DNA of 64,000 bases from positions 62,001 to 126,000 of the forward strand of contig JAUXVD010000012.1 of the NCBI GenBank assembly GCA_030684575.1, in the 5' to 3' direction. The stretch is from Nitrospirota bacterium (GTDB lineage: Bacteria > Nitrospirota > Nitrospiria > Nitrospirales > Nitrospiraceae). The position numbers were made by a program, and so were the translations under genes. How positions within the stretch are numbered: the stretch's first letter is position 1; the number at the start of each line of letters is the position of its first letter. Of the stretch, positions 1-64,000 are shown piece by piece. A model generated the notes under the pieces. The model had not been told where the DNA came from, made no database searches, and saw only the letters and a list, made by a program, of their open reading frames with translations.

Positions 1-152
1 AACTCCGGCGTCTTGCACAGCTCCAGCATCGAATGCTTCGCGCGAAGCGCACGGTATTCCGCCATATAACGGCCCGCCTGGCGCATGAACCAGACCGGCG
101 TACAATCAACCGGTTCGCGCCGGCACGCTTTGAGAAAACGATCATTCATCAT
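1..152 (-). CDS. hemE: Uroporphyrinogen decarboxylase HemE, N-terminal part (gene runs off the window edge)
   Basis: The first 50 codons on the minus strand read [18 protein letters not shown] and continue with [16 protein letters not shown], the N-terminal signature of uroporphyrinogen decarboxylase, whose arginines bind substrate carboxylates. The enzyme removes four acetate carboxyls from uroporphyrinogen III to give coproporphyrinogen III in cytoplasmic heme biosynthesis. Two ATGs are adjacent (150-152 and 147-149); family members usually start at MNDRF, so 149 is equally possible. No strong ribosome-binding site precedes either. The gene is divergent from the desaturase at 517, and the rest lies outside the window. 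Confidence 0.9.
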
Positions 153-516
153 TTCTGCATTCTAGAGACGAGGGGGCGAGGGTGTCAATTCGCAATGGAA
201 CGAGTGCCGTGGCACGAGGTCGTCCTGACATCGCGTCTGCATAAACAGTAGACAACCCCTCTGATTTCTATAGAATACAAGGGAAGGTTCATGCTGCCGC
301 TGACGTCCTGTTTCACTTTTCAAACGGTTCTGTGTATAATGACTCGTTCTTGCACCGCTGGAGTCCCAAAGTCGTAGTCTTTGCACTCTAGTATCTGCGG
401 CCTGCCTAACGAGTTATATTCACACGCGCCGCGATCTCACTCAGCCTTACCGGGGCAATCTGTGCCTTGCACCACGTCCCAGTAACGCATCGCCCCCTGA
501 TCTTGGAGGTAAGCGA
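153..516. other. Divergent intergenic region between hemE and the desaturase
   Basis: No credible coding region was found in these 364 bases. A TATAAT hexamer at 335-340 could be a -10 element for the rightward desaturase gene, but the sequence about 17 bases upstream (TTCACT) is a poor -35. GGAGG lies just before the ATG at 517. Promoters for both divergent genes must lie here, but only the -10 is recognisable. Confidence 0.35.
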
Positions 517-1491
517 ATGTCAGATGTATCCGTCCTACAGACAACGAAAGCCCAGAACCTCAAGCTCACGGTACTCCGTTGGTTCGATTCCTGGGCCGGC
601 ATTGAGAATATGAAGGTCGAAGGCCCTCCAAAAATGGACTGGATCCGTTGCATCCCGCTCATCGCCGTCCATGTGATGTGTCTCGGAATTATCTGGGTAG
701 GATGGAGCTGGACAGCCGTTGCTGTGGCGACGGCCTTTTATTTTGTGCGCATGTTCGCCATCACCGGCTGGTACCACCGTTACTTTTCGCACCGAACCTT
801 CAAGACGTCACGCGCCTGCCAATTTGCCTTCGCGGTCCTGGGAGGCTCCTGCGCCCAGCGCGGTCCGCTCTGGTGGGCCGGGCACCATCGCCATCACCAC
901 ATCGCATCAGATACACCGGATGACGTCCACTCCCCTCTGCACGGAGGATTTCTCTGGTCACATATGGGCTGGTTCACTTCACAGACGCACTTTGCCCCTC
1001 GGTTGAAGAACATTGCAGACTTCGCGAAGTTCCCCGAGCTCCGCTTCCTGGATCGATTCGATATCCTCGTGCCCACCCTCGCCGGGTTCGGCATGTTCGG
1101 ACTGGGGATGCTGCTCGAAGCCTATGCCCCAGGCCTCGGCACGAATGGCCCCCAGATGTTGATCTGGGGCTTCTTCGTCTCAACCGTTGTGCTCATCCAC
1201 GGCACCTGCACCATCAACTCCCTTTCTCATGTCTACGGCTCTCAGCGATACGAAACGGGAGACACCAGCCGCAACAATTTCATTCTTGCGCTGATCACCA
1301 TGGGGGAAGGCTGGCACAACAATCACCACTACTATCCGGCATCCACCCGCCAAGGATTTTATTGGTGGGAAGTCGATATGACCTACTACTGCCTCAAGCT
1401 GATGGAACGGCTCGGGCTGGTGTGGGACATCAAGGATGTGCCGATCTACGTGCGTGAAGGCAAGAGCAAGCAGGACGCCATCGCGGTATAA
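517..1491 (+). CDS. Acyl-CoA/acyl-lipid delta-9 fatty acid desaturase, membrane di-iron
   Basis: A 324-residue membrane desaturase. All three histidine boxes of the stearoyl-CoA-desaturase family are present: HRYFSH at about 87-92, WAGHHRHHH at about 121-128 and HNNHH at about 267-271. These eight-plus histidines hold the di-iron centre that inserts a cis double bond into a fatty acyl chain using O2 and an electron donor. Hydrophobic segments lie around 44-80 and 180-230. GGAGG sits about 8 bases before the ATG, fixing the start. It stands alone, divergent from hemE and convergent with the gene at 1535, and probably adjusts membrane fluidity. The family is clear; the exact substrate (acyl-CoA, lipid or ACP) is not visible. 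Confidence 0.92.
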   Translation: MSDVSVLQTTKAQNLKLTVLRWFDSWAGIENMKVEGPPKMDWIRCIPLIAVHVMCLGIIWVGWSWTAVAVATAFYFVRMFAITGWYHRYFSHRTFKTSRACQFAFAVLGGSCAQRGPLWWAGHHRHHHIASDTPDDVHSPLHGGFLWSHMGWFTSQTHFAPRLKNIADFAKFPELRFLDRFDILVPTLAGFGMFGLGMLLEAYAPGLGTNGPQMLIWGFFVSTVVLIHGTCTINSLSHVYGSQRYETGDTSRNNFILALITMGEGWHNNHHYYPASTRQGFYWWEVDMTYYCLKLMERLGLVWDIKDVPIYVREGKSKQDAIAV

Positions 1492-1534
1492 CGTGCGAAC
1501 CGCCGCTTGTGACTCGTTACAAACGGCGGTTCCT

Positions 1535-2002
1535 CTACACCCACTCCGTCGACTCTCGAGAGGGGCCTTCAGTCACCCGCCCAACGAGCGCTGCACGAAT
1601 CTCTCGGCTCACCTGATCGATGTCCCCAAGATCCGAGGCCGCAACGATCCAGGCCTCTGCCGGTTCAAGTTCAATTCGGTAATGGTTCTTCCTCGCCGAA
1701 AACCATTCGATGTAGGGATGCGGCACGAGGTTCGGGTGGGGGTCGAACGAGATCAGATTCACCGTTCCGATTTGTGGATTTTCCATGTCCCCGATGATCT
1801 GCCCGGCAAGATCCTCGTCTTCAAACCGGGAATTCCGAAACTGAATGACCTGCCCCGCGATATCGGGTTTAAAATTTCCACGCAAATACACATCGACTGG
1901 ACCGATCACGGCAAACAAGATCCGCCCCACGATCGTTCCCTCGACGCGATTGTCCAGAAACCCTTCCTGCACCCAGCGCCCATTGCCAAATTTTTGTGAC
2001 AT
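1535..2002 (-). CDS. Conserved hypothetical protein, 155 aa
   Basis: I do not recognise a named family. The frame is open much further upstream, but that part overlaps the EamA transporter; GGAGGAGT 6-12 bases before the ATG at 2002 (MSQKFGNGRWVQEGF) marks the true start. The protein is soluble, has no signal peptide or membrane segment, and is rich in aromatic and acidic residues (FDPHPNLVPHPYIEWF). It lies 17 bases downstream of the stop of the EamA gene, so the two are probably co-transcribed. Function unknown. Confidence 0.75.
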   Translation of the reverse strand: MSQKFGNGRWVQEGFLDNRVEGTIVGRILFAVIGPVDVYLRGNFKPDIAGQVIQFRNSRFEDEDLAGQIIGDMENPQIGTVNLISFDPHPNLVPHPYIEWFSARKNHYRIELEPAEAWIVAASDLGDIDQVSREIRAALVGRVTEGPSRESTEWV

Positions 2003-2019
2003 CCGACTCCTCCGATATA

Positions 2020-2889
2020 CTAGACCGGCTGGACTGAGGCAGCGCCGGGCAATGGCGCTTTCGATCCGCTGCCAAGCGAGCCCACCACTACCGCGACTAA
2101 AATGAGGCCGCTGCCGATCCATCCTTGTAGATCCAACGTTTCCCCCAGAAAATACCAGGAGAGCCAGGCCGCATAGGCCGGCTCCGAGGCAAAGATCAAC
2201 GCCACCTGTTGTGCCGGAAGAATCCGCTGCGCCCACATCTGAACCGCGAAGGCCCCGGTCGCAAGACCCCCGGTCACCCCAAGCCCGAGCAACAACAACG
2301 CGGTCGGTGCAAAGGCCTGAGCCGGCGCCTGCTCTATCAGCATAGTGGGGAGTAACAGGACGACCATGGCCATCATCTGCCAGGCAAAGAGGGACGGTGC
2401 ATCGACTTCGCGGGTAAACCGCTCGAGGCAGGCGATATGCGCAGCAAACGCGAACGCACAGCCAAGCGTCATGAGGTCGCCAAGATTTCCGGATGCGCTG
2501 GGCTTCACCAGCAGCCAAAGCCCCACCGTCGCGACTCCGGTGGCCAATAAGACGCGCCAGTCGAATCGGCGAAGAATCAAGGGCACAATCACGACATACA
2601 GCGCCGTAATAAAGGCAGAGTTCGATGAGGTGGTATAGTGAATCCCGACCGTTTGCAGGACATAGCCGAGAAAGAGCCAGCCTGTGGCGATCGCACCGGC
2701 CCGCAACACCGCCGGGTCACGGTGCAGGCGAAGTCTCCACAGCAGAAACCCGCCCCCGACCAGCAACGCCCCAAGCAGGAATCGCAGAAACAAAAACGAC
2801 AACGGTGGAATCTGCTCCAACACCGCTTTGGTCGCAGGAAACGTCGCGCCCCAAATGAACGTTGTCAGAAGGAGTGCGAATCGTGGCAT
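2020..2889 (-). CDS. EamA/DMT-family inner-membrane exporter
   Basis: A 289-residue, almost wholly hydrophobic protein with about ten membrane segments, starting MPRFALLLTTFIWGATFP, typical of the drug/metabolite transporter (EamA, RhaT-like) family. The internal repeat is visible: the first half has FIWGATFPATKAVL and the second half AYAAWLSWYFLGETLDLQGW, the conserved TM9-loop motif with GE. Such proteins export amino acids, nucleobases or other metabolites; the substrate cannot be read here. It is the first gene of a probable two-gene unit with the hypothetical at 1535-2002. Confidence 0.88.
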   Translation of the reverse strand: MPRFALLLTTFIWGATFPATKAVLEQIPPLSFLFLRFLLGALLVGGGFLLWRLRLHRDPAVLRAGAIATGWLFLGYVLQTVGIHYTTSSNSAFITALYVVIVPLILRRFDWRVLLATGVATVGLWLLVKPSASGNLGDLMTLGCAFAFAAHIACLERFTREVDAPSLFAWQMMAMVVLLLPTMLIEQAPAQAFAPTALLLLGLGVTGGLATGAFAVQMWAQRILPAQQVALIFASEPAYAAWLSWYFLGETLDLQGWIGSGLILVAVVVGSLGSGSKAPLPGAASVQPV

Positions 2890-2929
2890 CAGATCGTGTG
2901 ATGGGTGAACAGTGATGAGTGATGGGCCG

Positions 2930-3072
2930 AAGCGTCCCCTCAGGGGCGCACGGTGCGACGAATAAGGAGCACCAAGTCCGTGCGCGCCGCCGAGTGGTGA
3001 GGCGGCCGGGTCCCCGGTGAAGATCTGAACGATGCAAGAACGACGCTGGCAGACTTTTTCAGCATCCCGCTA
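2930..3072. repeat. Family-1 palindromic repeat, degenerate/interrupted copy
   Basis: The right half (about 3024-3072) matches other family-1 copies: CGACGCTGG, then ACTTTTTCAGCATCC and CTA. The apex element is recognisable at about 2931-2949 (CCCCTCAGGGG). Between apex and right arm are about 70 unrelated bases, and the left outer arm is absent, so this copy is damaged. Its last three bases form the stop codon of the minus-strand gene at 3070. Confidence 0.7.
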
Positions 3073-3279
3073 CGCTTTGCACAGGACGCAGCGCCGCTGA
3101 TCCGTCGTCCCAGCCTGCTCCATCGCCGCGAGCGCTCGCTCCTTGTCAGGATAGTCGAACCAGCCGCCTTCCCAGAAATCGCTGGAGGAGCCGATCGTCG
3201 ACGAGGGCACTTCGGCACAACGATCCTTGTGGAGCGTAACCCGATCAATTGAGCGGGCGATGTGAATCCAATAGATCAT
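3070..3279 (-). CDS. Small hypothetical protein, 69 aa, ending in a CxxC
   Basis: A short protein starting MIYWIHIARS, with HKDRCAEVPSS and a C-terminal CVLCKA. The cysteine pair plus an earlier cysteine could bind a metal or form a disulfide, but this is not shown. No signal peptide is present. The Shine-Dalgarno is weak. Its TAG stop is formed by the terminal CTA of the adjacent repeat, so the original C-terminus may have differed. I do not recognise the family; protein-like composition makes it plausible. Confidence 0.5.
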   Translation of the reverse strand: MIYWIHIARSIDRVTLHKDRCAEVPSSTIGSSSDFWEGGWFDYPDKERALAAMEQAGTTDQRRCVLCKA

Positions 3280-3408
3280 AGGAACAGCCCTTCACAGACA
3301 GACCGAGACGCGGCCCTTGGGTTACGACTCTGGGCTCGTCCGCGCTCACGACCTGCGATCAGATTCCACTTCGATCGACGAGGGAGTCTCGTCGACGATT
3401 GAGACAAC

Positions 3409-3585
3409 TTACGGCAGGAGCTGCCACTCATCTTTCTCAATGAAGACCTTGACGCCGGTCTCGAGTTTCTTGATATCGTCCTTATCGAAGAGCCTCATGT
3501 AGCGCTCGATCCGATCCTCGTCATCGATCCGCTCTTCTTGCATCATTCCACTGGTACTCTTGTATTTCCGAATCAACAGGGGCAT
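3409..3585 (-). CDS. Small conserved-looking protein, 58 aa
   Basis: Found by direct reading: ATG at 3583-3585 preceded by GAGGAGG, then MPLLIRKYKSTSGMMQEERI, an acidic middle (DDEDRIERYMRLFDKDD) and the end EKDEWQLLP before TAA. The strong ribosome-binding site and coherent charged, helix-forming sequence support a real gene. It is cytosolic with no membrane segment. It lies 129 bases upstream of the gene at 3070-3279 on the same strand and may share a transcript. Function unknown. Confidence 0.72.
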   Translation of the reverse strand: MPLLIRKYKSTSGMMQEERIDDEDRIERYMRLFDKDDIKKLETGVKVFIEKDEWQLLP

Positions 3586-3713
3586 CGAAATCCTCCTCGT
3601 AAGCCACTAGAAGTCACCTCAACAAGGTGTGTACAATAAGGTAAAGTTCACGGGCCGGTCAAGAGCGGATTCGCACTCTGCCCCGGTAAAATCCAGCATG
3701 AAGGATACGCACG

Positions 3714-4022
3714 ATGCCGATCTACGAATATCGTTGTGGAAAATGCGAAAAGCAGTTCGACGCGACCCAATCCGTCCATGTCAGACCAGAAGACACGATC
3801 TGCCCGCACTGTCAGGCCCAGGAGGCGACACGCTTGATCTCCGCCAGCACGACAGTGGTGAAAGGGACTCACAAAACCGGCTTTGCTGAACAAAAAGCCT
3901 ACAACATGCTGGACGAGCGGATGGATAATTTCTCCAAGCTTCCACCACTGATGGGGAGGCGTGCCGCCCCCGAGGCTGGCGCACCACCCGACCCCGCAAG
4001 CGGCGGCATCACGGAGAACTGA
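3714..4022 (+). CDS. FmdB-family zinc-ribbon protein
   Basis: 102 residues starting MPIYEYRCGKCEKQFD, with a second pair CPHC at about 34-37. This CxxC...CxxC zinc ribbon with the MPIYEY start defines the FmdB family of putative regulatory or nucleic-acid-binding proteins. The C-terminal half (about 60-102) is low-complexity, rich in proline, glycine and alanine, as is common in this family. It is followed 68 bases later by the PstS-like gene. The biochemical role of the family is poorly known; named members lie near formamidase or amidase genes. Confidence 0.85.
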   Translation: MPIYEYRCGKCEKQFDATQSVHVRPEDTICPHCQAQEATRLISASTTVVKGTHKTGFAEQKAYNMLDERMDNFSKLPPLMGRRAAPEAGAPPDPASGGITEN

Positions 4023-4090
4023 ACCGTGGGTCGGCATGTGAACGCACAGCATCCCCGCCCCAATATCCACCCCAACGCTATGGAGATCTC

Positions 4091-4912
4091 ATGATTGCGA
4101 GACAGATCCTCTCGCTAGGCCTCGGCTTGCTATTCAGCTGGGGGACGGCGCAGGTCGCCCTTGCAGAGGTCGCCGGCAATCTCATTATCGCCGGCAACGG
4201 ACCTGAGGTCACGACGCTGGAGTCCCTCGCCCGCGCATTTGAAAAAGCCAACCCACGCGCCTATCTCGATGTCGTCTGGGACGGCAACTCGAAACCGGTT
4301 GAGATGGTCAAATCGGGCCAGGCCCATATCGCCGTGACCGGAACTGAAACGCCGGATCTCTCGGCCACCGTCATCGCCTGGGATGGAATCGGCATACTCG
4401 TGCACCTCTCCAATGTGACAAAAGATGTGACGAAGCAGCATGTCGCCGACATTTTCTCCGGCAAGATCACGATGTGGTCTGAATTAGGCGGTCTCGACAC
4501 GAAAATACTGGTCATCGACCGGCCTCGCAATCAAAACATCCGCGATGCGTTTGAGGATCAGCTTGGCGTGACCGGAAAGATCACTGGTAGCGCCAAAGTC
4601 ATCGGCTCCGATGAGCAGGTCGTCAAAACCGTCGTAGGAACATTACCCCCACTGTCTGCCATCACCTATCTCTCGTTAAGTCAGGCCCTGCCTGCCGTCT
4701 CAGGCGGCGTCGCCGTCAAACTCCTGCCCATCGACAAGATCGAGCCGGAAGTCCCCACCGTGAAAGACGGACGTTATCCCTTCCGACGCCCGCTCCTCCT
4801 CCTGTCCAAGAAGGAACCGAACCCCCTGGCTGAGGCCTTCACGCAGTTCGTACTGTCCCAAGCCGGTCAAGAACTCATGGCCGACACATACATTCCGCTC
4901 AAAGAGAAATAG
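4091..4912 (+). CDS. PstS-like periplasmic substrate-binding protein
   Basis: 273 residues with a signal peptide (cut probably after AQVALA, about residue 25), then a PBP-like fold: LIIAGNGPEVTTLESLARAF, the ligand-cradle segment VWDGNSKPVEMVKSG, the hinge segment VADIFSGKITMWSEL typical of phosphate-type binding proteins, and the end ELMADTYIPLKEK. By homology it would bind phosphate or a related oxyanion in the periplasm. No pstC, pstA or pstB lies nearby, so it is an orphan and may be a sensor or redundant binding protein. A secreted IPT/TIG protein follows after 32 bases, probably in the same transcript. Confidence 0.82.
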   Translation: MIARQILSLGLGLLFSWGTAQVALAEVAGNLIIAGNGPEVTTLESLARAFEKANPRAYLDVVWDGNSKPVEMVKSGQAHIAVTGTETPDLSATVIAWDGIGILVHLSNVTKDVTKQHVADIFSGKITMWSELGGLDTKILVIDRPRNQNIRDAFEDQLGVTGKITGSAKVIGSDEQVVKTVVGTLPPLSAITYLSLSQALPAVSGGVAVKLLPIDKIEPEVPTVKDGRYPFRRPLLLLSKKEPNPLAEAFTQFVLSQAGQELMADTYIPLKEK

Positions 4913-4944
4913 TCCCAACCCGTCGTTTATTGAAGGAGGCACCT

Positions 4945-5403
4945 ATGCACATGTGGCGATCATCGATCTTCATGGTACTGGGGCTCATCGGAAGTATAAG
5001 CTCACCGCTTCCTCTCTCCTATGCGGAAGAGCCGGGATCCATGGTGGACGGCGCGGGATTCACCCTCTACGGGACCGAATCGATCAAGGGGTCCGATGCT
5101 GCAAAGGTCGAACGGGACCCCGTCTGCGACCGGAGCAAGCGGCCAAAAATATTCAAGGTCGAACCGGATGAAGCCAAACCTGGCCAGAAAGTCACGATCA
5201 AAGGCGAGAATTTCGGGGCCAAAGAATGTTTCCACGGGGTGGCCTTCAGCGCGGCAGGGCCTGCCAAAATCGACTATACCTTCGTCAGCGAAACGACCAT
5301 CGAAGCGACCGTTCCTGACGTCCGGGCCGGCATGTCGTTCATCGACGTGGTCGCCGGTGGCGGCAACGCCAGGTCAAAGGGCTTTTTAGTCCAGGCCAAG
5401 TAA
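4945..5403 (+). CDS. Secreted IPT/TIG-domain protein
   Basis: The frame is open from a TTG at 4930, but GGAGG lies directly before the ATG at 4945 (MHMWRSSIFMV), which is taken as the start. A signal peptide (to about ..SYAEE) is followed by a short linker and one Ig-like IPT/TIG domain: PKIFKVEPDEAKPGQKVTI, then GENFG and a C-terminal strand FIDVVAGGGNARSKGF. Such domains give structural or binding modules in exported proteins. It lies 32 bases after the PstS-like gene. A strong hairpin follows. No enzymatic motif is visible. Confidence 0.8.
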   Translation: MHMWRSSIFMVLGLIGSISSPLPLSYAEEPGSMVDGAGFTLYGTESIKGSDAAKVERDPVCDRSKRPKIFKVEPDEAKPGQKVTIKGENFGAKECFHGVAFSAAGPAKIDYTFVSETTIEATVPDVRAGMSFIDVVAGGGNARSKGFLVQAK

Positions 5404-5423
5404 CCGGAAGCCGGCAATCTCCT

Positions 5424-5454
5424 CACGAGGCGCGGCACAATGCCGTGCCTCGTG
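5424..5454. terminator. Hairpin after the IPT/TIG gene, probable terminator
   Basis: A 14-bp stem with one mismatch (CACGAGGCGCGGCA / TGCCGTGCCTCGTG) around a 3-base loop begins 21 bases after the stop at 5403. There is no U-tract, so it is a hairpin consistent with transcript end or 3' protection rather than a canonical intrinsic terminator. Confidence 0.6.
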
Positions 5455-5584
5455 TCCCCTCGATCAAGCCCATTTCAGCCTTCGTTCTCTCGACAAGACT
5501 CTTGATCTTATGCTAGCTTACGCGCTCATTTTCGCCTGAGAACTCTCGCGGATTCGCGCGCGATCTGAGGAGACGGGGACTGGT

Positions 5585-7003
5585 ATGTTCAAGAAGATTT
5601 TGGTGGCCAATCGCGGCGAAATCGCCATGCGGATTATTCGCGCCTGCCGCGAATTGAACATCGCCACCGCCGCCATTTACTCCGAAGCTGATTCGACCGG
5701 GATCTACGTCAAAAAAGCGGACGAGGCCTACATGGTCGGCCCGGGACCGGTCAAAGGCTTCCTGGATAGCCAACAAATCGTCAGTCTGGCCCTACGGATC
5801 GGCGCCGACGCCATCCATCCAGGCTACGGATTTCTCTCGGAAAACTCGAAGTTTGCGCAACTGTGCCAAACCTCCGGCATTACCTTCATCGGCCCATCGC
5901 CGCAAGCCATCGACTTAATGGGGAGTAAGGTCAACGCCCGCGATCTCGCCAAGCGAGTGGGCGTTCCCATCGTCCCCGGTACCGAAGGCGGCGTCACCGA
6001 CGTAAACGAGGCCTTGGCCTTTGCGAAAGCTACGGGGTATCCCGTCATCATTAAAGCCAGCGCAGGCGGAGGGGGACGCGGCCTCCGGGTGGTCCGGTCC
6101 GACGCCGAACTCCGTGAAAACATGGCGGTGGCGTCTCGGGAAGCACAAGCGTCGTTCGGCGATGGCAGCGTCTTCCTCGAAAAGTATATCGAACGGCCGC
6201 ATCACATCGAATTTCAAATCCTGGCCGACAAACACGGCAACATGATCCACCTGGGCGAGCGCGATTGCTCGATCCAACGCCGGCATCAAAAGCTCATCGA
6301 AATTGCCCCCTCGTTGATCCTGACGCCGAAGCTACGAGCCGAAATGGGTGACGCGGCCATCACGATCGCCAAGGCGGTCGATTATGACAATGCCGGCACA
6401 GTCGAGTTCCTGCTCGACCAGGACGGCCATTATTACTTCATGGAGATGAACCCTCGCCTCCAAGTCGAGCATACGGTGACCGAACAGATCACCGCGATCG
6501 ACATCGTGCGTAATCAAATTGCCATTGCGGCCGGTAATCCGCTTCGCATCACGCAAAATGAAGTCACGCTTCAAGGCCATTCCATCCAATGCCGCATCAA
6601 CGCCGAAGACCCCAAGAACAACTTTATGCCTTGCACGGGCACCATCACCGCCTATCTCTCGCCGGGCGGGATCGGGGTCCGCATCGACGGAGCGGTCTAC
6701 AACGGCTATTCAATACCGCCCTACTACGACGCCCTCTTGGCCAAACTCACCGTCCGTGGCCGTACCTGGGAAGAAACCGTCAGCCGCATGAGACGATCGC
6801 TCGAAGAATATGTTCTGCGCGGGGTGAAGACGACGATCCCCTTTATGAAGGAGATCATGCAGGAAGAGGATTTCATGGCAGGGCGTTTCGACACCTCCTA
6901 CCTGGAAACGCATCCTGCCCTGTTCAATTACGACGAGTTCGAGCAGCCGGAGGATCTGGTGCTGGCGCTCTCCGCTGCCATCGCCGCCTACGAAGGGCTG
7001 TGA
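5585..7003 (+). CDS. pycA: Pyruvate carboxylase subunit A (biotin carboxylase subunit)
   Basis: 472 residues with the biotin carboxylase layout: MFKKILVANRGEIAMRIIRA at the N-terminus, the ATP-grasp glycine loop KASAGGGGRGLRVV at about 157-170, and MEMNPRLQVEHTVTE at about 286-300. It carboxylates the biotin carried by its partner using ATP and bicarbonate. The next gene, 55 bases downstream, encodes the carboxyltransferase with a biotinyl domain, so this is the A subunit of a two-subunit pyruvate carboxylase rather than AccC of acetyl-CoA carboxylase, although the sequences are closely alike. It makes oxaloacetate from pyruvate, an anaplerotic step used in the reductive TCA cycle of Nitrospira. 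Confidence 0.9.
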   Translation: MFKKILVANRGEIAMRIIRACRELNIATAAIYSEADSTGIYVKKADEAYMVGPGPVKGFLDSQQIVSLALRIGADAIHPGYGFLSENSKFAQLCQTSGITFIGPSPQAIDLMGSKVNARDLAKRVGVPIVPGTEGGVTDVNEALAFAKATGYPVIIKASAGGGGRGLRVVRSDAELRENMAVASREAQASFGDGSVFLEKYIERPHHIEFQILADKHGNMIHLGERDCSIQRRHQKLIEIAPSLILTPKLRAEMGDAAITIAKAVDYDNAGTVEFLLDQDGHYYFMEMNPRLQVEHTVTEQITAIDIVRNQIAIAAGNPLRITQNEVTLQGHSIQCRINAEDPKNNFMPCTGTITAYLSPGGIGVRIDGAVYNGYSIPPYYDALLAKLTVRGRTWEETVSRMRRSLEEYVLRGVKTTIPFMKEIMQEEDFMAGRFDTSYLETHPALFNYDEFEQPEDLVLALSAAIAAYEGL

Positions 7004-7058
7004 CCACACAGCCGCCGATCAACCACCGATAACGAGTTAACCGGCAGACTAGAACATC

Positions 7059-9011
7059 ATGGCGACACGACGACCGACAAAAAAACAGGCCCCTAAGAAA
7101 CGAGCGGCAGCACCAGCCGTCCGTACGTCGAAGACACGTGCGAAGGTCAGCCCTGAGCTGATCATCCAACCGGCAACCGGCAAGCCCATCCTGATTACTG
7201 ATGTCGCCTTGCGCGATGGCCATCAGTCGTTATTAGCCACACGCATGCGGACGGAGGACATGCTGCCCATCGCCCAGAAACTTGATGCCGTCGGCTATTG
7301 GTCGCTCGAAGTCTGGGGCGGGGCCACCTTCGACACCTGCCTCCGCTTTCTCAAAGAAGATCCGTGGGAACGGCTGCGCGCACTGCGCGCCGCCATGCCC
7401 AACACCAAACTGCAAATGCTGCTCCGCGGGCAGAACCTGGTCGGCTATCGGCATTATGCCGACGATGTGCTGGAACGGTTCATCGAACGATCCGCCGCAA
7501 ACGGCATCGACGTCTTCCGCATCTTCGACGCGCTGAACGACATCCGCAACCTCGAGCGGGCCATGCGCGAAGTGAAAGCCTGCGGCAAACATGTCGAAGC
7601 CGCCATCAGCTACACCGTCAGTCCCGTCCACAGCGTAGACCGTTTTGTCGATATGGCGAAACGGCTGGAGGACCTCGGAACCGACACCCTCTGCATCAAA
7701 GACATGGCCGGCCTCCTGGCCCCGGTCGACGCCTATCACCTTATTCGCCGGATCAAAGCCGCCGTAAAGGTCCCGATCCATCTCCATTCGCATTACACCT
7801 CGGGAATGGCCTCGATGACCTCATTGATGGCCATCCTCGGCGGGCTGGACATGCTCGATACCGCCATGTCACCGTTGGCCGGCGGGACATCACATCCCGC
7901 GACGGAAACCGTAGTCGCCTCGCTGAAAAATACTCCGTATGACACAGGGCTGGATCTCGCCGCATTCCTCCCGATCACCGAACATTTCCGCACCGTTCGA
8001 AAAAAATACCGTCAATTCGAAAGCGAATTCACCGGGGTCGATGCCGAAATTCTCACGTCGCAGATCCCCGGCGGCATGCTCTCGAATCTCGCAGCCCAAC
8101 TGACTGAACAGAACGCGCTCGATCGAATGAAAGAGGTCCTGGATGAAGTGCCACGCGTCAGAAAGGACATGGGGTATCCCCCGCTCGTGACCCCCACGAG
8201 TCAGATCGTCGGCACCCAAGCCACGCTGAACGTGCTGACGGGAGAACGCTACAAAGTCATCACCACGGAAACTAAGAACTACTTCCTCGGACTCTACGGC
8301 AGGGCACCGGGACCGCTCGATCACGACATCATGGCCCGGGCGATCGGGGACGAACAACCCATCAAAACCAGGCCGGCTGATCGACTGGAGCCGGAACTCG
8401 ACGCCATCAAAAAAGATCTGCCTGCATCGGCCACCACGATAGAAGACCAGCTCTCATTCACGCTGTTCCCCGCCATCGCGCGTGACTTTTTCGAAGCGCG
8501 CGAGAAGGGGGACCTGACGATGGAGCCTCTTGAGAGCTTCCAGCCCAGTGGACCTGGTGCCGGCACCGAACTCCATTTGGCACCCGCAGAATTCAACGTC
8601 ACGGTCCATGGCGAAACCTACCATGTGAAGGTATCCGGTTCCGGGAGGAAGGTGGACGGGCGCAAACCCTACTACATCCGGGTGAACGACAAACTCGAAG
8701 AAGTCTCGCTGGAACCGATTGAGGAAATCCTGGCTGGCGTACCGGAGGCTCCTGACAGCGGCACCGGCACCAAGCGTAAACGACCTAGACCCTCCAAGCC
8801 TGGAGACGTGGCCCCCCCGATGCCTGGTCGCGTCGTCAAAGTACTCGTCGCAATCGATGCCGTGGTCAAGACCGGTGACCCGCTCCTGATCATCGAAGCC
8901 ATGAAAATGGAAAGTCAGGTCCCCGCGCCGATCGACGGGACAATCACCGCCATTCTGGTCGTAGAAGGCGACAACGTGAAGACGGATGAAACAGTCATCC
9001 AGCTGGAATAG
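7059..9011 (+). CDS. pycB: Pyruvate carboxylase subunit B (carboxyltransferase plus biotin carrier)
   Basis: 650 residues. After a basic lysine-rich start comes the HMG-CoA-lyase-like TIM barrel (about 45-320: ALRDGHQSLLATRMRTEDM, LHSHYTSGMASM), then the PYC/OADA domain (about 325-500), a proline/lysine linker and a C-terminal biotinyl domain with EAMKMES around Lys616. It transfers CO2 from biotin to pyruvate. The domain order equals that of oxaloacetate decarboxylase alpha, but the adjacent biotin carboxylase and the absence of membrane beta/gamma subunits favour pyruvate carboxylase. The downstream hydrolase gene overlaps its last 26 bases. Confidence 0.9.
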   Translation: MATRRPTKKQAPKKRAAAPAVRTSKTRAKVSPELIIQPATGKPILITDVALRDGHQSLLATRMRTEDMLPIAQKLDAVGYWSLEVWGGATFDTCLRFLKEDPWERLRALRAAMPNTKLQMLLRGQNLVGYRHYADDVLERFIERSAANGIDVFRIFDALNDIRNLERAMREVKACGKHVEAAISYTVSPVHSVDRFVDMAKRLEDLGTDTLCIKDMAGLLAPVDAYHLIRRIKAAVKVPIHLHSHYTSGMASMTSLMAILGGLDMLDTAMSPLAGGTSHPATETVVASLKNTPYDTGLDLAAFLPITEHFRTVRKKYRQFESEFTGVDAEILTSQIPGGMLSNLAAQLTEQNALDRMKEVLDEVPRVRKDMGYPPLVTPTSQIVGTQATLNVLTGERYKVITTETKNYFLGLYGRAPGPLDHDIMARAIGDEQPIKTRPADRLEPELDAIKKDLPASATTIEDQLSFTLFPAIARDFFEAREKGDLTMEPLESFQPSGPGAGTELHLAPAEFNVTVHGETYHVKVSGSGRKVDGRKPYYIRVNDKLEEVSLEPIEEILAGVPEAPDSGTGTKRKRPRPSKPGDVAPPMPGRVVKVLVAIDAVVKTGDPLLIIEAMKMESQVPAPIDGTITAILVVEGDNVKTDETVIQLE

Positions 9012-9978
9012 CTCCCTTCACGACAGCCCGGCGCCACCACCTCGCAGCGCTCGTACCTGGGTGCGCACTTCGCTCGTAGGCCTGTCGCTCATGCTGACTG
9101 CTTGCACGTCACCCTCTTCCTTGCCTCAGTGGTTCGACGCCCTCGGACGCCTCCCCCTCAACAGCGTCACGGTCCAGGGTCAACGCATGGCGTACCTCGA
9201 CGTGGGGCAGGGGCCGCCCGTCCTGCTCCTCCATGGATTCGGGGGCTCCATGTGGCAATGGGAGCATCAACAAGCGGCGCTCTCTGCCCATTTCCGCGTG
9301 ATTACGCCTGACCTGGTCGGCGCAGGGCTGTCAGACAAACCCGATATCGAATACCGGCCGGATCAACTGCTGGCATTTCTCGTGGGCTTCATGGATGCGC
9401 TCAACATTCCTCAGGCTACGATGGTGGGCAACTCCATGGGCGCAGGCCTTGCCATCGGGCTCGCCCTCGACCACCCAGCACGAGTCTCACAGCTCGTTCT
9501 CATCGACGGGCTCCCGGCTCATGTCATGGAGCACCTGGCCAGCCCCTCGCTTCGTCGCGCCTTAACGACCAGCGCTCCATCCTGGCTGGTCTCGTTCGGC
9601 AATTGGCTCGTTGGAGGCCTGATGCTCGAATCCACGCTGCGTGAATTCGTCTACGATCCAGCCCTGTTGACTCAAGCCGTACTGGACCGCTCCAACCACA
9701 ACCGCCAGCAGCCAGGACTCTTCCGAGCGTTGCTGACCATCGGCACCAACCTCCCGTTGTGGGAAGAACACTTTGCGCCACGCATCACATCAATCACCCA
9801 CCGCACCCTGATTCTGTGGGGTGAGGAAGACCGCGTGTTCCCCCCCACAGCCGGCGAACAGCTCCACCAAGCCATCGCCGGCTCGACCTTCGTCCGCATC
9901 CCCAAGGCGGGGCACATCCCGCAGTGGGAACGACCGGAGGCCGTAAACAAGGCACTCCTGGACTTTATGAAACCCTAG
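8986..9978 (+). CDS. Alpha/beta hydrolase lipoprotein
   Basis: 330 residues. The N-terminus carries arginines, a hydrophobic stretch and a lipobox LMLTAC with Cys40, so it is probably a lipoprotein facing the periplasm. The hydrolase fold follows: LLLHGFGGSMWQWE oxyanion segment, nucleophile elbow GNSMG with Ser150, an acid in LILWGEEDRVF and a C-terminal catalytic histidine in KAGHIPQWERP. The substrate is probably an ester; the family does not tell more. The ATG at 8986 overlaps the end of pycB by 26 bases, which suggests translational coupling. Later starts would remove the signal sequence, so the early one is preferred. Confidence 0.85.
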   Translation: MKQSSSWNSSLHDSPAPPPRSARTWVRTSLVGLSLMLTACTSPSSLPQWFDALGRLPLNSVTVQGQRMAYLDVGQGPPVLLLHGFGGSMWQWEHQQAALSAHFRVITPDLVGAGLSDKPDIEYRPDQLLAFLVGFMDALNIPQATMVGNSMGAGLAIGLALDHPARVSQLVLIDGLPAHVMEHLASPSLRRALTTSAPSWLVSFGNWLVGGLMLESTLREFVYDPALLTQAVLDRSNHNRQQPGLFRALLTIGTNLPLWEEHFAPRITSITHRTLILWGEEDRVFPPTAGEQLHQAIAGSTFVRIPKAGHIPQWERPEAVNKALLDFMKP

Positions 9979-10040
9979 CTACACCAGCACAGCCCACAGG
10001 ACCACACGACAATGCATATGGTTGTCTTACCAAGGAGAAC

Positions 10041-10703
10041 ATGATGAGGTCAGTATGTCGAACAATCATCGGCGCCACAATCTGCCTGACGATCGGGCTT
10101 AGCGGATGCGGGAGTACCGGAAGCGGGACCAGTTTTCTCTATAAGAACCTCACCGTCGCAGACGGCAGCGCTATGGCGGGTGAAGGCCATACCGTCCTTT
10201 TCAAGGGAAGCCCCCTAGCCCTCTCGGGAACCGGCATTACAGTCGGCGATCCTCTCCGAGAGGTCACAATGACACAGACGGATCTCTCGCAAGTCAACAT
10301 CACCGATACCAAGGGCAAGGGCAAGGTCCGGATCATCAGCATCGTGCCGTCGCTGGACACGAAAGTCTGCGAGCAACAAACCCATTTTCTGAGCGAGAAG
10401 AATAAAGGGCTGGACAAGCTCATCGAGCTGATCACCGTCAGCATCGATACGCCATTCGCCCAAAAGCGATTCGCGGAAGAGGCCCATATCACCAACGTCA
10501 CGTTCCTCTCCGACTATCGAGGCGCAGAATTCGGAAAGACCTACGGGCTCTTCCTCAAGGCCCCCCACATCCTGGCGCGTACCGTCATGGTCATCGACGC
10601 CCACAACCAGGTGCGGTACCTGCAAATCACGCCCGAGCTGGCACAGCTTCCGGATATGAATGAAGCGTTTGCCGTAGCCAAGTCCTTGATCACGGCCAGC
10701 TAG
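10041..10703 (+). CDS. tpx: Thiol peroxidase (Tpx family), lipoprotein with a single catalytic cysteine
   Basis: The frame is open upstream, but AAGGAG precedes ATG at 10041. 220 residues: a signal sequence with lipobox LSGC (Cys23), then the Tpx fold, with VPSLDTKVCEQQT giving peroxidatic Cys110. In classic Tpx the resolving cysteine lies in RFCGAEG; here the matching segment is RFAEEAH, so it is absent, and no other cysteine remains in the mature part except the lipidated one. It would reduce H2O2 or organic peroxides at the membrane surface as a 1-Cys peroxiredoxin resolved by an external thiol. It is followed by sthA, which handles NADPH/NADH balance. Confidence 0.87.
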   Translation: MMRSVCRTIIGATICLTIGLSGCGSTGSGTSFLYKNLTVADGSAMAGEGHTVLFKGSPLALSGTGITVGDPLREVTMTQTDLSQVNITDTKGKGKVRIISIVPSLDTKVCEQQTHFLSEKNKGLDKLIELITVSIDTPFAQKRFAEEAHITNVTFLSDYRGAEFGKTYGLFLKAPHILARTVMVIDAHNQVRYLQITPELAQLPDMNEAFAVAKSLITAS

Positions 10704-10849
10704 GCTGAGAAAATGGCACGGTCGGAGTTCAGGCCATGGTCAAGATGTTTGAGGTTCGGCGTTCGAGGTGTTGGGACTTCGAACCTGGAACCTCGAACTG
10801 TTCTGTCTGAACCTAAACCTCATCCTCACCCGTTGCAGACAGGACCCTG

Positions 10850-12274
10850 ATGGCACAATACGACATGCTGGTGATTGGAACCGGCCCGGCGGGCCAGAAA
10901 GCGGCGGTCCAAGCCGCCAAGCTGGGCAAGAAAGTCGGCATCATCGAGCGCAAAGCCGTCGTCGGCGGCGTCTGCACCAACACCGGCACCATCCCCAGTA
11001 AATCCCTCCGCGAAGCGGTCCTCTATCTCTCGGGATTTCGCCAACGCCATCTCTATGGAGCTGGCTATCGAGTCAAGAAAACCATCACGATCGACGATCT
11101 CGCCTTTCGCGCCAACCACGTCATCAAGAACGAAATCGAGACCGTGCGGAAACAGATGGCCCGCAACCATATCGATCTCATCTACGGAGAGGCCCGATTC
11201 CTCGATCCCCACCGGCTCCTCATCCAGCAGGCTGGCACGTCGACGGAACATCGAGCGCATATCATCGTCATCGCGGTCGGAACAGAACCGGCCAGGCCGC
11301 ACGACATCCCCTTCGATGATCGCACGATCATCGATGCCGACGGTCTCCTCACGCTCACAGACCTTCCAACATCGATGGTCATTGTCGGAGGCGGCGTGAT
11401 CGGCACGGAGTATGCCTCGATCTTAGCCGCGATCGGTGTGCCGGTCATCCTGATCGACAAGCGTCCGCGCTTGCTCGAATTTGTCGACGCGCAGATCATC
11501 GAGGCTCTGCAGCAGCAGATGACCGACATGGGCATCACGCTCTATCACGAAGAAGAAGTGGTCACGATCCAGAAAGAGGCCGACGGACAGGTCATCGTCA
11601 CGTTGAAGAACCGGCCGCCAATTGCCACTTCAATGCTCATGTACGCCATCGGCCGCAGTGGCGCCACGAAGCCCTTAAACCTGGAATCGGTCGCCATTAA
11701 ACCGGATGCGCGAGGCCGCCTGACTGTGAACGACCATTTCCAAACCTCTGTCCCCCATATCTACGCCGTCGGCGACGTCATCGGGTTTCCTGCCCTGGCT
11801 TCCACCTCCATGCAGCAAGGGCGTCTTGCCGCTTGCCATGCCTTCGGGCACCATGACCGCACCGACACAGACCTCCTCCCCTACGGCATCTATGCCATTC
11901 CTGAAATCTCCATGGTGGGAAGGAATGAGGAAGAACTGGCCAAGGCAGGGGTTCCCTATGCCGTCGGCATCGCACATTATCGGGAAATCGCCAGGGGGCA
12001 ACTCCTCGGCGACAACACCGGCATGCTGAAGCTGCTGTTTGATCCCCACACCCATGCGCTGCTAGGCGTCCATGCCATCGGAGAAGGAGCCACGGAGCTC
12101 ATTCACATCGGCCAGGCCGTCATGGCCTACCAAGGACGAATTAACTACTTCATCGACACGGTCTTCAACTACCCGACCCTGGCAGAATGTTATAAAGTCG
12201 CCGCGCTGGACGGCATCAATCGATTGCCGAGGCCCTGGCCGCAGCCGACGACAGCCGTGAAAGGTGAACCGTGA
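10850..12274 (+). CDS. sthA: Soluble pyridine nucleotide transhydrogenase SthA
   Basis: 474 residues of the flavoprotein disulfide-reductase family: FAD-binding MLVIGTGPAGQKAAV at the N-terminus, NAD(P)-binding VIVGGGVIGTEYASI at about 178-192, the second FAD motif YAVGDVIGFPALAS at about 305-318, and a C-terminal dimerisation domain. The redox CxxxxC of related reductases is reduced to one cysteine (VCTNTGT: Cys42 present, second position Thr47), as expected for Si-specific transhydrogenase, which moves hydride between NADH and NADP+ through FAD alone. Lipoamide dehydrogenase is thus unlikely. The gene has its own 146-base leader after tpx. Confidence 0.9.
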   Translation: MAQYDMLVIGTGPAGQKAAVQAAKLGKKVGIIERKAVVGGVCTNTGTIPSKSLREAVLYLSGFRQRHLYGAGYRVKKTITIDDLAFRANHVIKNEIETVRKQMARNHIDLIYGEARFLDPHRLLIQQAGTSTEHRAHIIVIAVGTEPARPHDIPFDDRTIIDADGLLTLTDLPTSMVIVGGGVIGTEYASILAAIGVPVILIDKRPRLLEFVDAQIIEALQQQMTDMGITLYHEEEVVTIQKEADGQVIVTLKNRPPIATSMLMYAIGRSGATKPLNLESVAIKPDARGRLTVNDHFQTSVPHIYAVGDVIGFPALASTSMQQGRLAACHAFGHHDRTDTDLLPYGIYAIPEISMVGRNEEELAKAGVPYAVGIAHYREIARGQLLGDNTGMLKLLFDPHTHALLGVHAIGEGATELIHIGQAVMAYQGRINYFIDTVFNYPTLAECYKVAALDGINRLPRPWPQPTTAVKGEP

Positions 12275-12300
12275 GACAACAGCATCTGTCGATCTGATGA

Positions 12301-12329
12301 ATTTGATGAATGTCTGGCATTCATCAAAT
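12301..12329. terminator. Perfect 12-bp hairpin after sthA
   Basis: ATTTGATGAATG, 5-base loop, CATTCATCAAAT: a perfect AT-rich dyad 26 bases after the sthA stop and 57 bases before the next gene. It lacks a U-tract. It may be a transcript end or a regulator-binding dyad for the TenA-family gene. Confidence 0.5.
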
Positions 12330-12386
12330 CAACACATTCCGAAACCTTCCTTCATAGGATGCGTTTAACGAGAGAGGAGTGAATCC

Positions 12387-13055
12387 ATGTCGTTTTCAGA
12401 TCATCTGCGTATGCTGGCTCAACCGATCTGGGATGCACAGCTCACCCATCCGTTCGTCGTGGCGTTGGGCAAGGGAACATTGCCGGAACGAAAATTCAAG
12501 TACTACATCCTGCAAGACGCCAGGTTTCTCGGCGACCTGGCCCGCGTATTTTCTGCCGGAGCGATGAGAGCGCCTGATTCAGAGACGGCGCTGCGCCTCA
12601 CAAAGCTCGCAGAAGACACCATCGTCGTCGAACGCAGCCTCCACGAAGGATATGGGTCGCGTTGGGAGATGAGCGCCAAACAGATGTCCTCCGTGCCCAT
12701 GGCACCGACCAACTATGCCTACACCAGGCATATGCTGACCGTCGCGCATACAGGCTCGGTAGCGGAGATCACCGTCGTCGCCCTCCCCTGCGCCTGGATC
12801 TACTGCGTCGTCGGACAGCATTTATTGAAGAACGGACCTCCATCTAAAAATCATCCCTATCGCGACTGGCTCATGCTCTACGCCTCGCCAGAATTTGCAG
12901 AAGTGCAGACGTGGATGCGCAAGAAAGTCGACCAGTGGGCCAAAACCGCGGGAAAGGAAGAAAAGCGGCGCATGGAAGAAGCGTTCGTCATCAGCTCGCG
13001 GTATGAGTGGATGTTCTGGGAGATGGCGTGGAACGAGGAGAAGTGGCCGGTGTGA
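12387..13055 (+). CDS. TenA/thiaminase II-family protein
   Basis: 222 residues, the usual TenA length, all-helical. Family motifs are present: FVVALGKGTLPERKFKYYI at the N-terminus, a glutamate helix RLTKLAEDTIVVERSLHEG, and ALPCAWIYCVVG with the cysteine that acts as nucleophile in TenA enzymes. The C-terminus (EEAFVISSRYEWMFWEMAW) supplies the conserved acidic/aromatic lid. TenA hydrolyses aminopyrimidine derivatives to salvage the HMP part of degraded thiamin; thiD, which phosphorylates HMP, lies 3 kb downstream. GAGAGGAG precedes the ATG at 12387. PqqC-like relatives exist, so pyrimidine salvage is likely but not certain. Confidence 0.85.
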   Translation: MSFSDHLRMLAQPIWDAQLTHPFVVALGKGTLPERKFKYYILQDARFLGDLARVFSAGAMRAPDSETALRLTKLAEDTIVVERSLHEGYGSRWEMSAKQMSSVPMAPTNYAYTRHMLTVAHTGSVAEITVVALPCAWIYCVVGQHLLKNGPPSKNHPYRDWLMLYASPEFAEVQTWMRKKVDQWAKTAGKEEKRRMEEAFVISSRYEWMFWEMAWNEEKWPV

Positions 13056-13503
13056 GAGAGGGCGGGCCAGAACTGGGCGGCTCTCTCCGCTTGGAGCCAC
13101 AGAGCGCCGTTGGCCGCTCGATGCTTCGCCTCCGCTTGGCGCCGAAAACTAGCCACACCGTCGCGCCGGTGTGGCGTCGAACATTCGTCGCCACTGCCTA
13201 CGGCAGACGCTGCAGCTCAGCATGAACGGTCACCCAACGGCGCTCTGATTACGCTCCAAGAGCCGCCAAGCCCCGGCCCTAAAATTGGTCACCGGCCGAG
13301 AGGGAGAGGGGATGAAAATAAGAGGAAGCGGGAGGCTTGAACCTCCGTGCAAATCGCCGGACAGACGCTGGTACCCCGCTGATTGTGAAACACATCAGGA
13401 ACAACAGAAGGGGCGGGGAAAAGAGAAGCGTGAAAAATTGTGTCGTCTACGCTCATACGCCCACTATAAATAGAACCAAGTTCTAGCCCCATCCTGTTTC
13501 GCC
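13056..13503. other. 448-base gap between the TenA-family gene and the island gene
   Basis: Holds the family-3 palindrome (13076-13266). From about 13267 to 13503 there is purine-rich sequence and a minus-strand GGAGG-TTCAAG-CCTCC stem resembling a tRNA T-arm at 13331-13346, but no rest of a tRNA. Nothing coding is supported. Confidence 0.5.
13076..13266. repeat. Family-3 palindromic element, ~190 bp
   Basis: A long imperfect inverted repeat just after the TenA-family gene. The left arm begins GGCGGCTCT and contains AGAGCGCCGTTGG; the right arm contains CCAACGGCGCTCT and ends AGAGCCGCC. The centre holds a perfect small hairpin, GCCACACCG / CGGTGTGGC, at about 13152-13175. It differs in sequence from families 1 and 2. 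No open frame inside looks like protein. It marks the left edge of the AT-richer island. Confidence 0.7.
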
Positions 13504-14463
13504 ATGTCGATAATGAACGAGATTCTAGTATCAGCAAAAAGTACCCGAAGCCAGATTCTGACCAAACTAACCGCAGCGTGCGATTGGGCAGGAATCTCTA
13601 GAGGGCGAGCATTAGAGTACGGAGCTCTGTTCGCAGAACACTTCACAATCGAAGAGAAAACTCGCGAACATTTCTTTGCTTATAACGAACTCTCAGATGT
13701 GTCGGAGGCATACGAACTATGGCTCAACGAAGTGGACTTGTTTCCAGGGTTGAAAGAAATGATTCGTGAGGTATTTTCAAGCGGCCCCCTGCTTCGCGAA
13801 GACGAGCGTCCGGGGAACTCAGGTAGTCGGCCAAGGAACGATGCCTTCCCAATCATTCTAGCTGGGAAGTTGAACAAAGCAGGAATCGCAGTTGCGTCCA
13901 TTGAAGGCATCCGACGGAATAAAAGCGCTCGGGCTCGTGACCCAAACGAAGGTATCATCATAAAGTCAGATATTGCGATTGAGCACTGTGATCTGCTCAT
14001 CCCAATAGAGTGCAAACGACCTCAATCGATTGAAGCCATGTATGCACGAGCCGCCGAAGCCCGAAGGCAGTTATCTGGCATTAATGGCATTATTGCAATT
14101 GACTGCTCAGCTGCTATCAGACCAGCCGGGCAAGTATTGGAAGCTCAAACTGATAAGAAAGCGGCAGATTTCATAGATAGCCTGCTAGCTTCTAAAGTGG
14201 TTCCAGTCGTGAGACGACAGTTTCGACAACAAGTTATTGGCGCAATTCTCTATATTAGGACCCCTGTGCACACTGTCCATAAGATAAGTTCAATCCTTGA
14301 TTCATCAGGAAATCCGGTCACAACTTATAACCTAGTAACTGCAACGACTATCTTCTTTGTTGCCAATCCAAACTCACCACAGGCAAAAGTATTCCGCTCG
14401 ATGAAGGACGCCTACATGGCAACTCTATCGGCAATGGGTCAGCCCCACAACGTGGAGGGCTGA
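13504..14463 (+). CDS. Putative PD-(D/E)XK nuclease-fold protein of an acquired island
   Basis: 319 residues, cytosolic. The region SDIAIEHCD...IPIECKRPQ at about 155-174 has the spacing of a PD-(D/E)XK nuclease core (Asp156, then Glu169-x-Lys171 at the end of a hydrophobic strand), preceded by a glycine/arginine-rich loop and a helical N-terminal region (AALEYGALFAEHF-like). The fold is shared by restriction enzymes and related defence nucleases; here it is inference from one motif. The DNA is visibly AT-richer than its neighbours and codon use differs, pointing to transfer. It stands alone, with no methylase or helicase partner. DUF6602-type proteins look similar, but I cannot confirm membership. 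Confidence 0.6.
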   Translation: MSIMNEILVSAKSTRSQILTKLTAACDWAGISRGRALEYGALFAEHFTIEEKTREHFFAYNELSDVSEAYELWLNEVDLFPGLKEMIREVFSSGPLLREDERPGNSGSRPRNDAFPIILAGKLNKAGIAVASIEGIRRNKSARARDPNEGIIIKSDIAIEHCDLLIPIECKRPQSIEAMYARAAEARRQLSGINGIIAIDCSAAIRPAGQVLEAQTDKKAADFIDSLLASKVVPVVRRQFRQQVIGAILYIRTPVHTVHKISSILDSSGNPVTTYNLVTATTIFFVANPNSPQAKVFRSMKDAYMATLSAMGQPHNVEG

Positions 14464-14624
14464 CGCTGTGACGTTTCGAGAGTTTTATTGAAATCTGGAT
14501 GGACTAGCCGCACTTATGGCACTTCTGAGGTGTGCCTATTGGTTGAGAGCTGGTTGCGGGTGGTGCGAGGAGAACGAATTTGTGTCTAGCCGAGACCAAA
14601 GATCCAGGAGGAGCGGGCGAGAAA

Positions 14625-14807
14625 CTATTCAGAGATCAGGGGAACGGCGTCGGCGTGGAGGACTGTCTCGCCTGCATCGGATTGGCGGAGGCCTTCTTCA
14701 ACTTTCGCTAGGAAACACAGCCGTTCGATGGCATCTTCAAGCGTGGCTGTATCGGGAAGCATCTCGACAGCCTGAAGAATTTTCTGCTTGACCGTTTGAG
14801 TCGCCAT
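14625..14807 (-). CDS. Antitoxin-like small protein (orphan)
   Basis: 60 residues from the ATG at 14807, which has GAGGTG 7-12 bases upstream; three codons further up is a weaker ATG. The sequence (MATQTVKQKILQAVEMLP, then EDAIERLCFLAKVEEGLRQ and ADAVPLISE) resembles small helical antitoxin proteins found upstream of ParE/RelE-type toxins. The toxin would lie downstream, at 14464-14624, but no open frame of that size exists there, so this is either an orphan or a remnant. Assignment rests on general pattern, not on a confirmed family. Confidence 0.6.
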   Translation of the reverse strand: MATQTVKQKILQAVEMLPDTATLEDAIERLCFLAKVEEGLRQSDAGETVLHADAVPLISE

Positions 14808-14894
14808 GACAATCACCTCATGTAATCATCACTCTAAGGCACTTTCCCTGAAGCGTCAACTTTCAGCCAGCCGACTTCCACAGAGGGAACCCGC

Positions 14895-14922
14895 TAGACA
14901 GGCCCTGCCTGCTGAGTATAAT
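14895..14922 (+). promoter_or_regulatory. Sigma70-type promoter for the FlgO-like/thiD operon
   Basis: TAGACA (14895-14900), 16-base spacer, TATAAT (14917-14922), about 50 bases before the ATG at 14973. This is a close match to the housekeeping consensus, and it faces the gene pair that follows. Confidence 0.6.
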
Positions 14923-14972
14923 GTGCGCTAGCGTTGACGTGATTCCCGATCTCACAGGATGACTTTCCCGGC

Positions 14973-15953
14973 ATGAATCGCCTCCTCCTCACGATCCTCC
15001 TGACCATCTCCACCTGCTGGACGGTTCCTGCTCACGCAGCCTCGCCGTACGAGGACAGCCTGAGGCTGCTGGCGGAGGGAGTGATCGCCGATGTCGCAAC
15101 GGCGAAAAGGAGCCGTCTGGCGGTGATGGACTTTACCGATGCCAAAGGCATCGTCACACCGGTCGGACAGTTTATCGCGGAAGAACTGGGCACGCAGATC
15201 ATGGTCACCGGCGAGTTCAAAGTCGTCGACCGCGCCCTCGTGAGTTCGACGTTGAAAAAATTCCATGTCACGAAGCTCGAACCGGCTCAGGCGAAAGCCG
15301 TGACGCGTGCGGCCAAAGCGGTACGAGCCGATGTGTTTCTTGCTGGATCGTATCTCGAATCGGCTGGAGAAGTCCGGGTCACCGTCAAGCTGCTCAACCC
15401 CAGCACCGTTCAATCACTGGGCGCCACGCGCGGCACCCTTCCCAAAGCCGGCCCGCTTGGGGACCTGATCAAGGACGTGAACAAGCCACCTGTCGTCATC
15501 ATCGATCCATCCGCCAAGACGCCGCCACCATCTGGTCTCGGCTTCCATCGTAATGAGCAGTATCAGCTGGTCGTGACCGCGCTGCACCAGCGGGACAATC
15601 AGATCACGGCCGATCTGACCATCGAAAATACCTCTTCGCGTGACATCAAAGTCCTCTGCCTGTTGCAAAACACCCTGCTGGAAGACAACCATGGCGCGCT
15701 ATGGAAATTGGAGGCACAAGACAATCGTGAAGGGCTCTGTGCGCGTGGGCTCGAACTCTCACCACGCGAAAAAGACCGGGCCGTGCTGACCTTCTCGGCT
15801 CCGGCCGGTGCGCAGGCGAGCCACTTTACCTTGCGTTATCACGAGAGAACGCCACGCACTGATGCCCGGTTCACCATCGAGGGCCTCACAGCCGAACCGG
15901 CTGGAGCCTCTCCAGCAGTCACCGATACGACAGCACCACCTTCCACCAATTGA
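14973..15953 (+). CDS. Secreted FlgO/CsgG-like protein
   Basis: 326 residues with a signal peptide (cut after PAHA, about residue 22). The segment at about 35-140 (SRLAVMDFTDAKG, then LGTQIMVTGEFKVVDRALV and VRADVFLAGSYLESAGEVRV) matches the FlgO/CsgG-type alpha/beta domain used by envelope proteins that bind or assemble surface structures. The C-terminal half (about 200-300) is a beta-sandwich-like region of unknown type, then a Pro/Thr tail. It is transcribed with thiD, only 7 bases apart, although no functional link to thiamin is evident. Confidence 0.7.
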   Translation: MNRLLLTILLTISTCWTVPAHAASPYEDSLRLLAEGVIADVATAKRSRLAVMDFTDAKGIVTPVGQFIAEELGTQIMVTGEFKVVDRALVSSTLKKFHVTKLEPAQAKAVTRAAKAVRADVFLAGSYLESAGEVRVTVKLLNPSTVQSLGATRGTLPKAGPLGDLIKDVNKPPVVIIDPSAKTPPPSGLGFHRNEQYQLVVTALHQRDNQITADLTIENTSSRDIKVLCLLQNTLLEDNHGALWKLEAQDNREGLCARGLELSPREKDRAVLTFSAPAGAQASHFTLRYHERTPRTDARFTIEGLTAEPAGASPAVTDTTAPPSTN

Positions 15954-15960
15954 AACGCAC

Positions 15961-16764
15961 ATGAACACATCACTCATCAAACAGGTGTTAACGATTGCCG
16001 GATCCGATTCTGGCGGTGGTGCCGGCATCCAAGCCGACATCAAAGCCATGTCAGCCAACGGGGTCTATGCCATGTCGGTGATTACGGCGATCACGGCACA
16101 AAATACGGAAGAGGTCACCCAGGTCTTCGAATTACCGACCTCGATCGTCGCGGCGCAAATCGATGCGGTGTTCGACGACTTTGACGTCGCGGCGGTCAAG
16201 ACCGGAATGTTGTCCTCCACGGCCATCGTCGAAGTCGTCGCTAAGCTCCTGAAACCTCAAAATGTCACGAATCTCGTAGTGGACCCGGTCATGATTTCGA
16301 AGACCGGCCAGGCGCTGCTGAAGCCCGAGGCCACCGAGGCCATGAAGACGCTGCTTTTCCCTTTGGCATTGCTCGTTACACCGAATATCCACGAGGCCCA
16401 GCAACTGTCCGGCATCGAGATCACAACCCTCGCAGACGCTCGCCGCGCTGCCAAAGTCATTCATGCCTTCGGCTGCAAGTATGTGCTGATCAAGGGTGGG
16501 CACTTGCTGGCAGAACGAGGCACCGACCTGCTCTATGACGGCCGGTTCTTCAATGTATTTAAAGGGGAGTTCATCGACACCCCCCACACACATGGCACAG
16601 GCTGCACGCTCGCCTCCGCGATCGCGGCCCATCTTGCACGGGACAAATCCATGAACGACGCCGTTCAGACAGCCAAGGCCTATCTCACCGAGGCCATTCG
16701 CCACAGCCTCGCCATCGGCCACGGAACGGGACCCACGAATCACTTCTATTTCCTCCAGTCCTAG
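15961..16764 (+). CDS. thiD: Hydroxymethylpyrimidine/phosphomethylpyrimidine kinase ThiD
   Basis: 267 residues starting MNTSLIKQVLTIAGSDSGGG; the upstream open frame belongs to the preceding gene region. The ribokinase-family motifs of ThiD are complete: TIAGSDSGGGAGIQADIKA, VVDPVMISKTGQALL, the TPNIHEAQ segment and the anion-hole/catalytic HTHGTGCTLASAIAAHLA. It phosphorylates HMP to HMP-P and HMP-PP for thiamin synthesis. A TenA-family salvage gene lies 2.9 kb upstream. The TAG stop abuts the outer end of a family-1 repeat. Confidence 0.93.
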   Translation: MNTSLIKQVLTIAGSDSGGGAGIQADIKAMSANGVYAMSVITAITAQNTEEVTQVFELPTSIVAAQIDAVFDDFDVAAVKTGMLSSTAIVEVVAKLLKPQNVTNLVVDPVMISKTGQALLKPEATEAMKTLLFPLALLVTPNIHEAQQLSGIEITTLADARRAAKVIHAFGCKYVLIKGGHLLAERGTDLLYDGRFFNVFKGEFIDTPHTHGTGCTLASAIAAHLARDKSMNDAVQTAKAYLTEAIRHSLAIGHGTGPTNHFYFLQS

Positions 16765-16889
16765 CAGAATGCTGAAAAAGTCCGCCAGCGTCGTTCTCGG
16801 CTCATCAAAATCCTCAACGTACCCCAAGGGTACGCCTCCGGTTTTGATTCGCCTGCGGCCTTGCTGGACAAACTTTTTGAGCATCCTGC
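16765..16889. repeat. Family-1 palindromic repeat, copy 2
   Basis: Begins on the base after the thiD stop (CAGAATGCTGAAAAAGTCC) and ends ACTTTTTGAGCATCCTGC. The centre carries the apex GTACCCCAAGGGTAC. This copy is in the opposite orientation to copy 3. Arms are complementary in blocks, so the RNA or single strand would fold into one long interrupted hairpin. Confidence 0.9.
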
Positions 16890-16977
16890 GGGAATGTTAT
16901 CCATTGGGCTCACGGATGCAGATGATCACAGCTCTCGGACACCAACATAGTTTTCAGCCTCCTGCCAGGAGAAATTT

Positions 16978-18258
16978 ATGGGTCATTTGACCGCCCGCCC
17001 ACTCACGTTTCTGATCACTGGGTTCGGCTGGCTGCTGCTGTCTTCGCTGGCAGGATTGGCCGTCCTCGTTGGCTTGATCCATGGCACACCGCTGCCCACT
17101 TGGTTCAAACTGGTCCATGTGCATGCCACCCTCATCGGCGGCATCCTGCAACTGATGGTCGGCGGGCTGCTTGCCTCCCTCTCGCATAATTCCCATAGTG
17201 ATCGCACTCCCTCAGATTCCCATCTCGGTCTATTCGCAGCCCTAAACGCCGCCACGGTCGGTTTGCTCGTAGGATTCGGACTCGGAAACATGCAGATCGT
17301 CGGCCTGGCCGGGATTGTCGTACTTGGAGCAGTCGCCTCCATCGCCTCGGTCGCCTGGCAATACCACCGGCAAGGCTCGACCGACCAGGCCAATCCCTCC
17401 TGGCTCTATCGATTCTCACTCATCGCGTTGCTCGGAGGGTTGGCCATCGGCATCGCCATGACCTTTCGAATCATGCCGGAATACTATGCCCATGCGCGCC
17501 TGCTGCACCTGCACATCATTCTGATGGGTTTCGTCACGCTGGGGCTGATCGGCGCCACGCACCGGCTCCTGCCCACGATCTTACATGCCGAACTCTACAG
17601 CCCGCGGCTCGCCCGGCTCGTCATGCGACTGCTTCCCGCCGGCTTCGCCCTCTTGATCGGCGGGTTTATCACCTCGTCCCTCCGCTTCGAACTCGTAGTC
17701 GGGGGACTGCTCGCCCTCACCATTGGCCTCTATGCCTATAACCTCTTACGCACCTGGATCGGCTCAGGCCAGCCTGGAAACGCCGCCTCCGATCACCTCC
17801 TGGTCGCGACATTCTTCCTGGTCCTCACGATGACCCTAGGCGTCCTCGTCGGGGGCAACTTCCTCCCGCAACTACCCGTATTGCCGTTTGGATCATTGCA
17901 CCTCGCAGCCTATGCCCATATGGCTTTCATCGGGTTTATGTTGCAGACCATCTATGGAGGCTTGTCCTATGCCATTCCTGTCATGTTGGCGACTAGCCGT
18001 GTCGCCAGCCGAAAAAAACAGGAGCCCTATCGAGAGCAACTGGCAGCCATCATGGACCGATGGCGAGCCGTTCAGCTGGCCGGGTTGAGCATGGGATCGA
18101 TGGGCTTTGGCGTACTCGCAGCGATGACCTGGAACTTCCCGCTCAATTCACTCCCCATGCAAATCGCCACCTGGGTTACCGTCGGCCTGCTCCTGAGCAG
18201 CCTGGCCCTCTTTACCGCCAAACTCGCCTGGGCCTTCGGGGCTCCTCCCAAAGGTTAA
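16978..18258 (+). CDS. Polytopic membrane protein resembling heme-copper oxidase subunit I
   Basis: 426 residues with about twelve hydrophobic segments and few charges. Paired histidines sit in helices as in heme-binding oxidase subunits: HVHATLIGG at about 47-55, LLHLHIILMGFVTLG at about 174-188, and HLAAYAHMAFIGFM at about 306-320. The pattern recalls the cbb3/NorB branch or NnrS, but the CuB histidine set is not evident, so it may bind heme without being a terminal oxidase. No other oxidase subunit or cytochrome lies alongside. AGGAG precedes the ATG. I infer an inner-membrane heme protein; function open. Confidence 0.6.
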   Translation: MGHLTARPLTFLITGFGWLLLSSLAGLAVLVGLIHGTPLPTWFKLVHVHATLIGGILQLMVGGLLASLSHNSHSDRTPSDSHLGLFAALNAATVGLLVGFGLGNMQIVGLAGIVVLGAVASIASVAWQYHRQGSTDQANPSWLYRFSLIALLGGLAIGIAMTFRIMPEYYAHARLLHLHIILMGFVTLGLIGATHRLLPTILHAELYSPRLARLVMRLLPAGFALLIGGFITSSLRFELVVGGLLALTIGLYAYNLLRTWIGSGQPGNAASDHLLVATFFLVLTMTLGVLVGGNFLPQLPVLPFGSLHLAAYAHMAFIGFMLQTIYGGLSYAIPVMLATSRVASRKKQEPYREQLAAIMDRWRAVQLAGLSMGSMGFGVLAAMTWNFPLNSLPMQIATWVTVGLLLSSLALFTAKLAWAFGAPPKG

Positions 18259-18292
18259 CCGGCTTGCTTCCCCTTTAATAGAACACGGCCCT

Positions 18293-19075
18293 ATGGAAGA
18301 AGCCCTCACATTCCGTGATCGTCATGGTCACCATGTTGCCGCAATCCTAAGCAGGCCAAACGAAGCAACGTCGCGTCTCGCGGTGCTCTGCCACGGGTTT
18401 CTCTCCGGCAAGAACAGCACGACCAACAAAACCTTGACCAGCCTCCTCAATGAACAGGGCCTGGCCACCCTTCGGTTCGACTTTTTCGGTCAAGGAGAGA
18501 GCGACGGACCGTTCGAAGCGATCACGACCACGCTGGCAATCGCACAAACGGAAGCCGCCCTGGACCTGGTGGCCGCCAAGGGATACGACCGAATCGGACT
18601 CGTCGGCTCAAGCTTCGGAGGGCTCGTGGCCATTCTGACGACGGCCCGACGGCAGGACGTCACCTGCTTGGCCCTGAAATGTCCAGTGGTGGACTTTGCG
18701 GAAGAGCTGCGCGTAACATTCGGGCCTGAAGAATTGGCTCGCTGGCAAGCCACAGACACGATTCCGAACATCATGGGCGGGCTCGACCGAGTCCGTTTAC
18801 AGTATGGTTTTTACGAAGACTGCCTCGAACAGATTGCGTATCGGCCGGCTGAACGAATCACCGTGCCCACATTGATCGTTCAGGGTGAGCAGGACGAATG
18901 TGTGCCGCTCCATCAAAGCCGGCGATTGCACGAGGCGCTGGGAGGTCTGAAGCGGCTGGATCTCCTGCCTGGCGCCGATCACCAGTTCACACGCGGGGAA
19001 GATTTTCTCCAGATGACGACTTCGATCAGCGAATGGCTCGTCAGGCATCTCATGACTGAGGACAAGATCGTTTAG
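18293..19075 (+). CDS. Alpha/beta hydrolase (serine aminopeptidase/esterase-like)
   Basis: 260 residues, no signal peptide. Typical elements: LAVLCHGFLSGKNSTT oxyanion loop, LRFDFFGQGESDG, nucleophile elbow GSSFGG at about 104-109, an acidic residue in IVQGEQDECVP and the C-terminal histidine in LPGADHQFTRGED. This resembles cytosolic esterases of the cinnamoyl-ester-hydrolase type. The gene starts 34 bases after the membrane protein and may share its transcript. A perfect hairpin follows it. Substrate unknown. Confidence 0.85.
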   Translation: MEEALTFRDRHGHHVAAILSRPNEATSRLAVLCHGFLSGKNSTTNKTLTSLLNEQGLATLRFDFFGQGESDGPFEAITTTLAIAQTEAALDLVAAKGYDRIGLVGSSFGGLVAILTTARRQDVTCLALKCPVVDFAEELRVTFGPEELARWQATDTIPNIMGGLDRVRLQYGFYEDCLEQIAYRPAERITVPTLIVQGEQDECVPLHQSRRLHEALGGLKRLDLLPGADHQFTRGEDFLQMTTSISEWLVRHLMTEDKIV

Positions 19076-19083
19076 GCTGACTA

Positions 19084-19111
19084 GAGTCGTGCGCAACAAA
19101 TCGCACGACTC
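19084..19111. terminator. Perfect 10-bp hairpin after the hydrolase gene
   Basis: GAGTCGTGCG, 8-base loop, CGCACGACTC, beginning 8 bases after the stop at 19075. It has no U-tract, but position and symmetry suit a transcript end. Confidence 0.6.
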
Positions 19112-19131
19112 CATAGCAAAGGAGCCTCCCG

Positions 19132-19256
19132 CAGGATGCTCAAAAAGTCCGTCCAGCAAGGCCGCAGGCGAATCAAAACCGGAGGCGTACCCTTGGGGTA
19201 CGTTGAGGATTTCGATGAGCCGAGAACGACGCTGGCGGACTTTTTCAGCATCCTAC
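19132..19256. repeat. Family-1 palindromic repeat, copy 3 (best-preserved)
   Basis: GCAGGATGCTCAAAAAGTCC at the left, AGGCGTACCC-TTGGGGTACG at the apex and GGACTTTTTCAGCATCCT at the right. The outer 17-18 bases of the two ends pair with one mismatch. It lies between two plus-strand genes, ending 10 bases before the ATG at 19267, so the next gene's leader is formed by the repeat. Confidence 0.92.
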
Positions 19257-19266
19257 TAAACCGAGC

Positions 19267-19719
19267 ATGATTACCGAAGGTGCCCAACAAGTATTAACTG
19301 TGCTGTATCCCCTCTACAAAGAGGAGGTCTACCGGCGACGTGAACAGATGATGCGGCTCACGGCCTTTGGTTCACTGGGCCTGATTGCCTTGCTCTGTGC
19401 ATTCATCTTCAGTCCACAGAAGGATCGGCTCACGGGCTTCGATGCGCTGGTCCTCGGCATGGCCAGTCTCATCTGGTGCGGGCTGTTCTGCGCATTGATC
19501 TCTCAACAACAGTCCCGACATCGGCTGGCCAAACAAATCCTGATTCAGCTCGAGCAGGCGTTGGGGTTTTACGAAGACGGCCTTTTTGTCGAGAACCATT
19601 CTCTCTATCCGGAAGGGTGGAAGACCGCCTGGCTGGGCGATCGGACTGCGACCCTCTACTTTGTGTCGCTCTGGTCATTGACGGGCCTGTTCCTGCTCTC
19701 GCTCCTCTTCTCTTCATAA
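19267..19719 (+). CDS. Small membrane protein, three transmembrane segments
   Basis: 150 residues. Hydrophobic segments lie at about 31-48, 58-78 and 128-147; between the second and third is a soluble stretch (about 80-120) with LAKQILIQLEQALGFYEDGLF. No known family is recognised. The start at 19267 has no clear ribosome-binding site, and the repeat copy 3 occupies the upstream region, so expression may depend on read-through. Confidence 0.7.
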   Translation: MITEGAQQVLTVLYPLYKEEVYRRREQMMRLTAFGSLGLIALLCAFIFSPQKDRLTGFDALVLGMASLIWCGLFCALISQQQSRHRLAKQILIQLEQALGFYEDGLFVENHSLYPEGWKTAWLGDRTATLYFVSLWSLTGLFLLSLLFSS

Positions 19720-19977
19720 CGCTCGCTCACAGCTCTCACAACATTCAGACCTCCAACTCTGCGCCCTTTCTTGCCGACCCTAGGAAGTTTCTTCCGGCTT
19801 TTCCTTCCTCTCTCTACAGATATACGTGGACACCGCCATCGCACACCGAGAGTTTCCTCGCCAATCAAACGATTTTCACGAAACATGCGGATGAATTCCC
19901 CTGCATGTACGGGGCATACGCTTTGCGTAGCTATCACCATCTGTTCCACCACCGTTCTCACGATAAAGGAAGGTACC

Positions 19978-20925
19978 GTGACACCGGTCCTCACATCGCA
20001 CCCTGCCACATGTATCTTTCTTACCATCACCCTGTTCGCGGGCCTCACGCCCTCGATGGTTATCGCTGCTGAACAAGGGAGGGAAGGCCCGCATAGCCTG
20101 ATTCACCGGCCACAGGCAGCGCGCCCTGCTCTGCGCGCGCCAAGCCGAGAGACCGGGGTCAGACCTCTCAACGATCAACCTCCTCGCCTCACACCCAGGG
20201 CCGAACTGCCGACAGCCTCAGCGCCGCCAACAAGCGCGCCAGTGAAGCATCATCGAAAACTCGCCACGCGCCCAACCATTGTATCGACCGCTATTGCAGC
20301 CCGAGAAACATCGCTCGCCGCAGCCGTGCAAGTGACACGGACAACATCCGATTCCAGCAAGGCGACTGCGCCTCCGGCAACGGCGCCAATAATACAATCG
20401 ACCGCAAGCTCCGTCGCAGGCCCCTCTTCGACTGCTCCTGCGACGGCAGCTCCGAGATCTTCCACGCCATCTCCCTTAGCCAATGCGGCAACTGCCGGTT
20501 CTGTGGCCTCGACTGGAGGCGGTTCAACTTCTTCATCCAGCGGTTCAAGATCGGCAGTGAACCTGCTCAGGACCTCCGCCATTGCGAGCTTACTCCAAGC
20601 TCCCACGCCTGTGGTCGTCGCACCTCCGGCATCCCCGCCCTCTCAAATTCCTCCATCGACGTCTCCTCCAGGTCCATCGACTGGAAACGTGACACTCTCA
20701 TGGACGGCAAATATGGAACCAGACTTGGCAGGCTATAAAGTCTACGTCGGCACAGCGTCAGGCCGATACGATTTCCCTGGATCTCCTTTCATGACAGGAC
20801 TCGTCACGAGGTATACGGTCTCCAACCTTCCAAAGCCCCAAACCTACTTCTTCGCCTTATCCGCCTACGACAATGCCGGGAACGAGAGTGCGCTCTCGGC
20901 GGAAATCAGCAAGAGCCTCTATTAG
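19978..20925 (+). CDS. Secreted protein with Ser/Thr/Pro-rich region and C-terminal fibronectin type III domain
   Basis: The frame is open from 19771, but AAGGAAGG precedes a GTG at 19978, which gives a proper signal peptide (PATCIFLTITLFAGLTPSMV, cut near AA-EQ). About 200 residues of low-complexity Ala/Ser/Thr/Pro sequence follow, then one fibronectin III domain at about 238-315 (VTLSWTANMEPDLAGYKVYV ... TYFFALSAYDNAGNESALS). The product is probably exported and attached by or through the repeat-rich spacer. The TAG stop abuts a family-1 repeat. The start is the least certain point. Confidence 0.7.
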   Translation: MTPVLTSHPATCIFLTITLFAGLTPSMVIAAEQGREGPHSLIHRPQAARPALRAPSRETGVRPLNDQPPRLTPRAELPTASAPPTSAPVKHHRKLATRPTIVSTAIAARETSLAAAVQVTRTTSDSSKATAPPATAPIIQSTASSVAGPSSTAPATAAPRSSTPSPLANAATAGSVASTGGGSTSSSSGSRSAVNLLRTSAIASLLQAPTPVVVAPPASPPSQIPPSTSPPGPSTGNVTLSWTANMEPDLAGYKVYVGTASGRYDFPGSPFMTGLVTRYTVSNLPKPQTYFFALSAYDNAGNESALSAEISKSLY

Positions 20926-21047
20926 CGACCGCTGAAAATCTCCGCCAACTGCGTTCTCGGCTCCCTAAAATCCTCAACGTACCGCAAGGGTACGCTTCCG
21001 GTTTTAGTTCGCCTGCGGCCTTGCTGGTCAGCGATTTTGAGCGATCG
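20926..21047. repeat. Family-1 palindromic repeat, copy 4 (diverged)
   Basis: Starts directly after the TAG at 20923-20925 with CGACCGCTGAAAATCTCCGC and ends near AGCGATTTTGAGCGAT. Apex GTACCGCAAGGGTAC and the inner CCTGCGGCCTTGCTGG match the family. The outer ends have changed together (GCTGAAAAT / ATTTTGAGC), so the stem is kept. Confidence 0.82.
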
Positions 21048-21150
21048 CAATATTCCAGCTCATAGAATATTCGGCAAGCTACTACGATCTCTTCGGGTGA
21101 CCGTTTTGAGCAGCCTATTTTCAGTGGAGATGCGAAGGAGCGTATTCTCT
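21048..21150. other. Spacer between two repeat copies
   Basis: About 100 bases without coding sequence. It includes GACCGTTTTGAGCAGCC, which resembles the outer arm of a family-1 variant, so it may be a third, decayed copy. Confidence 0.4.
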
Positions 21151-21279
21151 GCAGGATGCTCAAATAGACGATCCAACTAGGCCGCAAGGAGTCCGGCGAC
21201 TGAGGCGTACCCTTGGGGTACGTCGCAAGGAGACGGACGACTGAGAACGACGTTGGGCGTCTATTTCAGCATCCTGCTA
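21151..21279. repeat. Family-1 palindromic repeat, copy 5
   Basis: Begins GCAGGATGCTCAAATAGACG and ends CGTCTATTTCAGCATCCTGCTA. The outer arms differ from the consensus (AAATAGACG instead of AAAAAGTCC) but in a compensatory way, so pairing is kept. The last CTA is the stop codon of the minus-strand gene at 21277. Confidence 0.88.
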
Positions 21280-22071
21280 GGAGTGGGCGCAGCGGAAGCC
21301 CGTATAACTATTGCGCGTCTCAGGCAGCAGTTTGAAACGCCCATAGGTGAGAAGATATTTCGGTGCGTCGGACCAGGATCCACCGCGGAGCACTTTAAAT
21401 TGACCTGACTCAGGTCCTTGCGGATTGTGTTCCGGCGAGTGCTCGTAGTAGTTCACACCATACCAATCCTCTACCCATTCCCCGGCGTTCCCGGCCAGTT
21501 GCAAGAGCCCGTATGGACTCTTGCCCTGCCCATAGGACTGCACAGGCATCAAGACCTGGCTATAACTGAACCGCGCACCCAATGCGTAATTCGCCCGTTC
21601 CTTGTTCGGCACCTGATTGCCCCAGGGATACCATCGTCCATCCGTTCCTCGGGCCGACTTTTCCCATTCCGCTTCGGTCGGAAGCCGCTTCCCCCTCCAC
21701 CGGCAATAGGTATCCGCATCAGACCAGTCCACGCCGATCACCGGCCGATCGCCATGCTGGGATGGCTCGACCATATTCCATTGCCACGGGGCTGGGCGAT
21801 TCGTCGCAGCGAGAAAAACTGCGTACTGCGCCGTCGTCACTTCGTGAACGTCGATAACGAACCTGGATAGCCACACGTGATGCGCGGGACGCTCATCTTC
21901 AAGCGCCTGCATTCCATCGACACCCATCGTAAACGGCCCTTCGGGAACCTCGACCATTGGAGTTTCAACAAGAGGCGGCAGCTCCAGGGCCTTCGATCTT
22001 CTCAGCCGATCAAGCTGAGCAATCGTATGAGAATCGAACACGAAAAAGAAAAGGATGGTCAAAACGGTCAT
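21277..22071 (-). CDS. Formylglycine-generating-enzyme (SUMF1/EgtB/PvdO) family protein
   Basis: 264 residues. The FGE-sulfatase domain covers about 40-262: FTMGVDGMQALEDERPAHHV, DVHEVTTAQYAVFL, the signature RLPTEAEWEKSARG, WPYWG-type WYPWGN, and AGNAGEWVEDWYG with LRGGSWSD and the end GFRCAHS. Such domains modify cysteine or bind iron-sulfur-free copper or iron centres in sulfatase maturation, or serve other roles; the active-site cysteine pair of true FGE is not evident. The annotated ATG at 22071 lies inside a family-1 repeat and yields a very short hydrophobic start (TVLTILFFFVF). A GTG about 33 bases downstream (VFDSHTIAQ) is an alternative. Confidence 0.8.
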   Translation of the reverse strand: MTVLTILFFFVFDSHTIAQLDRLRRSKALELPPLVETPMVEVPEGPFTMGVDGMQALEDERPAHHVWLSRFVIDVHEVTTAQYAVFLAATNRPAPWQWNMVEPSQHGDRPVIGVDWSDADTYCRWRGKRLPTEAEWEKSARGTDGRWYPWGNQVPNKERANYALGARFSYSQVLMPVQSYGQGKSPYGLLQLAGNAGEWVEDWYGVNYYEHSPEHNPQGPESGQFKVLRGGSWSDAPKYLLTYGRFKLLPETRNSYTGFRCAHS

Positions 22072-22176
22072 CCAACAAGGCCGGAGCCGAAGGCCACACC
22101 GCAGGCGTACCCTCAGGGGTACGTTGAGGATGTGACCAAGGCGAGAACGCCGTTGGGGACCGTTTTCACCATCCTG
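22052..22176. repeat. Family-1 palindromic repeat, copy 6 (variant arms)
   Basis: AGGATGGTCAAAACGGTC at the left and GACCGTTTTCACCATCCT at the right: all positions that differ from the consensus do so on both sides, so the stem stays nearly perfect. Apex GTACCCTCAGGGGTAC. It overlaps the 5' end of the minus-strand FGE-like gene and ends 4 bases short of the stop of the methyltransferase. Confidence 0.9.
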
Positions 22177-22180
22177 AGGA

Positions 22181-22840
22181 CTAATGGATAAGCCCTCCTA
22201 CGACCCAATGCCGATCATCCGGCACATCGATGATCAACCGCGTCAAATTCATTTGTGCCAATTGTGCACTGATTTCATCTTCGGTGAACGATGCCAGCAG
22301 CGAGTGATAGAAATCTCTCCTCAGAATGTCCGGAGCCTCAGAGGCATACCGATCGACGATCGCCTGCGCCTCTTCCGGCGATTCCGGTCGCAAGAGGTCC
22401 ATCACGAGTACTGGCGAGCCTGGCTTCACAGCCAACCGTATTTTGTGCCAGAACTGCAGCGGGTTCGGCACATGGTGTAACAGGCTATTGGACATGGCGG
22501 CATCGGCCATATTGGCCCCGGCAAGGTCCTGAAATCGTTCGCAGCGGAAGGTGATACGATCGGAGAGGCCCGCTTGCCGTACCATGTCCTCGGCCAACCG
22601 GATCATCGGAGAGGACGCGTCGACCGCAGTAATCCGACAGCCCGGCACCGCGCGAGCCAAACGAATGGGAATATCGCCAGGACCACAACCCAGGTCAAGC
22701 ACATGGCCCGCGGAGAATTCCGGAAAGTATTCACGGAATAGATCGACGAAGCTCTGGTTTTCCTGCGAAAAGTCCGCCGCCGCATAGGCCTGAACCTGCG
22801 CGTCGTCCTCCATCAATTCCGGTTCGAGAGTTCGATTCAT
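22181..22840 (-). CDS. Class I SAM-dependent methyltransferase
   Basis: 219 residues. SAM-binding motif I HVLDLGCGPGDIPIRLA at about 46-62, then acidic loop ITAVDASSPMIRLAEDM, motif II/III SNSLLHHVPNPLQFW and PVLVMDLLRPES. This is a free-standing methyltransferase of the UbiE/Methyltransf_11-25 type, acting on a small molecule or protein that cannot be named. GGGGGGAG precedes the ATG at 22840. It is upstream of the FGE-like gene on the same strand, with a repeat between. Confidence 0.85.
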   Translation of the reverse strand: MNRTLEPELMEDDAQVQAYAAADFSQENQSFVDLFREYFPEFSAGHVLDLGCGPGDIPIRLARAVPGCRITAVDASSPMIRLAEDMVRQAGLSDRITFRCERFQDLAGANMADAAMSNSLLHHVPNPLQFWHKIRLAVKPGSPVLVMDLLRPESPEEAQAIVDRYASEAPDILRRDFYHSLLASFTEDEISAQLAQMNLTRLIIDVPDDRHWVVGGLIH

Positions 22841-22919
22841 CGCTCCCCCCTTGTCGCAACAAGCTTATGGCTGTTCACGCATCTTCACAACCACTCAGCG
22901 ATAGACCCTACTCACTTAC

Positions 22920-22948
22920 TTGACCATGCCCCAACCGCTTGCTATAAA
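22920..22948 (+). promoter_or_regulatory. Strong sigma70-type promoter of the HU gene
   Basis: TTGACC (22920-22925), 17-base spacer, TATAAA (22943-22948), about 54 bases before the GTG start of the HU gene. It is one of the two closest matches to the housekeeping consensus in the window and suits a highly expressed nucleoid protein. Confidence 0.75.
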
Positions 22949-23001
22949 TACTCTCGCAGGATGTTCCTGCACATTCGTGCCAACACCGAAAGGGGAATCT
23001 C

Positions 23002-23274
23002 GTGAATAAATCTGAACTCATTGAAGCCATCGCCAAACATGCCAAACTGTCAAAAGCCTCAGCAGGCAGAGCGCTGGAAGGGGCCTTGTCTGCGATCAAA
23101 GGCAGCCTCAAGAAAAAGCACAGCGTATCCCTGGTCGGATTTGGCACCTTCAAAGTCAGCAACCGCGCCGCTCGCATCGGACGTAATCCTCGAACCGGCA
23201 AAGCGATCAAAATCAAGGCAGCCAAAGTTCCGAAATTCAGACCCGGCAAGGCGCTCAAAGATTCCGTCAACTAG
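23002..23274 (+). CDS. HU-family DNA-binding protein
   Basis: 90 residues, the standard HU/IHF length, with [20 protein letters not shown] at the N-terminus and the DNA-binding arm signature [21 protein letters not shown] at about 47-67. It dimerises and bends DNA in the nucleoid. The start codon is GTG, preceded by GAAAGGGGA. Its own promoter lies upstream and a perfect hairpin downstream, so it is a single-gene unit. HU versus IHF subunit cannot be settled by eye; the basic C-terminus favours HU. Confidence 0.93.
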
Positions 23275-23300
23275 CCATTTCCAGGACTCACCGAGCATTC

Positions 23301-23327
23301 AGCCCTCAGCGGTACTCGCTGAGGGCT
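23301..23327. terminator. Perfect 11-bp hairpin between the convergent HU and MOSC genes
   Basis: AGCCCTCAGCG, loop GTACT, CGCTGAGGGCT. It lies 27 bases after the HU stop and just before the end of the minus-strand MOSC gene at 23333, so it can serve both strands. There is no U-tract on either side. Confidence 0.65.
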
Positions 23328-23332
23328 GGGAA

Positions 23333-23824
23333 CTATGCGGTCTTCTCAATCTTGACCCGATCCCCCGATCTCACCAGCCCCTCACGCAATACCTTGGCAT
23401 AGACCCGGCTCCAGCCTGGATGCTTTTTCTGCGAGATGCGTTGATAGTCTCCCTCGCGGAACCATGGCGCATTGTGACTACAGGGGACCGTGTAGCTCTT
23501 CACTTCAAGCTGAACCTCAGGCCCAACGGATAACTGCACGCCAGGCCGAATGAGCCCCCATTCCAATCCCGCGAGCGTCAGGTTCTCCCCCGACGACCCC
23601 GCGTGAATCGGATGACCTTCGCGCTGAAGCCGTTCGAGTAATTCAAGCGAGTAGAGACAGACGGCTCGATCCGGCCCACCATGTACTTGCAGATTTCGTT
23701 GCCGGTCGCCCTCTACACCCCGCTCTGTCACCTTCGCTTCATCAATCGGCTTCTTCGGCACACCGCCGTCAGAGACGCTGATCTGATGCAGATGAGGATA
23801 GGACGGTCGTCCGGATACGGTCAT
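23333..23824 (-). CDS. MOSC-domain protein
   Basis: 163 residues, the length of a stand-alone MOSC domain. Conserved elements: GVEGDRQRNLQVHGGPDRAV, NLTLAGLEWGLIRPG and the conserved cysteine in SYTVPCSHNAPWF. MOSC domains bind molybdenum cofactor sulfur or act on N-hydroxylated substrates; YiiM-type stand-alone members reduce such compounds. Its ATG overlaps the prmA stop by four bases (ATGA), so the two are translationally coupled. Confidence 0.87.
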   Translation of the reverse strand: MTVSGRPSYPHLHQISVSDGGVPKKPIDEAKVTERGVEGDRQRNLQVHGGPDRAVCLYSLELLERLQREGHPIHAGSSGENLTLAGLEWGLIRPGVQLSVGPEVQLEVKSYTVPCSHNAPWFREGDYQRISQKKHPGWSRVYAKVLREGLVRSGDRVKIEKTA

Positions 23825-24690
23825 CGACTGGCTCCTTCGCAGGATTCCCCCATCAACAATTCCAATGCCACCCAGCCCTCTTGCTCACGCCGTTGAGACA
23901 ACAGGGCACCCACCTTGGAGAAGGCGTCGAGAATCTCCTGCTCTTGATCGAGCAGAATGCCGGACAGCAACAACCGCGCTCCTTGGCCCACGTATCGCGC
24001 CAGTTCATCGCATAGCAGCAAGAGCGTCTGCCGGTCGAGGTTCGCCAGCACGAGATGGGGCCGAGATGATCCGGCGACATCGCTCAGCGTCCCACAAACC
24101 AATTGCAATTCGCGTCCAAATCCATTCTCTGTTGCATAGTCCCGTGCGCAGTCCACCGCAACAGCATCGCATTCCACGCCAAGGGCCGAGGCCGCCCCCA
24201 GCCGCAGCGCGACCATCGCCAAAATCCCGCTGCCTGACCCCACATCCAGCACGAACTCGCCACCGTGTACGAGATCTTCCAGCCATTCGAGCAACATTCG
24301 CGTCGTCGCATGGTGTCCGGTCCCGAAGGCCTGCTTGGGGTCGAGGACAATCTCAATATCTTGTGGCTGCAGCACCGCCGGCTCCCAGCTCGGCCGGATG
24401 ACAATCCGACGGCCGATCCTGATCGGCTTGACCGACTGAGCCCATTGCCGGTTCCAATCCTGATCCGGTATCGATTGCACCAGCATCTCGGCATCGGCCC
24501 CACCAAACTGTTGCAAGACCGCTCTCAACGCTGCCACATGATCGGCACTCCATCGGTCGCTCGGCCAATAGAGATGCATCGCAGGACCATCCTGCCAGGC
24601 CCCCTGTACGAAGGGATCCGACAGCGCGCCCAGGAACTCTCCCGCGTCGATGTCGGCGTGAATCGTGACGTCTATCCAATCCTGTGCCAT
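23821..24690 (-). CDS. prmA: Ribosomal protein L11 methyltransferase PrmA
   Basis: 289 residues. An N-terminal substrate-recognition domain (WIDVTIHADIDAGEFLG) is followed by the linker motif DPKQAFGTGHHATT and the SAM-binding EFVLDVGSGSGILAMVA; the motif IV segment reads VLANLDRQ. PrmA trimethylates ribosomal protein L11 in the cytoplasm. It is coupled to the downstream MOSC gene and divergent from the MutS-like gene, whose open frame starts inside the prmA 5' end. NLDR in place of the more common NIL is a mild deviation. Confidence 0.88.
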   Translation of the reverse strand: MAQDWIDVTIHADIDAGEFLGALSDPFVQGAWQDGPAMHLYWPSDRWSADHVAALRAVLQQFGGADAEMLVQSIPDQDWNRQWAQSVKPIRIGRRIVIRPSWEPAVLQPQDIEIVLDPKQAFGTGHHATTRMLLEWLEDLVHGGEFVLDVGSGSGILAMVALRLGAASALGVECDAVAVDCARDYATENGFGRELQLVCGTLSDVAGSSRPHLVLANLDRQTLLLLCDELARYVGQGARLLLSGILLDQEQEILDAFSKVGALLSQRREQEGWVALELLMGESCEGASR

Positions 24691-24746
24691 TGAATCCTAT
24701 CCTGTTATTGACGGAGGCAAGCCCATCCAGTAAGGTCGAAGCGACC

Positions 24747-26621
24747 ATGCAACAGAATCAGCACCGCACAGAAGCGCCAGTTCGAGAGCAGACGTTGCAG
24801 CGGCTGCTACGACGAACCGATCGGTTGCTCCAGACCGGCCTTCGAACCAGTGCTACCTTTACCCGCTGGCGGGTCGTCTTGTTCGTCACGGCGCTGCTCT
24901 GCACAATTACGCTCTACCGACTCGAGTGGTACCAGGCCGGCAATGGCTCACTCGCCGGGTTCCTCATCCTGTTTCTGATCGTCGCGAGCTATCATACCAG
25001 GCTGGAACAGCGGATTCATCGGCTCAGGGAATGGCAACAGATCAAGCGGACGCATGTGGCTCGCCTCCGCCTCGATTGGAACCAACTCCCTGCACAGACC
25101 TTCGCCGGGCCGGCCCATCATCTCTATGCGAACGATCTCGATCTCGTCGGCCCCCATTCGTTGTTTCAACTGCTCAACACCACCGTCTCCTCGCACGGCC
25201 GCGAGCGATTGGCGGCCTGGCTTCTTACGCAGCCACCGACCCAGGACGCATGGGTAGAACGCCAAGCCTTGGTCCGCGAGCTCACGACACGGCCATTGTT
25301 TCGAGACCGATTGGCGCTTGAAGCCCGCTTGCTCGGTGAACAGGAGATCGACGGTCATCGCCTGGCTGCCGTACTGCAACATCGCCTGGAGATTCCTCGA
25401 CTGCACCTCATCCTGCCGATCCAGGCTATCCTCGCCGCGACCACGGCAGGGCTCGGACTCGCCGCGCTGCTGAATCTGCTGCCAGGGTACTGGATGTGGT
25501 CCTTCGGCCTTTACGCCCTCTTCTATTTTTTCACGGACCAGGGAGAGGAATTGCTCGAACAGGCGGTCGGCCTCCACCATGAAGTCGAGAAGCTCGGAAC
25601 GGTGTTCGGGCACATCGACCGCCATGCGAGACGCTCTCGCTCCGTCCTCTCGCGCACCTGGGCCCCGCTCGCGAACAGCTCCACATCGCCCCTTCGTCTG
25701 ATCCGGCAGGCCGCACAGGTCCTCCATGCCATCAGCATCAAAGCCCATCCGGTCGTCCATCTTGCCGTAAACGCCCTCTGCCCCTGGGACCTCTGGTTCG
25801 CCAGGAGGTTGGGCCAGATCCAGGATCAGATCCGCGATCATCTCCCTCTGTGGCTGGATCGACTGGCGGAAATTGAAGCGGCTGCGGCATTGGCGACGTT
25901 CGCCCACCTGCACCCCAGCTATATCTGGCCGTCCTCGCGTCAAACCGACAACGAACAGAACGGGGCAGCCCCTCGCTGCTCCGCTCGCGATCTCGGTCAT
26001 CCACTGATCCCCCATGCAGCGCGCGTGGCCAACGACTTCTCCCTTCAAGGCCTCGGACAGGTGCTGCTCGTGACCGGTTCCAACATGTCCGGGAAAAGCA
26101 CCTTCCTCCGGACTGTGGGAATCAATATCTGTCTCGCACAAGCCGGCGCACCGGTCTGCGCCAGTCATTTCGAATGGACCTGGGTACGAGTGGTCTGCTG
26201 TATTCGGGTGGACGACTCGCTCGACGAGGGGCTGTCATTTTTCTATGCGGAAGTGAAACGGCTCAAGACATTGCTCGACGCGACAATGGATCGATCCCAT
26301 GCCCCGGTGCTCTTCTTGATCGACGAAATTTTCAAGGGCACCAACAATCGCGAGCGATTGATCGGGAGCCGTTCTTTTATCACCGCACTCTCGCAAAGCC
26401 ATGGATTCGGCATGGTGACGACCCATGATCTTGAATTGACCGATCTCGACAAGACCGTGCCAGGATTGCGCAATGCGCACTTTCAGGAAACGGTGGCAGC
26501 CGGCGCACTCCAATTCGACTACCAGCTCCGTTCAGGTCCCTGCCCCACCACCAACGCCTTGCGCATCATGGAACTGGAAGGTCTGCCGGTTCCTCGCCAG
26601 ATGCATTCTCCTAAGTCATAG
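24747..26621 (+). CDS. Membrane-anchored MutS-related ATPase
   Basis: 624 residues from ATG 24747; a GTG at 24684 lies in frame but overlaps prmA. Two hydrophobic hairpins (about 45-85 and 220-255) suggest membrane insertion. The C-terminal third is a MutS ATPase: Walker A TGSNMSGKSTFLRT at about 442-454, DDSLDEGLSFFYAEV, Walker B VLFLIDEIFKGTN at about 520-532 and a switch histidine in VTTHDLEL. The DNA-mismatch-recognition domain of MutS1 is absent, so mismatch repair is doubtful; similar proteins occur widely as membrane MutS homologues of unknown role. It is divergent from prmA and 72 bases before the fusion gene. Confidence 0.82.
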   Translation: MQQNQHRTEAPVREQTLQRLLRRTDRLLQTGLRTSATFTRWRVVLFVTALLCTITLYRLEWYQAGNGSLAGFLILFLIVASYHTRLEQRIHRLREWQQIKRTHVARLRLDWNQLPAQTFAGPAHHLYANDLDLVGPHSLFQLLNTTVSSHGRERLAAWLLTQPPTQDAWVERQALVRELTTRPLFRDRLALEARLLGEQEIDGHRLAAVLQHRLEIPRLHLILPIQAILAATTAGLGLAALLNLLPGYWMWSFGLYALFYFFTDQGEELLEQAVGLHHEVEKLGTVFGHIDRHARRSRSVLSRTWAPLANSSTSPLRLIRQAAQVLHAISIKAHPVVHLAVNALCPWDLWFARRLGQIQDQIRDHLPLWLDRLAEIEAAAALATFAHLHPSYIWPSSRQTDNEQNGAAPRCSARDLGHPLIPHAARVANDFSLQGLGQVLLVTGSNMSGKSTFLRTVGINICLAQAGAPVCASHFEWTWVRVVCCIRVDDSLDEGLSFFYAEVKRLKTLLDATMDRSHAPVLFLIDEIFKGTNNRERLIGSRSFITALSQSHGFGMVTTHDLELTDLDKTVPGLRNAHFQETVAAGALQFDYQLRSGPCPTTNALRIMELEGLPVPRQMHSPKS

Positions 26622-26693
26622 TTTTCTTTGACCTTTGCCATCAGTTGCTCCATATTTACCTGAACATTCACGCGCAATCGCCCCGCCCATCGC

Positions 26694-29600
26694 ATGGCCC
26701 AAGAACAGAAACATCCCCTCCGCGGCCTCCTCATCGCGCAATTCTGTGGCGCGTTCAACGACAACGCCTGGAAGCTGATGGTCGCCCTGCTGGCGATCCG
26801 ACAAGCCACGGCACAGATGGCTCCCGGCCCTGAGCTGGAAACCGCAGCCCAGACCCAAACCGCGATCACCTTCATCATCTTCACCTTGCCGCTGGTGTTG
26901 TTGTCATTGGTCGGCGGCACCTTGGCCGATCGCCTGAGTAAACGCACGGTCATCATCGCGATCAAAGTCGTCGAAGTCTTCCTCATGGGCGCCGGCACCA
27001 TCGCGCTCTGGGTAAGCCCAGGCGGCGGGATCTTGCCGTTGATCGTCTTGTGTGGAATGGGCGTGCACAGTGCGCTCTTCAGCCCGTCGAAATACGGCAT
27101 TCTCCCAGAATTGATTCCGCATGAACGGCTCGCGTCCGGCAACGGCCTTTTGGAGATGTGGACCTTTGCCGCCATCCTCACCGGCACCGCTGCCGGAGGG
27201 TTTCTCTTGCAGACCGCCGGCGACCAACTCTGGCTCGCCCCACTCGCCTTGGCCGCCCTATCGATCGTCGGCCTGATCGCAGCCTTTGCAGTGCCCCACG
27301 TCTCGCCCGCACGCGCAAGCGGCGGCGTGGGCGCGACGATCCGTGGTGCCTGGGCCGCCATCCAGTCAGAACGGCTGCTACGGCTGGCCATCCCGGGAGA
27401 AATATTTTTCTGGACGATCGCGAGCCTCTTCGCCCAGAACGTGCTCGTCTATGCCAAGGCCGTCCTCCATCTCTCCGATGCGCTCTCAGGACTTCCGCTC
27501 ACGGTCTTGTCCGTCGGCATCGGCCTCGGCGCGATGCTGGTCGGGCGACTCTCTCAAAACCGGGTCGAATACGGGCTCATCCCCTTGGGCGCCACCGGTG
27601 TGTTCATCGCACTGACCTTGATCGGCGCATTCACACCGGCATTGACCGGAACGTTTCTGCTGATGGGGCTCCTGGGAATTTCCAGCGCCTTCATCTTCGT
27701 GCCGCTCAACGCGATTCTCCAATGGAAGTCGCCTCCCGATCGGCGCGGCGCCGTTATTTCCTTCTCCAACACCTGCGTCTTCACCGGAATTTTATTGGGT
27801 TCCCTCGCCGGCGGGGCGCTCGCTCATGCGGGTCTTTCCACGAGCGGGATTTTCCTCGTCACCGCCGGCATCACTGTCGGGGGCACGGCCTGGGCCCTCT
27901 GGCTCTTGCCCGATGCCTGCTTACGATTGGTGCTCGTCATCGTCACGAACACACTCTATCGGCTCCGCATTGTCGGCCAAGACCATGTTCCGCAATCAGG
28001 CGGGGCGCTGCTCGTGCCGAATCACGTCTCCTTCATCGACGGCTTTCTGCTGATCGCCAGTCTCGACCGCCCCGTCCGGTTCATCGTCGACGAACAATAT
28101 GCGAACCAACGGCTCTTCAAGCCGTTCATGACGCTCCTCGGCGTCATCCCGATCTCCTCTCACGGCGGTTTACGCGTGATCCTGCGCGCGCTTCGTGCAG
28201 CAGGCGACGCCATCGACAAGGGCGAGATCGTCTGCCTGTTCCCCGAAGGGCAGATCACCAGAACGGGCACCTTGTTACCATTTCGTCGCGGCTTCGAGCG
28301 GATCATGAAAGGGAAAACGGCGCCGATCATTCCCGTCCACCTGGATCGTGTGTGGGGCAGTATCTTCAGCTTCAACCATGGCCGCTTTCTCTCAAAGATT
28401 CCCGACCAAATTCCTTACCCCGTGACTGTTTCATTCGGCGCGCCCCTTCCCGCCGACACGCCCGCACATGAACTGCGAACCCAAATCCGTTCGCTCGGCG
28501 AAGCCGCATGGCGTCTCAGAAAACACGATCGCCGACCGCTGCACCGCACCTTCATCCATGCCATGCGGCGACATCCGTTTCGATTGGCCATGGCCGACCA
28601 GCAACGCCCCCATGTCTCGTCGCTCCAGGCCTTGATCGGGTCCATCGTCCTCGCCAGAGCCCTCACGCTCCATTGGCGCAACCAGCAGAACATCGGCATC
28701 CTGCTCCCGCCGACCGTGGTCGGCGCACTCGTGAACGTCGCCGCCCCCCTCTGCGGGAAAACGAGCGTGAACCTGAATTACACGGTCGGGAAAGCCGGTC
28801 TCGAAGCAGCCGTACGCCTCGCAGGCCTGCGCACCATCGTCACCAGCCGCGCCTTCGCCGAGAAAGCCAAACTTGACCTGCCGGACGGACCCACGATCAT
28901 TTGGCTGGAGGATCTGGCGAAGCAAATCGGCACCGGACAGAAACTCGTCGCGAGCCTCCTGGCCCTCTGCGCTCCTGTACGGATCATCGAACTGGCCTGC
29001 GGACAGCGCAAGCCCTTGACGATAGATGACCTGGCCACGATCATCTTCAGCAGTGGAAGCACCGGCGATCCCAAAGGCGTAATGTTGTCGCACTTCAGCG
29101 TCGATGCCAACGCGCAGGGCGCCAGCCAAGTGCTCCATCTGTATCAAGATGAGCGGGTGCTCGGCATTCTCCCATTCTTCCATTCGTTCGGATATCTCGT
29201 CTTCTGGTTCGTCATGTCGAACAATGCGACGATGGTCTTCCATCCCTCGCCGCTGGACGTCGCCGCGATCGGTGAACTCGTGCGCCGATACCGCATCACC
29301 TTCCTCGTGACCACGCCGACCTTTCTCCAGCTCTATCAACGCCGCTGCACGCCGGAACAGTTCAGCTCGTTGCGCGTGGTCCTGACCGGCGCGGAAAAAC
29401 TCCCGGCGCGTGTATCCCAGGCCTTTCAAGACCAGTTCGGCATCACCCCCATCGAGGGATACGGCGTCACTGAATGTTCCCCCGTCGTCGCCGTCAGTTG
29501 TCCGGACTTTCGCGCGGCGGGCTACTACCAGCCAGCCTCGAGACGAGGCACCGTCGGCCAGCCCCTTCCAGGAGTCTCCGTACAGATCGTCGATCCGGAC

Positions 29601-30113
29601 AGTTTCGCGCCAATGCCGCCCGGTACACCCGGCATGTTATTGGTGCGAGGGCCCAACGTCATGAACGGATATATCGGCCGTGAAGACCTAACCGCCACGG
29701 TCATGCGCGATGGCTGGTACATCACCGGCGACATCGCCATGCAGGACGACGACGGCTTTCTCACCATCACAGACAGGCTGTCCCGCTTCTCCAAGATCGG
29801 CGGTGAAATGGTCCCTCATGGCAAAGTCGAAGAAGCACTCCATCTCGCGGCCGGGCTTGAGACCCAGACCTTCGCCGTCACCGGCATTCCCGACGAGAAG
29901 AAAGGCGAACAGCTCGCGGTCCTGCACCTCCTCGATGAAGCGCAGATTCCCGGTATCGTGGCCAAGCTCACCGCGAACGGCCTCCCGAACCTCTTTATTC
30001 CATCACGCGCGAACTTCGTCAAAGTCGACGCCCTTCCGCTGCTGGGGACCGGCAAGATGGACTTGCGTGGTCTCAAGCGGATTGCGATGGAACGGCTTTC
30101 GGGGAAGGGCTGA
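26694..30113 (+). CDS. Three-domain lipid remodelling protein: MFS transporter, PlsC acyltransferase, acyl-ACP synthetase
   Basis: 1139 residues. Part 1 (about 1-400) is a twelve-helix MFS transporter of the LplT type (LIAQFCGAFNDNAWKLMVA). Part 2 (about 425-615) is a PlsC acyltransferase with catalytic NHVSFID at about 443-449 and FPEGQITRTG near 516. Part 3 (about 640-1135) is an AMP-forming ligase with IIFSSGSTGDPKGVMLSH at about 785-802 and YGVTECSPVVAVS. Together they match LplT plus Aas of E. coli: flip lysophospholipid inward, activate a fatty acid and re-acylate. The fusion would do this in one chain at the inner membrane. No close upstream ribosome-binding site is seen. Confidence 0.9.
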   Translation: MAQEQKHPLRGLLIAQFCGAFNDNAWKLMVALLAIRQATAQMAPGPELETAAQTQTAITFIIFTLPLVLLSLVGGTLADRLSKRTVIIAIKVVEVFLMGAGTIALWVSPGGGILPLIVLCGMGVHSALFSPSKYGILPELIPHERLASGNGLLEMWTFAAILTGTAAGGFLLQTAGDQLWLAPLALAALSIVGLIAAFAVPHVSPARASGGVGATIRGAWAAIQSERLLRLAIPGEIFFWTIASLFAQNVLVYAKAVLHLSDALSGLPLTVLSVGIGLGAMLVGRLSQNRVEYGLIPLGATGVFIALTLIGAFTPALTGTFLLMGLLGISSAFIFVPLNAILQWKSPPDRRGAVISFSNTCVFTGILLGSLAGGALAHAGLSTSGIFLVTAGITVGGTAWALWLLPDACLRLVLVIVTNTLYRLRIVGQDHVPQSGGALLVPNHVSFIDGFLLIASLDRPVRFIVDEQYANQRLFKPFMTLLGVIPISSHGGLRVILRALRAAGDAIDKGEIVCLFPEGQITRTGTLLPFRRGFERIMKGKTAPIIPVHLDRVWGSIFSFNHGRFLSKIPDQIPYPVTVSFGAPLPADTPAHELRTQIRSLGEAAWRLRKHDRRPLHRTFIHAMRRHPFRLAMADQQRPHVSSLQALIGSIVLARALTLHWRNQQNIGILLPPTVVGALVNVAAPLCGKTSVNLNYTVGKAGLEAAVRLAGLRTIVTSRAFAEKAKLDLPDGPTIIWLEDLAKQIGTGQKLVASLLALCAPVRIIELACGQRKPLTIDDLATIIFSSGSTGDPKGVMLSHFSVDANAQGASQVLHLYQDERVLGILPFFHSFGYLVFWFVMSNNATMVFHPSPLDVAAIGELVRRYRITFLVTTPTFLQLYQRRCTPEQFSSLRVVLTGAEKLPARVSQAFQDQFGITPIEGYGVTECSPVVAVSCPDFRAAGYYQPASRRGTVGQPLPGVSVQIVDPDSFAPMPPGTPGMLLVRGPNVMNGYIGREDLTATVMRDGWYITGDIAMQDDDGFLTITDRLSRFSKIGGEMVPHGKVEEALHLAAGLETQTFAVTGIPDEKKGEQLAVLHLLDEAQIPGIVAKLTANGLPNLFIPSRANFVKVDALPLLGTGKMDLRGLKRIAMERLSGKG

Positions 30114-30161
30114 GCCTTGAGTCCTGAGTACTGAGACAGGAAGAACGAAAGTCGCAGTTGT

Positions 30162-31157
30162 ATGGAACGACCCTCTACGACAAAGTCGCTGATCGACTGC
30201 CATGTGCATCTGGCTGCGCTGCCGGACGGCGACAATGGCTGCTTCATTTCGCCCAAGATGTTGAAGAGCCCGCTGTTCAGGTTTTTATTCTGGAAGCACG
30301 GACTCTCCGTGAACCGGCCGCGCGAAGCCAATCAGAAATATCTCGACGACCTACTAGTTGAACTGCGCGCCTCCCGCCATGTGCAGAAAGCCGTCCTCCT
30401 GGGCATGGACGGTGTCTACGATCACAACGGATTACTCAGTCGCGAGCATACGGACTTTCTCATCAGCAACGACTACGTGCTGAAGACGGCGCAAGCCCAC
30501 CCACATGAATTACTCGCAGGGGTCTCGATCAATCCCCAGCGGCGCGACGCCATCGATGAAGTCCATCGCTGCGCCGATGCCGGCGCGGTCCTGGTGAAAG
30601 TGTTGCCGAATGCGAAACAGTTCGACCCGGCCAATCCGAAGTACAAGCCCTTCTATCGGGCCCTGACGGAACGAAAACTACCCTTCCTCAGTCACGTCGG
30701 CTATGAATTCAGTTTGATCGGCAAGGACCAATCAGTCGGCGATCCCGACCGACTCCGGGTGGCGCTCGACGAAGGGGCCACCGTCATCGCCGCCCATGCC
30801 TGCAGTTACGGACTGATTCTTTACGAAAAGTTCCTTCCCACGATGCGGGACTTTGTGCAACGGTACCCCAACTTCTATGCGGACATCTCCGCCCTCACGC
30901 TGCCCAACCGGCTCAAGATGCTCCTGCATCTGCGAAAATATCCCGAGGTCCATGAACGTTTGCTCTTCGGCACCGACTATCCCCTGTCCGTATTCCACGT
31001 CGCCGCCTGGGGCCGCGTGGCCTTCGGGACGCTGCGTAAGATGATGAAGACCAAAAACCGCTTCGACCGCCAAGTCGAGGTCTGCAATGGGCTGAAGCTG
31101 GGCTTCCGCTCACTCGGAGACCTGCTACCCCATACAGCCGCGAAAACGACCGGCTAG
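30162..31157 (+). CDS. Amidohydrolase-family TIM-barrel metalloenzyme
   Basis: 331 residues. Metal-ligand motifs of the amidohydrolase_2 type: DCHVHL near residue 12, a lysine-containing strand VLVKVLPNAKQFDP at about 145-158, SHVGYE at about 178, AAHACSYG at about 210 and FGTDYPLS at about 268-275. The reaction is hydrolysis or decarboxylation of a small molecule that cannot be named. It begins 48 bases after the fusion gene and ends 6 bases before the sigma-factor gene, so these are probably one transcript. Confidence 0.85.
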   Translation: MERPSTTKSLIDCHVHLAALPDGDNGCFISPKMLKSPLFRFLFWKHGLSVNRPREANQKYLDDLLVELRASRHVQKAVLLGMDGVYDHNGLLSREHTDFLISNDYVLKTAQAHPHELLAGVSINPQRRDAIDEVHRCADAGAVLVKVLPNAKQFDPANPKYKPFYRALTERKLPFLSHVGYEFSLIGKDQSVGDPDRLRVALDEGATVIAAHACSYGLILYEKFLPTMRDFVQRYPNFYADISALTLPNRLKMLLHLRKYPEVHERLLFGTDYPLSVFHVAAWGRVAFGTLRKMMKTKNRFDRQVEVCNGLKLGFRSLGDLLPHTAAKTTG

Positions 31158-31163
31158 AGCGAC

Positions 31164-31667
31164 ATGTCTATACATCGAGAGGAGATACTTGCCAGTCTGC
31201 GCGAAAGGATTCTGGCCTTCGCGACATTACGAGTATCGAGGGATCGTGCCGAGGACCTTGTCCAAGACGTGCTCTCGGTCCTTCATGACAAATATGCGCG
31301 CGTCACGGAACTGACCGAACTGGTTCCTCTGGCCTTTCAAATCCTCCGGTTCAAGATGCTGGATGTCCATCGCAAGTCGCTCCGGCGAGGCGAGTATAAT
31401 GCAGAGTCCATTGACGATATTCCCATTGCCGACTCCCGGGACGACCCTGCCACGCAACTCGATCAAAAGCAGCGCGTCGACCGGCTGCTAGCCGCCATGG
31501 TTCAACTCGGCGAACGCTGCCGCGAACTGTTCAAGTGGAAACTGGAAGGCAACAGCTTCCCTGAGATTCAGAAGCTGATGGGCCAGAATTCGATCAACAC
31601 CATTTACACCTGGGACCTGCGCTGCCGAAAACAGCTACTCACATTGTTGGGCGGGAGCTGGGAATGA
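31164..31667 (+). CDS. ECF-type RNA polymerase sigma factor
   Basis: 167 residues. Region 2 is at about 25-90 (RAEDLVQDVLSVLHDKYARV, ILRFKMLDVHRKS) and region 4 at about 110-165 (LGERCRELFKWKLEGNSFP, EIQKLMGQNSINTIYTWDLR). Only regions 2 and 4 are present, as in ECF factors. It lies 60 bases before a membrane protein with the layout of an anti-sigma factor. The region-4 helix-turn-helix is diverged (NSINTIYTWDLRCRKQ). Confidence 0.88.
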   Translation: MSIHREEILASLRERILAFATLRVSRDRAEDLVQDVLSVLHDKYARVTELTELVPLAFQILRFKMLDVHRKSLRRGEYNAESIDDIPIADSRDDPATQLDQKQRVDRLLAAMVQLGERCRELFKWKLEGNSFPEIQKLMGQNSINTIYTWDLRCRKQLLTLLGGSWE

Positions 31668-31727
31668 CGGAGGAAGTGCTCAGTCCTGAGCGAGATATGC
31701 TTCACATTTCACGAACGACGGTGAAGA

Positions 31728-33104
31728 ATGTCTGAACACGATCTCGAAAAACTGCTGGGTGGATTCGCAGCGGACACGTTGACGCCTGAAGAGAAACAGC
31801 AGCTCTACGGCGCGGCGCTGCAAGACCAGCAACTTTTCAACGCCCTGGCCGACGAACAGGCCTTCAAGGAGTTGCTCGCCGATCCGGCCGTGCGCCGCAG
31901 GCTCCTCGCTGCATTGAAGCAGCCGAATGCCTCACGTGCAGGCCGGTCCTTCTCCTGGCTGGATTGGGTCAGACGTCCGACCGGACTGGCATTCGCCGGC
32001 GGCCTCACCGCAGCGGCCCTTGCAGTCGTGCTGGGCATCAGGATTTATCAGGATAGTCTGAAACAGGCGGCGCAATCGGTCGTCACTGAAGAGTCACGGC
32101 CCGCAGCTCCACCAACGTCGACAGCTCCGGCATCTCAGCCAGCGCAGCCGCAAGCCGTTGAGCCCCAGGTGAACGCCAAAGAGAACAGCGAGACAGCGAT
32201 TGCCCCGGCAAAGAAAGACACACTTGCCGCCGAGCCGGCCAAGCAAGAACGGGCGGCTCCGCCTTCCCAACAAAAACACAAGGCAGCAGACAGCACCCGC
32301 GACAATCTGAGCCAGCGGAACGAACAAGACGAGGTCCGCAGACAAGCTGATACGCCCGTAGCGGCGCTCAGCGACAACGCGGATGGACGCAGCTCCTCTG
32401 CCGATCAGACAGTCGCAGCCAGCGTTGCCCCACCACCGGCACCGGCAATCAGCGCACGCGCATTGTTCTATGGCGAAGTCGCCATTCGCCAGGATACAGG
32501 CAGGGTCGCTCCGACAAGAGAACGGGCGATGAGCCCCCTGGCCGAGTCGACAGCCCAAGCCAACCGGCTTGAGCGAAAGCTGGATCAGTCCGCCCCGGCA
32601 GGGAAAGCCGCGACGAGTGGTTCCCAACTGAAGCCGCTCGGGCTCCGCTACAGCTTTATGGTTCAAGGAGCAGGCGGGCAGGATCGAGAGGTGAGTGCGG
32701 CAATGGCATCGAAAAGCCCAGGCCCACTGCGTCTCACCCTGGAGGCCAACCAGGCAGCCTATCTACAAGTCTGGCTGAAAGCCGGACCCTCAACTCCACA
32801 ACTACTCATACCTCAAAACACATCAGGTCAGATCTCGCTGAAGATCGCAGCAGGACAACGGCTACAGATTTCTGTGCCGGCCGACGTCGAGCCAGGCAGC
32901 CTCACGGCCCGCCTCTCCCGAGTCCCGTTTGGACCGATCACAAGACAGGAAGCCGCCATGTTCGACCGGCTCTCTCCCACTCAACTCCAGGAAGTCATCA
33001 GCGCGACCGAAGCAGCCGACCCACAGGAACAGGCCATCTACGTCGTCAACCAAGACACTTCACTCACCGCACTGACGACTGTCGAAATTCCGATTGGCCG
33101 GTAG
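31728..33104 (+). CDS. Probable anti-sigma factor with periplasmic C-terminal domain
   Basis: 458 residues. The cytosolic N-terminus (about 1-75, HDLEKLLGGFAADTLTPEEK) resembles an anti-sigma domain, followed by one membrane helix (about 88-107, LAFAGGLTAAALAVVLGI). The outside part has a long Ala/Pro/Gln/Glu-rich linker (about 115-260) and a C-terminal beta-rich domain (about 300-458: LGLRYSFMVQGAGG, GPLRLTLEANQAAYLQVWLK) like DUF4384 sensors. It follows the ECF gene directly and probably holds that factor until an envelope signal arrives. Assignment as anti-sigma is by position and topology; no zinc motif (HxxxCxxC) is seen. Confidence 0.72.
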   Translation: MSEHDLEKLLGGFAADTLTPEEKQQLYGAALQDQQLFNALADEQAFKELLADPAVRRRLLAALKQPNASRAGRSFSWLDWVRRPTGLAFAGGLTAAALAVVLGIRIYQDSLKQAAQSVVTEESRPAAPPTSTAPASQPAQPQAVEPQVNAKENSETAIAPAKKDTLAAEPAKQERAAPPSQQKHKAADSTRDNLSQRNEQDEVRRQADTPVAALSDNADGRSSSADQTVAASVAPPPAPAISARALFYGEVAIRQDTGRVAPTRERAMSPLAESTAQANRLERKLDQSAPAGKAATSGSQLKPLGLRYSFMVQGAGGQDREVSAAMASKSPGPLRLTLEANQAAYLQVWLKAGPSTPQLLIPQNTSGQISLKIAAGQRLQISVPADVEPGSLTARLSRVPFGPITRQEAAMFDRLSPTQLQEVISATEAADPQEQAIYVVNQDTSLTALTTVEIPIGR

Positions 33105-33160
33105 GTCCGAAACAGCAGGATCCCAAGACACCACACGATCGCCCTCATAGCCCACCGGAA

Positions 33161-33634
33161 TTACGCAATCCGCAACTGATCCAACGAAGCGCGCGCGGAT
33201 CCCCCACTGGTGTCCGGAATAATGCTCAATTCGAGCACCGTGACCGCCGGAAGTTCGACGTGGTGGTCTTCGGTCTCAGAGGTGGCGCCTTGCGGACTGA
33301 AGTTCCATTGCTGCCGCACGATTTCCCGGAACGACTGCCCGCCATCCGGAGACCAACGCAACACGTACTCTTGCATGCGCTCCGTACTGGGTTCAGCAAA
33401 GTTCAACCAGATTCGCTTGAGCCGTTGCGGCTGGGCGAACAGGAGCCGGATCGTCTGCTTGCCTGGCCCTGCCGCCCGCCACCCCGACGTACGCCCGGCG
33501 ATCAACGCGGACTCAATCGGGTGAGCCGCATCCTCAGAAGTAATTTCCACCTCCGCGAGCGCCTCCACATTCAACCAGTCCTGGTCAGGAGTCGCGGATG
33601 GTTGTGGAAGGGGATCGATGATTCGCTTCTGCAT
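33161..33634 (-). CDS. Discoidin-like hypothetical protein
   Basis: 157 residues from the ATG at 33634, chosen because AGGAGGT lies 7-13 bases upstream; a longer frame exists. The pattern LAEVEITSEDAAHPIESAL, then TIRLLFAQPQRLKRIWLNF and the closing VLELSIIPDTSGG matches the beta-sandwich of F5/8 C (discoidin) or XRCC1-N-type carbohydrate- or ligand-binding modules. No signal peptide is present. It is convergent with the anti-sigma gene. Function unknown. Confidence 0.7.
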   Translation of the reverse strand: MQKRIIDPLPQPSATPDQDWLNVEALAEVEITSEDAAHPIESALIAGRTSGWRAAGPGKQTIRLLFAQPQRLKRIWLNFAEPSTERMQEYVLRWSPDGGQSFREIVRQQWNFSPQGATSETEDHHVELPAVTVLELSIIPDTSGGSARASLDQLRIA

Positions 33635-33866
33635 GGCTGTACCTCCTGATTTCGAGCTTGAGACATTCACCGCGACCGAGGTAGCGAGTGGGATGAACAG
33701 GCTGGCACCTCTCCAGCATAAGAGCCCTCGCCACCCTTATGCCACTCATAACTCTCGCGCCGGCTCAGTCACGCCCTCACGCCCACTCAGGACCACGGCG
33801 GCGTGCGATACGCGACCGGTCTGTGTAATGACATGGCCTCTGGAGATTGATTGAGCTTCGTTCGAG

Positions 33867-34229
33867 TCACTCTTGGAGTCTGGCGACCAGGAGGCCGATG
33901 ATCGCCGCCGCGCCACCCAGGCAGCAGAGCACAAAGCCCGCTGCGCCGAGCAGGAACCAGGGACGAACAGGTCTGAAGTCAGATGGTGAGAGCTGCGCAT
34001 GCCACGCGACCGGATCCCTCCACCAACGTGGCGGAAGCGTCACCCGTGGCGCCAGCTGCCGATAGAGTGTCACGTGGTACCACAGGCCCGTCGGAATCCC
34101 GATGAGGAGGCCCACAGCCAAGACCCAGAGCCCCAGCTCGATCATGATCTGCGGCGTAACCACAACCGTGGCAAGCGCGATCGCGCACAGCCCCACGAGA
34201 CTAGCGAGTACCAGCAGAAACTCCAGCAT
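33867..34229 (-). CDS. Small membrane protein, three transmembrane segments
   Basis: 120 residues, starting MLEFLLVLASLVGLCAIALA, with further hydrophobic segments at about 29-51 and 90-116 and a basic, tryptophan-containing loop between (PRVTLPPRWWRDPVAW). No family recognised. A family-1 repeat (copy 7) begins about 65 bases upstream of its start. Nothing is seen in the 230 bases between its stop and the discoidin-like gene. Confidence 0.7.
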   Translation of the reverse strand: MLEFLLVLASLVGLCAIALATVVVTPQIMIELGLWVLAVGLLIGIPTGLWYHVTLYRQLAPRVTLPPRWWRDPVAWHAQLSPSDFRPVRPWFLLGAAGFVLCCLGGAAAIIGLLVARLQE

Positions 34230-34293
34230 AGAATGGATTGTACCGGAATCTTCTGCAGGCGGAGGCAGTTCGTCTAAAAATCAGAACATCCTC

Positions 34294-34422
34294 GCAGGAT
34301 GCTCAAAAAGTTCGTCCAGCGAGGCCGCAGGCGAATCGAAACCGGAGGCGTACCCTCAGGGGTACGTTGAGGATTTCGATGAGCCGAGAACGAAGCTGGC
34401 GGACTGTTTCAGCATCCTGCTA
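34294..34422. repeat. Family-1 palindromic repeat, copy 7
   Basis: GCAGGATGCTCAAAAAGTTCG at the left and ACTGTTTCAGCATCCTGCTA at the right, apex GTACCCTCAGGGGTAC. The right end is CTA, 8 bases before the stop of the minus-strand sterol desaturase-like gene at 34431. It forms the left border of the accessory tract. Confidence 0.92.
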
Positions 34423-34430
34423 GATCGGAG

Positions 34431-35249
34431 TCATGGTTGGGTACGCCCGACGTAGCGCCCGAGCCGCGTCACAAACGGGAACCGCAACATCATGAACAGG
34501 TTCAAACAGACCGGGGGGCCCAGGTGCTCGAGGCCGATCGTCATCCCCGTCTGCCCCAAGGCCGGTTCCGGACAATAGGTTCCGAACAGCCGGTCCCACC
34601 AGGGCACATTGAATCCATAGTTGCTGTTGGTTTCGCGCACGTCCACTGAATGGTGGATGCGGTGCATGTCCGGCGTGACGATGAACCAGCGGAGATAGGG
34701 CTCGGCTGCGAGGGGGAGCTTCACATTGCTGTGATTGAACAGGGCCGTGCTGTTCAGCACGATCTCGAAGACCACCACCGCCAGGGGAGCGACCCCCAGC
34801 GCCACCACCGCTGCGCTCTTGACCATCACCGAGAGCACCATCTCCACCGGATGAAACCGCACCCCGCTGGACACATCCAGATCCAGATCTGAGTGATGCA
34901 TCATATGAAACCGCCAGAGGATCGGAACCAGATGGAACACCTGATGCTGCCAGTAGATGATGAAATCAAGCGCCACCACGGCCACACCCATTTCGAGCCA
35001 GGCCGGTCCGTCAATCCAGTTCAAAAGCCCCCACCCGCGCTCCTGCGCCATCACCGCCATCGCAACCACGCCACCAGCAAACAGCACGCGCGCGATGACC
35101 GTATTCATGATGACGATCGTGAGGTTGCCGCCCCACCGGCAGAGCTTCGAAGCCGTCAACACACGGCGCGGCGCCAGCATTTCCCACGTGGCCATGATGA
35201 CCAGCACGGACAGATACGAACCCACCCGAACCAGATCTGCAGATCCCAT
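34431..35249 (-). CDS. Sterol desaturase/fatty acid hydroxylase family protein
   Basis: 272 residues from ATG 35249, with GAGGAGAGG upstream; a longer frame starts at 35288. Several membrane segments and the four histidine clusters of the family: WQHQVFH, FHMMHHSD, RFHP and HRIHHS, which bind a di-iron centre. The family hydroxylates or desaturates lipids, sterols or carotenoids; the substrate cannot be told from sequence. The gene is downstream of, and in line with, the minus-strand run that follows to 40.7 kb. Confidence 0.87.
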   Translation of the reverse strand: MGSADLVRVGSYLSVLVIMATWEMLAPRRVLTASKLCRWGGNLTIVIMNTVIARVLFAGGVVAMAVMAQERGWGLLNWIDGPAWLEMGVAVVALDFIIYWQHQVFHLVPILWRFHMMHHSDLDLDVSSGVRFHPVEMVLSVMVKSAAVVALGVAPLAVVVFEIVLNSTALFNHSNVKLPLAAEPYLRWFIVTPDMHRIHHSVDVRETNSNYGFNVPWWDRLFGTYCPEPALGQTGMTIGLEHLGPPVCLNLFMMLRFPFVTRLGRYVGRTQP

Positions 35250-35323
35250 AACAATCCTCTCCTCGACTTCAATACCACCCGATAGCACGTAAGAGGCGCG
35301 AACGATGGAATGGATTCAGGCTG

Positions 35324-35341
35324 ATCAATGGTTCCAGGAAC
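35324..35341. repeat. Short dyad repeat S, copy 1
   Basis: ATCAATGGTTCCAGGAAC: a GGTTCC-w-GGAACC-type dyad preceded by AATCAAT-like sequence. Four copies of this element are found between 35.3 and 39.6 kb and none recognised elsewhere in the window. Confidence 0.65.
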
Positions 35342-35363
35342 TCTCTTCCATTCTTGACCTGTT

Positions 35364-35834
35364 CTACAGGCCGAGGTCGGAGAGTCCCGGATGGTCATCA
35401 GGGCGGCGGCCCAGCGGCCAGTGATATTTGCGCTCCTGCTCGCTGATCGGCAAATCGTTGATGCTGGCGATGCGACGGCGCATATATCCCTGGTCGTCGA
35501 ATTCCCAGTTTTCGTTACCGTAGGACCGGAACCATCTGCCGGCAGCGTCATGCCATTCATAGGCGAACCTGACGGCGATGCGGTTCCCGTTGAAGGCCCA
35601 GAGTTCTTTGATCAGACGATAGTCCAACTCCTTCTTCCATTTTCCGGTCAAGAACTGCACGATGGCTTCGCGGCCGGCCAGGAACTCCGCGCGATTGCGC
35701 CAGACACTGTCCGGCGTGTATGCCAGCGCAACCCGCTGCGGGTCACGCATGTTCCAGGCATCTTCGGCCATGCGAACTTTTTGAGCAGCCGTGGTCGCGT
35801 CGAATGGCGGCAATGGTGGTCTTGGGGCTTCCAT
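35364..35834 (-). CDS. DUF1348/NTF2-like protein
   Basis: 156 residues from ATG 35834 (AAGGAG upstream), matching the usual length of the nuclear-transport-factor-2-like DUF1348 family. Typical segments: [56 protein letters not shown] and the ending [14 protein letters not shown]. The cone-shaped fold binds small molecules and some members are isomerases or dehydratases, but no catalytic set is identified. It is a single-gene module of the accessory tract. Confidence 0.88.
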
Positions 35835-35911
35835 ATCGCTCCTTAACTCATCGGTACTGTCGTTGGACTGCATGAGGCTCGACCCTGTTCAGACAGCGAT
35901 ATACAACGCGA

Positions 35912-36370
35912 CTAATTGACGCACTGCATAGCTTTGCCGACCCGCGTCAGGGCAGGCCTGAGTATACCGCTAATCTCCATAAAGGAGCCTATCGGCGCTT
36001 CCTTGTCCGTGAGAATCGTGGATATCCGCATCCAGGAGGTTGCTTGCTTGATCGAGCAACCGGAAGCTCGTGCCGTGCACAAGGCATCACAAATGGGGAT
36101 GCTGGTTGCGGCGCAGTTATAGGTCCTCACCACGTAGCGCGTCCAGACTGACGGGGCTCGCAATTGGTTCCAAGTCTCGTATACGGGCTTCCAGGTGACG
36201 TTATACGAATAGGTGGTCGGCGAGTCGCATCGGGGGGCGTCGGTCGCGATCTGAGTCACATGCCACGGCTTAACCGGCGGCGTGACCTTGATATCGGCGT
36301 ACAGAGGTGAGGCGGACACAACGAGAGACATGATCACGACCGCTGAACATACGAGGCTTCTCTGCTTCAC
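35912..36370 (-). CDS. Secreted cysteine-containing hypothetical protein
   Basis: 152 residues from a GTG at 36370 preceded by AGGAGG; the longer frame upstream is ignored. Signal peptide (SLVCSAVVIMSLVVSASPLYA) then a mature domain with six cysteines (PRCD, TYNC, PICDALC, ASGC, MQC), likely disulfide-bonded in the periplasm. No known family recognised. It belongs to the minus-strand run and lies 78 bases upstream of the DUF1348 gene. Confidence 0.65.
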   Translation of the reverse strand: MKQRSLVCSAVVIMSLVVSASPLYADIKVTPPVKPWHVTQIATDAPRCDSPTTYSYNVTWKPVYETWNQLRAPSVWTRYVVRTYNCAATSIPICDALCTARASGCSIKQATSWMRISTILTDKEAPIGSFMEISGILRPALTRVGKAMQCVN

Positions 36371-36464
36371 GATTTCCTCCTGGCCAAGATTAGAACATGG
36401 AGACATTCATCGGCGGCTGAACTTTTTGTCGGTGCAAGGATATTCATGATCAACCATTCCGCGC

Positions 36465-36845
36465 TTACGCCCCCGCATATTGAGGCCTTGTAAACCAATA
36501 AGCCCAGGCAATCAATATGCCTTGAAGGAACAGCCGGAGCCATAGACCAAGCGGCGAGGCCCAGGGATACAGTTCAGAGTGCACGGCCATGTGCACATTC
36601 GCAGGAAAAACCGCGATCAACAAGGCGATCAGCCCCCATGCCGCCAACCGCGACCACCGCTCGAACAGCAGAAGTCCTCCCAACCCGATCTCCGCCACAC
36701 CACTGATGTACACCAGTGCCACAGGCCACGGCAGGTACGGTGGCATGATGCTCACATAGAACGGCATGTGAAGGAAATGGTTCGCTCCGGCCGCGATAAA
36801 GAACAGGCCATACAGCCAGCGCGAAATGTGTTTGAGGCGATTCAT
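36465..36845 (-). CDS. DoxX-like membrane protein
   Basis: 126 residues with four membrane segments. The family pattern is visible: RWLYGLFFIAAGANHFLHMP near the start, LVYISGVAEIGLGGLLLFER in the second segment and a histidine-containing third, FPANVHMAVHS. DoxX-type proteins sit in the inner membrane, sometimes with thiosulfate-oxidising or redox partners, none of which is present. Short repeat S copy 2 lies just upstream of its start. Confidence 0.85.
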   Translation of the reverse strand: MNRLKHISRWLYGLFFIAAGANHFLHMPFYVSIMPPYLPWPVALVYISGVAEIGLGGLLLFERWSRLAAWGLIALLIAVFPANVHMAVHSELYPWASPLGLWLRLFLQGILIAWAYWFTRPQYAGA

Positions 36846-36870
36846 CGCTCAAGCCAGAGCTGGCGAGGAC

Positions 36871-36892
36871 AATCAATGGCTCCTGGAACCCT
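36871..36892. repeat. Short dyad repeat S, copy 2
   Basis: AATCAATGGCTCCTGGAACCC: same element as copies 1, 3 and 4, with one change in the left half-site. Confidence 0.65.
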
Positions 36893-36925
36893 TGCCCCGG
36901 ATTTAGCAATCACGTCTTTGACCTG

Positions 36926-37384
36926 TCAACGGCATTCAGCGTCCCAGCTTCGACGCTCCTTAGAATTCTCCGGAGGCATGCGCGCACAGGGATTCGCTGG
37001 AGAAGACCTGATTGGTGAAGACACTGCGGGCTTCGCAGCAGGGGGGCGCAATCCAGGGTACTTTGCCTGAACGACAACGGACAGTTGCCATACCACCAAT
37101 GCACTCACCACGGTTGCCACGATCACAGCGCCGGCAAGCCCCACGCCATATCGCCGGAGCAGCCACTCAACCAACCCACCGGTCAGCGCAGCCGATGTCA
37201 TGCCAGCGACAAGGCCGCCCAATGCGAACAAACTATAAAACCCCAACACAAACACCATCGCGAAACTATCGGCATTGGGGGTAACTCCATGGTAACCCCC
37301 AAATCCTACCCACGCGCCCCACATGCCACCGAGCACAGGCCATGAGATGCGGACGGCCTGCCAGAACCTATTCCCATCCTTCAT
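36926..37384 (-). CDS. Membrane protein, three to four transmembrane segments
   Basis: 152 residues from ATG 37384; the longer frame overlaps the preceding gene. Hydrophobic segments at about 10-32, 38-70 and 78-105, then a proline/serine-rich tail. Its ATG shares one base with the TGA of the upstream gene (TGATG), so it is translationally coupled to it. No family is recognised. Confidence 0.68.
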   Translation of the reverse strand: MKDGNRFWQAVRISWPVLGGMWGAWVGFGGYHGVTPNADSFAMVFVLGFYSLFALGGLVAGMTSAALTGGLVEWLLRRYGVGLAGAVIVATVVSALVVWQLSVVVQAKYPGLRPPAAKPAVSSPIRSSPANPCARMPPENSKERRSWDAECR

Positions 37385-37839
37385 CACTTGCTTGTTCCTG
37401 ACAGCAAGCGCTCTATGGCTTGACGCGCCCCAAGGAGGTGACGTGCCGCAGTTTCTATCTTTTGTAGTTGGCACCCACCGGACGGTTCATGCCACGTCAA
37501 CGTCAAGGATTGATTAAACCCGCTGCTGAGGGCAAGCTTTTCCAATGGCATCACGCGTAGTTGGGGAGACGCCTGAACGGGAATGATGGTGTCGACGTGC
37601 AACGACTGCTGCCGATTACGCCATTGTATTCGAGCGCCAAGCCAGTCACCCGCCCCGCCATCGATAAGCACCCAGCCCCAGCCATCAGCACTCAGACTCA
37701 GATAGCAGTAGGCGCCCTGCTGACCAGTACCGGCCCATTCACCCGAAAAGAAGTTGGGCGAATGATCAGGCAGAGGCGTTAATGCTTGTGCAGTCCCCAA
37801 CCACACAAATACCAGTACGAGTCCTATGAAATAGCGCAT
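37384..37839 (-). CDS. Secreted hypothetical protein, 151 aa
   Basis: Signal peptide MRYFIGLVLVFVWLGTAQAL, then a beta-rich small domain with GEWAGTGQQGAYCYLSLS and a second cysteine in PSGGCQLQK that could form one disulfide. The end (QKIETAARHLLGARQAIERL) is helical. It is coupled to the next membrane gene by TGATG. The family is unknown. Confidence 0.68.
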   Translation of the reverse strand: MRYFIGLVLVFVWLGTAQALTPLPDHSPNFFSGEWAGTGQQGAYCYLSLSADGWGWVLIDGGAGDWLGARIQWRNRQQSLHVDTIIPVQASPQLRVMPLEKLALSSGFNQSLTLTWHEPSGGCQLQKIETAARHLLGARQAIERLLSGTSK

Positions 37840-38041
37840 GTTCCGACCTTACGGAGCGAGTCAAGAAGCCGAGCAGAGACCACGCTGTCCTGGACCGGAA
37901 CCAGTATGAGGTCTAGATGAATAGACAACTTGTCTCTCCGTCCGTGGGGTCACGATGGCTCGATGAGCCGTGCACCTAATCGTTGAGTTCGGGAACGGCC
38001 TTTATGGCTCAGCCCCCTTTGCTTTCGCTTAAGGGTGGGCC

Positions 38042-38536
38042 TCATTGGGATAGAATCGTCTTCTTTTCTACGTCAAATTCTTGCTGGGTGATCGTTCCAC
38101 TATCCAACAGTGACTTCAACGTCTTCAGACGCTCGTACATCACGTCTTTGCTCACGGAAGCAGGTGCTGTCTTGGGGTCATTCACACAGACAAAAACGAG
38201 TTCAATTCTGGGGAAATTTCCCAGAATGTGCGGAGGCGTCGATGTCTGCTCCGTAATCACCTGAGGCACTTTCCCATTTCTGGCGCAAAAGGCTTCTGTC
38301 CTCTGCGTCGCACTGCCTCTAACGGACTGCACAGACGTAAAGAGCAAGGCCCCTTGATGAAAGATTCGATACTTCACACTGCCTGGCATGTCCTCGCTGA
38401 CAAAGTGGACCTCACCCCCATAGACCGCACCTTCAAAATCTGAGGCACTTTTATCCGCCATCTGTACCGGTGAGGCCGTAGCGCAACCTACCATCAACAA
38501 AACAACGATCAGTGCAATGCTTTCTAGAGTACGCAT
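38042..38536 (-). CDS. SHOCT-domain lipoprotein
   Basis: 164 residues from ATG 38536 (GGAGG upstream). Lipobox LMVGC at about 14-18 after a hydrophobic helix, a middle domain of unknown type with two cysteine pairs, and a C-terminal SHOCT motif, YERLKTLKSLLDSGTITQQE, at about 132-151. SHOCT is a short helical module at the ends of unrelated, often regulatory or envelope, proteins. It lies directly downstream of the DUF1272 gene. Confidence 0.8.
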   Translation of the reverse strand: MRTLESIALIVVLLMVGCATASPVQMADKSASDFEGAVYGGEVHFVSEDMPGSVKYRIFHQGALLFTSVQSVRGSATQRTEAFCARNGKVPQVITEQTSTPPHILGNFPRIELVFVCVNDPKTAPASVSKDVMYERLKTLKSLLDSGTITQQEFDVEKKTILSQ

Positions 38537-38553
38537 GTCTGTTTCAACCTCCG

Positions 38554-38874
38554 TCACGAACCTACTAGAGAGTGGCGGCCAAGCACATTGCTACGCATTA
38601 TCTGGCTCCGAGAGCAATCAATGGTTCCAAGACCCTTTATCCATCCCATCGTACCAGCCGGATCCTTGCCGAGGAAATTATCGCCATTCCAATTCATCGA
38701 AGGTCTGATTGGCCTTGGAGCGAACCCGCCGCCGCAATTGGGGCAGACATTTCCCAGGACCTGTTCGACACAGGCCACGCAGAACGTACATTCATACCAA
38801 CAGATCCGCGCCTCAATCGAATCAGGCGGCAGCGCCCTGTTGCAGTGCTCGCATGTCGGTCTGAGTTCAAGCAT
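38554..38874 (-). CDS. DUF1272 zinc-ribbon-like protein with a repeat-derived tail
   Basis: 106 residues. The first 60 match DUF1272: MLELRPTCEHCNRALPPDS, ARICWYECTFCVACVEQVL and VCPNCGGGF, a metal-binding cysteine-rich small domain. The family usually ends soon after the PRRP-like segment; here about 40 residues follow, and the segment around GLGTIDCSRSQ is encoded by repeat S copy 3. The natural stop seems to have been lost and the frame extended into the repeat. The SHOCT-lipoprotein start is 18 bases downstream of its stop. Confidence 0.82.
   Translation of the reverse strand: MLELRPTCEHCNRALPPDSIEARICWYECTFCVACVEQVLGNVCPNCGGGFAPRPIRPSMNWNGDNFLGKDPAGTMGWIKGLGTIDCSRSQIMRSNVLGRHSLVGS
38615..38637. 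repeat. Short dyad repeat S, copy 3 (inside the DUF1272 frame)
   Basis: CAATCAATGGTTCCAAGACC, same orientation as the other copies. It lies within the coding frame of the DUF1272 protein. Confidence 0.65.
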
Positions 38875-38937
38875 GGTGCCTAGCTATGACGCTACCCACA
38901 ATGTAGGATCAATCGTTCCTGAAACATTTTTCTTCGC

Positions 38938-39420
38938 TTAAAGTTTGCCTAGTTCCTTGGAGTACGGAAATGACTGAACAACTTTCTGCATCCTCATTGC
39001 GCGCATACTGGAAGGAATGGTGGAGAAAAGCGCACCTGTCCCAACCAAAGAGAGGATTACTTTCATCCCCCACAATATAGTATGTGGCGCACCCTCAGGA
39101 GAAAGTTCCGGCGAGAAGGACGAGGCCATTGAGAGGAACACAATCCCTAAGAACATCGAATAGAGAATTTTTACTTTCAAACGAAGTAGCTCTATGGCCA
39201 TTAATAATTGAAGTGGCGAATCCTCTACTGCCTTTTCTAGCAACTGCGCACGGAACTGATTCTGCGCTTCTAGTCGCCTCGTCCATGATGTAAAGAGCTT
39301 ACTCATAATGGTATCTATGGGCCACTTTAAATAGGCCGCGAGAAGATTCAGACCAAGGCCAACGAATACGACACTCATCCACCAAGAAGTATCGCCTAAG
39401 TTGTCATAGAATCCTTGCAT
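38938..39420 (-). CDS. Membrane protein, three transmembrane segments
   Basis: 160 residues from ATG 39420 with AAGGAG upstream. Hydrophobic segments at about 12-32, 86-105 and 118-138; between the first two a charged helical region (TIMSKLFTSWTRRLEAQNQ). No family recognised. The DNA is AT-richer than the flanking core genome. Confidence 0.62.
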   Translation of the reverse strand: MQGFYDNLGDTSWWMSVVFVGLGLNLLAAYLKWPIDTIMSKLFTSWTRRLEAQNQFRAQLLEKAVEDSPLQLLMAIELLRLKVKILYSMFLGIVFLSMASSFSPELSPEGAPHTILWGMKVILSLVGTGALFSTIPSSMRAMRMQKVVQSFPYSKELGKL

Positions 39421-39507
39421 CAAGGCTCCTTGGGTGAGAAATGATCAAACCAATGAAGGCATTCTGAATTTCGCCTAATAGCTAGACGGCTCACCAAATA
39501 GCGTGGC

Positions 39508-39531
39508 AATCAATGGTTCTTGGAACCTTTA
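39508..39531. repeat. Short dyad repeat S, copy 4
   Basis: AATCAATGGTTCTTGGAACC, then TTTA as in copy 3. It sits between the membrane gene and the DUF4145-like gene. Confidence 0.68.
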
Positions 39532-39635
39532 TCGGCTCCAGAGCGTCCCCATTTACTTCCCCAAGGATTGATAGAAGACTCGCGGCCATGGTTTCAACCG
39601 CGAGGGATCTAAAAGATTTCCGGCTCAGCCCACTT

Positions 39636-40403
39636 TCATTTTCGCTTTCGTGCTGGCCCCTTGCGTGCATTCACCGATTTGACTAAACGAGTAATAACAC
39701 TGGGATGCTTAGAGTAAAGACCTGCCAACACGGACTCAAAGATGTCGAGCGCGTCGAAGACAGCCTCACGAGTCAGCGCATTAGAATGACTACCGGCGTT
39801 GCCTATCCACTTGATCGCAATAAGGGAGTCATGGGCAGCCGTATGCTTCCCCTTGATCTTGGAAATACGATTATGAAGATTGATTGGCTCGCGCTTACCC
39901 TTGACGTTAACAGTTAGCCTTTGAACGCGTAGTGAATCTAATAGCCGCTCGATGGCAGCGCGGATGCGATTTCCAGCGGATGCGTAGTCGCTCCAAGAAG
40001 CGACAAATGCTTGCTCCAATTCAGAAACAACCTTTGCTGGAGCGTTTACTGGAATGTCGATTAGTCGTGGCGATGGCAGAAAGTACTTCGGAGAAAAGAC
40101 ATCTTCATATGACATATTTCCCATGTACTCATCGGGTCGTTCCGCGACCATTCCCGTACCAGCGACGACCGCTATCTCACTGCATCTGTGGTTATCACAC
40201 TTGAGCATGGCCCCAAATCGTAGCTCAACCCAGCTGGGATCGAATGATTCGTCTGAAGAAGAGGCCCGCGTGTCCCCAGTCCATGAAGATACCAGCGAGT
40301 CTGGCACCAAACGAAAGTGACCGCCACGACAGCGAGGGCACGGCCAGTTAGGCGCCCCTTCCTTTGTGATTGATTTCGAGTAAAGATTGCGATCAACAGG
40401 CAT
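39636..40403 (-). CDS. DUF4145-like protein with N-terminal zinc-finger-like cysteines
   Basis: 255 residues from ATG 40403 (a TTG further up is in frame). The N-terminus has WPCPRCRGGHFRL and a second pair LKCDNHRCSEIAV, a likely zinc site. The C-terminal part (about 140-240: AFVASWSDYASAGNRIRAAI, ... HDSLIAIKWIGNAGSH) matches the DUF4145 pattern, a helical domain often found in or near restriction-modification and other defence loci. No methylase or nuclease partner is visible here. The DNA is AT-richer, suggesting transfer. Confidence 0.78.
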   Translation of the reverse strand: MPVDRNLYSKSITKEGAPNWPCPRCRGGHFRLVPDSLVSSWTGDTRASSSDESFDPSWVELRFGAMLKCDNHRCSEIAVVAGTGMVAERPDEYMGNMSYEDVFSPKYFLPSPRLIDIPVNAPAKVVSELEQAFVASWSDYASAGNRIRAAIERLLDSLRVQRLTVNVKGKREPINLHNRISKIKGKHTAAHDSLIAIKWIGNAGSHSNALTREAVFDALDIFESVLAGLYSKHPSVITRLVKSVNARKGPARKRK

Positions 40404-40701
40404 AGATTTCCAATACTCGACGATAGCCAAACACGGTTATACCGGAAACCGACACATGAGACTTTACATATTTCAGCAATTTCCGTAACAGCCGAGAGGA
40501 TTTACCGGGTGAGACCCCTTTGCCTTTCCTTGTGGATTTCGCATACTGCTTGCGCACCGTTTGAATTAGATACTGGTTCTTGCGAAGTTCTGCTCGTATT
40601 AGCTCTACTGCTGCCTTTGAGAACAGAAACAGGGACATTCTGATTTGTTTGGCTACGGATCGCACAAGCTGAACACTGGCACGTGATTCTTGCGCGCGCA
40701 T
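40393..40701 (-). CDS. Small basic protein upstream of the DUF4145-like gene
   Basis: 102 residues, strongly basic (KSTRKGKGVSPGKSSRLL), overlapping the DUF4145-like gene start by about 11 bases. No motif recognised and no convincing ribosome-binding site; its first codons (GCGCGCAAG) lie in the second repeat family region. It may be a true small gene or an open frame by chance. Confidence 0.35.
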   Translation of the reverse strand: MRAQESRASVQLVRSVAKQIRMSLFLFSKAAVELIRAELRKNQYLIQTVRKQYAKSTRKGKGVSPGKSSRLLRKLLKYVKSHVSVSGITVFGYRRVLEIYAC

Positions 40702-41181
40702 AACATCTTGTCAACGACCCTTCCAAGCTTGCTCATATCTGCTTCAAGTGGGTAGTCTGTTTAGCCACCCACTGCGCTCGTCCAACGGGGCTCTTCTAAG
40801 GGCGCACGTTCCGAGAGCACAGAAAACTTTCCAATCTTCTTCTTGATTCATATCTACCTCTCCAAGGGGAGTAGCCAGATTGCCCTTCACTGCGCGCATT
40901 GAGGGAGCACATTCTGATCGTGCGGCCTCAGCGAGCAAGAAGGGCGGTCTGGCTGCTCCCCCTTCCTTATTCAATGCCCTTCCGAGCTCGCTCATGACTA
41001 TCTAAAAGGGCGGCCTGGTTGATCCTCTATTGCGCGCGTCGAACGATATAAACGATCCTTCCAAGCTTGCTCGCTATCTCTTCAGGGATGGGGACTGATT
41101 GATCTTCCACTGCGTGCGTCCAACGAGGGCCTTCTAAGGCCGCGCGTTGCGCGAGCACAGAAGATCATCAGGCTCCATCCC
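40680..41181. repeat. Cluster of family-2 palindromic repeats
   Basis: About five units in various states of decay. The best, at 41085-41181, is bounded by GGGATGG / CCATCCC, has an inner pair TGATCTTC / GAAGATCA and a core GGCCTTCTAAGGCC within GCGTCCAACGAGGG and GCGCGTTGCGCGAGCA. Others at about 40766-40827 and 40880-41075 show the same core with more changes. The unit is palindromic and unrelated to family 1. No coding sequence is seen in the 559 bases from 40702 to 41260. Confidence 0.75.
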
Positions 41182-41222
41182 CTCCCCCCTCTGAAAGGAT
41201 CCTCCCCCTCGCGCCATACCCT

Positions 41223-41248
41223 GAGTAGGAACAGTGATTCTCCTACTC
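41223..41248. promoter_or_regulatory. Hairpin in the leader of the RnfD-like gene
   Basis: GAGTAGGA, 10-base loop, TCCTACTC, ending 2 bases before the GAGGTG ribosome-binding site (41251-41256) of the ATG at 41261. It could affect translation or be a binding site; function unproved. Confidence 0.4.
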
Positions 41249-41260
41249 ACGAGGTGCCGG

Positions 41261-42136
41261 ATGATCCTAGACCGAGTTAAAACCCACTTCTCCTCTCTCG
41301 ACCCCCGCCTCTACCAAATTGCCAGCCTGAGCACCCTGCTGCTGTATGGCCTCCTCTGGCTGCACTTCGATGTATCCCCATGGCAAATCGTTGTCACACT
41401 CGGCACTGCCTTGCTGACCCAATATGCCGGCACGCGCTACTACAACCTGCCTGTCTTCGATCCCCGCAGCCCGCTCATCTCCGCCCTCTCCCTCTGCCTG
41501 CTCCTCCGCACCGACCACCTCGCCATTGCCGCCTTGGCGGCCTGTATCGCGATTGCCAGCAAGTTCCTCATCCGCTGGAAGGACAAGCACCTCTTCAATC
41601 CCACCAACCTGGCGCTGGTCCTCATACTCTCCGGCGGGTTTGGCTGGATTTCGGCGGGACAATGGGGGCAGGTCGCCTGGTTCGGCTTTCTCATCGTCTG
41701 TCTCGGCAGCCTCGTCGTGACCCGCGCGGCGCGGGCTGATGTCACGCTGGGATTCTTAGGGTTCTATGTCGGGCTACTGTTTGCACGAGCATTCTGGCTG
41801 GGCGATCCCCTGACCATTCCACTCCATCAAATCGAAAGCGGCGCGCTCCTCATCTTTGCCTTCTTCATGATCTCGGACCCGAAGACCACGCCGGACTCCA
41901 GAGCGGGTCGAATCGTCTTCGCGCTGATCGTCGCCTTCGCGGCTCTCTACGTGCAGTTCGGCCTGTTCCAACCCAACGGCCCGCTCTGGGGGCTGATTGT
42001 CTGTTCCCTACTGGTGCCATTTTTGGACTACTTGCTCCCCGGTGTTCGTTACAACTGGTCCCGCCCAACAACGGGCCAGTCCTCTGTGCCTGTTCCGCTG
42101 ACATTGTCCCTTCAACCACAAAGGAGGTTCTCATGA
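41261..42136 (+). CDS. RnfD/NqrB-like membrane protein (orphan)
   Basis: 291 residues from ATG 41261 (GAGGTG upstream; a GTG lies 9 codons earlier). About eight to nine membrane segments. The RnfD-type core motif KHLFNPTNLALVLIL at about 115-129 and ISDPKTTPDSRAGR are clear. The covalent-flavin motif (SGAT-like) of RnfD/NqrB is not seen, and no other Rnf/Nqr subunit is present, so it is an orphan relative. Its stop overlaps the next start by four bases (ATGA), so it is coupled to the DUF2330 gene. Confidence 0.78.
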   Translation: MILDRVKTHFSSLDPRLYQIASLSTLLLYGLLWLHFDVSPWQIVVTLGTALLTQYAGTRYYNLPVFDPRSPLISALSLCLLLRTDHLAIAALAACIAIASKFLIRWKDKHLFNPTNLALVLILSGGFGWISAGQWGQVAWFGFLIVCLGSLVVTRAARADVTLGFLGFYVGLLFARAFWLGDPLTIPLHQIESGALLIFAFFMISDPKTTPDSRAGRIVFALIVAFAALYVQFGLFQPNGPLWGLIVCSLLVPFLDYLLPGVRYNWSRPTTGQSSVPVPLTLSLQPQRRFS

Positions 42137-43476
42137 GACGCATCATTGTTCCGACATTTACATTCCTGATAGGCCTGCTGATCTGGAGCAGCGACGCTTC
42201 CGCCTTTTGCGGCTTCTATGTCGGAAAGGCCGACACGAAACTCTTCAACAAGGCCTCAGAAGTCGTGATCGCACGCCACGACAACAAGACGGTCCTCACG
42301 ATGGCGAATGATTTCACAGGCGAGGTGAAGGAGTTCGCGATGGTGGTGCCGGTCCCGACGATCTTGGAGAAGGAACAGATCCACGTCGGCGATGCGACGG
42401 TCTTAAAACACCTGGCTGACTATTCGGCGCCAAGACTGGTCGAATATTTCGATGAAAATCCCTGCCTGCGCTATGCAATGGAGGAACGCAGCATGGACGC
42501 CCTCAAAAGCATGGCACCGGCCTCGGTTGGAAAAGCTGAACGGCAGCGTGCCCTGGGCGTCACGGTCGAGGCGCAATATACCGTCGGCGAATACGACATC
42601 CTGATCCTCTCCGCAAAGGAAAGTAGCGGGATGGAAACCTGGCTGACCGAAAACGGTTATCGTATTCCCGTCGGCGCATCGTCTGTACTGCAGAGCTATC
42701 TGAAACAGGGGATGAAGTTCTTTGTGGCGAAAGTGAACCTGGACGAGCAAACCAAGCAGGGCCTCACCCATTTGCGGCCACTGCAGATCGCCTTCGAGTC
42801 GCCGAAATTCATGTTGCCGATCCGCCTCGGCACGGTGAATGCGGATGGGGCGCAGGAACTCTTCATATACTTCCTGACGAAACAGGGCCGCGTTGAAACC
42901 ACGAACTATCGGACTGTGCGTCTGCCTGAAGCACAGGAGATTCCGCTCTACGTAAAAGACAAGTTTGGCGACTTCTATCGCGATCTCTTTACGCAACAAG
43001 TGAAGCGGGAAAGTGAGCGCGGTGTGTTTATGGAATATGCCTGGGACATGAACTGGTGCGATCCCTGCGCAGCCAATCCTCTGTCCGTCGAGGAACTTCG
43101 CGGAATCGGCGTATTCTGGCAAGAGACGACCGGACGGATGGGTAAGGGCATGGGCCAGGCACAGAACGTCTTTCTCACCAGGCTGCATGTCCGTTACGAT
43201 GCGGCACATTTTCCGGAAGACCTCACGTTCCAGGAAACATCGGATCGGTCAAACTTCCAGGCCCGCTACATCCTGCGTCATCCCTGGACCGGTCAGGATG
43301 ACTGTGCGGCAGCGACCGCCTACCGGCAGCAGCTCCGCGAGCGCTATGAGAAGGAAGCACAGACGCTGGCGACATTGACCGGTTGGAACATCGGAGAGAT
43401 CCGCCGGACGATGAACATTCAAACGGCCTCAGCCCCGAGCGACAAGAGGTGGTATAAAAATCTGTGGGCACACTGA
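42133..43476 (+). CDS. DUF2330 secreted protein
   Basis: 447 residues with a signal peptide (LIGLLIWSSDASA, cut before FCGFYVGKADTKLFN). The body matches DUF2330: ASEVVIARHDNKTVLTMAND, FAMVVPVPTILEKEQI, LPIRLGTVNADGAQELFIYF and the CDPCAANPLS segment. Exported, periplasmic or outer-membrane associated. It is coupled to the RnfD-like gene; AAAGGAGG precedes its ATG. A perfect hairpin and a repeat follow. The family has no known reaction. Confidence 0.87.
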   Translation: MRRIIVPTFTFLIGLLIWSSDASAFCGFYVGKADTKLFNKASEVVIARHDNKTVLTMANDFTGEVKEFAMVVPVPTILEKEQIHVGDATVLKHLADYSAPRLVEYFDENPCLRYAMEERSMDALKSMAPASVGKAERQRALGVTVEAQYTVGEYDILILSAKESSGMETWLTENGYRIPVGASSVLQSYLKQGMKFFVAKVNLDEQTKQGLTHLRPLQIAFESPKFMLPIRLGTVNADGAQELFIYFLTKQGRVETTNYRTVRLPEAQEIPLYVKDKFGDFYRDLFTQQVKRESERGVFMEYAWDMNWCDPCAANPLSVEELRGIGVFWQETTGRMGKGMGQAQNVFLTRLHVRYDAAHFPEDLTFQETSDRSNFQARYILRHPWTGQDDCAAATAYRQQLRERYEKEAQTLATLTGWNIGEIRRTMNIQTASAPSDKRWYKNLWAH

Positions 43477-43502
43477 CCACGGAGACTGGCACTGAAACGA
43501 CA

Positions 43503-43535
43503 ACGGCGCGGCGTGGGATTTCCACGCCGCGCCGT
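43503..43535. terminator. Perfect 14-bp hairpin after the DUF2330 gene
   Basis: ACGGCGCGGCGTGG, 5-base loop, CCACGCCGCGCCGT, 26 bases after the stop. It is the strongest hairpin in the window apart from the repeats and lies before the convergent gene at 43762. No U-tract. Confidence 0.7.
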
Positions 43536-43593
43536 ACACTCACGCCAACCCTGCGGCTGACGCTGTTGCTCTACTATGCCGTTGAAGATATTT

Positions 43594-43764
43594 CCAGGAT
43601 GCTCAAAAAGTCCGTCCAGCAAGGCCGCAGGCGATCACCCGTTCACTTAGGGGTGGATGGGATGATCCCAACTGCGCGCGTCCAACGAGGGCCTTCCGAG
43701 GCCGCGCGTTGCGCGAGCAAAGGGATCGCCCCATCTACCCCACTCCATTTTTCAGCATCCGTTA
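43594..43764. repeat. Family-1 palindromic repeat, copy 8, interrupted by a family-2 unit
   Basis: Left end CCAGGATGCTCAAAAAGTCC through GCCGCAGGCGA is family 1; right end TTTTTCAGCATCCGTTA is family 1; the middle, about 43650-43741, is a complete family-2 unit (GGGGTGGATGGG ... CCCATCTACCCC with core GGCCTTCCGAGGCC). The family-1 apex is missing. Nested insertion or replacement is the simplest reading. The end supplies TAA for the minus-strand gene at 43762. Confidence 0.88.
43650..43741. repeat. Family-2 palindromic unit nested in family-1 copy 8
   Basis: Shares about 45 of 49 core bases with the unit at 41085-41181: GCGTCCAACGAGGG, GGCCTTC, AGGCC and GCGCGTTGCGCGAGCA. The outer pairs are GGGGTGGATGGG / CCCATCTACCCC and GATCCC / GGGATC. 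Confidence 0.85.
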
Positions 43765-44862
43765 CGTTCTGACTGAAAGAGAGAAGGTCGTCTGTCTGGT
43801 CGATTGATATGCAAGAGAGACCGAGGGTCCTGCTTGTGCTGGAGCCGCGGGAGTCTCATTCGCCTGGGTCGGCAGAGTCCCTTCGACCGGACTTTCGGCC
43901 GGCTTCCCGTTCTGCAAGGCCTTCCCGAGGTTGCTCAGGAATTGCGAGAAATACTTGTCGAGCTTTCGCGGCGAGATCCCTGAGTTTCTGGTGGCGTCCA
44001 ATACCTGCTGGACGATGGACGAGAGCTGGTTGGGCGCCGATTCTGACGCCGTGGTCAGCGGGGATCCGACAACGCCGGACGCGATGGGCGTTGAGGCCAC
44101 AGGCTCGCTGGGCACAGGCGTTTCGGAAGGCGGAGGCGTCGTCGCCACGTCATTCGTAGGTGCTTCACCCTGAGGCACGGCCTCGGTCGTTGAAGCCTGG
44201 ACTGCGCCATCAGGAACCGTGGTGTCGGCAGGGGGCGCCTGGATCACGTCATCCGTCGTCGGCAGCGGTCCCTGGGTCACGGCGGGAGTCGTGGGAGCCG
44301 GAAGGACGGCCTCAGGCGCGGTGCCTGCCTGGCCGACTACCTCGCCGGTCAATTGGGCGGCAAAGGCGGTTACCGACCGTTCATAATCAACATTCAGGTC
44401 TAGAGCGGACAGGGAGGAGTAGTTCTCAAAACTCTCGCCCAACTTGACGGCCTTGGCCAAGGCCGCGTCATCCTGTCCGCTCAAGACTTTTTTGAAGATG
44501 TTGGCAACCTTCCGAAAGAGGCTGGTGAGGTCCTTGACCTCCTGTTCGTTCAGATCGCCTTCGACGGTCACGCCAAACTCTTGCTTCAGCGAGTACTCGG
44601 CATACTTAGCGTTCACATCCACCGTCTTGCCGTCGCCTTCGGCATGGGACTTATAGCTCACCGCACGGAAATTGGATTGAAGATTCGCCGAGATGGTGAT
44701 CTTGTCTCCCTCTGCCGTCGTCACGCTCAACCGACCTGAAAAGTCGGTCGACACAGCAACTCCACTGACCTTCGTATCCAGCCGCTGGTTGCCAGTGGTA
44801 TTGGTTGGCGCGAGGTTGAAGAACTGGCTGGGATCGACTTGAGTCAGCGCTTGGACGGGCAT
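43762..44862 (-). CDS. Hypothetical protein with Pro/Thr-rich centre
   Basis: 366 residues, GAGGAG upstream of the ATG. The N-terminal 150 residues are protein-like and helical/beta mixed (SVTTAEGDKITISANLQSNF, KYAEYSLKQEFGVTVEGDL, DLTSLFRKVANIFKKVLSG); about 175-265 is a Pro/Thr/Ala-rich spacer; the C-terminus has SIVQQVLDATRNSGISPRKL and ends SLSVRT. No signal peptide. No family is recognised; the modular shape suggests a surface or structural protein. Its stop is in the outer end of a repeat. Confidence 0.7.
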   Translation of the reverse strand: MPVQALTQVDPSQFFNLAPTNTTGNQRLDTKVSGVAVSTDFSGRLSVTTAEGDKITISANLQSNFRAVSYKSHAEGDGKTVDVNAKYAEYSLKQEFGVTVEGDLNEQEVKDLTSLFRKVANIFKKVLSGQDDAALAKAVKLGESFENYSSLSALDLNVDYERSVTAFAAQLTGEVVGQAGTAPEAVLPAPTTPAVTQGPLPTTDDVIQAPPADTTVPDGAVQASTTEAVPQGEAPTNDVATTPPPSETPVPSEPVASTPIASGVVGSPLTTASESAPNQLSSIVQQVLDATRNSGISPRKLDKYFSQFLSNLGKALQNGKPAESPVEGTLPTQANETPAAPAQAGPSVSLAYQSTRQTTFSLSVRT

Positions 44863-45025
44863 GAGGTCTCTCCTCGATTAATAGGCTCGGTGCAACTTAC
44901 CGCGTAGCTCTCCTATCGGCACCCACTAGGTTGAACTTTAGTGCGGGGGCCTGCTTGTGCTATATATAACGAATACGATCTGCGACAAGGCCATCGACTC
45001 CATGCTCCACAGAGGAGGGACCGTG

Positions 45026-45406
45026 ATGACACAACGTACTGTTTGGGCCCTATTTCCGGTACTTCTGTTGTTGGCCTCCGGCTGCACACTCAAAGCCACC
45101 GTCAAGGAAACGACCGATACCACCTCCAACGTGACAGGGACAACGTCCGGCCGCACCTGGTGGAATGAAGACGGGCTCCTGCATCCCGAGCATAAACTCA
45201 CGGCCTTTCTGGCCCTGAACGAGGCCAATGTAGAGCAGGATCTGGCACGAGGGCGTGGGGAATATGTGACGTCGCTGGGCGCACTTCTAGGACTACCTGA
45301 CGACCAGCAGGCCTCCTTTCACAGCAAGGCGCAGAAGAACTTCGAGGCGCTCACCACCACCGATCGAGACACCCAGATCCAACAAGTACGGATGCTGGCT
45401 CGCTAG
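45026..45406 (+). CDS. DUF3015-like lipoprotein
   Basis: 126 residues from ATG 45026 with AGAGGAGG upstream; the track beyond is not needed. Lipobox LLLASGC, then WWNEDGLLHPEHKLTAFLAL and the segment LARGRGEYVTSLGALLGL, which resembles the DUF3015 end (DIARGEGE-type). Exported and lipidated. 25 bases before the stress-protein gene, probably co-transcribed. The family match is by pattern only. Confidence 0.7.
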   Translation: MTQRTVWALFPVLLLLASGCTLKATVKETTDTTSNVTGTTSGRTWWNEDGLLHPEHKLTAFLALNEANVEQDLARGRGEYVTSLGALLGLPDDQQASFHSKAQKNFEALTTTDRDTQIQQVRMLAR

Positions 45407-45431
45407 ACATTGCATAAGGAATAATCGACCA

Positions 45432-46259
45432 ATGCTCTCATTTCGACAAATTTTTCATCCCACCGACTTCTCCGCCGCAGAGTCGTCTGCATTCGCCCAT
45501 GCTCTCAAACTCACCTGCCTCGTACAGGGCGAGCTGACGATGATGCATGTCGACCCCACGGTTGGGCGCAAAGACTTCGAAGACTTCCCTCGCATCCGGC
45601 CGCTCCTCGCTCGATGGGGAGTCTTGCCGGAAGGCAGCTCGAAAAGCGATGTCGTGAATTTGGGGATCCAGATCAAACGAGTCCGCGCCGTCGCAGACCA
45701 TGCCACAGACGCCATCCTCCAGCAGTTGATGGCCCACCCCTCAGACCTGTTAGTGCTGTCGACGCACCAGCGAGATGGCTTCGCTCGACTCACACACAAG
45801 GCCGTAGCCGAACCCTTATCGCGCAAGACTCAGACCAAAACGCTCTTTGTCCCGACCGGCGTCGAAGGGTTCGTCTCAACGGAGACGGGCAAGATCAACC
45901 TCACCCGCGTGCTGATCCCCATCGTCCATACGCCGCACCCGCAACCGGCCATCGATCTTGCCGCAGAACTGGCGAGTGCGTTGGGCAGCGAGAAGGTCTT
46001 ATTCGAACTGGTGCATCTTGGAAAAGAGGACGATCTCCCGAAATTCACCAAGCCCGAGCGCCCAGGCTGGTCGTGGGAGACCCTCGCCGCCAAGGGCGAT
46101 CCGGTTGAGTGGATCCTAGCGGCGGGAGCGGAGTTCGACGTAGACCTGATCGTGATGATGACGGAAGGCCACAACAGCCTGTTCGACCTGCTTCGCGGCA
46201 GCACCACCGAGCGGGTGGTCCGTGGGGCCCGTTGTCCCCTGCTCGCAATACCTGCCTAG
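45432..46259 (+). CDS. Tandem universal stress protein (UspA family)
   Basis: 275 residues in two Usp domains. The first starts FRQIFHPTDFSAAESSAFAH with LMAHPSDLLVLSTHQRD, the second VLIPIVHTPHPQPAIDLAAE with FDVDLIVMMTEGHNS and the nucleotide-binding end GSTTERVVRGARCPLLAIP. The first domain's end (ARLTHKAVAEPLSRKTQTKT) is diverged and probably does not bind ATP. Cytosolic. It follows the lipoprotein gene at 25 bases. Confidence 0.87.
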   Translation: MLSFRQIFHPTDFSAAESSAFAHALKLTCLVQGELTMMHVDPTVGRKDFEDFPRIRPLLARWGVLPEGSSKSDVVNLGIQIKRVRAVADHATDAILQQLMAHPSDLLVLSTHQRDGFARLTHKAVAEPLSRKTQTKTLFVPTGVEGFVSTETGKINLTRVLIPIVHTPHPQPAIDLAAELASALGSEKVLFELVHLGKEDDLPKFTKPERPGWSWETLAAKGDPVEWILAAGAEFDVDLIVMMTEGHNSLFDLLRGSTTERVVRGARCPLLAIPA

Positions 46260-46272
46260 CCCCACGACTCTG

Positions 46273-46301
46273 TTGACAGAAAAATAGGCGGTGAGTACAG
46301 T
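46273..46301 (+). promoter_or_regulatory. Sigma70-type promoter for the secreted hypothetical at 46345
   Basis: TTGACA (46273-46278), 17-base spacer, TACAGT (46296-46301), 43 bases before the ATG. A full -35 match with a fair -10. Confidence 0.6.
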
Positions 46302-46344
46302 GGGCCCCACCTCGCACCCCACCTACTATCGACAGGGAGATCCT

Positions 46345-46920
46345 ATGCCGCAACTCAGACGCTCATCCATTCCCAATATCGCCTGGCTCTGTGCCTCAAC
46401 CTTCCTGGGCCTCTTCCTCATCTCCGTTCCTCCGGCCTCGAGCGGGAATCCTGAATACCTGCCGATCTGCAACCTCCCCAAATGTCTGAATCCTCAAGTG
46501 ACGACCAAATCAGGAATCGGCACAGCCGCAGCGACGGCTGAAGCGAGAATCTCTCCCGACGATGCGGAGAAATGGTGTGCCAGCAACAAACCACGCGACA
46601 AGTACTGCCCGAAAGAGCAGGTCAAATCAGGCTGGATCGGGTTTCGCCCCCTGTATCGCGCCAGCGCGGATTGCCTCGCCGGCCGGTTGATCGCCATCGA
46701 TGGCACGACTTACAGCTACGTCGGCATCTGGGAAGAAGGCGCGGGCAAGGGCCTACCTCGATTCCGCGCCAAGGGTGACGCCAAAGACCTGAAATGGGAA
46801 GGGTCAGGAGCCAACGTCGACCATACGGGAACATTTTTGTCATGGGGCGGGGGAAGTGCGAATCTGGCCACGCAATGGAACGTGCTCTGTGCCGGCGCCC
46901 CTGCGCCAGCCGTGAAGTAA
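46345..46920 (+). CDS. Secreted hypothetical protein, 191 aa
   Basis: Start at ATG 46345 (GGGAGA upstream) gives a signal peptide (PNIAWLCASTFLGLFLIS, cut near SSG). The mature part has cysteines in CNLPKCLN, EKWCAS, DKYCPKE, ADCLAG and VLCAG, and a beta-rich end (GTFLSWGGGSANLATQWNVL). Likely periplasmic with disulfides. No family recognised. Convergent with lhr. Confidence 0.68.
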   Translation: MPQLRRSSIPNIAWLCASTFLGLFLISVPPASSGNPEYLPICNLPKCLNPQVTTKSGIGTAAATAEARISPDDAEKWCASNKPRDKYCPKEQVKSGWIGFRPLYRASADCLAGRLIAIDGTTYSYVGIWEEGAGKGLPRFRAKGDAKDLKWEGSGANVDHTGTFLSWGGGSANLATQWNVLCAGAPAPAVK

Positions 46921-46942
46921 CCCTCGCTCCGCGCGCATCGGG

Positions 46943-49900
46943 CTACCGCAGGACCTGCGCGAGGCCAATCGGTCGGTCTTCGCCTCCCCGGTCGATGACC
47001 GTTCGTACGATCGTCCCGTCTTTGAAAACCAAGACGTTGGCCGGCACCGCCGGTATCCGCGGTCCCGGCAGGATGACTCCTGCCAGATTCAACGGGTCGC
47101 AGGCAGAGAGCGTGACCTCCTGAGCCAGGCCGAAGCCGGTCTGGCGTAACGCCCGCATCGACTGGACCGCCTCCGGTAAGGCAAATTGCTCCCCGACAAA
47201 TCCCGATACGAAACGCCCCCCTCGGATCTCGCCTTGCAGCTCCATGCGCCGATATTGCACCAGCAGATCGCGCCAGGACTGAACCAATGATTCACGGGCC
47301 AGCAAATCGCGAAACACCACGCCATACCGACGAAGGAGTTGGCGCGCAACGGACTCGATACGAGGTGATGCGTGATGCGTGATGGGTGATGCGCCAGGCA
47401 GCGCAGGCTTAGCGCTGATGGCTGATGACTGAACGCTGACCGCTTGCCCGAGCAGCGACCACCGCCCGGCTGAATGACGGGGCCGGCGAAACCGCCCTCG
47501 TCCTTCTGCACGGCGGCGACGCGGATCCATGAGCGCGCGAAGATTATCGAACCCATCGGCCGTGACCTGGCCGGTGGCCACGAGTTCCCACAGCCCCTCT
47601 TCCACTTCCGTCGGAAGATGGTTGGTCATTCGAACGAGATCGGCAAAGAAGCTGGCCCCTCGCTCAGACAAGGCGCGCCACAGGTCTTGCGCCACGGCAC
47701 TTAACTGAACAAAAGGGTCAGGCGCGGCCGATGCGATGTCAGCATGGAAGGCATCCATCAACCACTCGCTCTCCTCACGTGGAAAGATACCGATCGGCGC
47801 CACACTCGTCGGGACGATCCGACGCCGGTCAAGATCGCTGCCTTGTGCCAACCGCGGATGAGGAGACAACCGGCCCCAACTGACGGCCCCACTCAGACAG
47901 AGCCGGTCCAGATACTCCGGCTCATACTTCGCCAACCGCGCCCGTAACAACTGTGGCTCCCAGGCCGAAGCGGCCGCTTCAAAGCCGGCCAGCTGGGCAA
48001 TCACGTCAGCCAGCCCCGCCTCGCCATGCAGGCGAGCCCCAGTCGCTACATGTTGCCACCGCAAGAGAAAGGACATGAACTCAGCCGCCGTGACCGGCTC
48101 GATTTCCTTCCTCAGCCTGCCAATGGTCAATCGATGGATGCGGGCCAGCAACCGGCGATGACACCATTCTGACGCGCCCGCGCCCGACAATGCTGTGTGC
48201 TGAGTATTGAGTGCTGCGCATGGCCGGAATTGGCCGCGGAGGACTTGACCGGATGCTTCGAGGCGAAGCAGAGCATGAGAGACCGTTTCAGCCGGAAGGT
48301 GCAATCTCGCGCCAAGTTCCGTGGCCGTCGTCGGTCCGATGCTTTCCATCCAGCCGAGCATGATGGCATCGAGCGTCGTCTCATCCCCTCCCACCAATGC
48401 CGTTTCGACCTGGGCCTGATATTCCTTCGCCACCCAGCCTCTTGCACTGCCAGGCGTAAGGATTGAGGCCAGAGGCGAGAGGGGGGACAATCCGCTCGCC
48501 CCTGGCCCTTCGCCTCTCGCCTGAATAGACACCGCACGTCCAGACTCAACCAGCGATGGAAGAAACATTACCCAATCGCCGAGCGCTGAGTCGGGCACCC
48601 AGACCAACGTGAGCAAGGCATCGTGTAATTCGTCCGGATCGCGCACAACGGGCCAGGACTCGCGCTGCACGTCCTCAATGGCCGCAGGGTCTAACGCCCC
48701 AACCTCGCCGGCCAACTGAGCCGGCAACGTGCGCCGCATCTCCACCGCCCGCGCACGCCGCTCTTCCAACGGCGCATCGTCGAGAAAGGCATAGGGGTTG
48801 GCATTCAAGATCTCGTGCGAGAATGGCGAAGGGATCGGCGTATCGACCGCGACACAACGAATGGCCCCTGCTTCAATCTGCTTGAGGATTGCCGTCAACC
48901 CGTCGAGATCCATCGCCTCCGTGAAACAATCCCGCAGGGTCTCGTTCACGAGCGGATGATCAGGAATCTGGCGAATGCGCTCTCCGACAATATTGTCCTG
49001 ACAGGCGATCGCATCGGGAAAGACGGCGCCGAGCAGATCCTCCGCCTTCATTCGCTGAATCTGCGGCGGAACTTTTTTACCATGCGAAAAACGCAGCAAC
49101 AGCAACGCGCGGCTCACATTCCAGCGCCAGCGGGTCATAAACATCGGAGCCTGAAGCACGGCGGGCAGCAAGACCTCGCGAAGCGTCTGGCTATGCAGGA
49201 AGCCGAACACCGAATCGAGCGGGAAACTGTGCTTTTCGCCCAACGATATCACGATCCCGTTGTCGGTCGCCGCCGCTTGAAGTTCGAAATCGAACGTCAC
49301 GCAAAACCGCTTCCGCAAAGCGAGGCCCCAGGCCCGGTTGATCCGCCCGCCGAATGGCGTGTGCAACACGAGCTGCATCCCGCCGCTTTCATCGAAGAAC
49401 CGCTCTGCCACGATCGTCTGTTGAGTCGGCACCGTTCCGAGCACCGCCTGACCAGCCAGAACATACTCGATCGCCTGTTGCGCGCCGCGTTGATCGAGAG
49501 CGCATTCTTGGCGAAGCCACGCAATAGGCGAGAGGCGAGGGGCCATAGGCGTGAGAGGAACACCTCCGTCACCGCTTGCCTCGTACCTCGTGCCACTGGC
49601 CTGCTGCGCAATCCCTTTGCGCAGCGCTGCCACTTCTGCTGAAAGCTCTGCCGTGCGCGATGGCGCTTCGCCGCGCCAGAAGGGAATGTTCGGCGGTGCC
49701 CCCTGCGCGTCTTCTACCCGCACCTTGCCCATCTCGATACCCTTGATGCGCCAGGAGGTGTTGCCCAGTAACATGATATCGCCGGCCAGACTCTCCACCG
49801 CAAAGTCTTCATCGACCGACCCCACGACCGTGCCGTCAGGCTCCGCGACCACGGCATAGTTCGCGGTGTCCGGAATGGCCCCGCCGGACGTGATCGCCGC

Positions 49901-51358
49901 CAATCGCGCCCCTCGCCGGCCCTTGATACGACGATTGATCCGATCATGGAACAGATAGGCCAGCCCCCGACCACGATTGGTCGCAATCCCGTCCGCCAAC
50001 ATCCGCAGCACCTGATCGAAGTCCGAACGCGTTAATGCTCGATAGGGATCGGCCCGACGGCAGAGATCGAACAGATCGTCCTCATCCCATGTCTGGGTTG
50101 CCGCGGCTGCTACTATCTGCTGCGCCAAGATATCGAGCGGGGCCGGCGGTATGGTAATACGGTCCAAGGCACCAGTCCGAATCGCCCGCATCAACGCCGC
50201 ACATTCGAGCAAGTCGTCCCTCGTCATGGCAAACAGGCGGCCCTTGGGAATGGCCTTGACCCAGTGACCGGCCCGGCCGACCCGCTGCAAACAGGTGGCA
50301 ATCGCACGGGGCGAACCGATCTGACAGACGAGATCCACGGCCCCGATATCGATACCGAGCTCCAGGGAAGCCGTGGCGACGACGACGCGCGTCTTGCCGC
50401 TCTTGAGCCGCTCTTCAGCCGACAAGCGAATCTGGCGCGACAGGCTGCCATGGTGCGCCGCCACGGTATCGGCGCCTAAGTCTACTAGTCGTTCTTCCAG
50501 GAAGTGCGAGACTCGTTCAGCCAGGCGTCTCGTATTGACGAAGACCAAGGTCGAGCGGTGCTGCCGGACCAATTCCGCGACGCGATCGTAGATATCGCCC
50601 CAGATCGCATTCGTGGCCACAGCGCTCAATTCGTCCTTCGGCACCTCCACCGCCAGGTCCATCTCGCGCTGATGTCCCACATCGATGATCGTGGGCATTG
50701 GACGAACCCCCACCAAAAACTGCGCCACGGCTTCGATGGGCTGCTGCGTCGCGGAGAGCCCGATCCGTTGAGGCTTCGTGAGGGTCAGCGCTTCCAATCG
50801 CTCCAACGATAGAGCCAAGTGGGCTCCTCGTTTATTCGGCGCCACAGCATGGATTTCATCGACAATCACGGTCCGGACCGTCTGTAGTAACCGGCGGCTC
50901 TTCTCTGCCGTCAATAAGATGTACAACGACTCCGGGGTCGTGACGAGAATATGAGGTGGCCGCTTGAGCATCTGCTGGCGCTCGACCATCGGCGTATCGC
51001 CGGTGCGGACCAGCACACGGAGGTCCGGCATCAAGAGCCCGGCGGACAAGGCGGCATTGCCGATTGCAGCAAGCGGCTGCTGGAGGTTTTTCTGAATGTC
51101 GTTGCTGAGGGCTTTCAGCGGCGAGACGTAGAGTACCTGTGTATGCTCATCGAGTTCACGTGCCAGGGCCTGCGTAAAAAGACTGTCGATGCAAGACAAG
51201 AACGCAGCGAAGGTCTTACCGGACCCGGTGGGCGCGGCAATCAGCACATCGCCCCCGGACTGAATGGCGGGCCAGGCCTGAACCTGGACATCGGTCGGCT
51301 GACCGACCTGCGACTGAAACCACTCTGCGATGAGAGGATGAAATCGTGAGAGCGGCAT
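46943..51358 (-). CDS. lhr: Large DEAD/DEAH-box helicase Lhr
   Basis: 1471 residues, the size of full-length bacterial Lhr. The N-terminal half is a superfamily-2 helicase: QPTDVQVQAWPAIQSGGDVL with Walker A APTGSGKT at about 42-49, DEIH at about 165-168, SATQ, and the C-terminal helicase motifs VFVNTRRLAERV and VATASLELGIDIG plus QRVGRAGHW. A winged-helix and the long Lhr-CTD follow to the end. Lhr unwinds DNA:RNA hybrids 3'-5' in DNA repair. The plus-strand frames over this region are shadows. It may be expressed alone. Confidence 0.93.
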   Translation of the reverse strand: MPLSRFHPLIAEWFQSQVGQPTDVQVQAWPAIQSGGDVLIAAPTGSGKTFAAFLSCIDSLFTQALARELDEHTQVLYVSPLKALSNDIQKNLQQPLAAIGNAALSAGLLMPDLRVLVRTGDTPMVERQQMLKRPPHILVTTPESLYILLTAEKSRRLLQTVRTVIVDEIHAVAPNKRGAHLALSLERLEALTLTKPQRIGLSATQQPIEAVAQFLVGVRPMPTIIDVGHQREMDLAVEVPKDELSAVATNAIWGDIYDRVAELVRQHRSTLVFVNTRRLAERVSHFLEERLVDLGADTVAAHHGSLSRQIRLSAEERLKSGKTRVVVATASLELGIDIGAVDLVCQIGSPRAIATCLQRVGRAGHWVKAIPKGRLFAMTRDDLLECAALMRAIRTGALDRITIPPAPLDILAQQIVAAAATQTWDEDDLFDLCRRADPYRALTRSDFDQVLRMLADGIATNRGRGLAYLFHDRINRRIKGRRGARLAAITSGGAIPDTANYAVVAEPDGTVVGSVDEDFAVESLAGDIMLLGNTSWRIKGIEMGKVRVEDAQGAPPNIPFWRGEAPSRTAELSAEVAALRKGIAQQASGTRYEASGDGGVPLTPMAPRLSPIAWLRQECALDQRGAQQAIEYVLAGQAVLGTVPTQQTIVAERFFDESGGMQLVLHTPFGGRINRAWGLALRKRFCVTFDFELQAAATDNGIVISLGEKHSFPLDSVFGFLHSQTLREVLLPAVLQAPMFMTRWRWNVSRALLLLRFSHGKKVPPQIQRMKAEDLLGAVFPDAIACQDNIVGERIRQIPDHPLVNETLRDCFTEAMDLDGLTAILKQIEAGAIRCVAVDTPIPSPFSHEILNANPYAFLDDAPLEERRARAVEMRRTLPAQLAGEVGALDPAAIEDVQRESWPVVRDPDELHDALLTLVWVPDSALGDWVMFLPSLVESGRAVSIQARGEGPGASGLSPLSPLASILTPGSARGWVAKEYQAQVETALVGGDETTLDAIMLGWMESIGPTTATELGARLHLPAETVSHALLRLEASGQVLRGQFRPCAALNTQHTALSGAGASEWCHRRLLARIHRLTIGRLRKEIEPVTAAEFMSFLLRWQHVATGARLHGEAGLADVIAQLAGFEAAASAWEPQLLRARLAKYEPEYLDRLCLSGAVSWGRLSPHPRLAQGSDLDRRRIVPTSVAPIGIFPREESEWLMDAFHADIASAAPDPFVQLSAVAQDLWRALSERGASFFADLVRMTNHLPTEVEEGLWELVATGQVTADGFDNLRALMDPRRRRAEGRGRFRRPRHSAGRWSLLGQAVSVQSSAISAKPALPGASPITHHASPRIESVARQLLRRYGVVFRDLLARESLVQSWRDLLVQYRRMELQGEIRGGRFVSGFVGEQFALPEAVQSMRALRQTGFGLAQEVTLSACDPLNLAGVILPGPRIPAVPANVLVFKDGTIVRTVIDRGGEDRPIGLAQVLR

Positions 51359-51400
51359 GGCACAAAGATCGTACCATGCCGCAACATGAAGCTCTACCGG

Positions 51401-52987
51401 CTAGGGCGTCGCGCGGACATAGATATCAGGCTGAGCCGCACCGCCTGCAACGAGGTTGCTCGCCAACGAGGAGAAGGCCACAAAATCCCCGTTGCCGACG
51501 ATGACAGGGACAGCACTTGCGCCAGAGCCTGCAATGGCAGGGGAGCTATTGTCCTTTGAGACAAGAGTCGATTGATTGCCTTGCGTGTCGCGAAAGAGAA
51601 TTTGAGAACCACTTCCCCCGGAAATGGAGGCGATGTTTGTGGCCAACGAAACGAAGGCAATGAACGGTCCGCTTGTCGCACTGATCGCGGGCTGACTGCT
51701 TGCGCCGTTTCCCGCATTGCCCAGGGTATCCCGCGACACCAGACTCGTGAGATTGCCGATCGTGTCCCGAAGATAGATTTGAGAGCCACTCCCTCCCACA
51801 AGCGATGCCAGATTCGTCGCTTGTGACGTGAAGGCCATAAACTGTCCGTTCCCGCTGATTGAGGCTTGGCTACTTGCGCCATTTCCCGCATTGCCCGCGG
51901 CATCTCGCGACACCACGCTCGTGAGATTACCGATCATGTCTCGGAGGTAAACCTGAGAGCCACTCCCTCCCACAAGCGTCGCCAGGTTCGTCGCTTGCGA
52001 CGTGAAGGCCACAAACTGCCCGTTTCCACTGATAGCACTCTCACTACTTGCGCCGTTCCCTGCATTGCCTGCGGGATTCCGCGAGACCAGCGAGGTTTGA
52101 TTGGCTTGCGTATCGCGAAGGAACACCTGAGTGCCACTCCCCCCGGCAATCGACGCGAGATTCGTGGCCGCCGAGGTAAAGGCGACATACCGACCGTCTG
52201 CGCTGATCGCAGGCTGGCTGCTCGCCCCATTTCCCGCATTGCCCAGGGTATCGCGCGACACCAGAATGGTTTGATTGGTTTGCGTATCGCGAAGAAACAC
52301 CTGAGTGCCACTCCCTCCGGCAATCGACGCGAGATTCGTGGCCGCCGAGGTAAAAGCGACATACCGACCGGTCTCGCTGATCGTCGGCTGATTGCTAGCT
52401 CCATTTCCCGCGTTGCCCAGGTCGACCCTGGACACTAAACTGGGCGGGCCCGTTTGGCGATCATGAATAAAAATCTGCGAGCCGCTGCCTCCTGGGAGAG
52501 CCGTCAAATTCGTAGCCGATGACGTAAATGTGATGAAGCGGCCATCTGTGCTGTTGATAGCGGCTTCTGGGCTTGTCCCGTTACTCGATGCCCCCGAACC
52601 ATCTACCGAAACGCGATCCGTTCTCGGATGGATGGCAAACAAGACCGACCCTGTCGCCGTCTTTCCCGTGCTGTCACTCACCGTGAACGTTGTGGTGACA
52701 TTCCCAGCAGGCGCAGCCGGTGTGCCAGTCACAATCCCGGTCGTCGCGTTCAACGTCAACCCGACTGGCAAGACCCCACCGGATACGGTCCAGGCGAATG
52801 GCGCGGTCCCCCCTGTGGCAACTAAGGTCGAGGAATAGGCATTCCCGACTACGCCATACGTTGCCGAGGTCGTCGATACCGCAAAGGCCGGACTATTGCC
52901 TCCTCCCCCACCGCTCCCACCGCCTGAGCAGTTGAGGAGACTGACCCCGAGGATCATGACCGACAATATTGAGGCGATGTGTTTCAT
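51401..52987 (-). CDS. Lipoprotein with putative Ig-like domain and seven-bladed TolB-like propeller
   Basis: 528 residues, AGGAG upstream of the ATG. Lipobox SLLNCSGGGSGGGGG, then an Ig-like cadherin domain (about 35-115: PFAWTVSGGVLPVGLTLNA, TFTVSDSTGKTATG) and seven repeats of about 58 residues from about 120 to 528. Each reads like NAGNGASSQPAIS..GRYVAF, TSAATNLASIAGGSG and QVFLRDTQANQTSLV, the PD40 type of a TolB-like propeller, with seven copies as in a full ring. It is exported and surface- or periplasm-anchored. A binding role is likely; none is proved. Confidence 0.82.
   Translation of the reverse strand: MKHIASILSVMILGVSLLNCSGGGSGGGGGNSPAFAVSTTSATYGVVGNAYSSTLVATGGTAPFAWTVSGGVLPVGLTLNATTGIVTGTPAAPAGNVTTTFTVSDSTGKTATGSVLFAIHPRTDRVSVDGSGASSNGTSPEAAINSTDGRFITFTSSATNLTALPGGSGSQIFIHDRQTGPPSLVSRVDLGNAGNGASNQPTISETGRYVAFTSAATNLASIAGGSGTQVFLRDTQTNQTILVSRDTLGNAGNGASSQPAISADGRYVAFTSAATNLASIAGGSGTQVFLRDTQANQTSLVSRNPAGNAGNGASSESAISGNGQFVAFTSQATNLATLVGGSGSQVYLRDMIGNLTSVVSRDAAGNAGNGASSQASISGNGQFMAFTSQATNLASLVGGSGSQIYLRDTIGNLTSLVSRDTLGNAGNGASSQPAISATSGPFIAFVSLATNIASISGGSGSQILFRDTQGNQSTLVSKDNSSPAIAGSGASAVPVIVGNGDFVAFSSLASNLVAGGAAQPDIYVRATP
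51650..52440. repeat. Tandem 174-bp coding repeats of the propeller gene
   Basis: Blocks with the marker CCACTCCCTCC or CCACTCCCCCC recur every 174 bases (51783, 51957, 52131, 52305, by eye). Nearby blocks are almost identical over more than 100 bases, which is more than protein-level constraint needs and suggests recent duplication or gene conversion. Confidence 0.75.
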
Positions 52988-53084
52988 ATCCGGAATTCTC
53001 CTGCGAATTCTTCTTCGAGCAACGGTTGTGCCATCTTACCCGACTGTGAAAAGATGAGCCAACCTTACGGATGGGGGGTATTGA

Positions 53085-53879
53085 GTGCGCCAACCTTCGA
53101 CTTCGTCGCTCGTAGTGCTGGGCTCCGGCTATACGGGGCATCTGTTGTACAGCATGGGCGCCGCTCAAGGGCGGACGGTCCTGGCCACGAGCAGGAATCC
53201 TCTTCGCCATCTCGCCGAGATGCCTTCGGAACAGCGCCTACACTTCGACCTGGAACAGCCCTCGACCTGGATGAATATCCCTACAGACGCCGATCTCGTC
53301 TGGTGCTTTCCGGCAACCCCGCTTCATCAGGTAGAGGCCTTTGCGAGTTGGCTCAACGCCTCAGCCAGACGCCTGGTGGTACTCGGCAGCACCTCCGCCT
53401 ATGAGGTCGGCGAATCTCAGGACTATCCGCCTCTCTGGATCGATGAAACCGCGCCAATCGATCTGACCAAACCCCGCGTCCAGGGTGAGGAGTTCTTACG
53501 ACACAACTATGGCGCGATCGTCTTACGCGTCGCAGGCATCTATGGGCCAGGGAGAAATCCGCTGAATTGGATCCGGCAGGGCCGCGTCGGCCCATCACGG
53601 AAATATGTGAACTTGATTCACGTTGAAGATCTGGCAGCGATCTGCCTCGCCGCCATCGAGAAAGGAGCTCCTGGCGAAGCCTACAACGTCAGCGACGGCC
53701 AACCCCACACCTGGAGCGAGATCTGCGCCACAGCGCAGCAGCGATGGAACGTGGCCGGAGTACCGGAAAAAGAAGACCTCTCAACAGGCAAACGCATCAG
53801 CAACGCCAAAGTTCGAACAGCGCTCGGCTACACATTGAGGCACCCAGACCTCTATGAAACTCTGGCATTGATCGAATGA
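53085..53879 (+). CDS. NAD-dependent epimerase/dehydratase-family (SDR-like) protein
   Basis: 264 residues from a GTG at 53085. Rossmann start SLVVLGSGYTGHLLYSMG with GSGYTG, LVWCFPATP in place of the usual AA motif, VLGSTSAYEV, and VLRVAGIYGPGRNPLNW, then NLIHVEDLAAICLAAIEKG and AYNVSDGQPHTWSEI as in the nucleotide-sugar epimerase family. The catalytic YxxxK is not visible at its usual place (there is VQGEEF instead), so it may bind NAD without the standard reaction. Substrate unknown. Convergent with the CPBP gene across a repeat. Confidence 0.82.
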   Translation: MRQPSTSSLVVLGSGYTGHLLYSMGAAQGRTVLATSRNPLRHLAEMPSEQRLHFDLEQPSTWMNIPTDADLVWCFPATPLHQVEAFASWLNASARRLVVLGSTSAYEVGESQDYPPLWIDETAPIDLTKPRVQGEEFLRHNYGAIVLRVAGIYGPGRNPLNWIRQGRVGPSRKYVNLIHVEDLAAICLAAIEKGAPGEAYNVSDGQPHTWSEICATAQQRWNVAGVPEKEDLSTGKRISNAKVRTALGYTLRHPDLYETLALIE

Positions 53880-53896
53880 GCGATGGGGACAGCACC

Positions 53897-54025
53897 GCAG
53901 GCTTGTCAAAACGGTCATCCAACTAGGCCGCAGGCGAGTCAAAACCGGAGGCGTACCCTCAGGGGTACGTTGAGGATTTTGATGAGCCGAGAACGACGTT
54001 GGGGACCGTTTTCACAAGCCTGCTA
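53897..54025. repeat. Family-1 palindromic repeat, copy 9 (variant arms)
   Basis: GCAGGCTTGTCAAAACGGTC at the left, GACCGTTTTCACAAGCCTGCTA at the right, apex GTACCCTCAGGGGTAC. The changed outer bases are matched on both sides. The terminal CTA is the stop codon of the minus-strand gene at 54023. Confidence 0.92.
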
Positions 54026-55525
54026 ACGGAGGAGGGCCATCACGGCCAAACAGACCAAAAGATTATTGATCGCATGCGCCAGCATCCCCGGCAAAAGACT
54101 CCCGGTTTTCTCATACATCCAGGCCCAGAGCAGGCCACTCCATAGCACACTGATGAAGCCGACCAATCCATAGCCATGGGCAACGGCAAAGATGCTCGCA
54201 CTGATCAACGCGGCAGGCAGGAAGCGGAACCTCCGACGCAGAATCGCGAACAGGAGCCCTCGAAACGCGAGTTCTTCAAACACGGGCGCGAAGATTACAT
54301 ACTCGACTAAGCTGATCGCCGTCAGCATCGGTGAGGCCCAGACAAGATCTGCGTCGAACCATTCAGCCCAGTGACTCGTCAGATGAAGCGGCTCCGACAG
54401 CCAATCCATCACCCACTCGCCCCACAACCCGGCAGCCACCACCGCCAAGACCGCGGTCGCCAGACCTCCGGCACGGGCCCATCCAATCTCCAGTCCAAAT
54501 CCTTCGTCGAACGTCATCCCGGCCGGACGGAAGAGATGGCGATGGGCCAAAAAGAGTAACGGCAGATTCGTCATCGGAATGGCCAACGCCCGAAGCGACG
54601 CATTGTCGGGCGGCGCATACATCATAAATAGCGCCGTAAACATCGCACCGATCGCGCCACCGCGGAGCAAGACTGCCGCACCGATTCCGCCTGGCCAGGG
54701 CGGCGGCACGCCCGGTTCATGGAGCCTGACGAAACTGGACGGCTCCTTCCGCCTCAGCCAGATGAGGAGTAACGCCACCGTCCCGAGGACCAGCGCGCTG
54801 AGCTCGACAAGCGTGACGCGCTGCGACCGGACAAACTGACGGTCGACACGGTCCGCGGCCTGTTCCTGAATCCTGCGCACGAGCGCGTGATCGTTAGCAC
54901 GGCGGGCCAGCCCTTCAGCCAGGCGGTCGTAAAACCAGCCGGCAGGCAACAGCTCTGCCGCCTCGGCTTGCCACAAGACATACTGGTCCGCATCATGAGC
55001 TGGTCCTTCGCCGTAGGCGGCCATCACCAGATCGGCAAACTGAGGCAGCGGATCGTCCGCTTCGGTCCATTCGTGCGCAGAGAGAAGCGCCTGGGACACA
55101 TGGCCGGCCTCGGCTTGAAGAATCGCTAACTGAAGCGGCACGACCGGATCGGCAGAGACCCGGGCCAATTCTCGATACCATTCAATCGCATGGGTCTGTT
55201 CAGACTCGCGATCGCCGGAGGCCCAGGTAAAGAGCCATTGCTCCCATGGTCTCGCACGCGTGAGTCCTTCATGAACATCCATCGTCCGACTAACCATCAG
55301 ACTGAGCGCTTGCTCTGGGGCCTCGATCCGCTCCAGCTTGGATGCCGAAGCGGATAGCCACACCACCATTGCCAAGGCTCCCACGAGAAATATGGCTGCC
55401 AACAGCGTGACCTTGGGCGAAAATCGTCCGGGATAGATCCCGACCGGCGGCGGCGCGTCCGTGGCTCGCCACCAGGATTGTGGCGGCGGTGCCTCGTTGA
55501 GGGACACAGTATCTGACTCCATCAT
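54023..55525 (-). CDS. CPBP-family intramembrane metalloprotease with a large N-terminal extension
   Basis: 500 residues from ATG 55525 (MMESDTVSLNEAPP); a longer frame begins at 55597 and a second ATG is at 55522. One membrane helix at about 45-62 is followed by a soluble, helical, TPR-like part (about 65-215: EQTHAIEWYRELARVSADPV, LQLAILQAEAGHVSQALLSA) and then several helices with the CPBP (Abi) motif: FEELAFRGLLF near residue 423 and the later AHGYG and LAHAINN. These supply the glutamates and histidines of the metalloprotease. Substrate unknown; relatives include prenyl-protein CAAX proteases and bacteriocin immunity proteins. Confidence 0.84.
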   Translation of the reverse strand: MMESDTVSLNEAPPPQSWWRATDAPPPVGIYPGRFSPKVTLLAAIFLVGALAMVVWLSASASKLERIEAPEQALSLMVSRTMDVHEGLTRARPWEQWLFTWASGDRESEQTHAIEWYRELARVSADPVVPLQLAILQAEAGHVSQALLSAHEWTEADDPLPQFADLVMAAYGEGPAHDADQYVLWQAEAAELLPAGWFYDRLAEGLARRANDHALVRRIQEQAADRVDRQFVRSQRVTLVELSALVLGTVALLLIWLRRKEPSSFVRLHEPGVPPPWPGGIGAAVLLRGGAIGAMFTALFMMYAPPDNASLRALAIPMTNLPLLFLAHRHLFRPAGMTFDEGFGLEIGWARAGGLATAVLAVVAAGLWGEWVMDWLSEPLHLTSHWAEWFDADLVWASPMLTAISLVEYVIFAPVFEELAFRGLLFAILRRRFRFLPAALISASIFAVAHGYGLVGFISVLWSGLLWAWMYEKTGSLLPGMLAHAINNLLVCLAVMALLR

Positions 55526-55858
55526 GGCGCGAACTATACCATGCTGATTTTCCGACTCGAAACCCCTCAAAGTGACTAGGCCACACAGAATACCCATGGC
55601 CGAACACGATTGAACTCCGCTATACTGAGCCGCTTTCTTTCCAGCCTGGGAGAACGCAAGCCTCGGTCAACTGATCGTTCGTGAATTTGCATCTCTGACG
55701 CGATAGGGGGAGGCCCCTACAGGATGCTCAAAAAAATCGTCCAGCAAGGCCGCAGCAAGTGAAGGGCCGAGGCGTACCCGGAGGGTACGTTGAGGGTCTG
55801 AACGATGCGAGAACGACGCTGGCGATCTTTTTCAGCATCCTGTTAGATCTGGAGTGTG
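55526..55858. other. Divergent region between the CPBP and aminotransferase genes
   Basis: 333 bases with no gene. The right 130 bases are family-1 repeat copy 10; the left half has no clear promoter, though TATACT occurs near 55621. Confidence 0.45.
55720..55846. repeat. Family-1 palindromic repeat, copy 10
   Basis: CAGGATGCTCAAAAAAATCG at the left and CGATCTTTTTCAGCATCCTG at the right, apex GTACCCGGAGGGTAC. It ends 12 bases before the ATG of the aminotransferase gene, so it lies in its leader. Confidence 0.92.
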
Positions 55859-57046
55859 ATGCCCTTTCCAAACTTTGCTCCCCCACGCCGGCTGCTCCTT
55901 GGCCCAGGACCCAGCATGGTGCATCCGCGAGTCCTCCGTGCGCTCTCGACTCCTCTGGTCGGCCACCTGGACCAGGCCTTCCTTGGGATCCTGAACGATA
56001 TCCAGGCCCTGTTACGCGGCGTCTTTCAGACCAAAAATCGCTTCACCATCGCAGTCTCCGGCACCGGCTCAGCCGGGATGGAAGCGTCGATGGTGAATAT
56101 CGTTGAACCGGGCGATACCGTGATCGTCGGGGTCAATGGCGTGTTTGGTACAAGATGGGCCTCCATTGTCGAGCGTTGCGGCGGCAAGGCCATTCGCGTG
56201 GAGGCTCCCTGGGGACAGATCATAGAGCCAGACGCCATCAAGCAGGCACTGCGCCAATCAGGCCCGGTGAAGGCGGTGGCCATCGTCCATGCGGAAACCT
56301 CGACCGGCGTCTGGCAACCGCTGGAGCCCATCGCCCACCTCTGCCGCGAACATGACACGCTGTTCCTCGTCGATGCCGTAACCTCGTTGGGAGGCGCCCC
56401 GGTCGAGGTCGATCGTTGGGGCATCGATGTCTGTTATAGCGGCACACAGAAATGTCTGAGTTGTCCACCAGGATTGTCTCCCTTCACCCTTAGCGAACGC
56501 GCATTGGCTGCGATCAAAGCCAGGCGAACGCCCTGCCAGAGTTGGTACCTGGATCTGTCGTTGATCGCGGACTACTGGGCTGAAGGCACGAGGGCCTACC
56601 ATCACACGGCCCCGATCTCCATGCTCTATGCGCTACGGGAAGCGTTGCGCCTCGTCGACGAAGAAGGATCGCCTGCGCGCTTCACGCGCCACCAACTCAA
56701 TAGCGATGCCGTGACTGCCGGCTTGATCGAACTTGGACTTCAGCCCCTTCCCCCCATAGGCTATCGACTCCCGATGTTGACCTGTGTCACAGTCCCCTCC
56801 CATCTTCCTGAAGCGGAGATACGGACGGATCTGCTCTCGATGTATGGCATTGAGATCGGCGGCGGACTCGGGCCTCTCACAGGAAAGGTCTGGCGTATCG
56901 GCCTCATGGGCGAATCATCGACCGAAGCGCACGTCTTAACCCTGCTCAATGCGTTGGAAGAGATCTGCATTCGAGGTGGGTGGTTGTCCACACCGGGGGT
57001 TGCACTCCAGGCTGCGGCAAGGGTCTATAGCCGCACTCCATCCTAA
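55859..57046 (+). CDS. Alanine/serine--glyoxylate aminotransferase-family PLP enzyme
   Basis: 395 residues from ATG 55859 (GTG at 55856 adjoins it). Class V fold: LLLGPGPSMVHPRVLRAL, FTIAVSGTGSAGMEASMVNI, HAETSTGVWQPLEPIAHLC, FLVDAVTSLGGAPVEVDRWG and YSGTQKCLSCPPGLSPF, in which Lys197 binds PLP. It moves an amino group to glyoxylate, giving glycine, in the cytoplasm; a role in glycolate/glyoxylate recovery would suit an autotroph. GGAG lies 4 bases before the ATG. It is first in a run with the heme protein and amidohydrolase. Confidence 0.88.
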   Translation: MPFPNFAPPRRLLLGPGPSMVHPRVLRALSTPLVGHLDQAFLGILNDIQALLRGVFQTKNRFTIAVSGTGSAGMEASMVNIVEPGDTVIVGVNGVFGTRWASIVERCGGKAIRVEAPWGQIIEPDAIKQALRQSGPVKAVAIVHAETSTGVWQPLEPIAHLCREHDTLFLVDAVTSLGGAPVEVDRWGIDVCYSGTQKCLSCPPGLSPFTLSERALAAIKARRTPCQSWYLDLSLIADYWAEGTRAYHHTAPISMLYALREALRLVDEEGSPARFTRHQLNSDAVTAGLIELGLQPLPPIGYRLPMLTCVTVPSHLPEAEIRTDLLSMYGIEIGGGLGPLTGKVWRIGLMGESSTEAHVLTLLNALEEICIRGGWLSTPGVALQAAARVYSRTPS

Positions 57047-57067
57047 CGACAAAAGGATATCGATCAC

Positions 57068-57670
57068 ATGGAAAACAAACCATTACTCTGGGTACTCGGT
57101 GGCGCGTCCTTTGCTTTTTTCGCCGTGCTCACCTACTGGATCTTTGCCCTGACATTGGCCGATCAGATGAAGTCCGATCTCGTTCCGCCGGAAAAGGCCG
57201 CGTCGTATATTCAGGCCTTGATCGAAGCCAACCGGAAAAACTACACGGAAAATGTCGTGGATAAACTCCACAAAGCCGGACTCGCGGTCGCGATCGAACA
57301 TTGGCGGGACGAAAAAGGTGTGCCCCTGCCTGCGCAATTTCTCTTGGAGACCGGACGGCTGGTCGCACAAAAGGACCTCAAGTTCTCGTTCCGGCTCGCC
57401 AGTATGACGCCGATCTACGCCTGGAACGGTGCGACGACAGACTTTGAACGAAAAGGACTCGCCGCCGTCACCAAAGATCCCTCAAAGCCTTTCGGGGGGT
57501 TCGTCAGGCTCGACGGTGGCCGCTACTATCAAACGGTCTATCCGGACCTCGCAGTCGCCCAATCCTGCGTGACCTGTCACAACGAACATCCCAACAGCCC
57601 GCGCCGCGACTACAAAGTCGGCGATGTGATGGGCGGCATCATCATCACCATCCCCATCGACATACCATGA
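57068..57670 (+). CDS. DUF3365 c-type heme protein
   Basis: 200 residues. A membrane helix near the N-terminus (LLWVLGGASFAFFAVLTYWI) keeps it anchored; the body (about 45-200) matches the DUF3365/Tll0287-like heme domain and ends with CVTCH at 167-171, a CxxCH that binds covalent heme, then NSPRRDYKVGDVMGGIIIT. Such proteins act as redox or gas sensors at the membrane. AAAGGAT precedes the ATG. Its stop overlaps the next start by four bases. Confidence 0.87.
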   Translation: MENKPLLWVLGGASFAFFAVLTYWIFALTLADQMKSDLVPPEKAASYIQALIEANRKNYTENVVDKLHKAGLAVAIEHWRDEKGVPLPAQFLLETGRLVAQKDLKFSFRLASMTPIYAWNGATTDFERKGLAAVTKDPSKPFGGFVRLDGGRYYQTVYPDLAVAQSCVTCHNEHPNSPRRDYKVGDVMGGIIITIPIDIP

Positions 57671-58881
57671 TAACATCCTTTGCCATTCGCTCAGTGCGTG
57701 TCATCGACGGGACCGGTCGAACGATCGAACGGGCCACGGTGATGATTCGAGGGAAGACCATTGCCGCTATCGGACCGGATCGAGCGCTCGCGCTCCCACG
57801 TGGCGCGACCAAGATCGATGGCCGTGGGCTGACGCTGTTGCCAGGATTGATCGACTGTCACGTGCACTTCTGCCTTGGAGCCGAGCCGGATGTCGTCGAG
57901 GCGATCGCGAACGAGACGTCCGCACTGACATTGCTCAAGTCCAGCCGGGCGGCTCACCAAACCTTGGAGGCAGGCGTGACCACCGTACGCGACGTCGGGT
58001 CGCGGGACCATGCCATCTTCACGTTGAAACAGGCCATCGATACGGGCCTCGTGCCAGGGCCTCGCATCGTCGGAGCGGGTCTGGCGATTTGTATGGTCGG
58101 CGGCCATGCTCGATTTATCGGTCAGGAAGTGGAAGGGGTCGAACAAGTCCGTGCGGTCGTACGCGCTCAAATCGCCGCTGGAGCTGGCGTCATTAAAGTC
58201 ATCGCCTCTGGCGGTGTCCTCACGCCAGGCACCTCGCCGGACCAGGCCCAAATGACGGTGGAAGAACTCAGGGCCGCCGTGGAAGAAGCCGGGCAAGCGG
58301 GGCGGAAAGTCGCCGCCCATGCCCATGGATCGTCAGGGATGAAAAATGCCATCCGCGCCGGAGTCCATTCAATCGAGCATGCCACGCTCATGGACGAAGA
58401 AGCCGCAAGCATGATGCGCGGGCAGGGAGTCTTCATGGTCCCGACCCTCTCCGCGCTGGCCACCACGGCCGCCTGCCGTCTCGGGTGCGGGGTGCCGGAC
58501 AGTGCGCGCGACAAAGCCAAAGCGATGACGAAACGTCATGCCGTCAGCTTCAAGAACGCTCTGCGGGACGGCATCCAGATTGCGATGGGCACCGACGCGG
58601 GGACGCCCTTTAACTTTCATGGCGAGAACGCCCAGGAGCTTGAACGGATGGTCGCCTTCGGCATGAGCCCGATGCAGGCCATTCTCGCCTCGACCTCCGC
58701 TGCCGCGCGTTTAATCGGCATTCAGGACCAGGTGGGAACCATCGAGAAGGGGAAAGTGGCCGATCTTCTGCTGATCGAAGGCAATCCGATCCGTCGTATC
58801 GACCTACTGCGCGACCGCAGCCGGATTGTCGGGGTCATGCAAGCAGGCAAGTGGGTCGCGGGGCCACTTTCGAAGACGTGA
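57667..58881 (+). CDS. Amidohydrolase (imidazolonepropionase/prolidase-like)
   Basis: 404 residues. The metal site is recognisable: LLPGLIDCHVHF near 62-73, a lysine in GAGVIKVIASGG at about 174-185, HAHGSSG at about 218, SIEHATLMD at about 235 and MGTDAGTPF at about 305. Cytosolic. Relatives hydrolyse dipeptides, imidazolones or triazines; substrate unknown. It overlaps the heme-protein gene by four bases, so it is translated from the same message; the functional tie is not evident. Confidence 0.87.
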   Translation: MITSFAIRSVRVIDGTGRTIERATVMIRGKTIAAIGPDRALALPRGATKIDGRGLTLLPGLIDCHVHFCLGAEPDVVEAIANETSALTLLKSSRAAHQTLEAGVTTVRDVGSRDHAIFTLKQAIDTGLVPGPRIVGAGLAICMVGGHARFIGQEVEGVEQVRAVVRAQIAAGAGVIKVIASGGVLTPGTSPDQAQMTVEELRAAVEEAGQAGRKVAAHAHGSSGMKNAIRAGVHSIEHATLMDEEAASMMRGQGVFMVPTLSALATTAACRLGCGVPDSARDKAKAMTKRHAVSFKNALRDGIQIAMGTDAGTPFNFHGENAQELERMVAFGMSPMQAILASTSAAARLIGIQDQVGTIEKGKVADLLLIEGNPIRRIDLLRDRSRIVGVMQAGKWVAGPLSKT

Positions 58882-58936
58882 AACGTGAGACGTACAAGGT
58901 GAAACGATTTCGAGCCGGCCTTGTTACGTTTACCCT

Positions 58937-59578
58937 CTACCGCCGCTCGTAGAATAACTCGAGCGCACTGGCAAAGCCTTTGATGCGGCCTTTGCGGAAC
59001 ACGTCCTCGAGCTGACCACCTAGCGATCTGACGCCTCCCTCATCGCCACGATTCGCCACCCCTTGAGACAACAACATCTCCGTGGCCACTTCGACGAGGC
59101 GCTGCTTGCGCCCCTCCATGTCAGGCGTGATCAGCTCGTCCATAATCTCCGCCGCCCGCTCCCGAATAATGGCTTCCTTGAACGTGTCATACCCTTGATC
59201 CGCCACCGTCCGCTCGCGGATCACGGCGAGTTCAGATTTGATCCGCTTCACGTCTTTCATTAATACCGCAAAGATTTCCTTCCGCCCCTCATCGAAAAGC
59301 TTCAGCTCCATCTCGTCGAGAATAACGGCTGGATCGATCGCTTCATCGCGGGTGGTTTCATCCCCCCAGTTAAGTCGATCGTAGTTCCGCCGCTTCTCCG
59401 GGTCACCAATGATTTCATACGCCGCATTGAGCTCACGGATCTTGGCTTCAGCCTGTGTGCTCTCGGGGTGGCGATCAGGATGGTGCTGAAAGACCAGCTT
59501 CCGGTAGGCCTTCTTGACCGCGTCGTCGGACGCGTCTCGCGAGACCCCCAGCACCCGATAGAAGTCGATTCGTGCCAT
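58937..59578 (-). CDS. J-domain (DnaJ-like) protein
   Basis: 213 residues from ATG 59578 (ORF continues upstream, but MARIDFYRVLGV is the classic start). J domain at 1-70 with YRVLGVSRDASDDAVKKAYR and HHPDRHPE, including the HPD that stimulates the ATPase of DnaK. The rest is helical with no zinc-finger or glycine/phenylalanine region, so it is not DnaJ itself but a co-chaperone. Convergent with the amidohydrolase. Confidence 0.88.
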   Translation of the reverse strand: MARIDFYRVLGVSRDASDDAVKKAYRKLVFQHHPDRHPESTQAEAKIRELNAAYEIIGDPEKRRNYDRLNWGDETTRDEAIDPAVILDEMELKLFDEGRKEIFAVLMKDVKRIKSELAVIRERTVADQGYDTFKEAIIRERAAEIMDELITPDMEGRKQRLVEVATEMLLSQGVANRGDEGGVRSLGGQLEDVFRKGRIKGFASALELFYERR

Positions 59579-59749
59579 GGCGGCGACTATAACATGGGAC
59601 TTCACCGGGCTTCACCTTGCCCCCTGCATTAAAACACTCTCACCTGGCGTAACTCCCAACGGCCTGCGACTTGCGAAATAACCGATTCAATGTCAGTCTG
59701 AATCGTGCGCCCCCTTGACATCCCCCCAAAGCGGCTTATGGTATGAGTT

Positions 59750-60421
59750 ATGACGAACACACCGCCGCCCAAAGCCCTGACCCACGACGAGAAGAAAGCT
59801 GCCGATGCGGCCTTTGCCGGTCGCCCCTTCGATAAATCCTGGTCTGCTGCCGCCCGAGCCGTCTACGACGGTATTGTGAAGGCCTTGCCTCCCACAGACG
59901 CCGTGAGCCCTATTCCCTCCACGGTGGAAGAATCCGCAGAGGCTCCGTCCGCGCAGCATGAACCGCACGAGGCTCAAGAACCTCTCTCGCTCGAGCCGGT
60001 CGATGGGCAAGAGTTGCTAGAGGGGACGGTCCTGCCTCCGGCCATTCGCGACCGAGACGCGGCCATTCAAGCCGGGACGTTGATCGACGTAACGTCGACC
60101 GCCCTGCAACTCGGTATCACCTTCCCGGTCACGATCACCAGACCGCTCTGGGAAGCGGGCATTGTCACAACCCACGCACTCCCTGAAGCAGATCAAACGA
60201 ACCGGTTGCGCGACATTCTCATGGCCTTTCGCCTACGCCTGGCCAGTCTGACAACCGTGTCGCCCCTGCTCGACTTTCCAGTTCTTCTGGCCTTACCGCC
60301 AAGCACGGTGCCTCAACCAGTGCCCTTGTTTGCGCTCATTCAGCCGGATCCCACGCACCAGGCGAATGTAACCCTGCTGCTACCGAACGAAGTGTCCCTC
60401 TCCATCACCTCGCTGAATTGA
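59750..60421 (+). CDS. DUF6573-like hypothetical protein
   Basis: 223 residues. An N-terminal segment (KALTHDEKKAADAAFAGRPF) is followed by a variable Pro/Glu-rich linker and a C-terminal domain beginning IQAGTLIDVTSTALQLGITF, then PVTITRPLWEAGIV, which resembles DUF6573 proteins seen on mobile elements. The match is by eye only. The gene ends TGA, directly followed by a family-1 repeat. Convergent with the nucleotidyltransferase gene. Confidence 0.6.
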   Translation: MTNTPPPKALTHDEKKAADAAFAGRPFDKSWSAAARAVYDGIVKALPPTDAVSPIPSTVEESAEAPSAQHEPHEAQEPLSLEPVDGQELLEGTVLPPAIRDRDAAIQAGTLIDVTSTALQLGITFPVTITRPLWEAGIVTTHALPEADQTNRLRDILMAFRLRLASLTTVSPLLDFPVLLALPPSTVPQPVPLFALIQPDPTHQANVTLLLPNEVSLSITSLN

Positions 60422-60546
60422 CAGGCTGTTGAAAACGCCCGTCAGCGGCGTTCTCGGCTCGCAAGAATCCTCAACGTACCCCGAGGGTACGCCCCCGGTT
60501 CTTGCTCCACCTGCGGCCTTGCTGGCGTCCTTTTTGAACAGCCTGT
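60422..60546. repeat. Family-1 palindromic repeat, copy 11
   Basis: CAGGCTGTTGAAAACGCCCG at the left and GGCGTCCTTTTTGAACAGCCTG at the right, apex GTACCCCGAGGGTAC. Starts immediately after the TGA at 60419-60421, between convergent genes. Confidence 0.9.
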
Positions 60547-60593
60547 TCTCAGACAGCGAGTCCAAGACTCGTGAAGCGTCGTTCGTTTCCGGA

Positions 60594-61934
60594 TCAAACC
60601 GTTTCATGTTTCACGAACGACGAGAATCCATTTTTGAGCAGCTTGTAGGCTAGCGCACGCTCGTCCGATTCGGTTGTGATCGTCCCATCGATGCGTGCCT
60701 CTAATAATTTCCCCAAGATCGTCCCGTACTGCGGTCCTGGCATCAGCCCCATGGACTGAAGATCTCGTCCCATAAGTGTCGTCTTGATCGTTCGATTCTT
60801 CATATAGGCCACAAGTTGCCCCTTCAGACGGCTCAATATCGCCGCTTGCTGAAGACTCATCTGCGTTGCGAGAGCCAGGACGAGCGCCTCGTCGGGGAGG
60901 TCTACCAAGAGGCGATAGACCTGCGACGGTCGTACGATTCTCTCATCGGCCAGTCTCTTCAAAACACGATCGACCAACGTTCCACCGGCACTCACCTTCC
61001 TGGCCTGTTCCCGTGACAGCGCGAGCCGCCTGATCATCGTCGCCATCACAGCCGGGCTCGACTCGCTCGAGAGCGCCATGAAATAGACGATCGGCTTGTC
61101 GATCTCACGATCCGCGAATCGACGCGTCCACCAGGTCAACGCCTTGGGAACGGCTGTCGCTACTCGCTTCACATTCGCCGTGTAGCTCAAACGCCGATGA
61201 AGAAACCGGAGCAACGTCAACTGCGACAACCGTGCCATCACTCGCACCGGATCGCGCTCGGCGAGCAGCAACAGAATTTCGTTCTGCAATCGAGGACCGG
61301 AAAGTTGCTGGATCAGATTCTTGGAGGCCGCTTCTGCGAGCAAACGAATCGTGGCGCGCTCAAGACGAAACTTGAGCCGTTGTTCGAACCGGATCGCTCT
61401 GAAGATGCGCGTGGGATCGTCCTGAAAACTGCCCGCATGCAGCACGCGGATCGTACGCGCACGAAGGTCGCGCTGCCCTCCATAGACGTCGAGCAATCGT
61501 CCAAACTGTCCGGGATTCAGCTGCACCGCAATGGCATTGATCGTGAAGTCCCGCCGGTAGAGATCCTCTTCGATCGACGCAGACTGAACCGTCGGCAGAA
61601 TACCCGGCAAGGCATAGGACTCTCGCCTGGTCGTCGCGATATCCATCTTGAGCCCGTCAGAAAAGACCAGCCTCGCCGTCGCAAACCGTTCAAAGGCCAC
61701 AAGCCCAGCGCGATAGCGGTCAGCGACCAGGCGAGCGAACCCAACACCATCTCCTTCAACCGTCAGATCGAGGTCCAGGGTCACATGTCCCAGCAGCAGA
61801 TCCCGAACCACGCCGCCCACGACATAGACCCGACAACCCCGCTCGTCTCCGAGTTGCCCAATCTCTCGCAAGAGGCCCACCACCCGATCGGGAAGCCGTT
61901 GAAGTAACGCTGCTCGATGTGTCTGATTCGCCAT
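60594..61934 (-). CDS. CCA-adding enzyme/poly(A) polymerase-family nucleotidyltransferase
   Basis: 446 residues. Nucleotidyltransferase head: CRVYVVGGVVRDLLLGHVTL and DLDLTVEGDGVGF with the DxD metal pair, then TTRRESYALPG, RDFTINAIAVQL, and DDPTRIFRAIRFEQRLKF, then a helical RNA-binding part. It adds CCA (or only A, or only CC) to tRNA 3' ends; the exact class is not settled by eye. The C-terminal half (LVAYMKNRTIKTTLMGRDLQ) is typical of the tRNA-binding part. Confidence 0.88.
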   Translation of the reverse strand: MANQTHRAALLQRLPDRVVGLLREIGQLGDERGCRVYVVGGVVRDLLLGHVTLDLDLTVEGDGVGFARLVADRYRAGLVAFERFATARLVFSDGLKMDIATTRRESYALPGILPTVQSASIEEDLYRRDFTINAIAVQLNPGQFGRLLDVYGGQRDLRARTIRVLHAGSFQDDPTRIFRAIRFEQRLKFRLERATIRLLAEAASKNLIQQLSGPRLQNEILLLLAERDPVRVMARLSQLTLLRFLHRRLSYTANVKRVATAVPKALTWWTRRFADREIDKPIVYFMALSSESSPAVMATMIRRLALSREQARKVSAGGTLVDRVLKRLADERIVRPSQVYRLLVDLPDEALVLALATQMSLQQAAILSRLKGQLVAYMKNRTIKTTLMGRDLQSMGLMPGPQYGTILGKLLEARIDGTITTESDERALAYKLLKNGFSSFVKHETV

Positions 61935-62154
61935 AGATCTAGGAACTCGCGTGATAGCGCATCTGCCTGGCCAGCTTCATCAGGCCACATTGTAGCAATC
62001 CCGCTTCGTATTCGAAACAGACAGAGGAAACGGTCTCTCTCAGAATGACCATCTCCGTTTACACACAGGAATTGACTTGCGGGCGGCGACAAGGAGGCAG
62101 TACGCCTGAAAGACATGTCCGTATGGGAAGTGTAGACGAGAAGGGGATCCGTGT

Positions 62155-62586
62155 TCACCCTGGCGAGACAGTTCTCGTAATCATCGGCAACCGCAAGGCC
62201 AACTCAGCAGCACTGGTCCTGACTCCCTGCTGCACCAAGTCCAGGACCTCGAGAAGATTGAATGGCTTGAGGAGATAGGCCACGGCTCCCAACCGCATGG
62301 CCTCTTCGGCAGATTCGAGACTTCCTCTCCCAGTCACCACGATGACTTTGACGGCTTGGCCACTTGCCCTCACCCGTCGAAGCAATTCTATTCCGCTGAT
62401 ATCAGGAAGACCGACATCCATGATGACCAGGTCCATGTGACTTTCACTAATAATTTTCAGCGCGGCAAAGGCCGTCTCTGCCATATAGATCCGATAGAAC
62501 GAACTGAGAATCATACAGAGGGCCTTACGAGGTCCCTCTTGATCTTCAACGATCAACACGCTTGGCTGGGATGAGACTGTCGCCAT
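62155..62586 (-). CDS. Stand-alone receiver-domain response regulator 1
   Basis: 143 residues from ATG 62586 (GGAG upstream); the longer frame is not needed. Receiver signature: VLIVEDQEGPRKALCMIL, LVIMDVGLPDISGIELLRRV with the phospho-Asp, VVTGRGS and LLKPFNLLEVL. No output domain follows, so it acts by protein contact. It is paralogous to the gene at 63285. No histidine kinase is in the window. Confidence 0.9.
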   Translation of the reverse strand: MATVSSQPSVLIVEDQEGPRKALCMILSSFYRIYMAETAFAALKIISESHMDLVIMDVGLPDISGIELLRRVRASGQAVKVIVVTGRGSLESAEEAMRLGAVAYLLKPFNLLEVLDLVQQGVRTSAAELALRLPMITRTVSPG

Positions 62587-62675
62587 CACATGCTCCGCAC
62601 ACATTCGCTGATCCGACGCCTCATCATACCTGCACGGCACAGATCCCACTAGGTGCATTGGCACTCTAAGTCCAT

Positions 62676-62704
62676 TTGACCACGTAGCGATAACACACTA
62701 TATA
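62676..62704 (+). promoter_or_regulatory. Sigma70-type promoter with no assigned gene
   Basis: TTGACC (62676-62681), 17-base spacer, TATATA (62699-62704). Faces right, away from receiver gene 1 and towards receiver gene 2, which is on the opposite strand. The transcript start would be near 62712. Confidence 0.55.
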
Positions 62705-62730
62705 AATTACGAGAGGCATTCACGGAGCGG

Positions 62731-63042
62731 ATGACTCTGCCTGCGAATGTATCCTACAGGTTCCGCCAGGCTGAACCGACCGTAACGCCTCAATACACTG
62801 GGGCATTTAACAGGAAACCTACTCAGCAGAATGCTCAGACGCCGCCTCTAGGTCGCACACATTGTAGGAATCGCCCTACAGCCAACAGAGCCACAGGAGC
62901 AGCGACAAACCACCAGCATCGGTACGAATCCAGCCCTGCCGTTCATTTCACATCATCTCGAACCAACGTCGCCGTGCAACCAGGCAGAGCACAAGAATTG
63001 AAAGAATACGCACAATCGCTGCTGAATGGATCTGTCGCATAA
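62731..63042 (+). CDS. Possible small protein downstream of the orphan promoter
   Basis: 103 codons from ATG 62731, GGAG 5 bases upstream. Composition is rich in Arg, Thr, Asn and Gln with no motif recognised; it is not clearly coding. The only supports are the promoter 30 bases upstream, the ribosome-binding site and the lack of another gene. It could be a chance frame over a non-coding RNA. Confidence 0.25.
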   Translation: MTLPANVSYRFRQAEPTVTPQYTGAFNRKPTQQNAQTPPLGRTHCRNRPTANRATGAATNHQHRYESSPAVHFTSSRTNVAVQPGRAQELKEYAQSLLNGSVA

Positions 63043-63284
63043 AACCCTCCTTCCTACCTCGCCTGATGAGTTAGACGAGAAGCCGAGGGAAACGTAACCT
63101 GGAAGGTGAACCCGGCAGCCAGATTCAGAAAATGTCAGGCTTCAGTGCTGCCTCCTAGAGACAGGAGCTCACCTCCACGCCATCTCTGCGATGAGCCCGA
63201 CCCTGAATATTCCTTGAATCATGTGCGAGGAGAGACGATCGGCAGACTGAAACCATGAGAACAAGAATCGATACTCGCAGATAC

Positions 63285-63680
63285 TCACGATGCCAATTTC
63301 GGGTCCTTCACCGTTAACGCATTTTCAACCAGAGTAAGGACCTCTTGAAAGTTAAATGGCTTGAGGAGATAGGCCACCGCCCCCAACCGTAAAACCTCTT
63401 CAGCGGACTCGATGGAAGCCCCGCCGGTCATCACTATCACTTTGATATCTCGCCCGGTAGCTCTCACCCGTCGGAGCAACTCGATGCCGCTATAGTCGGG
63501 TAGACCGACATCCATCAGCATGAGATCAATGGGGGATTCGACAACAATCTTCAGTGCGGCAGAGGCCGTCTCCGCCGTATGAATCCGATAGAATGAACCG
63601 AGGATCATCATCAGGGCCCTCCGAGGCCCCTCTTGATCCTCGACAATGAGGATGGTCTGTTCAGATACGGTTGCCGCCAT
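63285..63680 (-). CDS. Stand-alone receiver-domain response regulator 2
   Basis: 131 residues from ATG 63680 (GTG two codons up). Receiver domain: ILIVEDQEGPRRALMMIL, LMLMDVGLPDYSGIELLRRV, VMTGGAS and LLKPFNFQEVL. Very similar to the gene at 62155, including the uncommon EDQEGPR start, so the two arose by duplication. No output domain. Its partner kinase is elsewhere. Confidence 0.9.
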   Translation of the reverse strand: MAATVSEQTILIVEDQEGPRRALMMILGSFYRIHTAETASAALKIVVESPIDLMLMDVGLPDYSGIELLRRVRATGRDIKVIVMTGGASIESAEEVLRLGAVAYLLKPFNFQEVLTLVENALTVKDPKLAS

Positions 63681-64000
63681 GCGCACTCCAATACAACATC
63701 AGGCCTGGGTGATTATATACCACAGTTCTGATTCCTTCTGACTTCCCAATGAACTCTCGATGCCTGGACAGACCACGTCACATCGGTCTCCCCCACAAAC
63801 GCCACGGTGCGGACCTAAGTAACTCTACAGAAATATTTTTCGAGATCATAGAGGGATGGTTAAATATCTTAGAGAGGAAAATGGACTATCGAAGACCTTC
63901 GTTCGCCATCAACAGTCAAAGATTGCAGGGCGCCTGTGATGTCGAGGGCGAGAGCAGGAGGGGGACGGTCATCTGGCTGAAGAGGCCATAAAAATCCTGG
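63681..64000. other. 320-base end region with no assigned gene
   Basis: Short AT-richer stretches and no credible coding frame, repeat or hairpin. The promoter of receiver gene 2 should lie in the first part, but no clear hexamers are seen. Confidence 0.4.

Follow-up and report, generated by a model that had tools for sequence, protein, structure and literature searches.

Palindromic repeats beside stop codons in Nitrospira are probably the structured part of a 200-bp mobile element with CTAG or TTAG as target

The palindromes scattered between the genes of a 64,000-nucleotide stretch of Nitrospirota DNA (hereafter the window) very probably belong to a MITE of about 200 bp, of which they make up the structured two thirds and which, to judge from its ends, would be moved into CTAG or TTAG by a DDE transposase of the IS5/IS1182 group. 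To our knowledge, most bacterial palindromic repeats have no known mover or are restricted to a single lineage. For the present family the ends, the target duplication, the empty sites and a candidate partner insertion sequence can all be read from the sequence. A search of the open-access literature, with subscription literature outside it, returned no description of the family in Nitrospira.

A sequence-only reading of the window had listed eleven copies of about 125 bp, built from an outer arm, inner GC blocks and an apex. The palindromes are real and this layout is correct for the family. Nine of the eleven are full copies of about 129 nt, for which a covariance model built from 35 copies gives E values no higher than 5e-25, but the copies at 2930 and 43594 turned out to be chimeric and are not simple members. 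In the following list L denotes the end next to the neighbouring gene and R the far end; gene calls are computed, not curated.
16762-16889, minus strand: palindrome copy, its first 3 nt being the TAG stop of a phosphomethylpyrimidine kinase (thiD-like) gene at 15808-16764
16951-16964, plus strand: far (R) terminal repeat TTTTCAGCCTCCTG, 61 nt past the palindrome copy 16762-16889
19131-19258, plus strand: palindrome copy, with a gene start at 19267 downstream of the L end
20922-21049, minus strand: palindrome copy, its L end overlapped by the TAG stop of the gene at 19771-20925
21151-21279, plus strand: palindrome copy, its L end being the TAG stop (21277-21279) of an FGE-sulfatase-domain gene at 21277-22071, minus strand
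22050-22179, plus strand: palindrome copy, its L end adjoining the TAG stop (22181-22183) of a methyltransferase gene at 22181-22840, minus strand
34294-34422, plus strand: palindrome copy with the top score in the window, the stop of the gene at 34431-35288 (minus strand) lying 8 nt from its L end
53897-54025, plus strand: palindrome copy, its L end being the TAG stop (54023-54025) of a CAAX-protease-domain gene at 54023-55597, minus strand
55719-55845, plus strand: palindrome copy of a subtype with the inner stem AAGTGAAGGGCC/GGGTCTGAACG
60419-60546, minus strand: palindrome copy, its L end being the TGA stop (60419-60421) of the gene at 59750-60421
2930-3072, plus strand: degenerate, chimeric copy, with the right half only, behind an unrelated GC-rich hairpin insert (model E = 0.22)
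43594-43760, plus strand: chimeric copy with the outer arms of the family, its apex replaced by a second palindromic repeat at 43671-43722

The GC-rich hairpin of the copy at 2930 is found elsewhere nested in the apex of copies of about 194 nt. This subfamily, with a GC-rich hairpin of about 65 nt in the apex, is complete at L204:6411-6606 and present as a half copy at 2930-3015 of the window; by their length, L171:5908-6101, L184:2122-2315 and L175:4741-4934 would also belong to it. The second palindromic repeat, ACTGCGCGCGTCCAACGAGGGCCTTC..GAGGCCGCGCGTTGCGCGAGCA, occurs in the window at 40771-40822, 41109-41160 and 43671-43722, and both here and in congeners it also sits within the apex of the first family.

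With one palindrome copy as a DNA probe we obtained 41 matches in the genome, and with the covariance model at least 150 copies in its 3.79 Mb. An unselected stretch of 400 kb held about 19, corresponding to some 180 per genome; this genome was analysed in stretches totalling 0.85 Mb. The density of copies in the window is about three times the genome average, and five copies lie inside 5.4 kb at 16762-22179. Copies are thus found throughout the genome and in its relatives, covariation in them exceeds chance, and the genome-wide matches and the covariation together exclude a chance origin.

That the stem rather than the primary sequence is kept had been surmised from a few divergent copies, and this is borne out: at 33 of the 42 base pairs both arms have changed in a compensatory manner, and covariation greatly exceeds that of shuffled and slid controls. 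Across 150 copies, 94.7% of cells are paired, and two-sided changes affect 817 cells as compared to 234 +/- 11 in shuffles, with a covariation score of 0.384 against 0.132 in shuffled alignments and at most 0.054 in slid registers. In the innermost variable helix (columns 44-49/156-161) the columns are nearly random, and still 89% of cells are paired. The most conserved columns are the unpaired internal loops, among which AAGGCCGCAG facing CCGAGAACG, and GGA facing GA next to two nearly fixed G.U pairs, are fixed. On the strand ending in CTA, G.U pairs outnumber A.C mismatches by 211 to 54 with the two nearly fixed G.U pairs left out, or by 27 to 5 when counted by pair, and 134 of 148 copies have their lower folding energy on this strand (mean -67.8 vs -61.0 kcal/mol); these counts come from copies that are related to each other and from a model that was built on the CTA-ending strand. 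They suggest that it is this strand that folds, as RNA or as single-stranded DNA. A search against Rfam gave no match over the whole window at gathering thresholds, and none at E < 5 for 19000-22300.

Two-sided changes might also be purely mutational, if the arms are homogenised by a polymerase that switches templates within the hairpin, or by gene conversion among copies, in the absence of any selection on the fold. Such processes would account for many subtypes existing side by side, for the swapping of whole subtypes at orthologous sites and for double changes that arise together. However, template switching should erase the asymmetric internal loops as well, and these are the most conserved columns, and a strand-neutral mechanism predicts equal numbers of G.U and A.C rather than the observed excess and the two nearly fixed G.U pairs. 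We consider this explanation unlikely.

The palindrome is only part of what moves, which the earlier reading overlooked along with the placement at stop codons and the strong conservation of the unpaired loops: it makes up two thirds of a mobile unit of about 200 bp. The unit, whose ends read CAGG[AC]TGC[TG]GAAAA, lies within a duplicated 4-bp target, which is CTAG or TTAG. Starting at the neighbouring gene, the order is YTAG, the L end CAGGATGCTGAAAA, a hairpin of about 126 nt, a tail of about 61 nt, the R end TTTTCCGCAGCCTG and again YTAG. In the flanks of 97 copies from the genome itself, the borders of the palindrome are sharp, with TAG directly followed by CAGGATGCTGAAAAAG at one foot and CATCCTGC closing the other. 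Filled orthologous sites are about 75 nt longer than the palindrome, and this tail closes with the second terminal repeat and then CTAG or TTAG. The L end is present in all copies. Using several end consensuses, we found the R end at +50 to +75 in 39 of 182 copies, as opposed to a single occurrence in a control window, and followed by CTAG in 12 cases, TTAG in 7 and CCAG in 5. In the other 143 we recognised no R end where one would be expected, which points either to decay of these copies or to an ability of the palindrome to move in a shorter form. Within the window a full unit spans approximately 16765-16964, between CTAG (16761-16764) and CCAG (16965-16968).

Insertion is documented by five pairs of filled and empty sites in sister species, where the empty site holds a single YTAG; two pairs are perfect, and three have one base changed or an altered or shifted flank. 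At L158:7622, the filled site in genome G000 reads GACGC-TTAG-unit-TTAG-AACAATGG and the empty one in G017 GACGC-TTAG-AACAATGG. At L189:9668, where CTAG is duplicated, the filled site in G009 reads TTTCCTAG-unit-CTAGAGACGGC and the empty one in G017 CTTCCTAGAGACGGC. Movement of the element is thus well supported and, with terminal inverted repeats, a target site duplication and an autonomous insertion sequence with matching ends in congeners, it has the attributes of a MITE. The TAG of the stop codon is not itself part of the element, as thiD in G017, G021 and G003 retains it where the element is absent. For this element-free thiD site a later deletion is more likely than an empty site that predates insertion, because 88 nt past the palindrome are also missing. 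At the thiD 3' ends in L109, L110, L112 and L113, a duplicated TAGTAG precedes remnants of the element, so that the unit is placed 3 nt further on than in other species.

The partner elements were located independently, through a search for DUF772. Insertion sequences of about 1.32 kb in the congeners G008 and G014 have ends that are the exact complement of the unit's far-end repeat. Those at L236:651-1968 and L239:651-1969 have the ends CAGGCTGCGGAAAAAC, with the end motif CAGGCTGCGGAAAA, within CTAG..TTAG or CTAG..CTAG. A second type (L241, L251) has the ends CAGGCTGTTGACAAAC in CTAG..CTAG, and its end motif CAGGCTGTTGACAA matches a second subtype of palindrome copies. The encoded proteins combine DUF772 with DDE_Tnp_1 and match models for IS5, above the cut-off, and for IS1182. 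The L239 protein reaches 280 bits against a cut-off of 140 for the NCBIfam IS5 family NF033581, and that of L241 falls slightly under the cut-offs for both IS5 and IS1182; as the transposase resembles both groups, its family name is not firm. A genome-wide search at E 1e-4 found no DUF772-type transposase in the genome of the window, and the partner is therefore inferred from sister species, whose IS5/IS1182-type DDE transposase apparently moves the unit. A further type of insertion sequence in congeners (L246:376-1969, L247:416-1929) has the ends GAGCCTGTCCGA with CTAG on both sides. In the mechanism that we propose, insertion sequences with identical ends would supply the transposase in trans, which would cut the unit and paste it into CTAG or TTAG, duplicating those 4 bp.

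The sequence-only reading had suggested a RAYT as one possible mover, and for this route we found no support. A RAYT (Y1 HUH) transposase would recognise a REP-type element by its hairpin, the foot of which carries a TAG-like tag. The palindromes are indeed mostly intergenic and have a conserved trinucleotide at one foot, and the genome does encode a single Y1_Tnp transposase, far off on contig C8. Yet 14 of 32 congeners lack a Y1_Tnp match, several of them more than 98% complete and rich in copies, and the 5 copies found in 88 kb within 1.5 kb of Y1 genes correspond roughly to the background frequency. Insertion by an HUH enzyme is moreover not expected to yield 4-bp duplications and an R end, and the duplications by themselves contradict it. 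Mobilisation by a RAYT is hence highly improbable, and the DDE transposase remains our preferred candidate.

The most peculiar feature of the family is its placement. Of 97 copies, 39 have a palindrome whose final three bases serve as the in-frame stop of an ORF of at least 80 aa on the opposite strand; 32 of these stops are TAG, 4 TAA and 3 TGA, although TAG accounts for only one third of stops in the sample (242 of 726), an even share. According to a simple gene caller, 73 of 94 copies have a convergent gene at the L end, mostly with its stop no more than about 15 nt away. A stop at the foot is found at the L end in 6 of 15 full units and at the R end in 1 of 15. In the window, stops are placed exactly or nearly so at 16762, 20922, 21277, 54023 and 60419, and the chimeric copy 43594-43760 abuts the TAA stop (43762-43764) of the gene at 43762-44862 on the minus strand. 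With TAG in the target often being a stop codon, insertion would in many copies set the foot of the hairpin right on the stop. Target availability as the entire cause is ruled out, however: stop codons make up only 84 of 1253 non-coding YTAG sites but 32 of 44 TAG-ended copies, and selection or some coupling therefore adds to the choice of target.

Such exact placement and the fixed orientation raise the question whether the palindromes are instead a structured RNA of the host or an mRNA 3'-end element (a terminator, stabiliser or ribosome-stalling hairpin), selected site by site, with the mobile features incidental. Orthologous sites do stay filled across the genus, with 216 occupied against 84 empty comparisons, but the occupied class can contain re-insertion or gene conversion. 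The 145 orthologous occupied pairs range from 99% down to about 62% identity at the same nucleotide position and often differ in subtype although the upstream gene is more than 90% identical; replacement or gene conversion must therefore be common. Among the 60 pairs that are more than 80% identical, double changes preserve pairing by 111 to 26, whereas single changes break pairs nearly as often as they keep them (106 vs 114), and selection on individual copy sites is not proved. The hairpins further lack the U-tract of an intrinsic terminator, and the clean insertions with target duplications, as well as the matching ends of the insertion sequences, speak against an origin as a host element, to which we assign somewhat less than an even chance. 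With a mobile element as the preferred reading, the fold, needed by the copying lineage, would have constrained the unit over a sufficiently long period of copying, and the unit would often have been retained at gene 3' ends. Copies kept at orthologous 3' ends may now serve as mRNA 3' hairpins with an influence on decay, on termination or on the ribosome as it terminates. In that case nitrite-oxidising and related bacteria would have hundreds of genes whose mRNAs end in the same stop-codon hairpin.

Dozens of copies are present in each of the 31 congeners searched. Of 198 Nitrospirota genomes, 88 gave matches at E 1e-6, and distant families are among those that carry copies. In a pattern scan of 84,980 species, the matches listed place the core in MAGs of Nitrospira, Nitrospinota and Deltaproteobacteria, with 111 copies in one Nitrospinota MAG, and 10 and 14 in two from Deltaproteobacteria. 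Although the scan pattern does not include the right-hand CCGAGAACG block, 66 of 81 cores have it (with a few alternative bases allowed by the filter). That distant copies would each have arms of their own proved mostly wrong, as most of the Deltaproteobacteria copies inspected carry the usual CAGGNTGTTCAAAAAG arms. Among 498 ORFs around the 81 cores no recurrent gene adjoins the core in distant genomes, and the core has no match in viral contigs or plasmids. Judged from the copies compared, the fold is conserved and the sequence is not across at least three phyla: in Nitrospirota, Nitrospinota and Deltaproteobacteria, the fold including its loops appears to be retained while the helices turn over fully, which offers a testable case of selection on nucleic-acid structure within a mobile element. 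We tentatively put forward that the hairpin might be a previously undescribed structured module of RNA or single-stranded DNA, under selection on one strand and spread through these phyla by mini-transposons as their cargo or their working part; the loops would then bind a conserved factor, and the position at the stop would allow the module to influence the terminating ribosome or the 3' end of the mRNA.

Among known systems, the closest in design is RUP of Streptococcus pneumoniae, a geneless element of about 100-200 bp that has more than 100 intergenic copies, generates a target duplication and shares its terminal repeats with its partner IS630-Spn1 (PMC2229807). The present family matches it in all these respects, but differs in the 4-bp YTAG duplication (TA for RUP), in the IS5/IS1182-type rather than IS630 partner, in having its foot at stop codons and in the conservation of fold and loops across phyla. 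ERIC/IRU of enterobacteria is likewise an intergenic imperfect palindrome of similar length (127 bp), transcribed as a long stem with orientation-dependent effects on mRNA; its target is TA instead of CTAG/TTAG, and no partner insertion sequence is named (PMC2229807). Compared by description, ERIC has no recognised sequence relation to our family. REP/BIME elements are also extragenic palindromes present in hundreds, but are 14-40 nt long and linked to a RAYT, which our family is not; E. coli REPs at most 15 nt from a stop codon lower translation (PMC12306157). The IS1272/IS1182 family, whose transposases are of a related group, prefers palindromic sites, and IS1272 replaces a target stem-loop and makes no duplication (PMC5678879); in our family a 4-bp duplication is made and no stem-loop is replaced. 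The deltaproteobacterium Geobacter has dispersed, multicopy intergenic families that are palindromic or RNA-like, one of them proposed as short RNAs with a GRCGTAGCGCTGCTACGCC centre (PMC2700814), which by description resembles the apex found here.

Two further repeats were noted in the window. Four tandem 174-bp repeats at 51681-52421, about 79% alike, lie within an ORF at 51401-52987 on the minus strand, and the similar stretches 62243-62586 and 63337-63680, 1094 bp apart, are perhaps duplicated genes.

Follow-up and report, generated by a model that had tools for sequence, protein, structure and literature searches.

A nested hairpin at a Nitrospira stop codon is probably one copy of a genus-wide composite palindromic element

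We propose that the nested palindrome at positions 43595–43761 of the window (the whole 64,000-nucleotide stretch of Nitrospirota DNA analysed here) is probably one copy of a Nitrospira-specific palindromic element in which the outer ends and left inner arm of one repeat family (family 1) enclose the hairpin of another (family 2). This chimera would have arisen once, in the ancestor of a genus-level clade, and then been spread and inherited, and it would have arrived at the window locus whole. It would be part of a hairpin set built from modules (families 1, 2 and 2b plus side modules), with outer ends fixed at stop codons and interiors that have repeatedly been replaced. Nitrospira are nitrite-oxidising bacteria, and the gene 5′ of the composite is most closely related to genes in named Nitrospira genomes.

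In the composite, a family-2 hairpin stands in place of the apex of a family-1 palindrome. Read on the plus strand, the element begins with the family-1 left tip and left inner arm (43595–43634, CAGGATGCTCAAAAAGTCCGTCCAGCAAGGCCGCAGGCGA), a stretch of 40 bp that is common to the family-1 copies at 19132, 34295 and 16888, recurs in genome-wide alignments and is up to 100% identical to the in-window family-1 copies (E 1e-15). There follow a spacer characteristic of the composite (43635–43649), homologous across the aligned composite copies, and, in a composite-specific version, the left strand of the family-2 outer stem (43650–43669, GGGGTGGATGGGATGATCCC), recognised from the fold and from compensatory changes in 56 copies. 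The conserved family-2 apical core (43671–43719, ACTGCGCGCGTCCAACGAGGGCCTTCCGAGGCCGCGCGTTGCGCGAGCA) also occurs in standalone family-2 copies with different stems and matches 41109–41160, in the standalone unit at 41085–41181 (plus strand) of the same window, at 92% over 52 bp (E 9e-17). The right strand of the outer stem (43722–43741, GGGATCGCCCCATCTACCCC), supported by fold and covariation, pairs over 20 bp with 43650–43669, and folding prediction gives this hairpin as the minimum-energy structure. The element closes with the 15-nt family-1 right tip (43747–43761, ATTTTTCAGCATCCG), placed by alignment to the family-1 consensus and directly abutting the TAA stop codon of a convergent 366-amino-acid gene (43762–43764, minus strand). 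At the opposite end lies an outer extension of 21 nt (43574–43594, plus strand, CTATGCCGTTGAAGATATTTC), which came with the element, as it is not present at the empty site in the congener G002.

The hairpin within a hairpin that a sequence-only reading of the window had described is therefore real, as the arm and core matches and the fold attest, and direct reading confirms the stem boundaries it placed at 43650 and 43741, as the alignment does the likeness of the core to the unit at 41085–41181. That reading also held the family-1 arms to be intact at both ends, which is so on the left but not on the right, where the tip alone is kept; neither this copy nor any other composite copy aligned has the family-1 right inner arm (GAGCCGAGAACGAAGCTGGCGGAC). 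Nor is there a target-site duplication around the inner unit at 43650/43741, where direct reading gives ACTTA|GGGG on the left and CCCC|ACTCC on the right. Because the right inner arm is gone and the inner unit is not flanked by a duplication, we discarded the idea that the composite is a clean insertion.

The standalone unit at 41085–41181 lies 5′ of an NQR2/RnfD-like gene, and the orthologous place is occupied by a family-2 hairpin in eight other Nitrospira (L062, L066, L070, L078, L079, L081, L089 and L099). Most of these copies have long paired stems that differ from one another, and those in L062 and L081 are degraded. At window positions 41017–41181, and also at L194, half a family-2 core (GCGCGCGTCGAACGA) stands directly before a complete family-2 unit with its leader. 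It looks as though that unit had entered the apex of another hairpin, the second half of which has gone.

We used the 176-bp feature as a query against its own genome (an assembly of 3.79 Mb in 23 contigs) and recovered nine copies with most of their length covered at 76–100% identity, copy numbers here being minimum counts from scored candidates. These composite copies, at least nine, are homologous over their whole length, including a spacer that is foreign to both parents, and their junctions are identical. The composite is present in 18 of the 18 congeners first searched and in none of 12 genomes from other genera of the order, and about 50 copies from 19 genomes of the genus yield one consensus. 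Since the same junctions recur in at least nine copies here and in 18/18 congeners, the alignments indicate that the composite is an established element type in its own right. Family-1 arms and family-2 cores are found apart from each other in N. moscoviensis, N. defluvii and two further Nitrospira records, where no full composite is among the matches listed (at most 40 scored candidates per genome, in which a full composite would rank first). As both families occur without the full composite in these four Nitrospira, both probably predate it.

It is very improbable, by contrast, that the nest at the window locus came about there through transposition of one family-2 unit into a family-1 copy. 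The anatomy here does resemble one hairpin within another, and such events did occur at two other loci described below (C21:114.6 kb and C8:300.5 kb). However, the identical composite with identical junctions is found genus-wide, the orthologous site in G002 is without the whole element, and the composite copies aligned share the loss of the family-1 right inner arm. These results overturn the earlier proposal that one palindrome landed in another at 43594–43764, and with it the notion of a nesting unique to this locus: the same composite in many places, which the proposal itself had named as the observation that would tell against it, is what we found, in stronger form. A nested repeat seen once is of no use for relative dating until the nest is known to be, or not to be, an element. 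The inferred order, family 1 before family 2, does not follow from the window copy; a case for it can be made solely in the ancestor and at the C21 locus.

The G002 comparison bears on how the composite came to its present site. In G002 the orthologous gene ends in ACG-TAG, which is followed directly by intergenic sequence, whereas the window gene ends in ACG-TAA, followed by the 167-nt composite, the 21-nt extension, TAG and then the same intergenic sequence (GCCCTA|CGTTGTGACTG in G002 versus GCTCTA|extension and composite|CGTTCTGACTG in the window). Because the entire composite is absent from the orthologous site, it appears to have reached the window locus as a whole unit, at the convergent gene's stop codon, although this one comparison also allows a precise loss in G002. 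The TAA on the near side and TAG on the far side of the composite, with TAG in the empty site, may represent a 3-bp TAR duplication at this one locus. Three named Nitrospira (L070, L074 and L080) also have no element here. In two more (L072:6450–6572 and L085:5274–5396), a family-1 element sits at the same convergent-gene stop codon in the opposite orientation, and this is an independent arrival. In the relatives compared, the orthologous locus, where the sequence-only reading had suggested seeking uninterrupted family-1 copies, has none in the same orientation: it is empty in G002 and carries the oppositely oriented elements in L072 and L085.

A search for other nested cases found them elsewhere, three of the loci being the following. 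At C21:114636–114850 a family-2 unit, with its leader (TTCCAAGCTTGCTTG) and a different stem of its own, fills the space between two intact family-1 arms; among relatives, the same place holds uninterrupted family 1 in G017 and G002 and no element in G009 and G042. At C8:300468–300746 a composite carries a family-2b unit in its apex, a nest of three levels, with about 10 nt of the outer apex (CAACGAGGGC) lost, and the orthologous place in G009 and G013 holds an uninterrupted composite (flanking matches of about 86–92%). The arrangement at C16:69.1 kb is the same. Of the 26 non-redundant family-2b units counted across the genus, 14 have GCGCGCGTC on one side and CTTCNGAGGCC on the other, within outer hairpins whose stems are not the same. 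The use of one position in different outer hairpins can mean either a preferred site or a swap of whole cores between hairpins. The apex in these nests is replaced, not cleanly inserted into. The past movement of family 2 that had been read from the window copy is not supported by that copy; it is supported at these other loci, where units lie inside older palindromes, and there by apex replacement and not by clean insertion.

The range of states at a single stop codon is illustrated by the gene next to L002, which we read in 24 congeners. The composite is present in G000 (the genome of the window), G017 and G045. G005 has a composite that contains a further insert, at least six congeners have family 1, and G036 has family 1 enclosing family-2 units; about 10 of the 24 have no element. 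Every element-bearing gene at this locus ends in TAA or TAG, and TGA occurs in empty ones only (5 of 10). The composite of G017 and the family-1 element of G042 have an unusual outer arm (GAGTATCCTGCCCAG) in common, and these shared changes suggest that the two descend from one insertion whose interior was replaced. On the tree of the gene (one gene of 1.2 kb, with several weak forks) the interior states are spread over the branches, and the direction of the swaps cannot be read from them.

Other parts of the elements also vary as units. Composites, and some family-1 elements as well, contain in their left arm a module of about 45 nt (CACCCGCCC…GGCGCGCC…TTGTCCC) (L170, L171, L175–L178, L181–L183, L210, L283 and L293). 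An alternative apex, GGGGAGTCYGCGACC for GGGCCTTCNGAGGCC, is shared by composites and standalone family-2 units (L145, L150, L152, L153, L155, L160, L173, L012 and L030), which suggests that cores have been exchanged between the two types.

Anchoring at stop codons is a property of one end of the elements. Read towards the element, the family-1 right end has a one-sided tag, YTAG|CAGG (T in 45/50 copies, A in 38/50 and G in 40/50, with C in 28, T in 13 and G in 5 at the first position), and no matching motif is conserved at the left flank over the 50 copies. Counting only genes with at least 50 sense codons upstream, the tag is an in-frame stop codon in 28 of 49 family-1 copies (TAG 25, TAA 2, TGA 1), and the composite abuts one in 29 of 50 (TAG 17, TAA 10, TGA 2). 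The corresponding figures for the other end are 0/50 for family 1 and 1/42 for the composite. Such abutment is known in kind, as the termini of GTAG-tagged REPs have been reported often to supply the TAG stop codon of flanking open reading frames (PMC3733652).

The composite outer stem shows strong covariation. In 56 copies there are 18 double-change cells at 10 pairs, compared with 3.1 expected in column shuffles; none of 500 shuffles was as high, which is not a probability because the copies are related, and slid controls, with 3–8 cells, agree. The family-1 tips covary too, which is unusual for ends recognised by sequence. Derived mismatches comprise 32 G.T and 26 A.C, leaving out two positions where G.T is common. 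The similarity of these counts means that there is no strand preference and no sign of selection on the RNA of one strand, and this balance favours a DNA-level process such as template switching.

The same features could also be explained if the hairpins are kept for an RNA function, as 3′-UTR structures that follow the stop codon and act in transcription termination or in protecting mRNA ends; selection on RNA folding would then underlie the covariation. Their position immediately 3′ of stop codons in constant orientation to the gene, the covariation itself, the A and T tracts that flank the family-1 stem and the retention of a paired family-2 stem at one orthologous place in several species would all fit, but we regard this as unlikely. 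New mismatches have no excess of G.U over A.C (32 versus 26), about 10 of 24 congeners do without an element at one stop codon, convergent junctions are neither in clear excess nor dominant among element sites (by crude, home-made gene calls) and positions 40500–44500 of the window have no Rfam match at E values up to 1.

Two further alternatives invoke a transposase. Single-stranded mobilisation of REP- or REPIN-like DNA by a Y1 (IS200/IS605-type) enzyme that cuts by a TAG-like tag, with nests formed when one folded unit enters another, would account for the one-sided YTAG tag without a counterpart motif at the other end, and it has a precedent in GTAG REPs, which are reported to supply TAG stops to adjacent open reading frames and in some species to sit in other palindromes (PMC3733652). 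We nevertheless think it rather doubtful, because the junction has TAA or TGA stops too (12 of the 29 stop-abutting composites), apex sequence is replaced and not just interrupted, and the sole Y1 (IS200-like) transposase found in the genome (L169, G000:C8:620812–621135) is bounded by unrelated repeats (AAAGGGGTCAGGTCTTGCAATC…GATTGCAAGA). There is no family-1 or family-2 element in the 3.3-kb locus of this single Y1_Tnp match, so the flanks of the only Y1 gene found lend no support to RAYT-driven spread. The L169 gene adjoins a fragmentary Rhs/YD-repeat-like gene. It is more improbable that the elements are MITEs of a transposase acting on terminal inverted repeats (for example IS5-like, with a YTA or YTAR target), the composite being a second MITE with the same ends. 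The outer tips are indeed conserved in hundreds of copies, the forward pattern having 155 matches and the reverse pattern 153 (versus 4 and 5 in the control), and a candidate 3-bp duplication is seen in the TAA/TAG on either side of the composite where the empty site has TAG. However, the tips covary and do not keep a fixed recognition sequence, the flanks are asymmetric and no full-length transposase-bearing relative was identified; no transposase was found tied to family-1 or composite ends, and by eye none of the first 100 places listed was a transposase-bearing pair of tips.

For the composite as an inherited element type with replaceable interiors, the best-supported account is that replacement would proceed by template switching or gene conversion between dispersed hairpin copies during replication. 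The same process would also re-match the arms. SbcCD normally cleaves palindromes of such size, and selection acts against them. Replacement may be tolerated here as this palindrome nuclease appears to be missing: a single search of one genome, that of the window (G000, 99.8% complete), gave no match to its SbcD half (TIGR00619), whereas 13 of 14 control genomes match. It is possible that SbcD, and with it the palindrome nuclease, has been lost in G000, and such a loss would explain the tolerance of long palindromes. SbcCD is the nuclease known to cleave DNA hairpins (PMC6265447, PMC4245961), and we had considered apex cleavage by SbcCD followed by repair from other copies as the means of swapping, but dropped it because SbcD was not found. 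Template switching is documented to create and maintain hairpins (PMC8794818).

A more far-reaching version of this account is that the elements form a cassette-like palindrome system, in which outer arms dock at a stop codon and replication-linked template switching swaps inner hairpins between dispersed copies, giving nests of up to three levels; the lineage would have lost SbcCD. We put this forward tentatively. The origin and upkeep of long perfect stems is an open question that this genus can address, as it has many covarying nested palindromes, several of them with intact, nested and empty states at orthologous sites, and these give before-and-after pairs with which exchange by template switching can be set against the action of an enzyme.

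Among known systems, the closest kind is that of tagged REP- and BIME-type palindromes, but defining features of each (the GTAG tag, the length, the RAYT linkage and the side-by-side order) fail here. Like GTAG-tagged REPs (PMC3733652), the Nitrospira elements are high-copy palindromes with a tag at one end that is often the TAG stop of the neighbouring gene, and with several families found within larger palindromes. Unlike those REPs, which are 20–40 bp long with a GTAG tag, they measure about 125 bp (family 1) or about 165–192 bp (composite), and their tag is YTAG or YTAA (family 1 has YTAG, and composites abut TAA or TGA as well as TAG); the interiors can be exchanged for one another, and no Y1 transposase with REP linkage was found. 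As in BIMEs, palindromic units make up mosaic extragenic elements, here from families 1, 2 and 2b and the 45-nt side module. BIMEs, however, consist of REPs side by side in alternating orientation (PMC2817692, PMC3733652), and not of a hairpin within a hairpin. The short non-autonomous palindromes of the REPIN/RAYT system (PMC3116915) are likewise spread over the genome, but no RAYT is flanked by the present sequences, and the single Y1 gene here resembles instead the ‘TIRYT’ type, RAYT-like genes with other terminal repeats and a GGGGWSAS motif (PMC3733652). With MITEs the elements share a lack of coding capacity, many copies and inverted ends (tips like CAGGATGCTC and GAGCATCCTG, complementary in most copies), and they differ in having covarying ends, asymmetric flanks and no autonomous partner recognised among the places listed. 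Template-switch (quasipalindrome) correction (PMC8794818, PMC7202029) similarly re-matches arms and produces compensatory changes without selection, but the exchange of whole interiors between dispersed copies that we infer exceeds arm correction. For Nitrospira palindromes or MITEs, the open-access literature searched gave nothing beyond a generic count of predicted REPs in N. moscoviensis (PMC12306157). Nesting as such is not new, as REPs within palindromes have already been described (PMC3733652). What is new, judged by the open-access literature searched, are the Nitrospira families themselves, the three-level nests, the replacement of interiors at orthologous stop codons and the coincidence of these with a missing SbcD.
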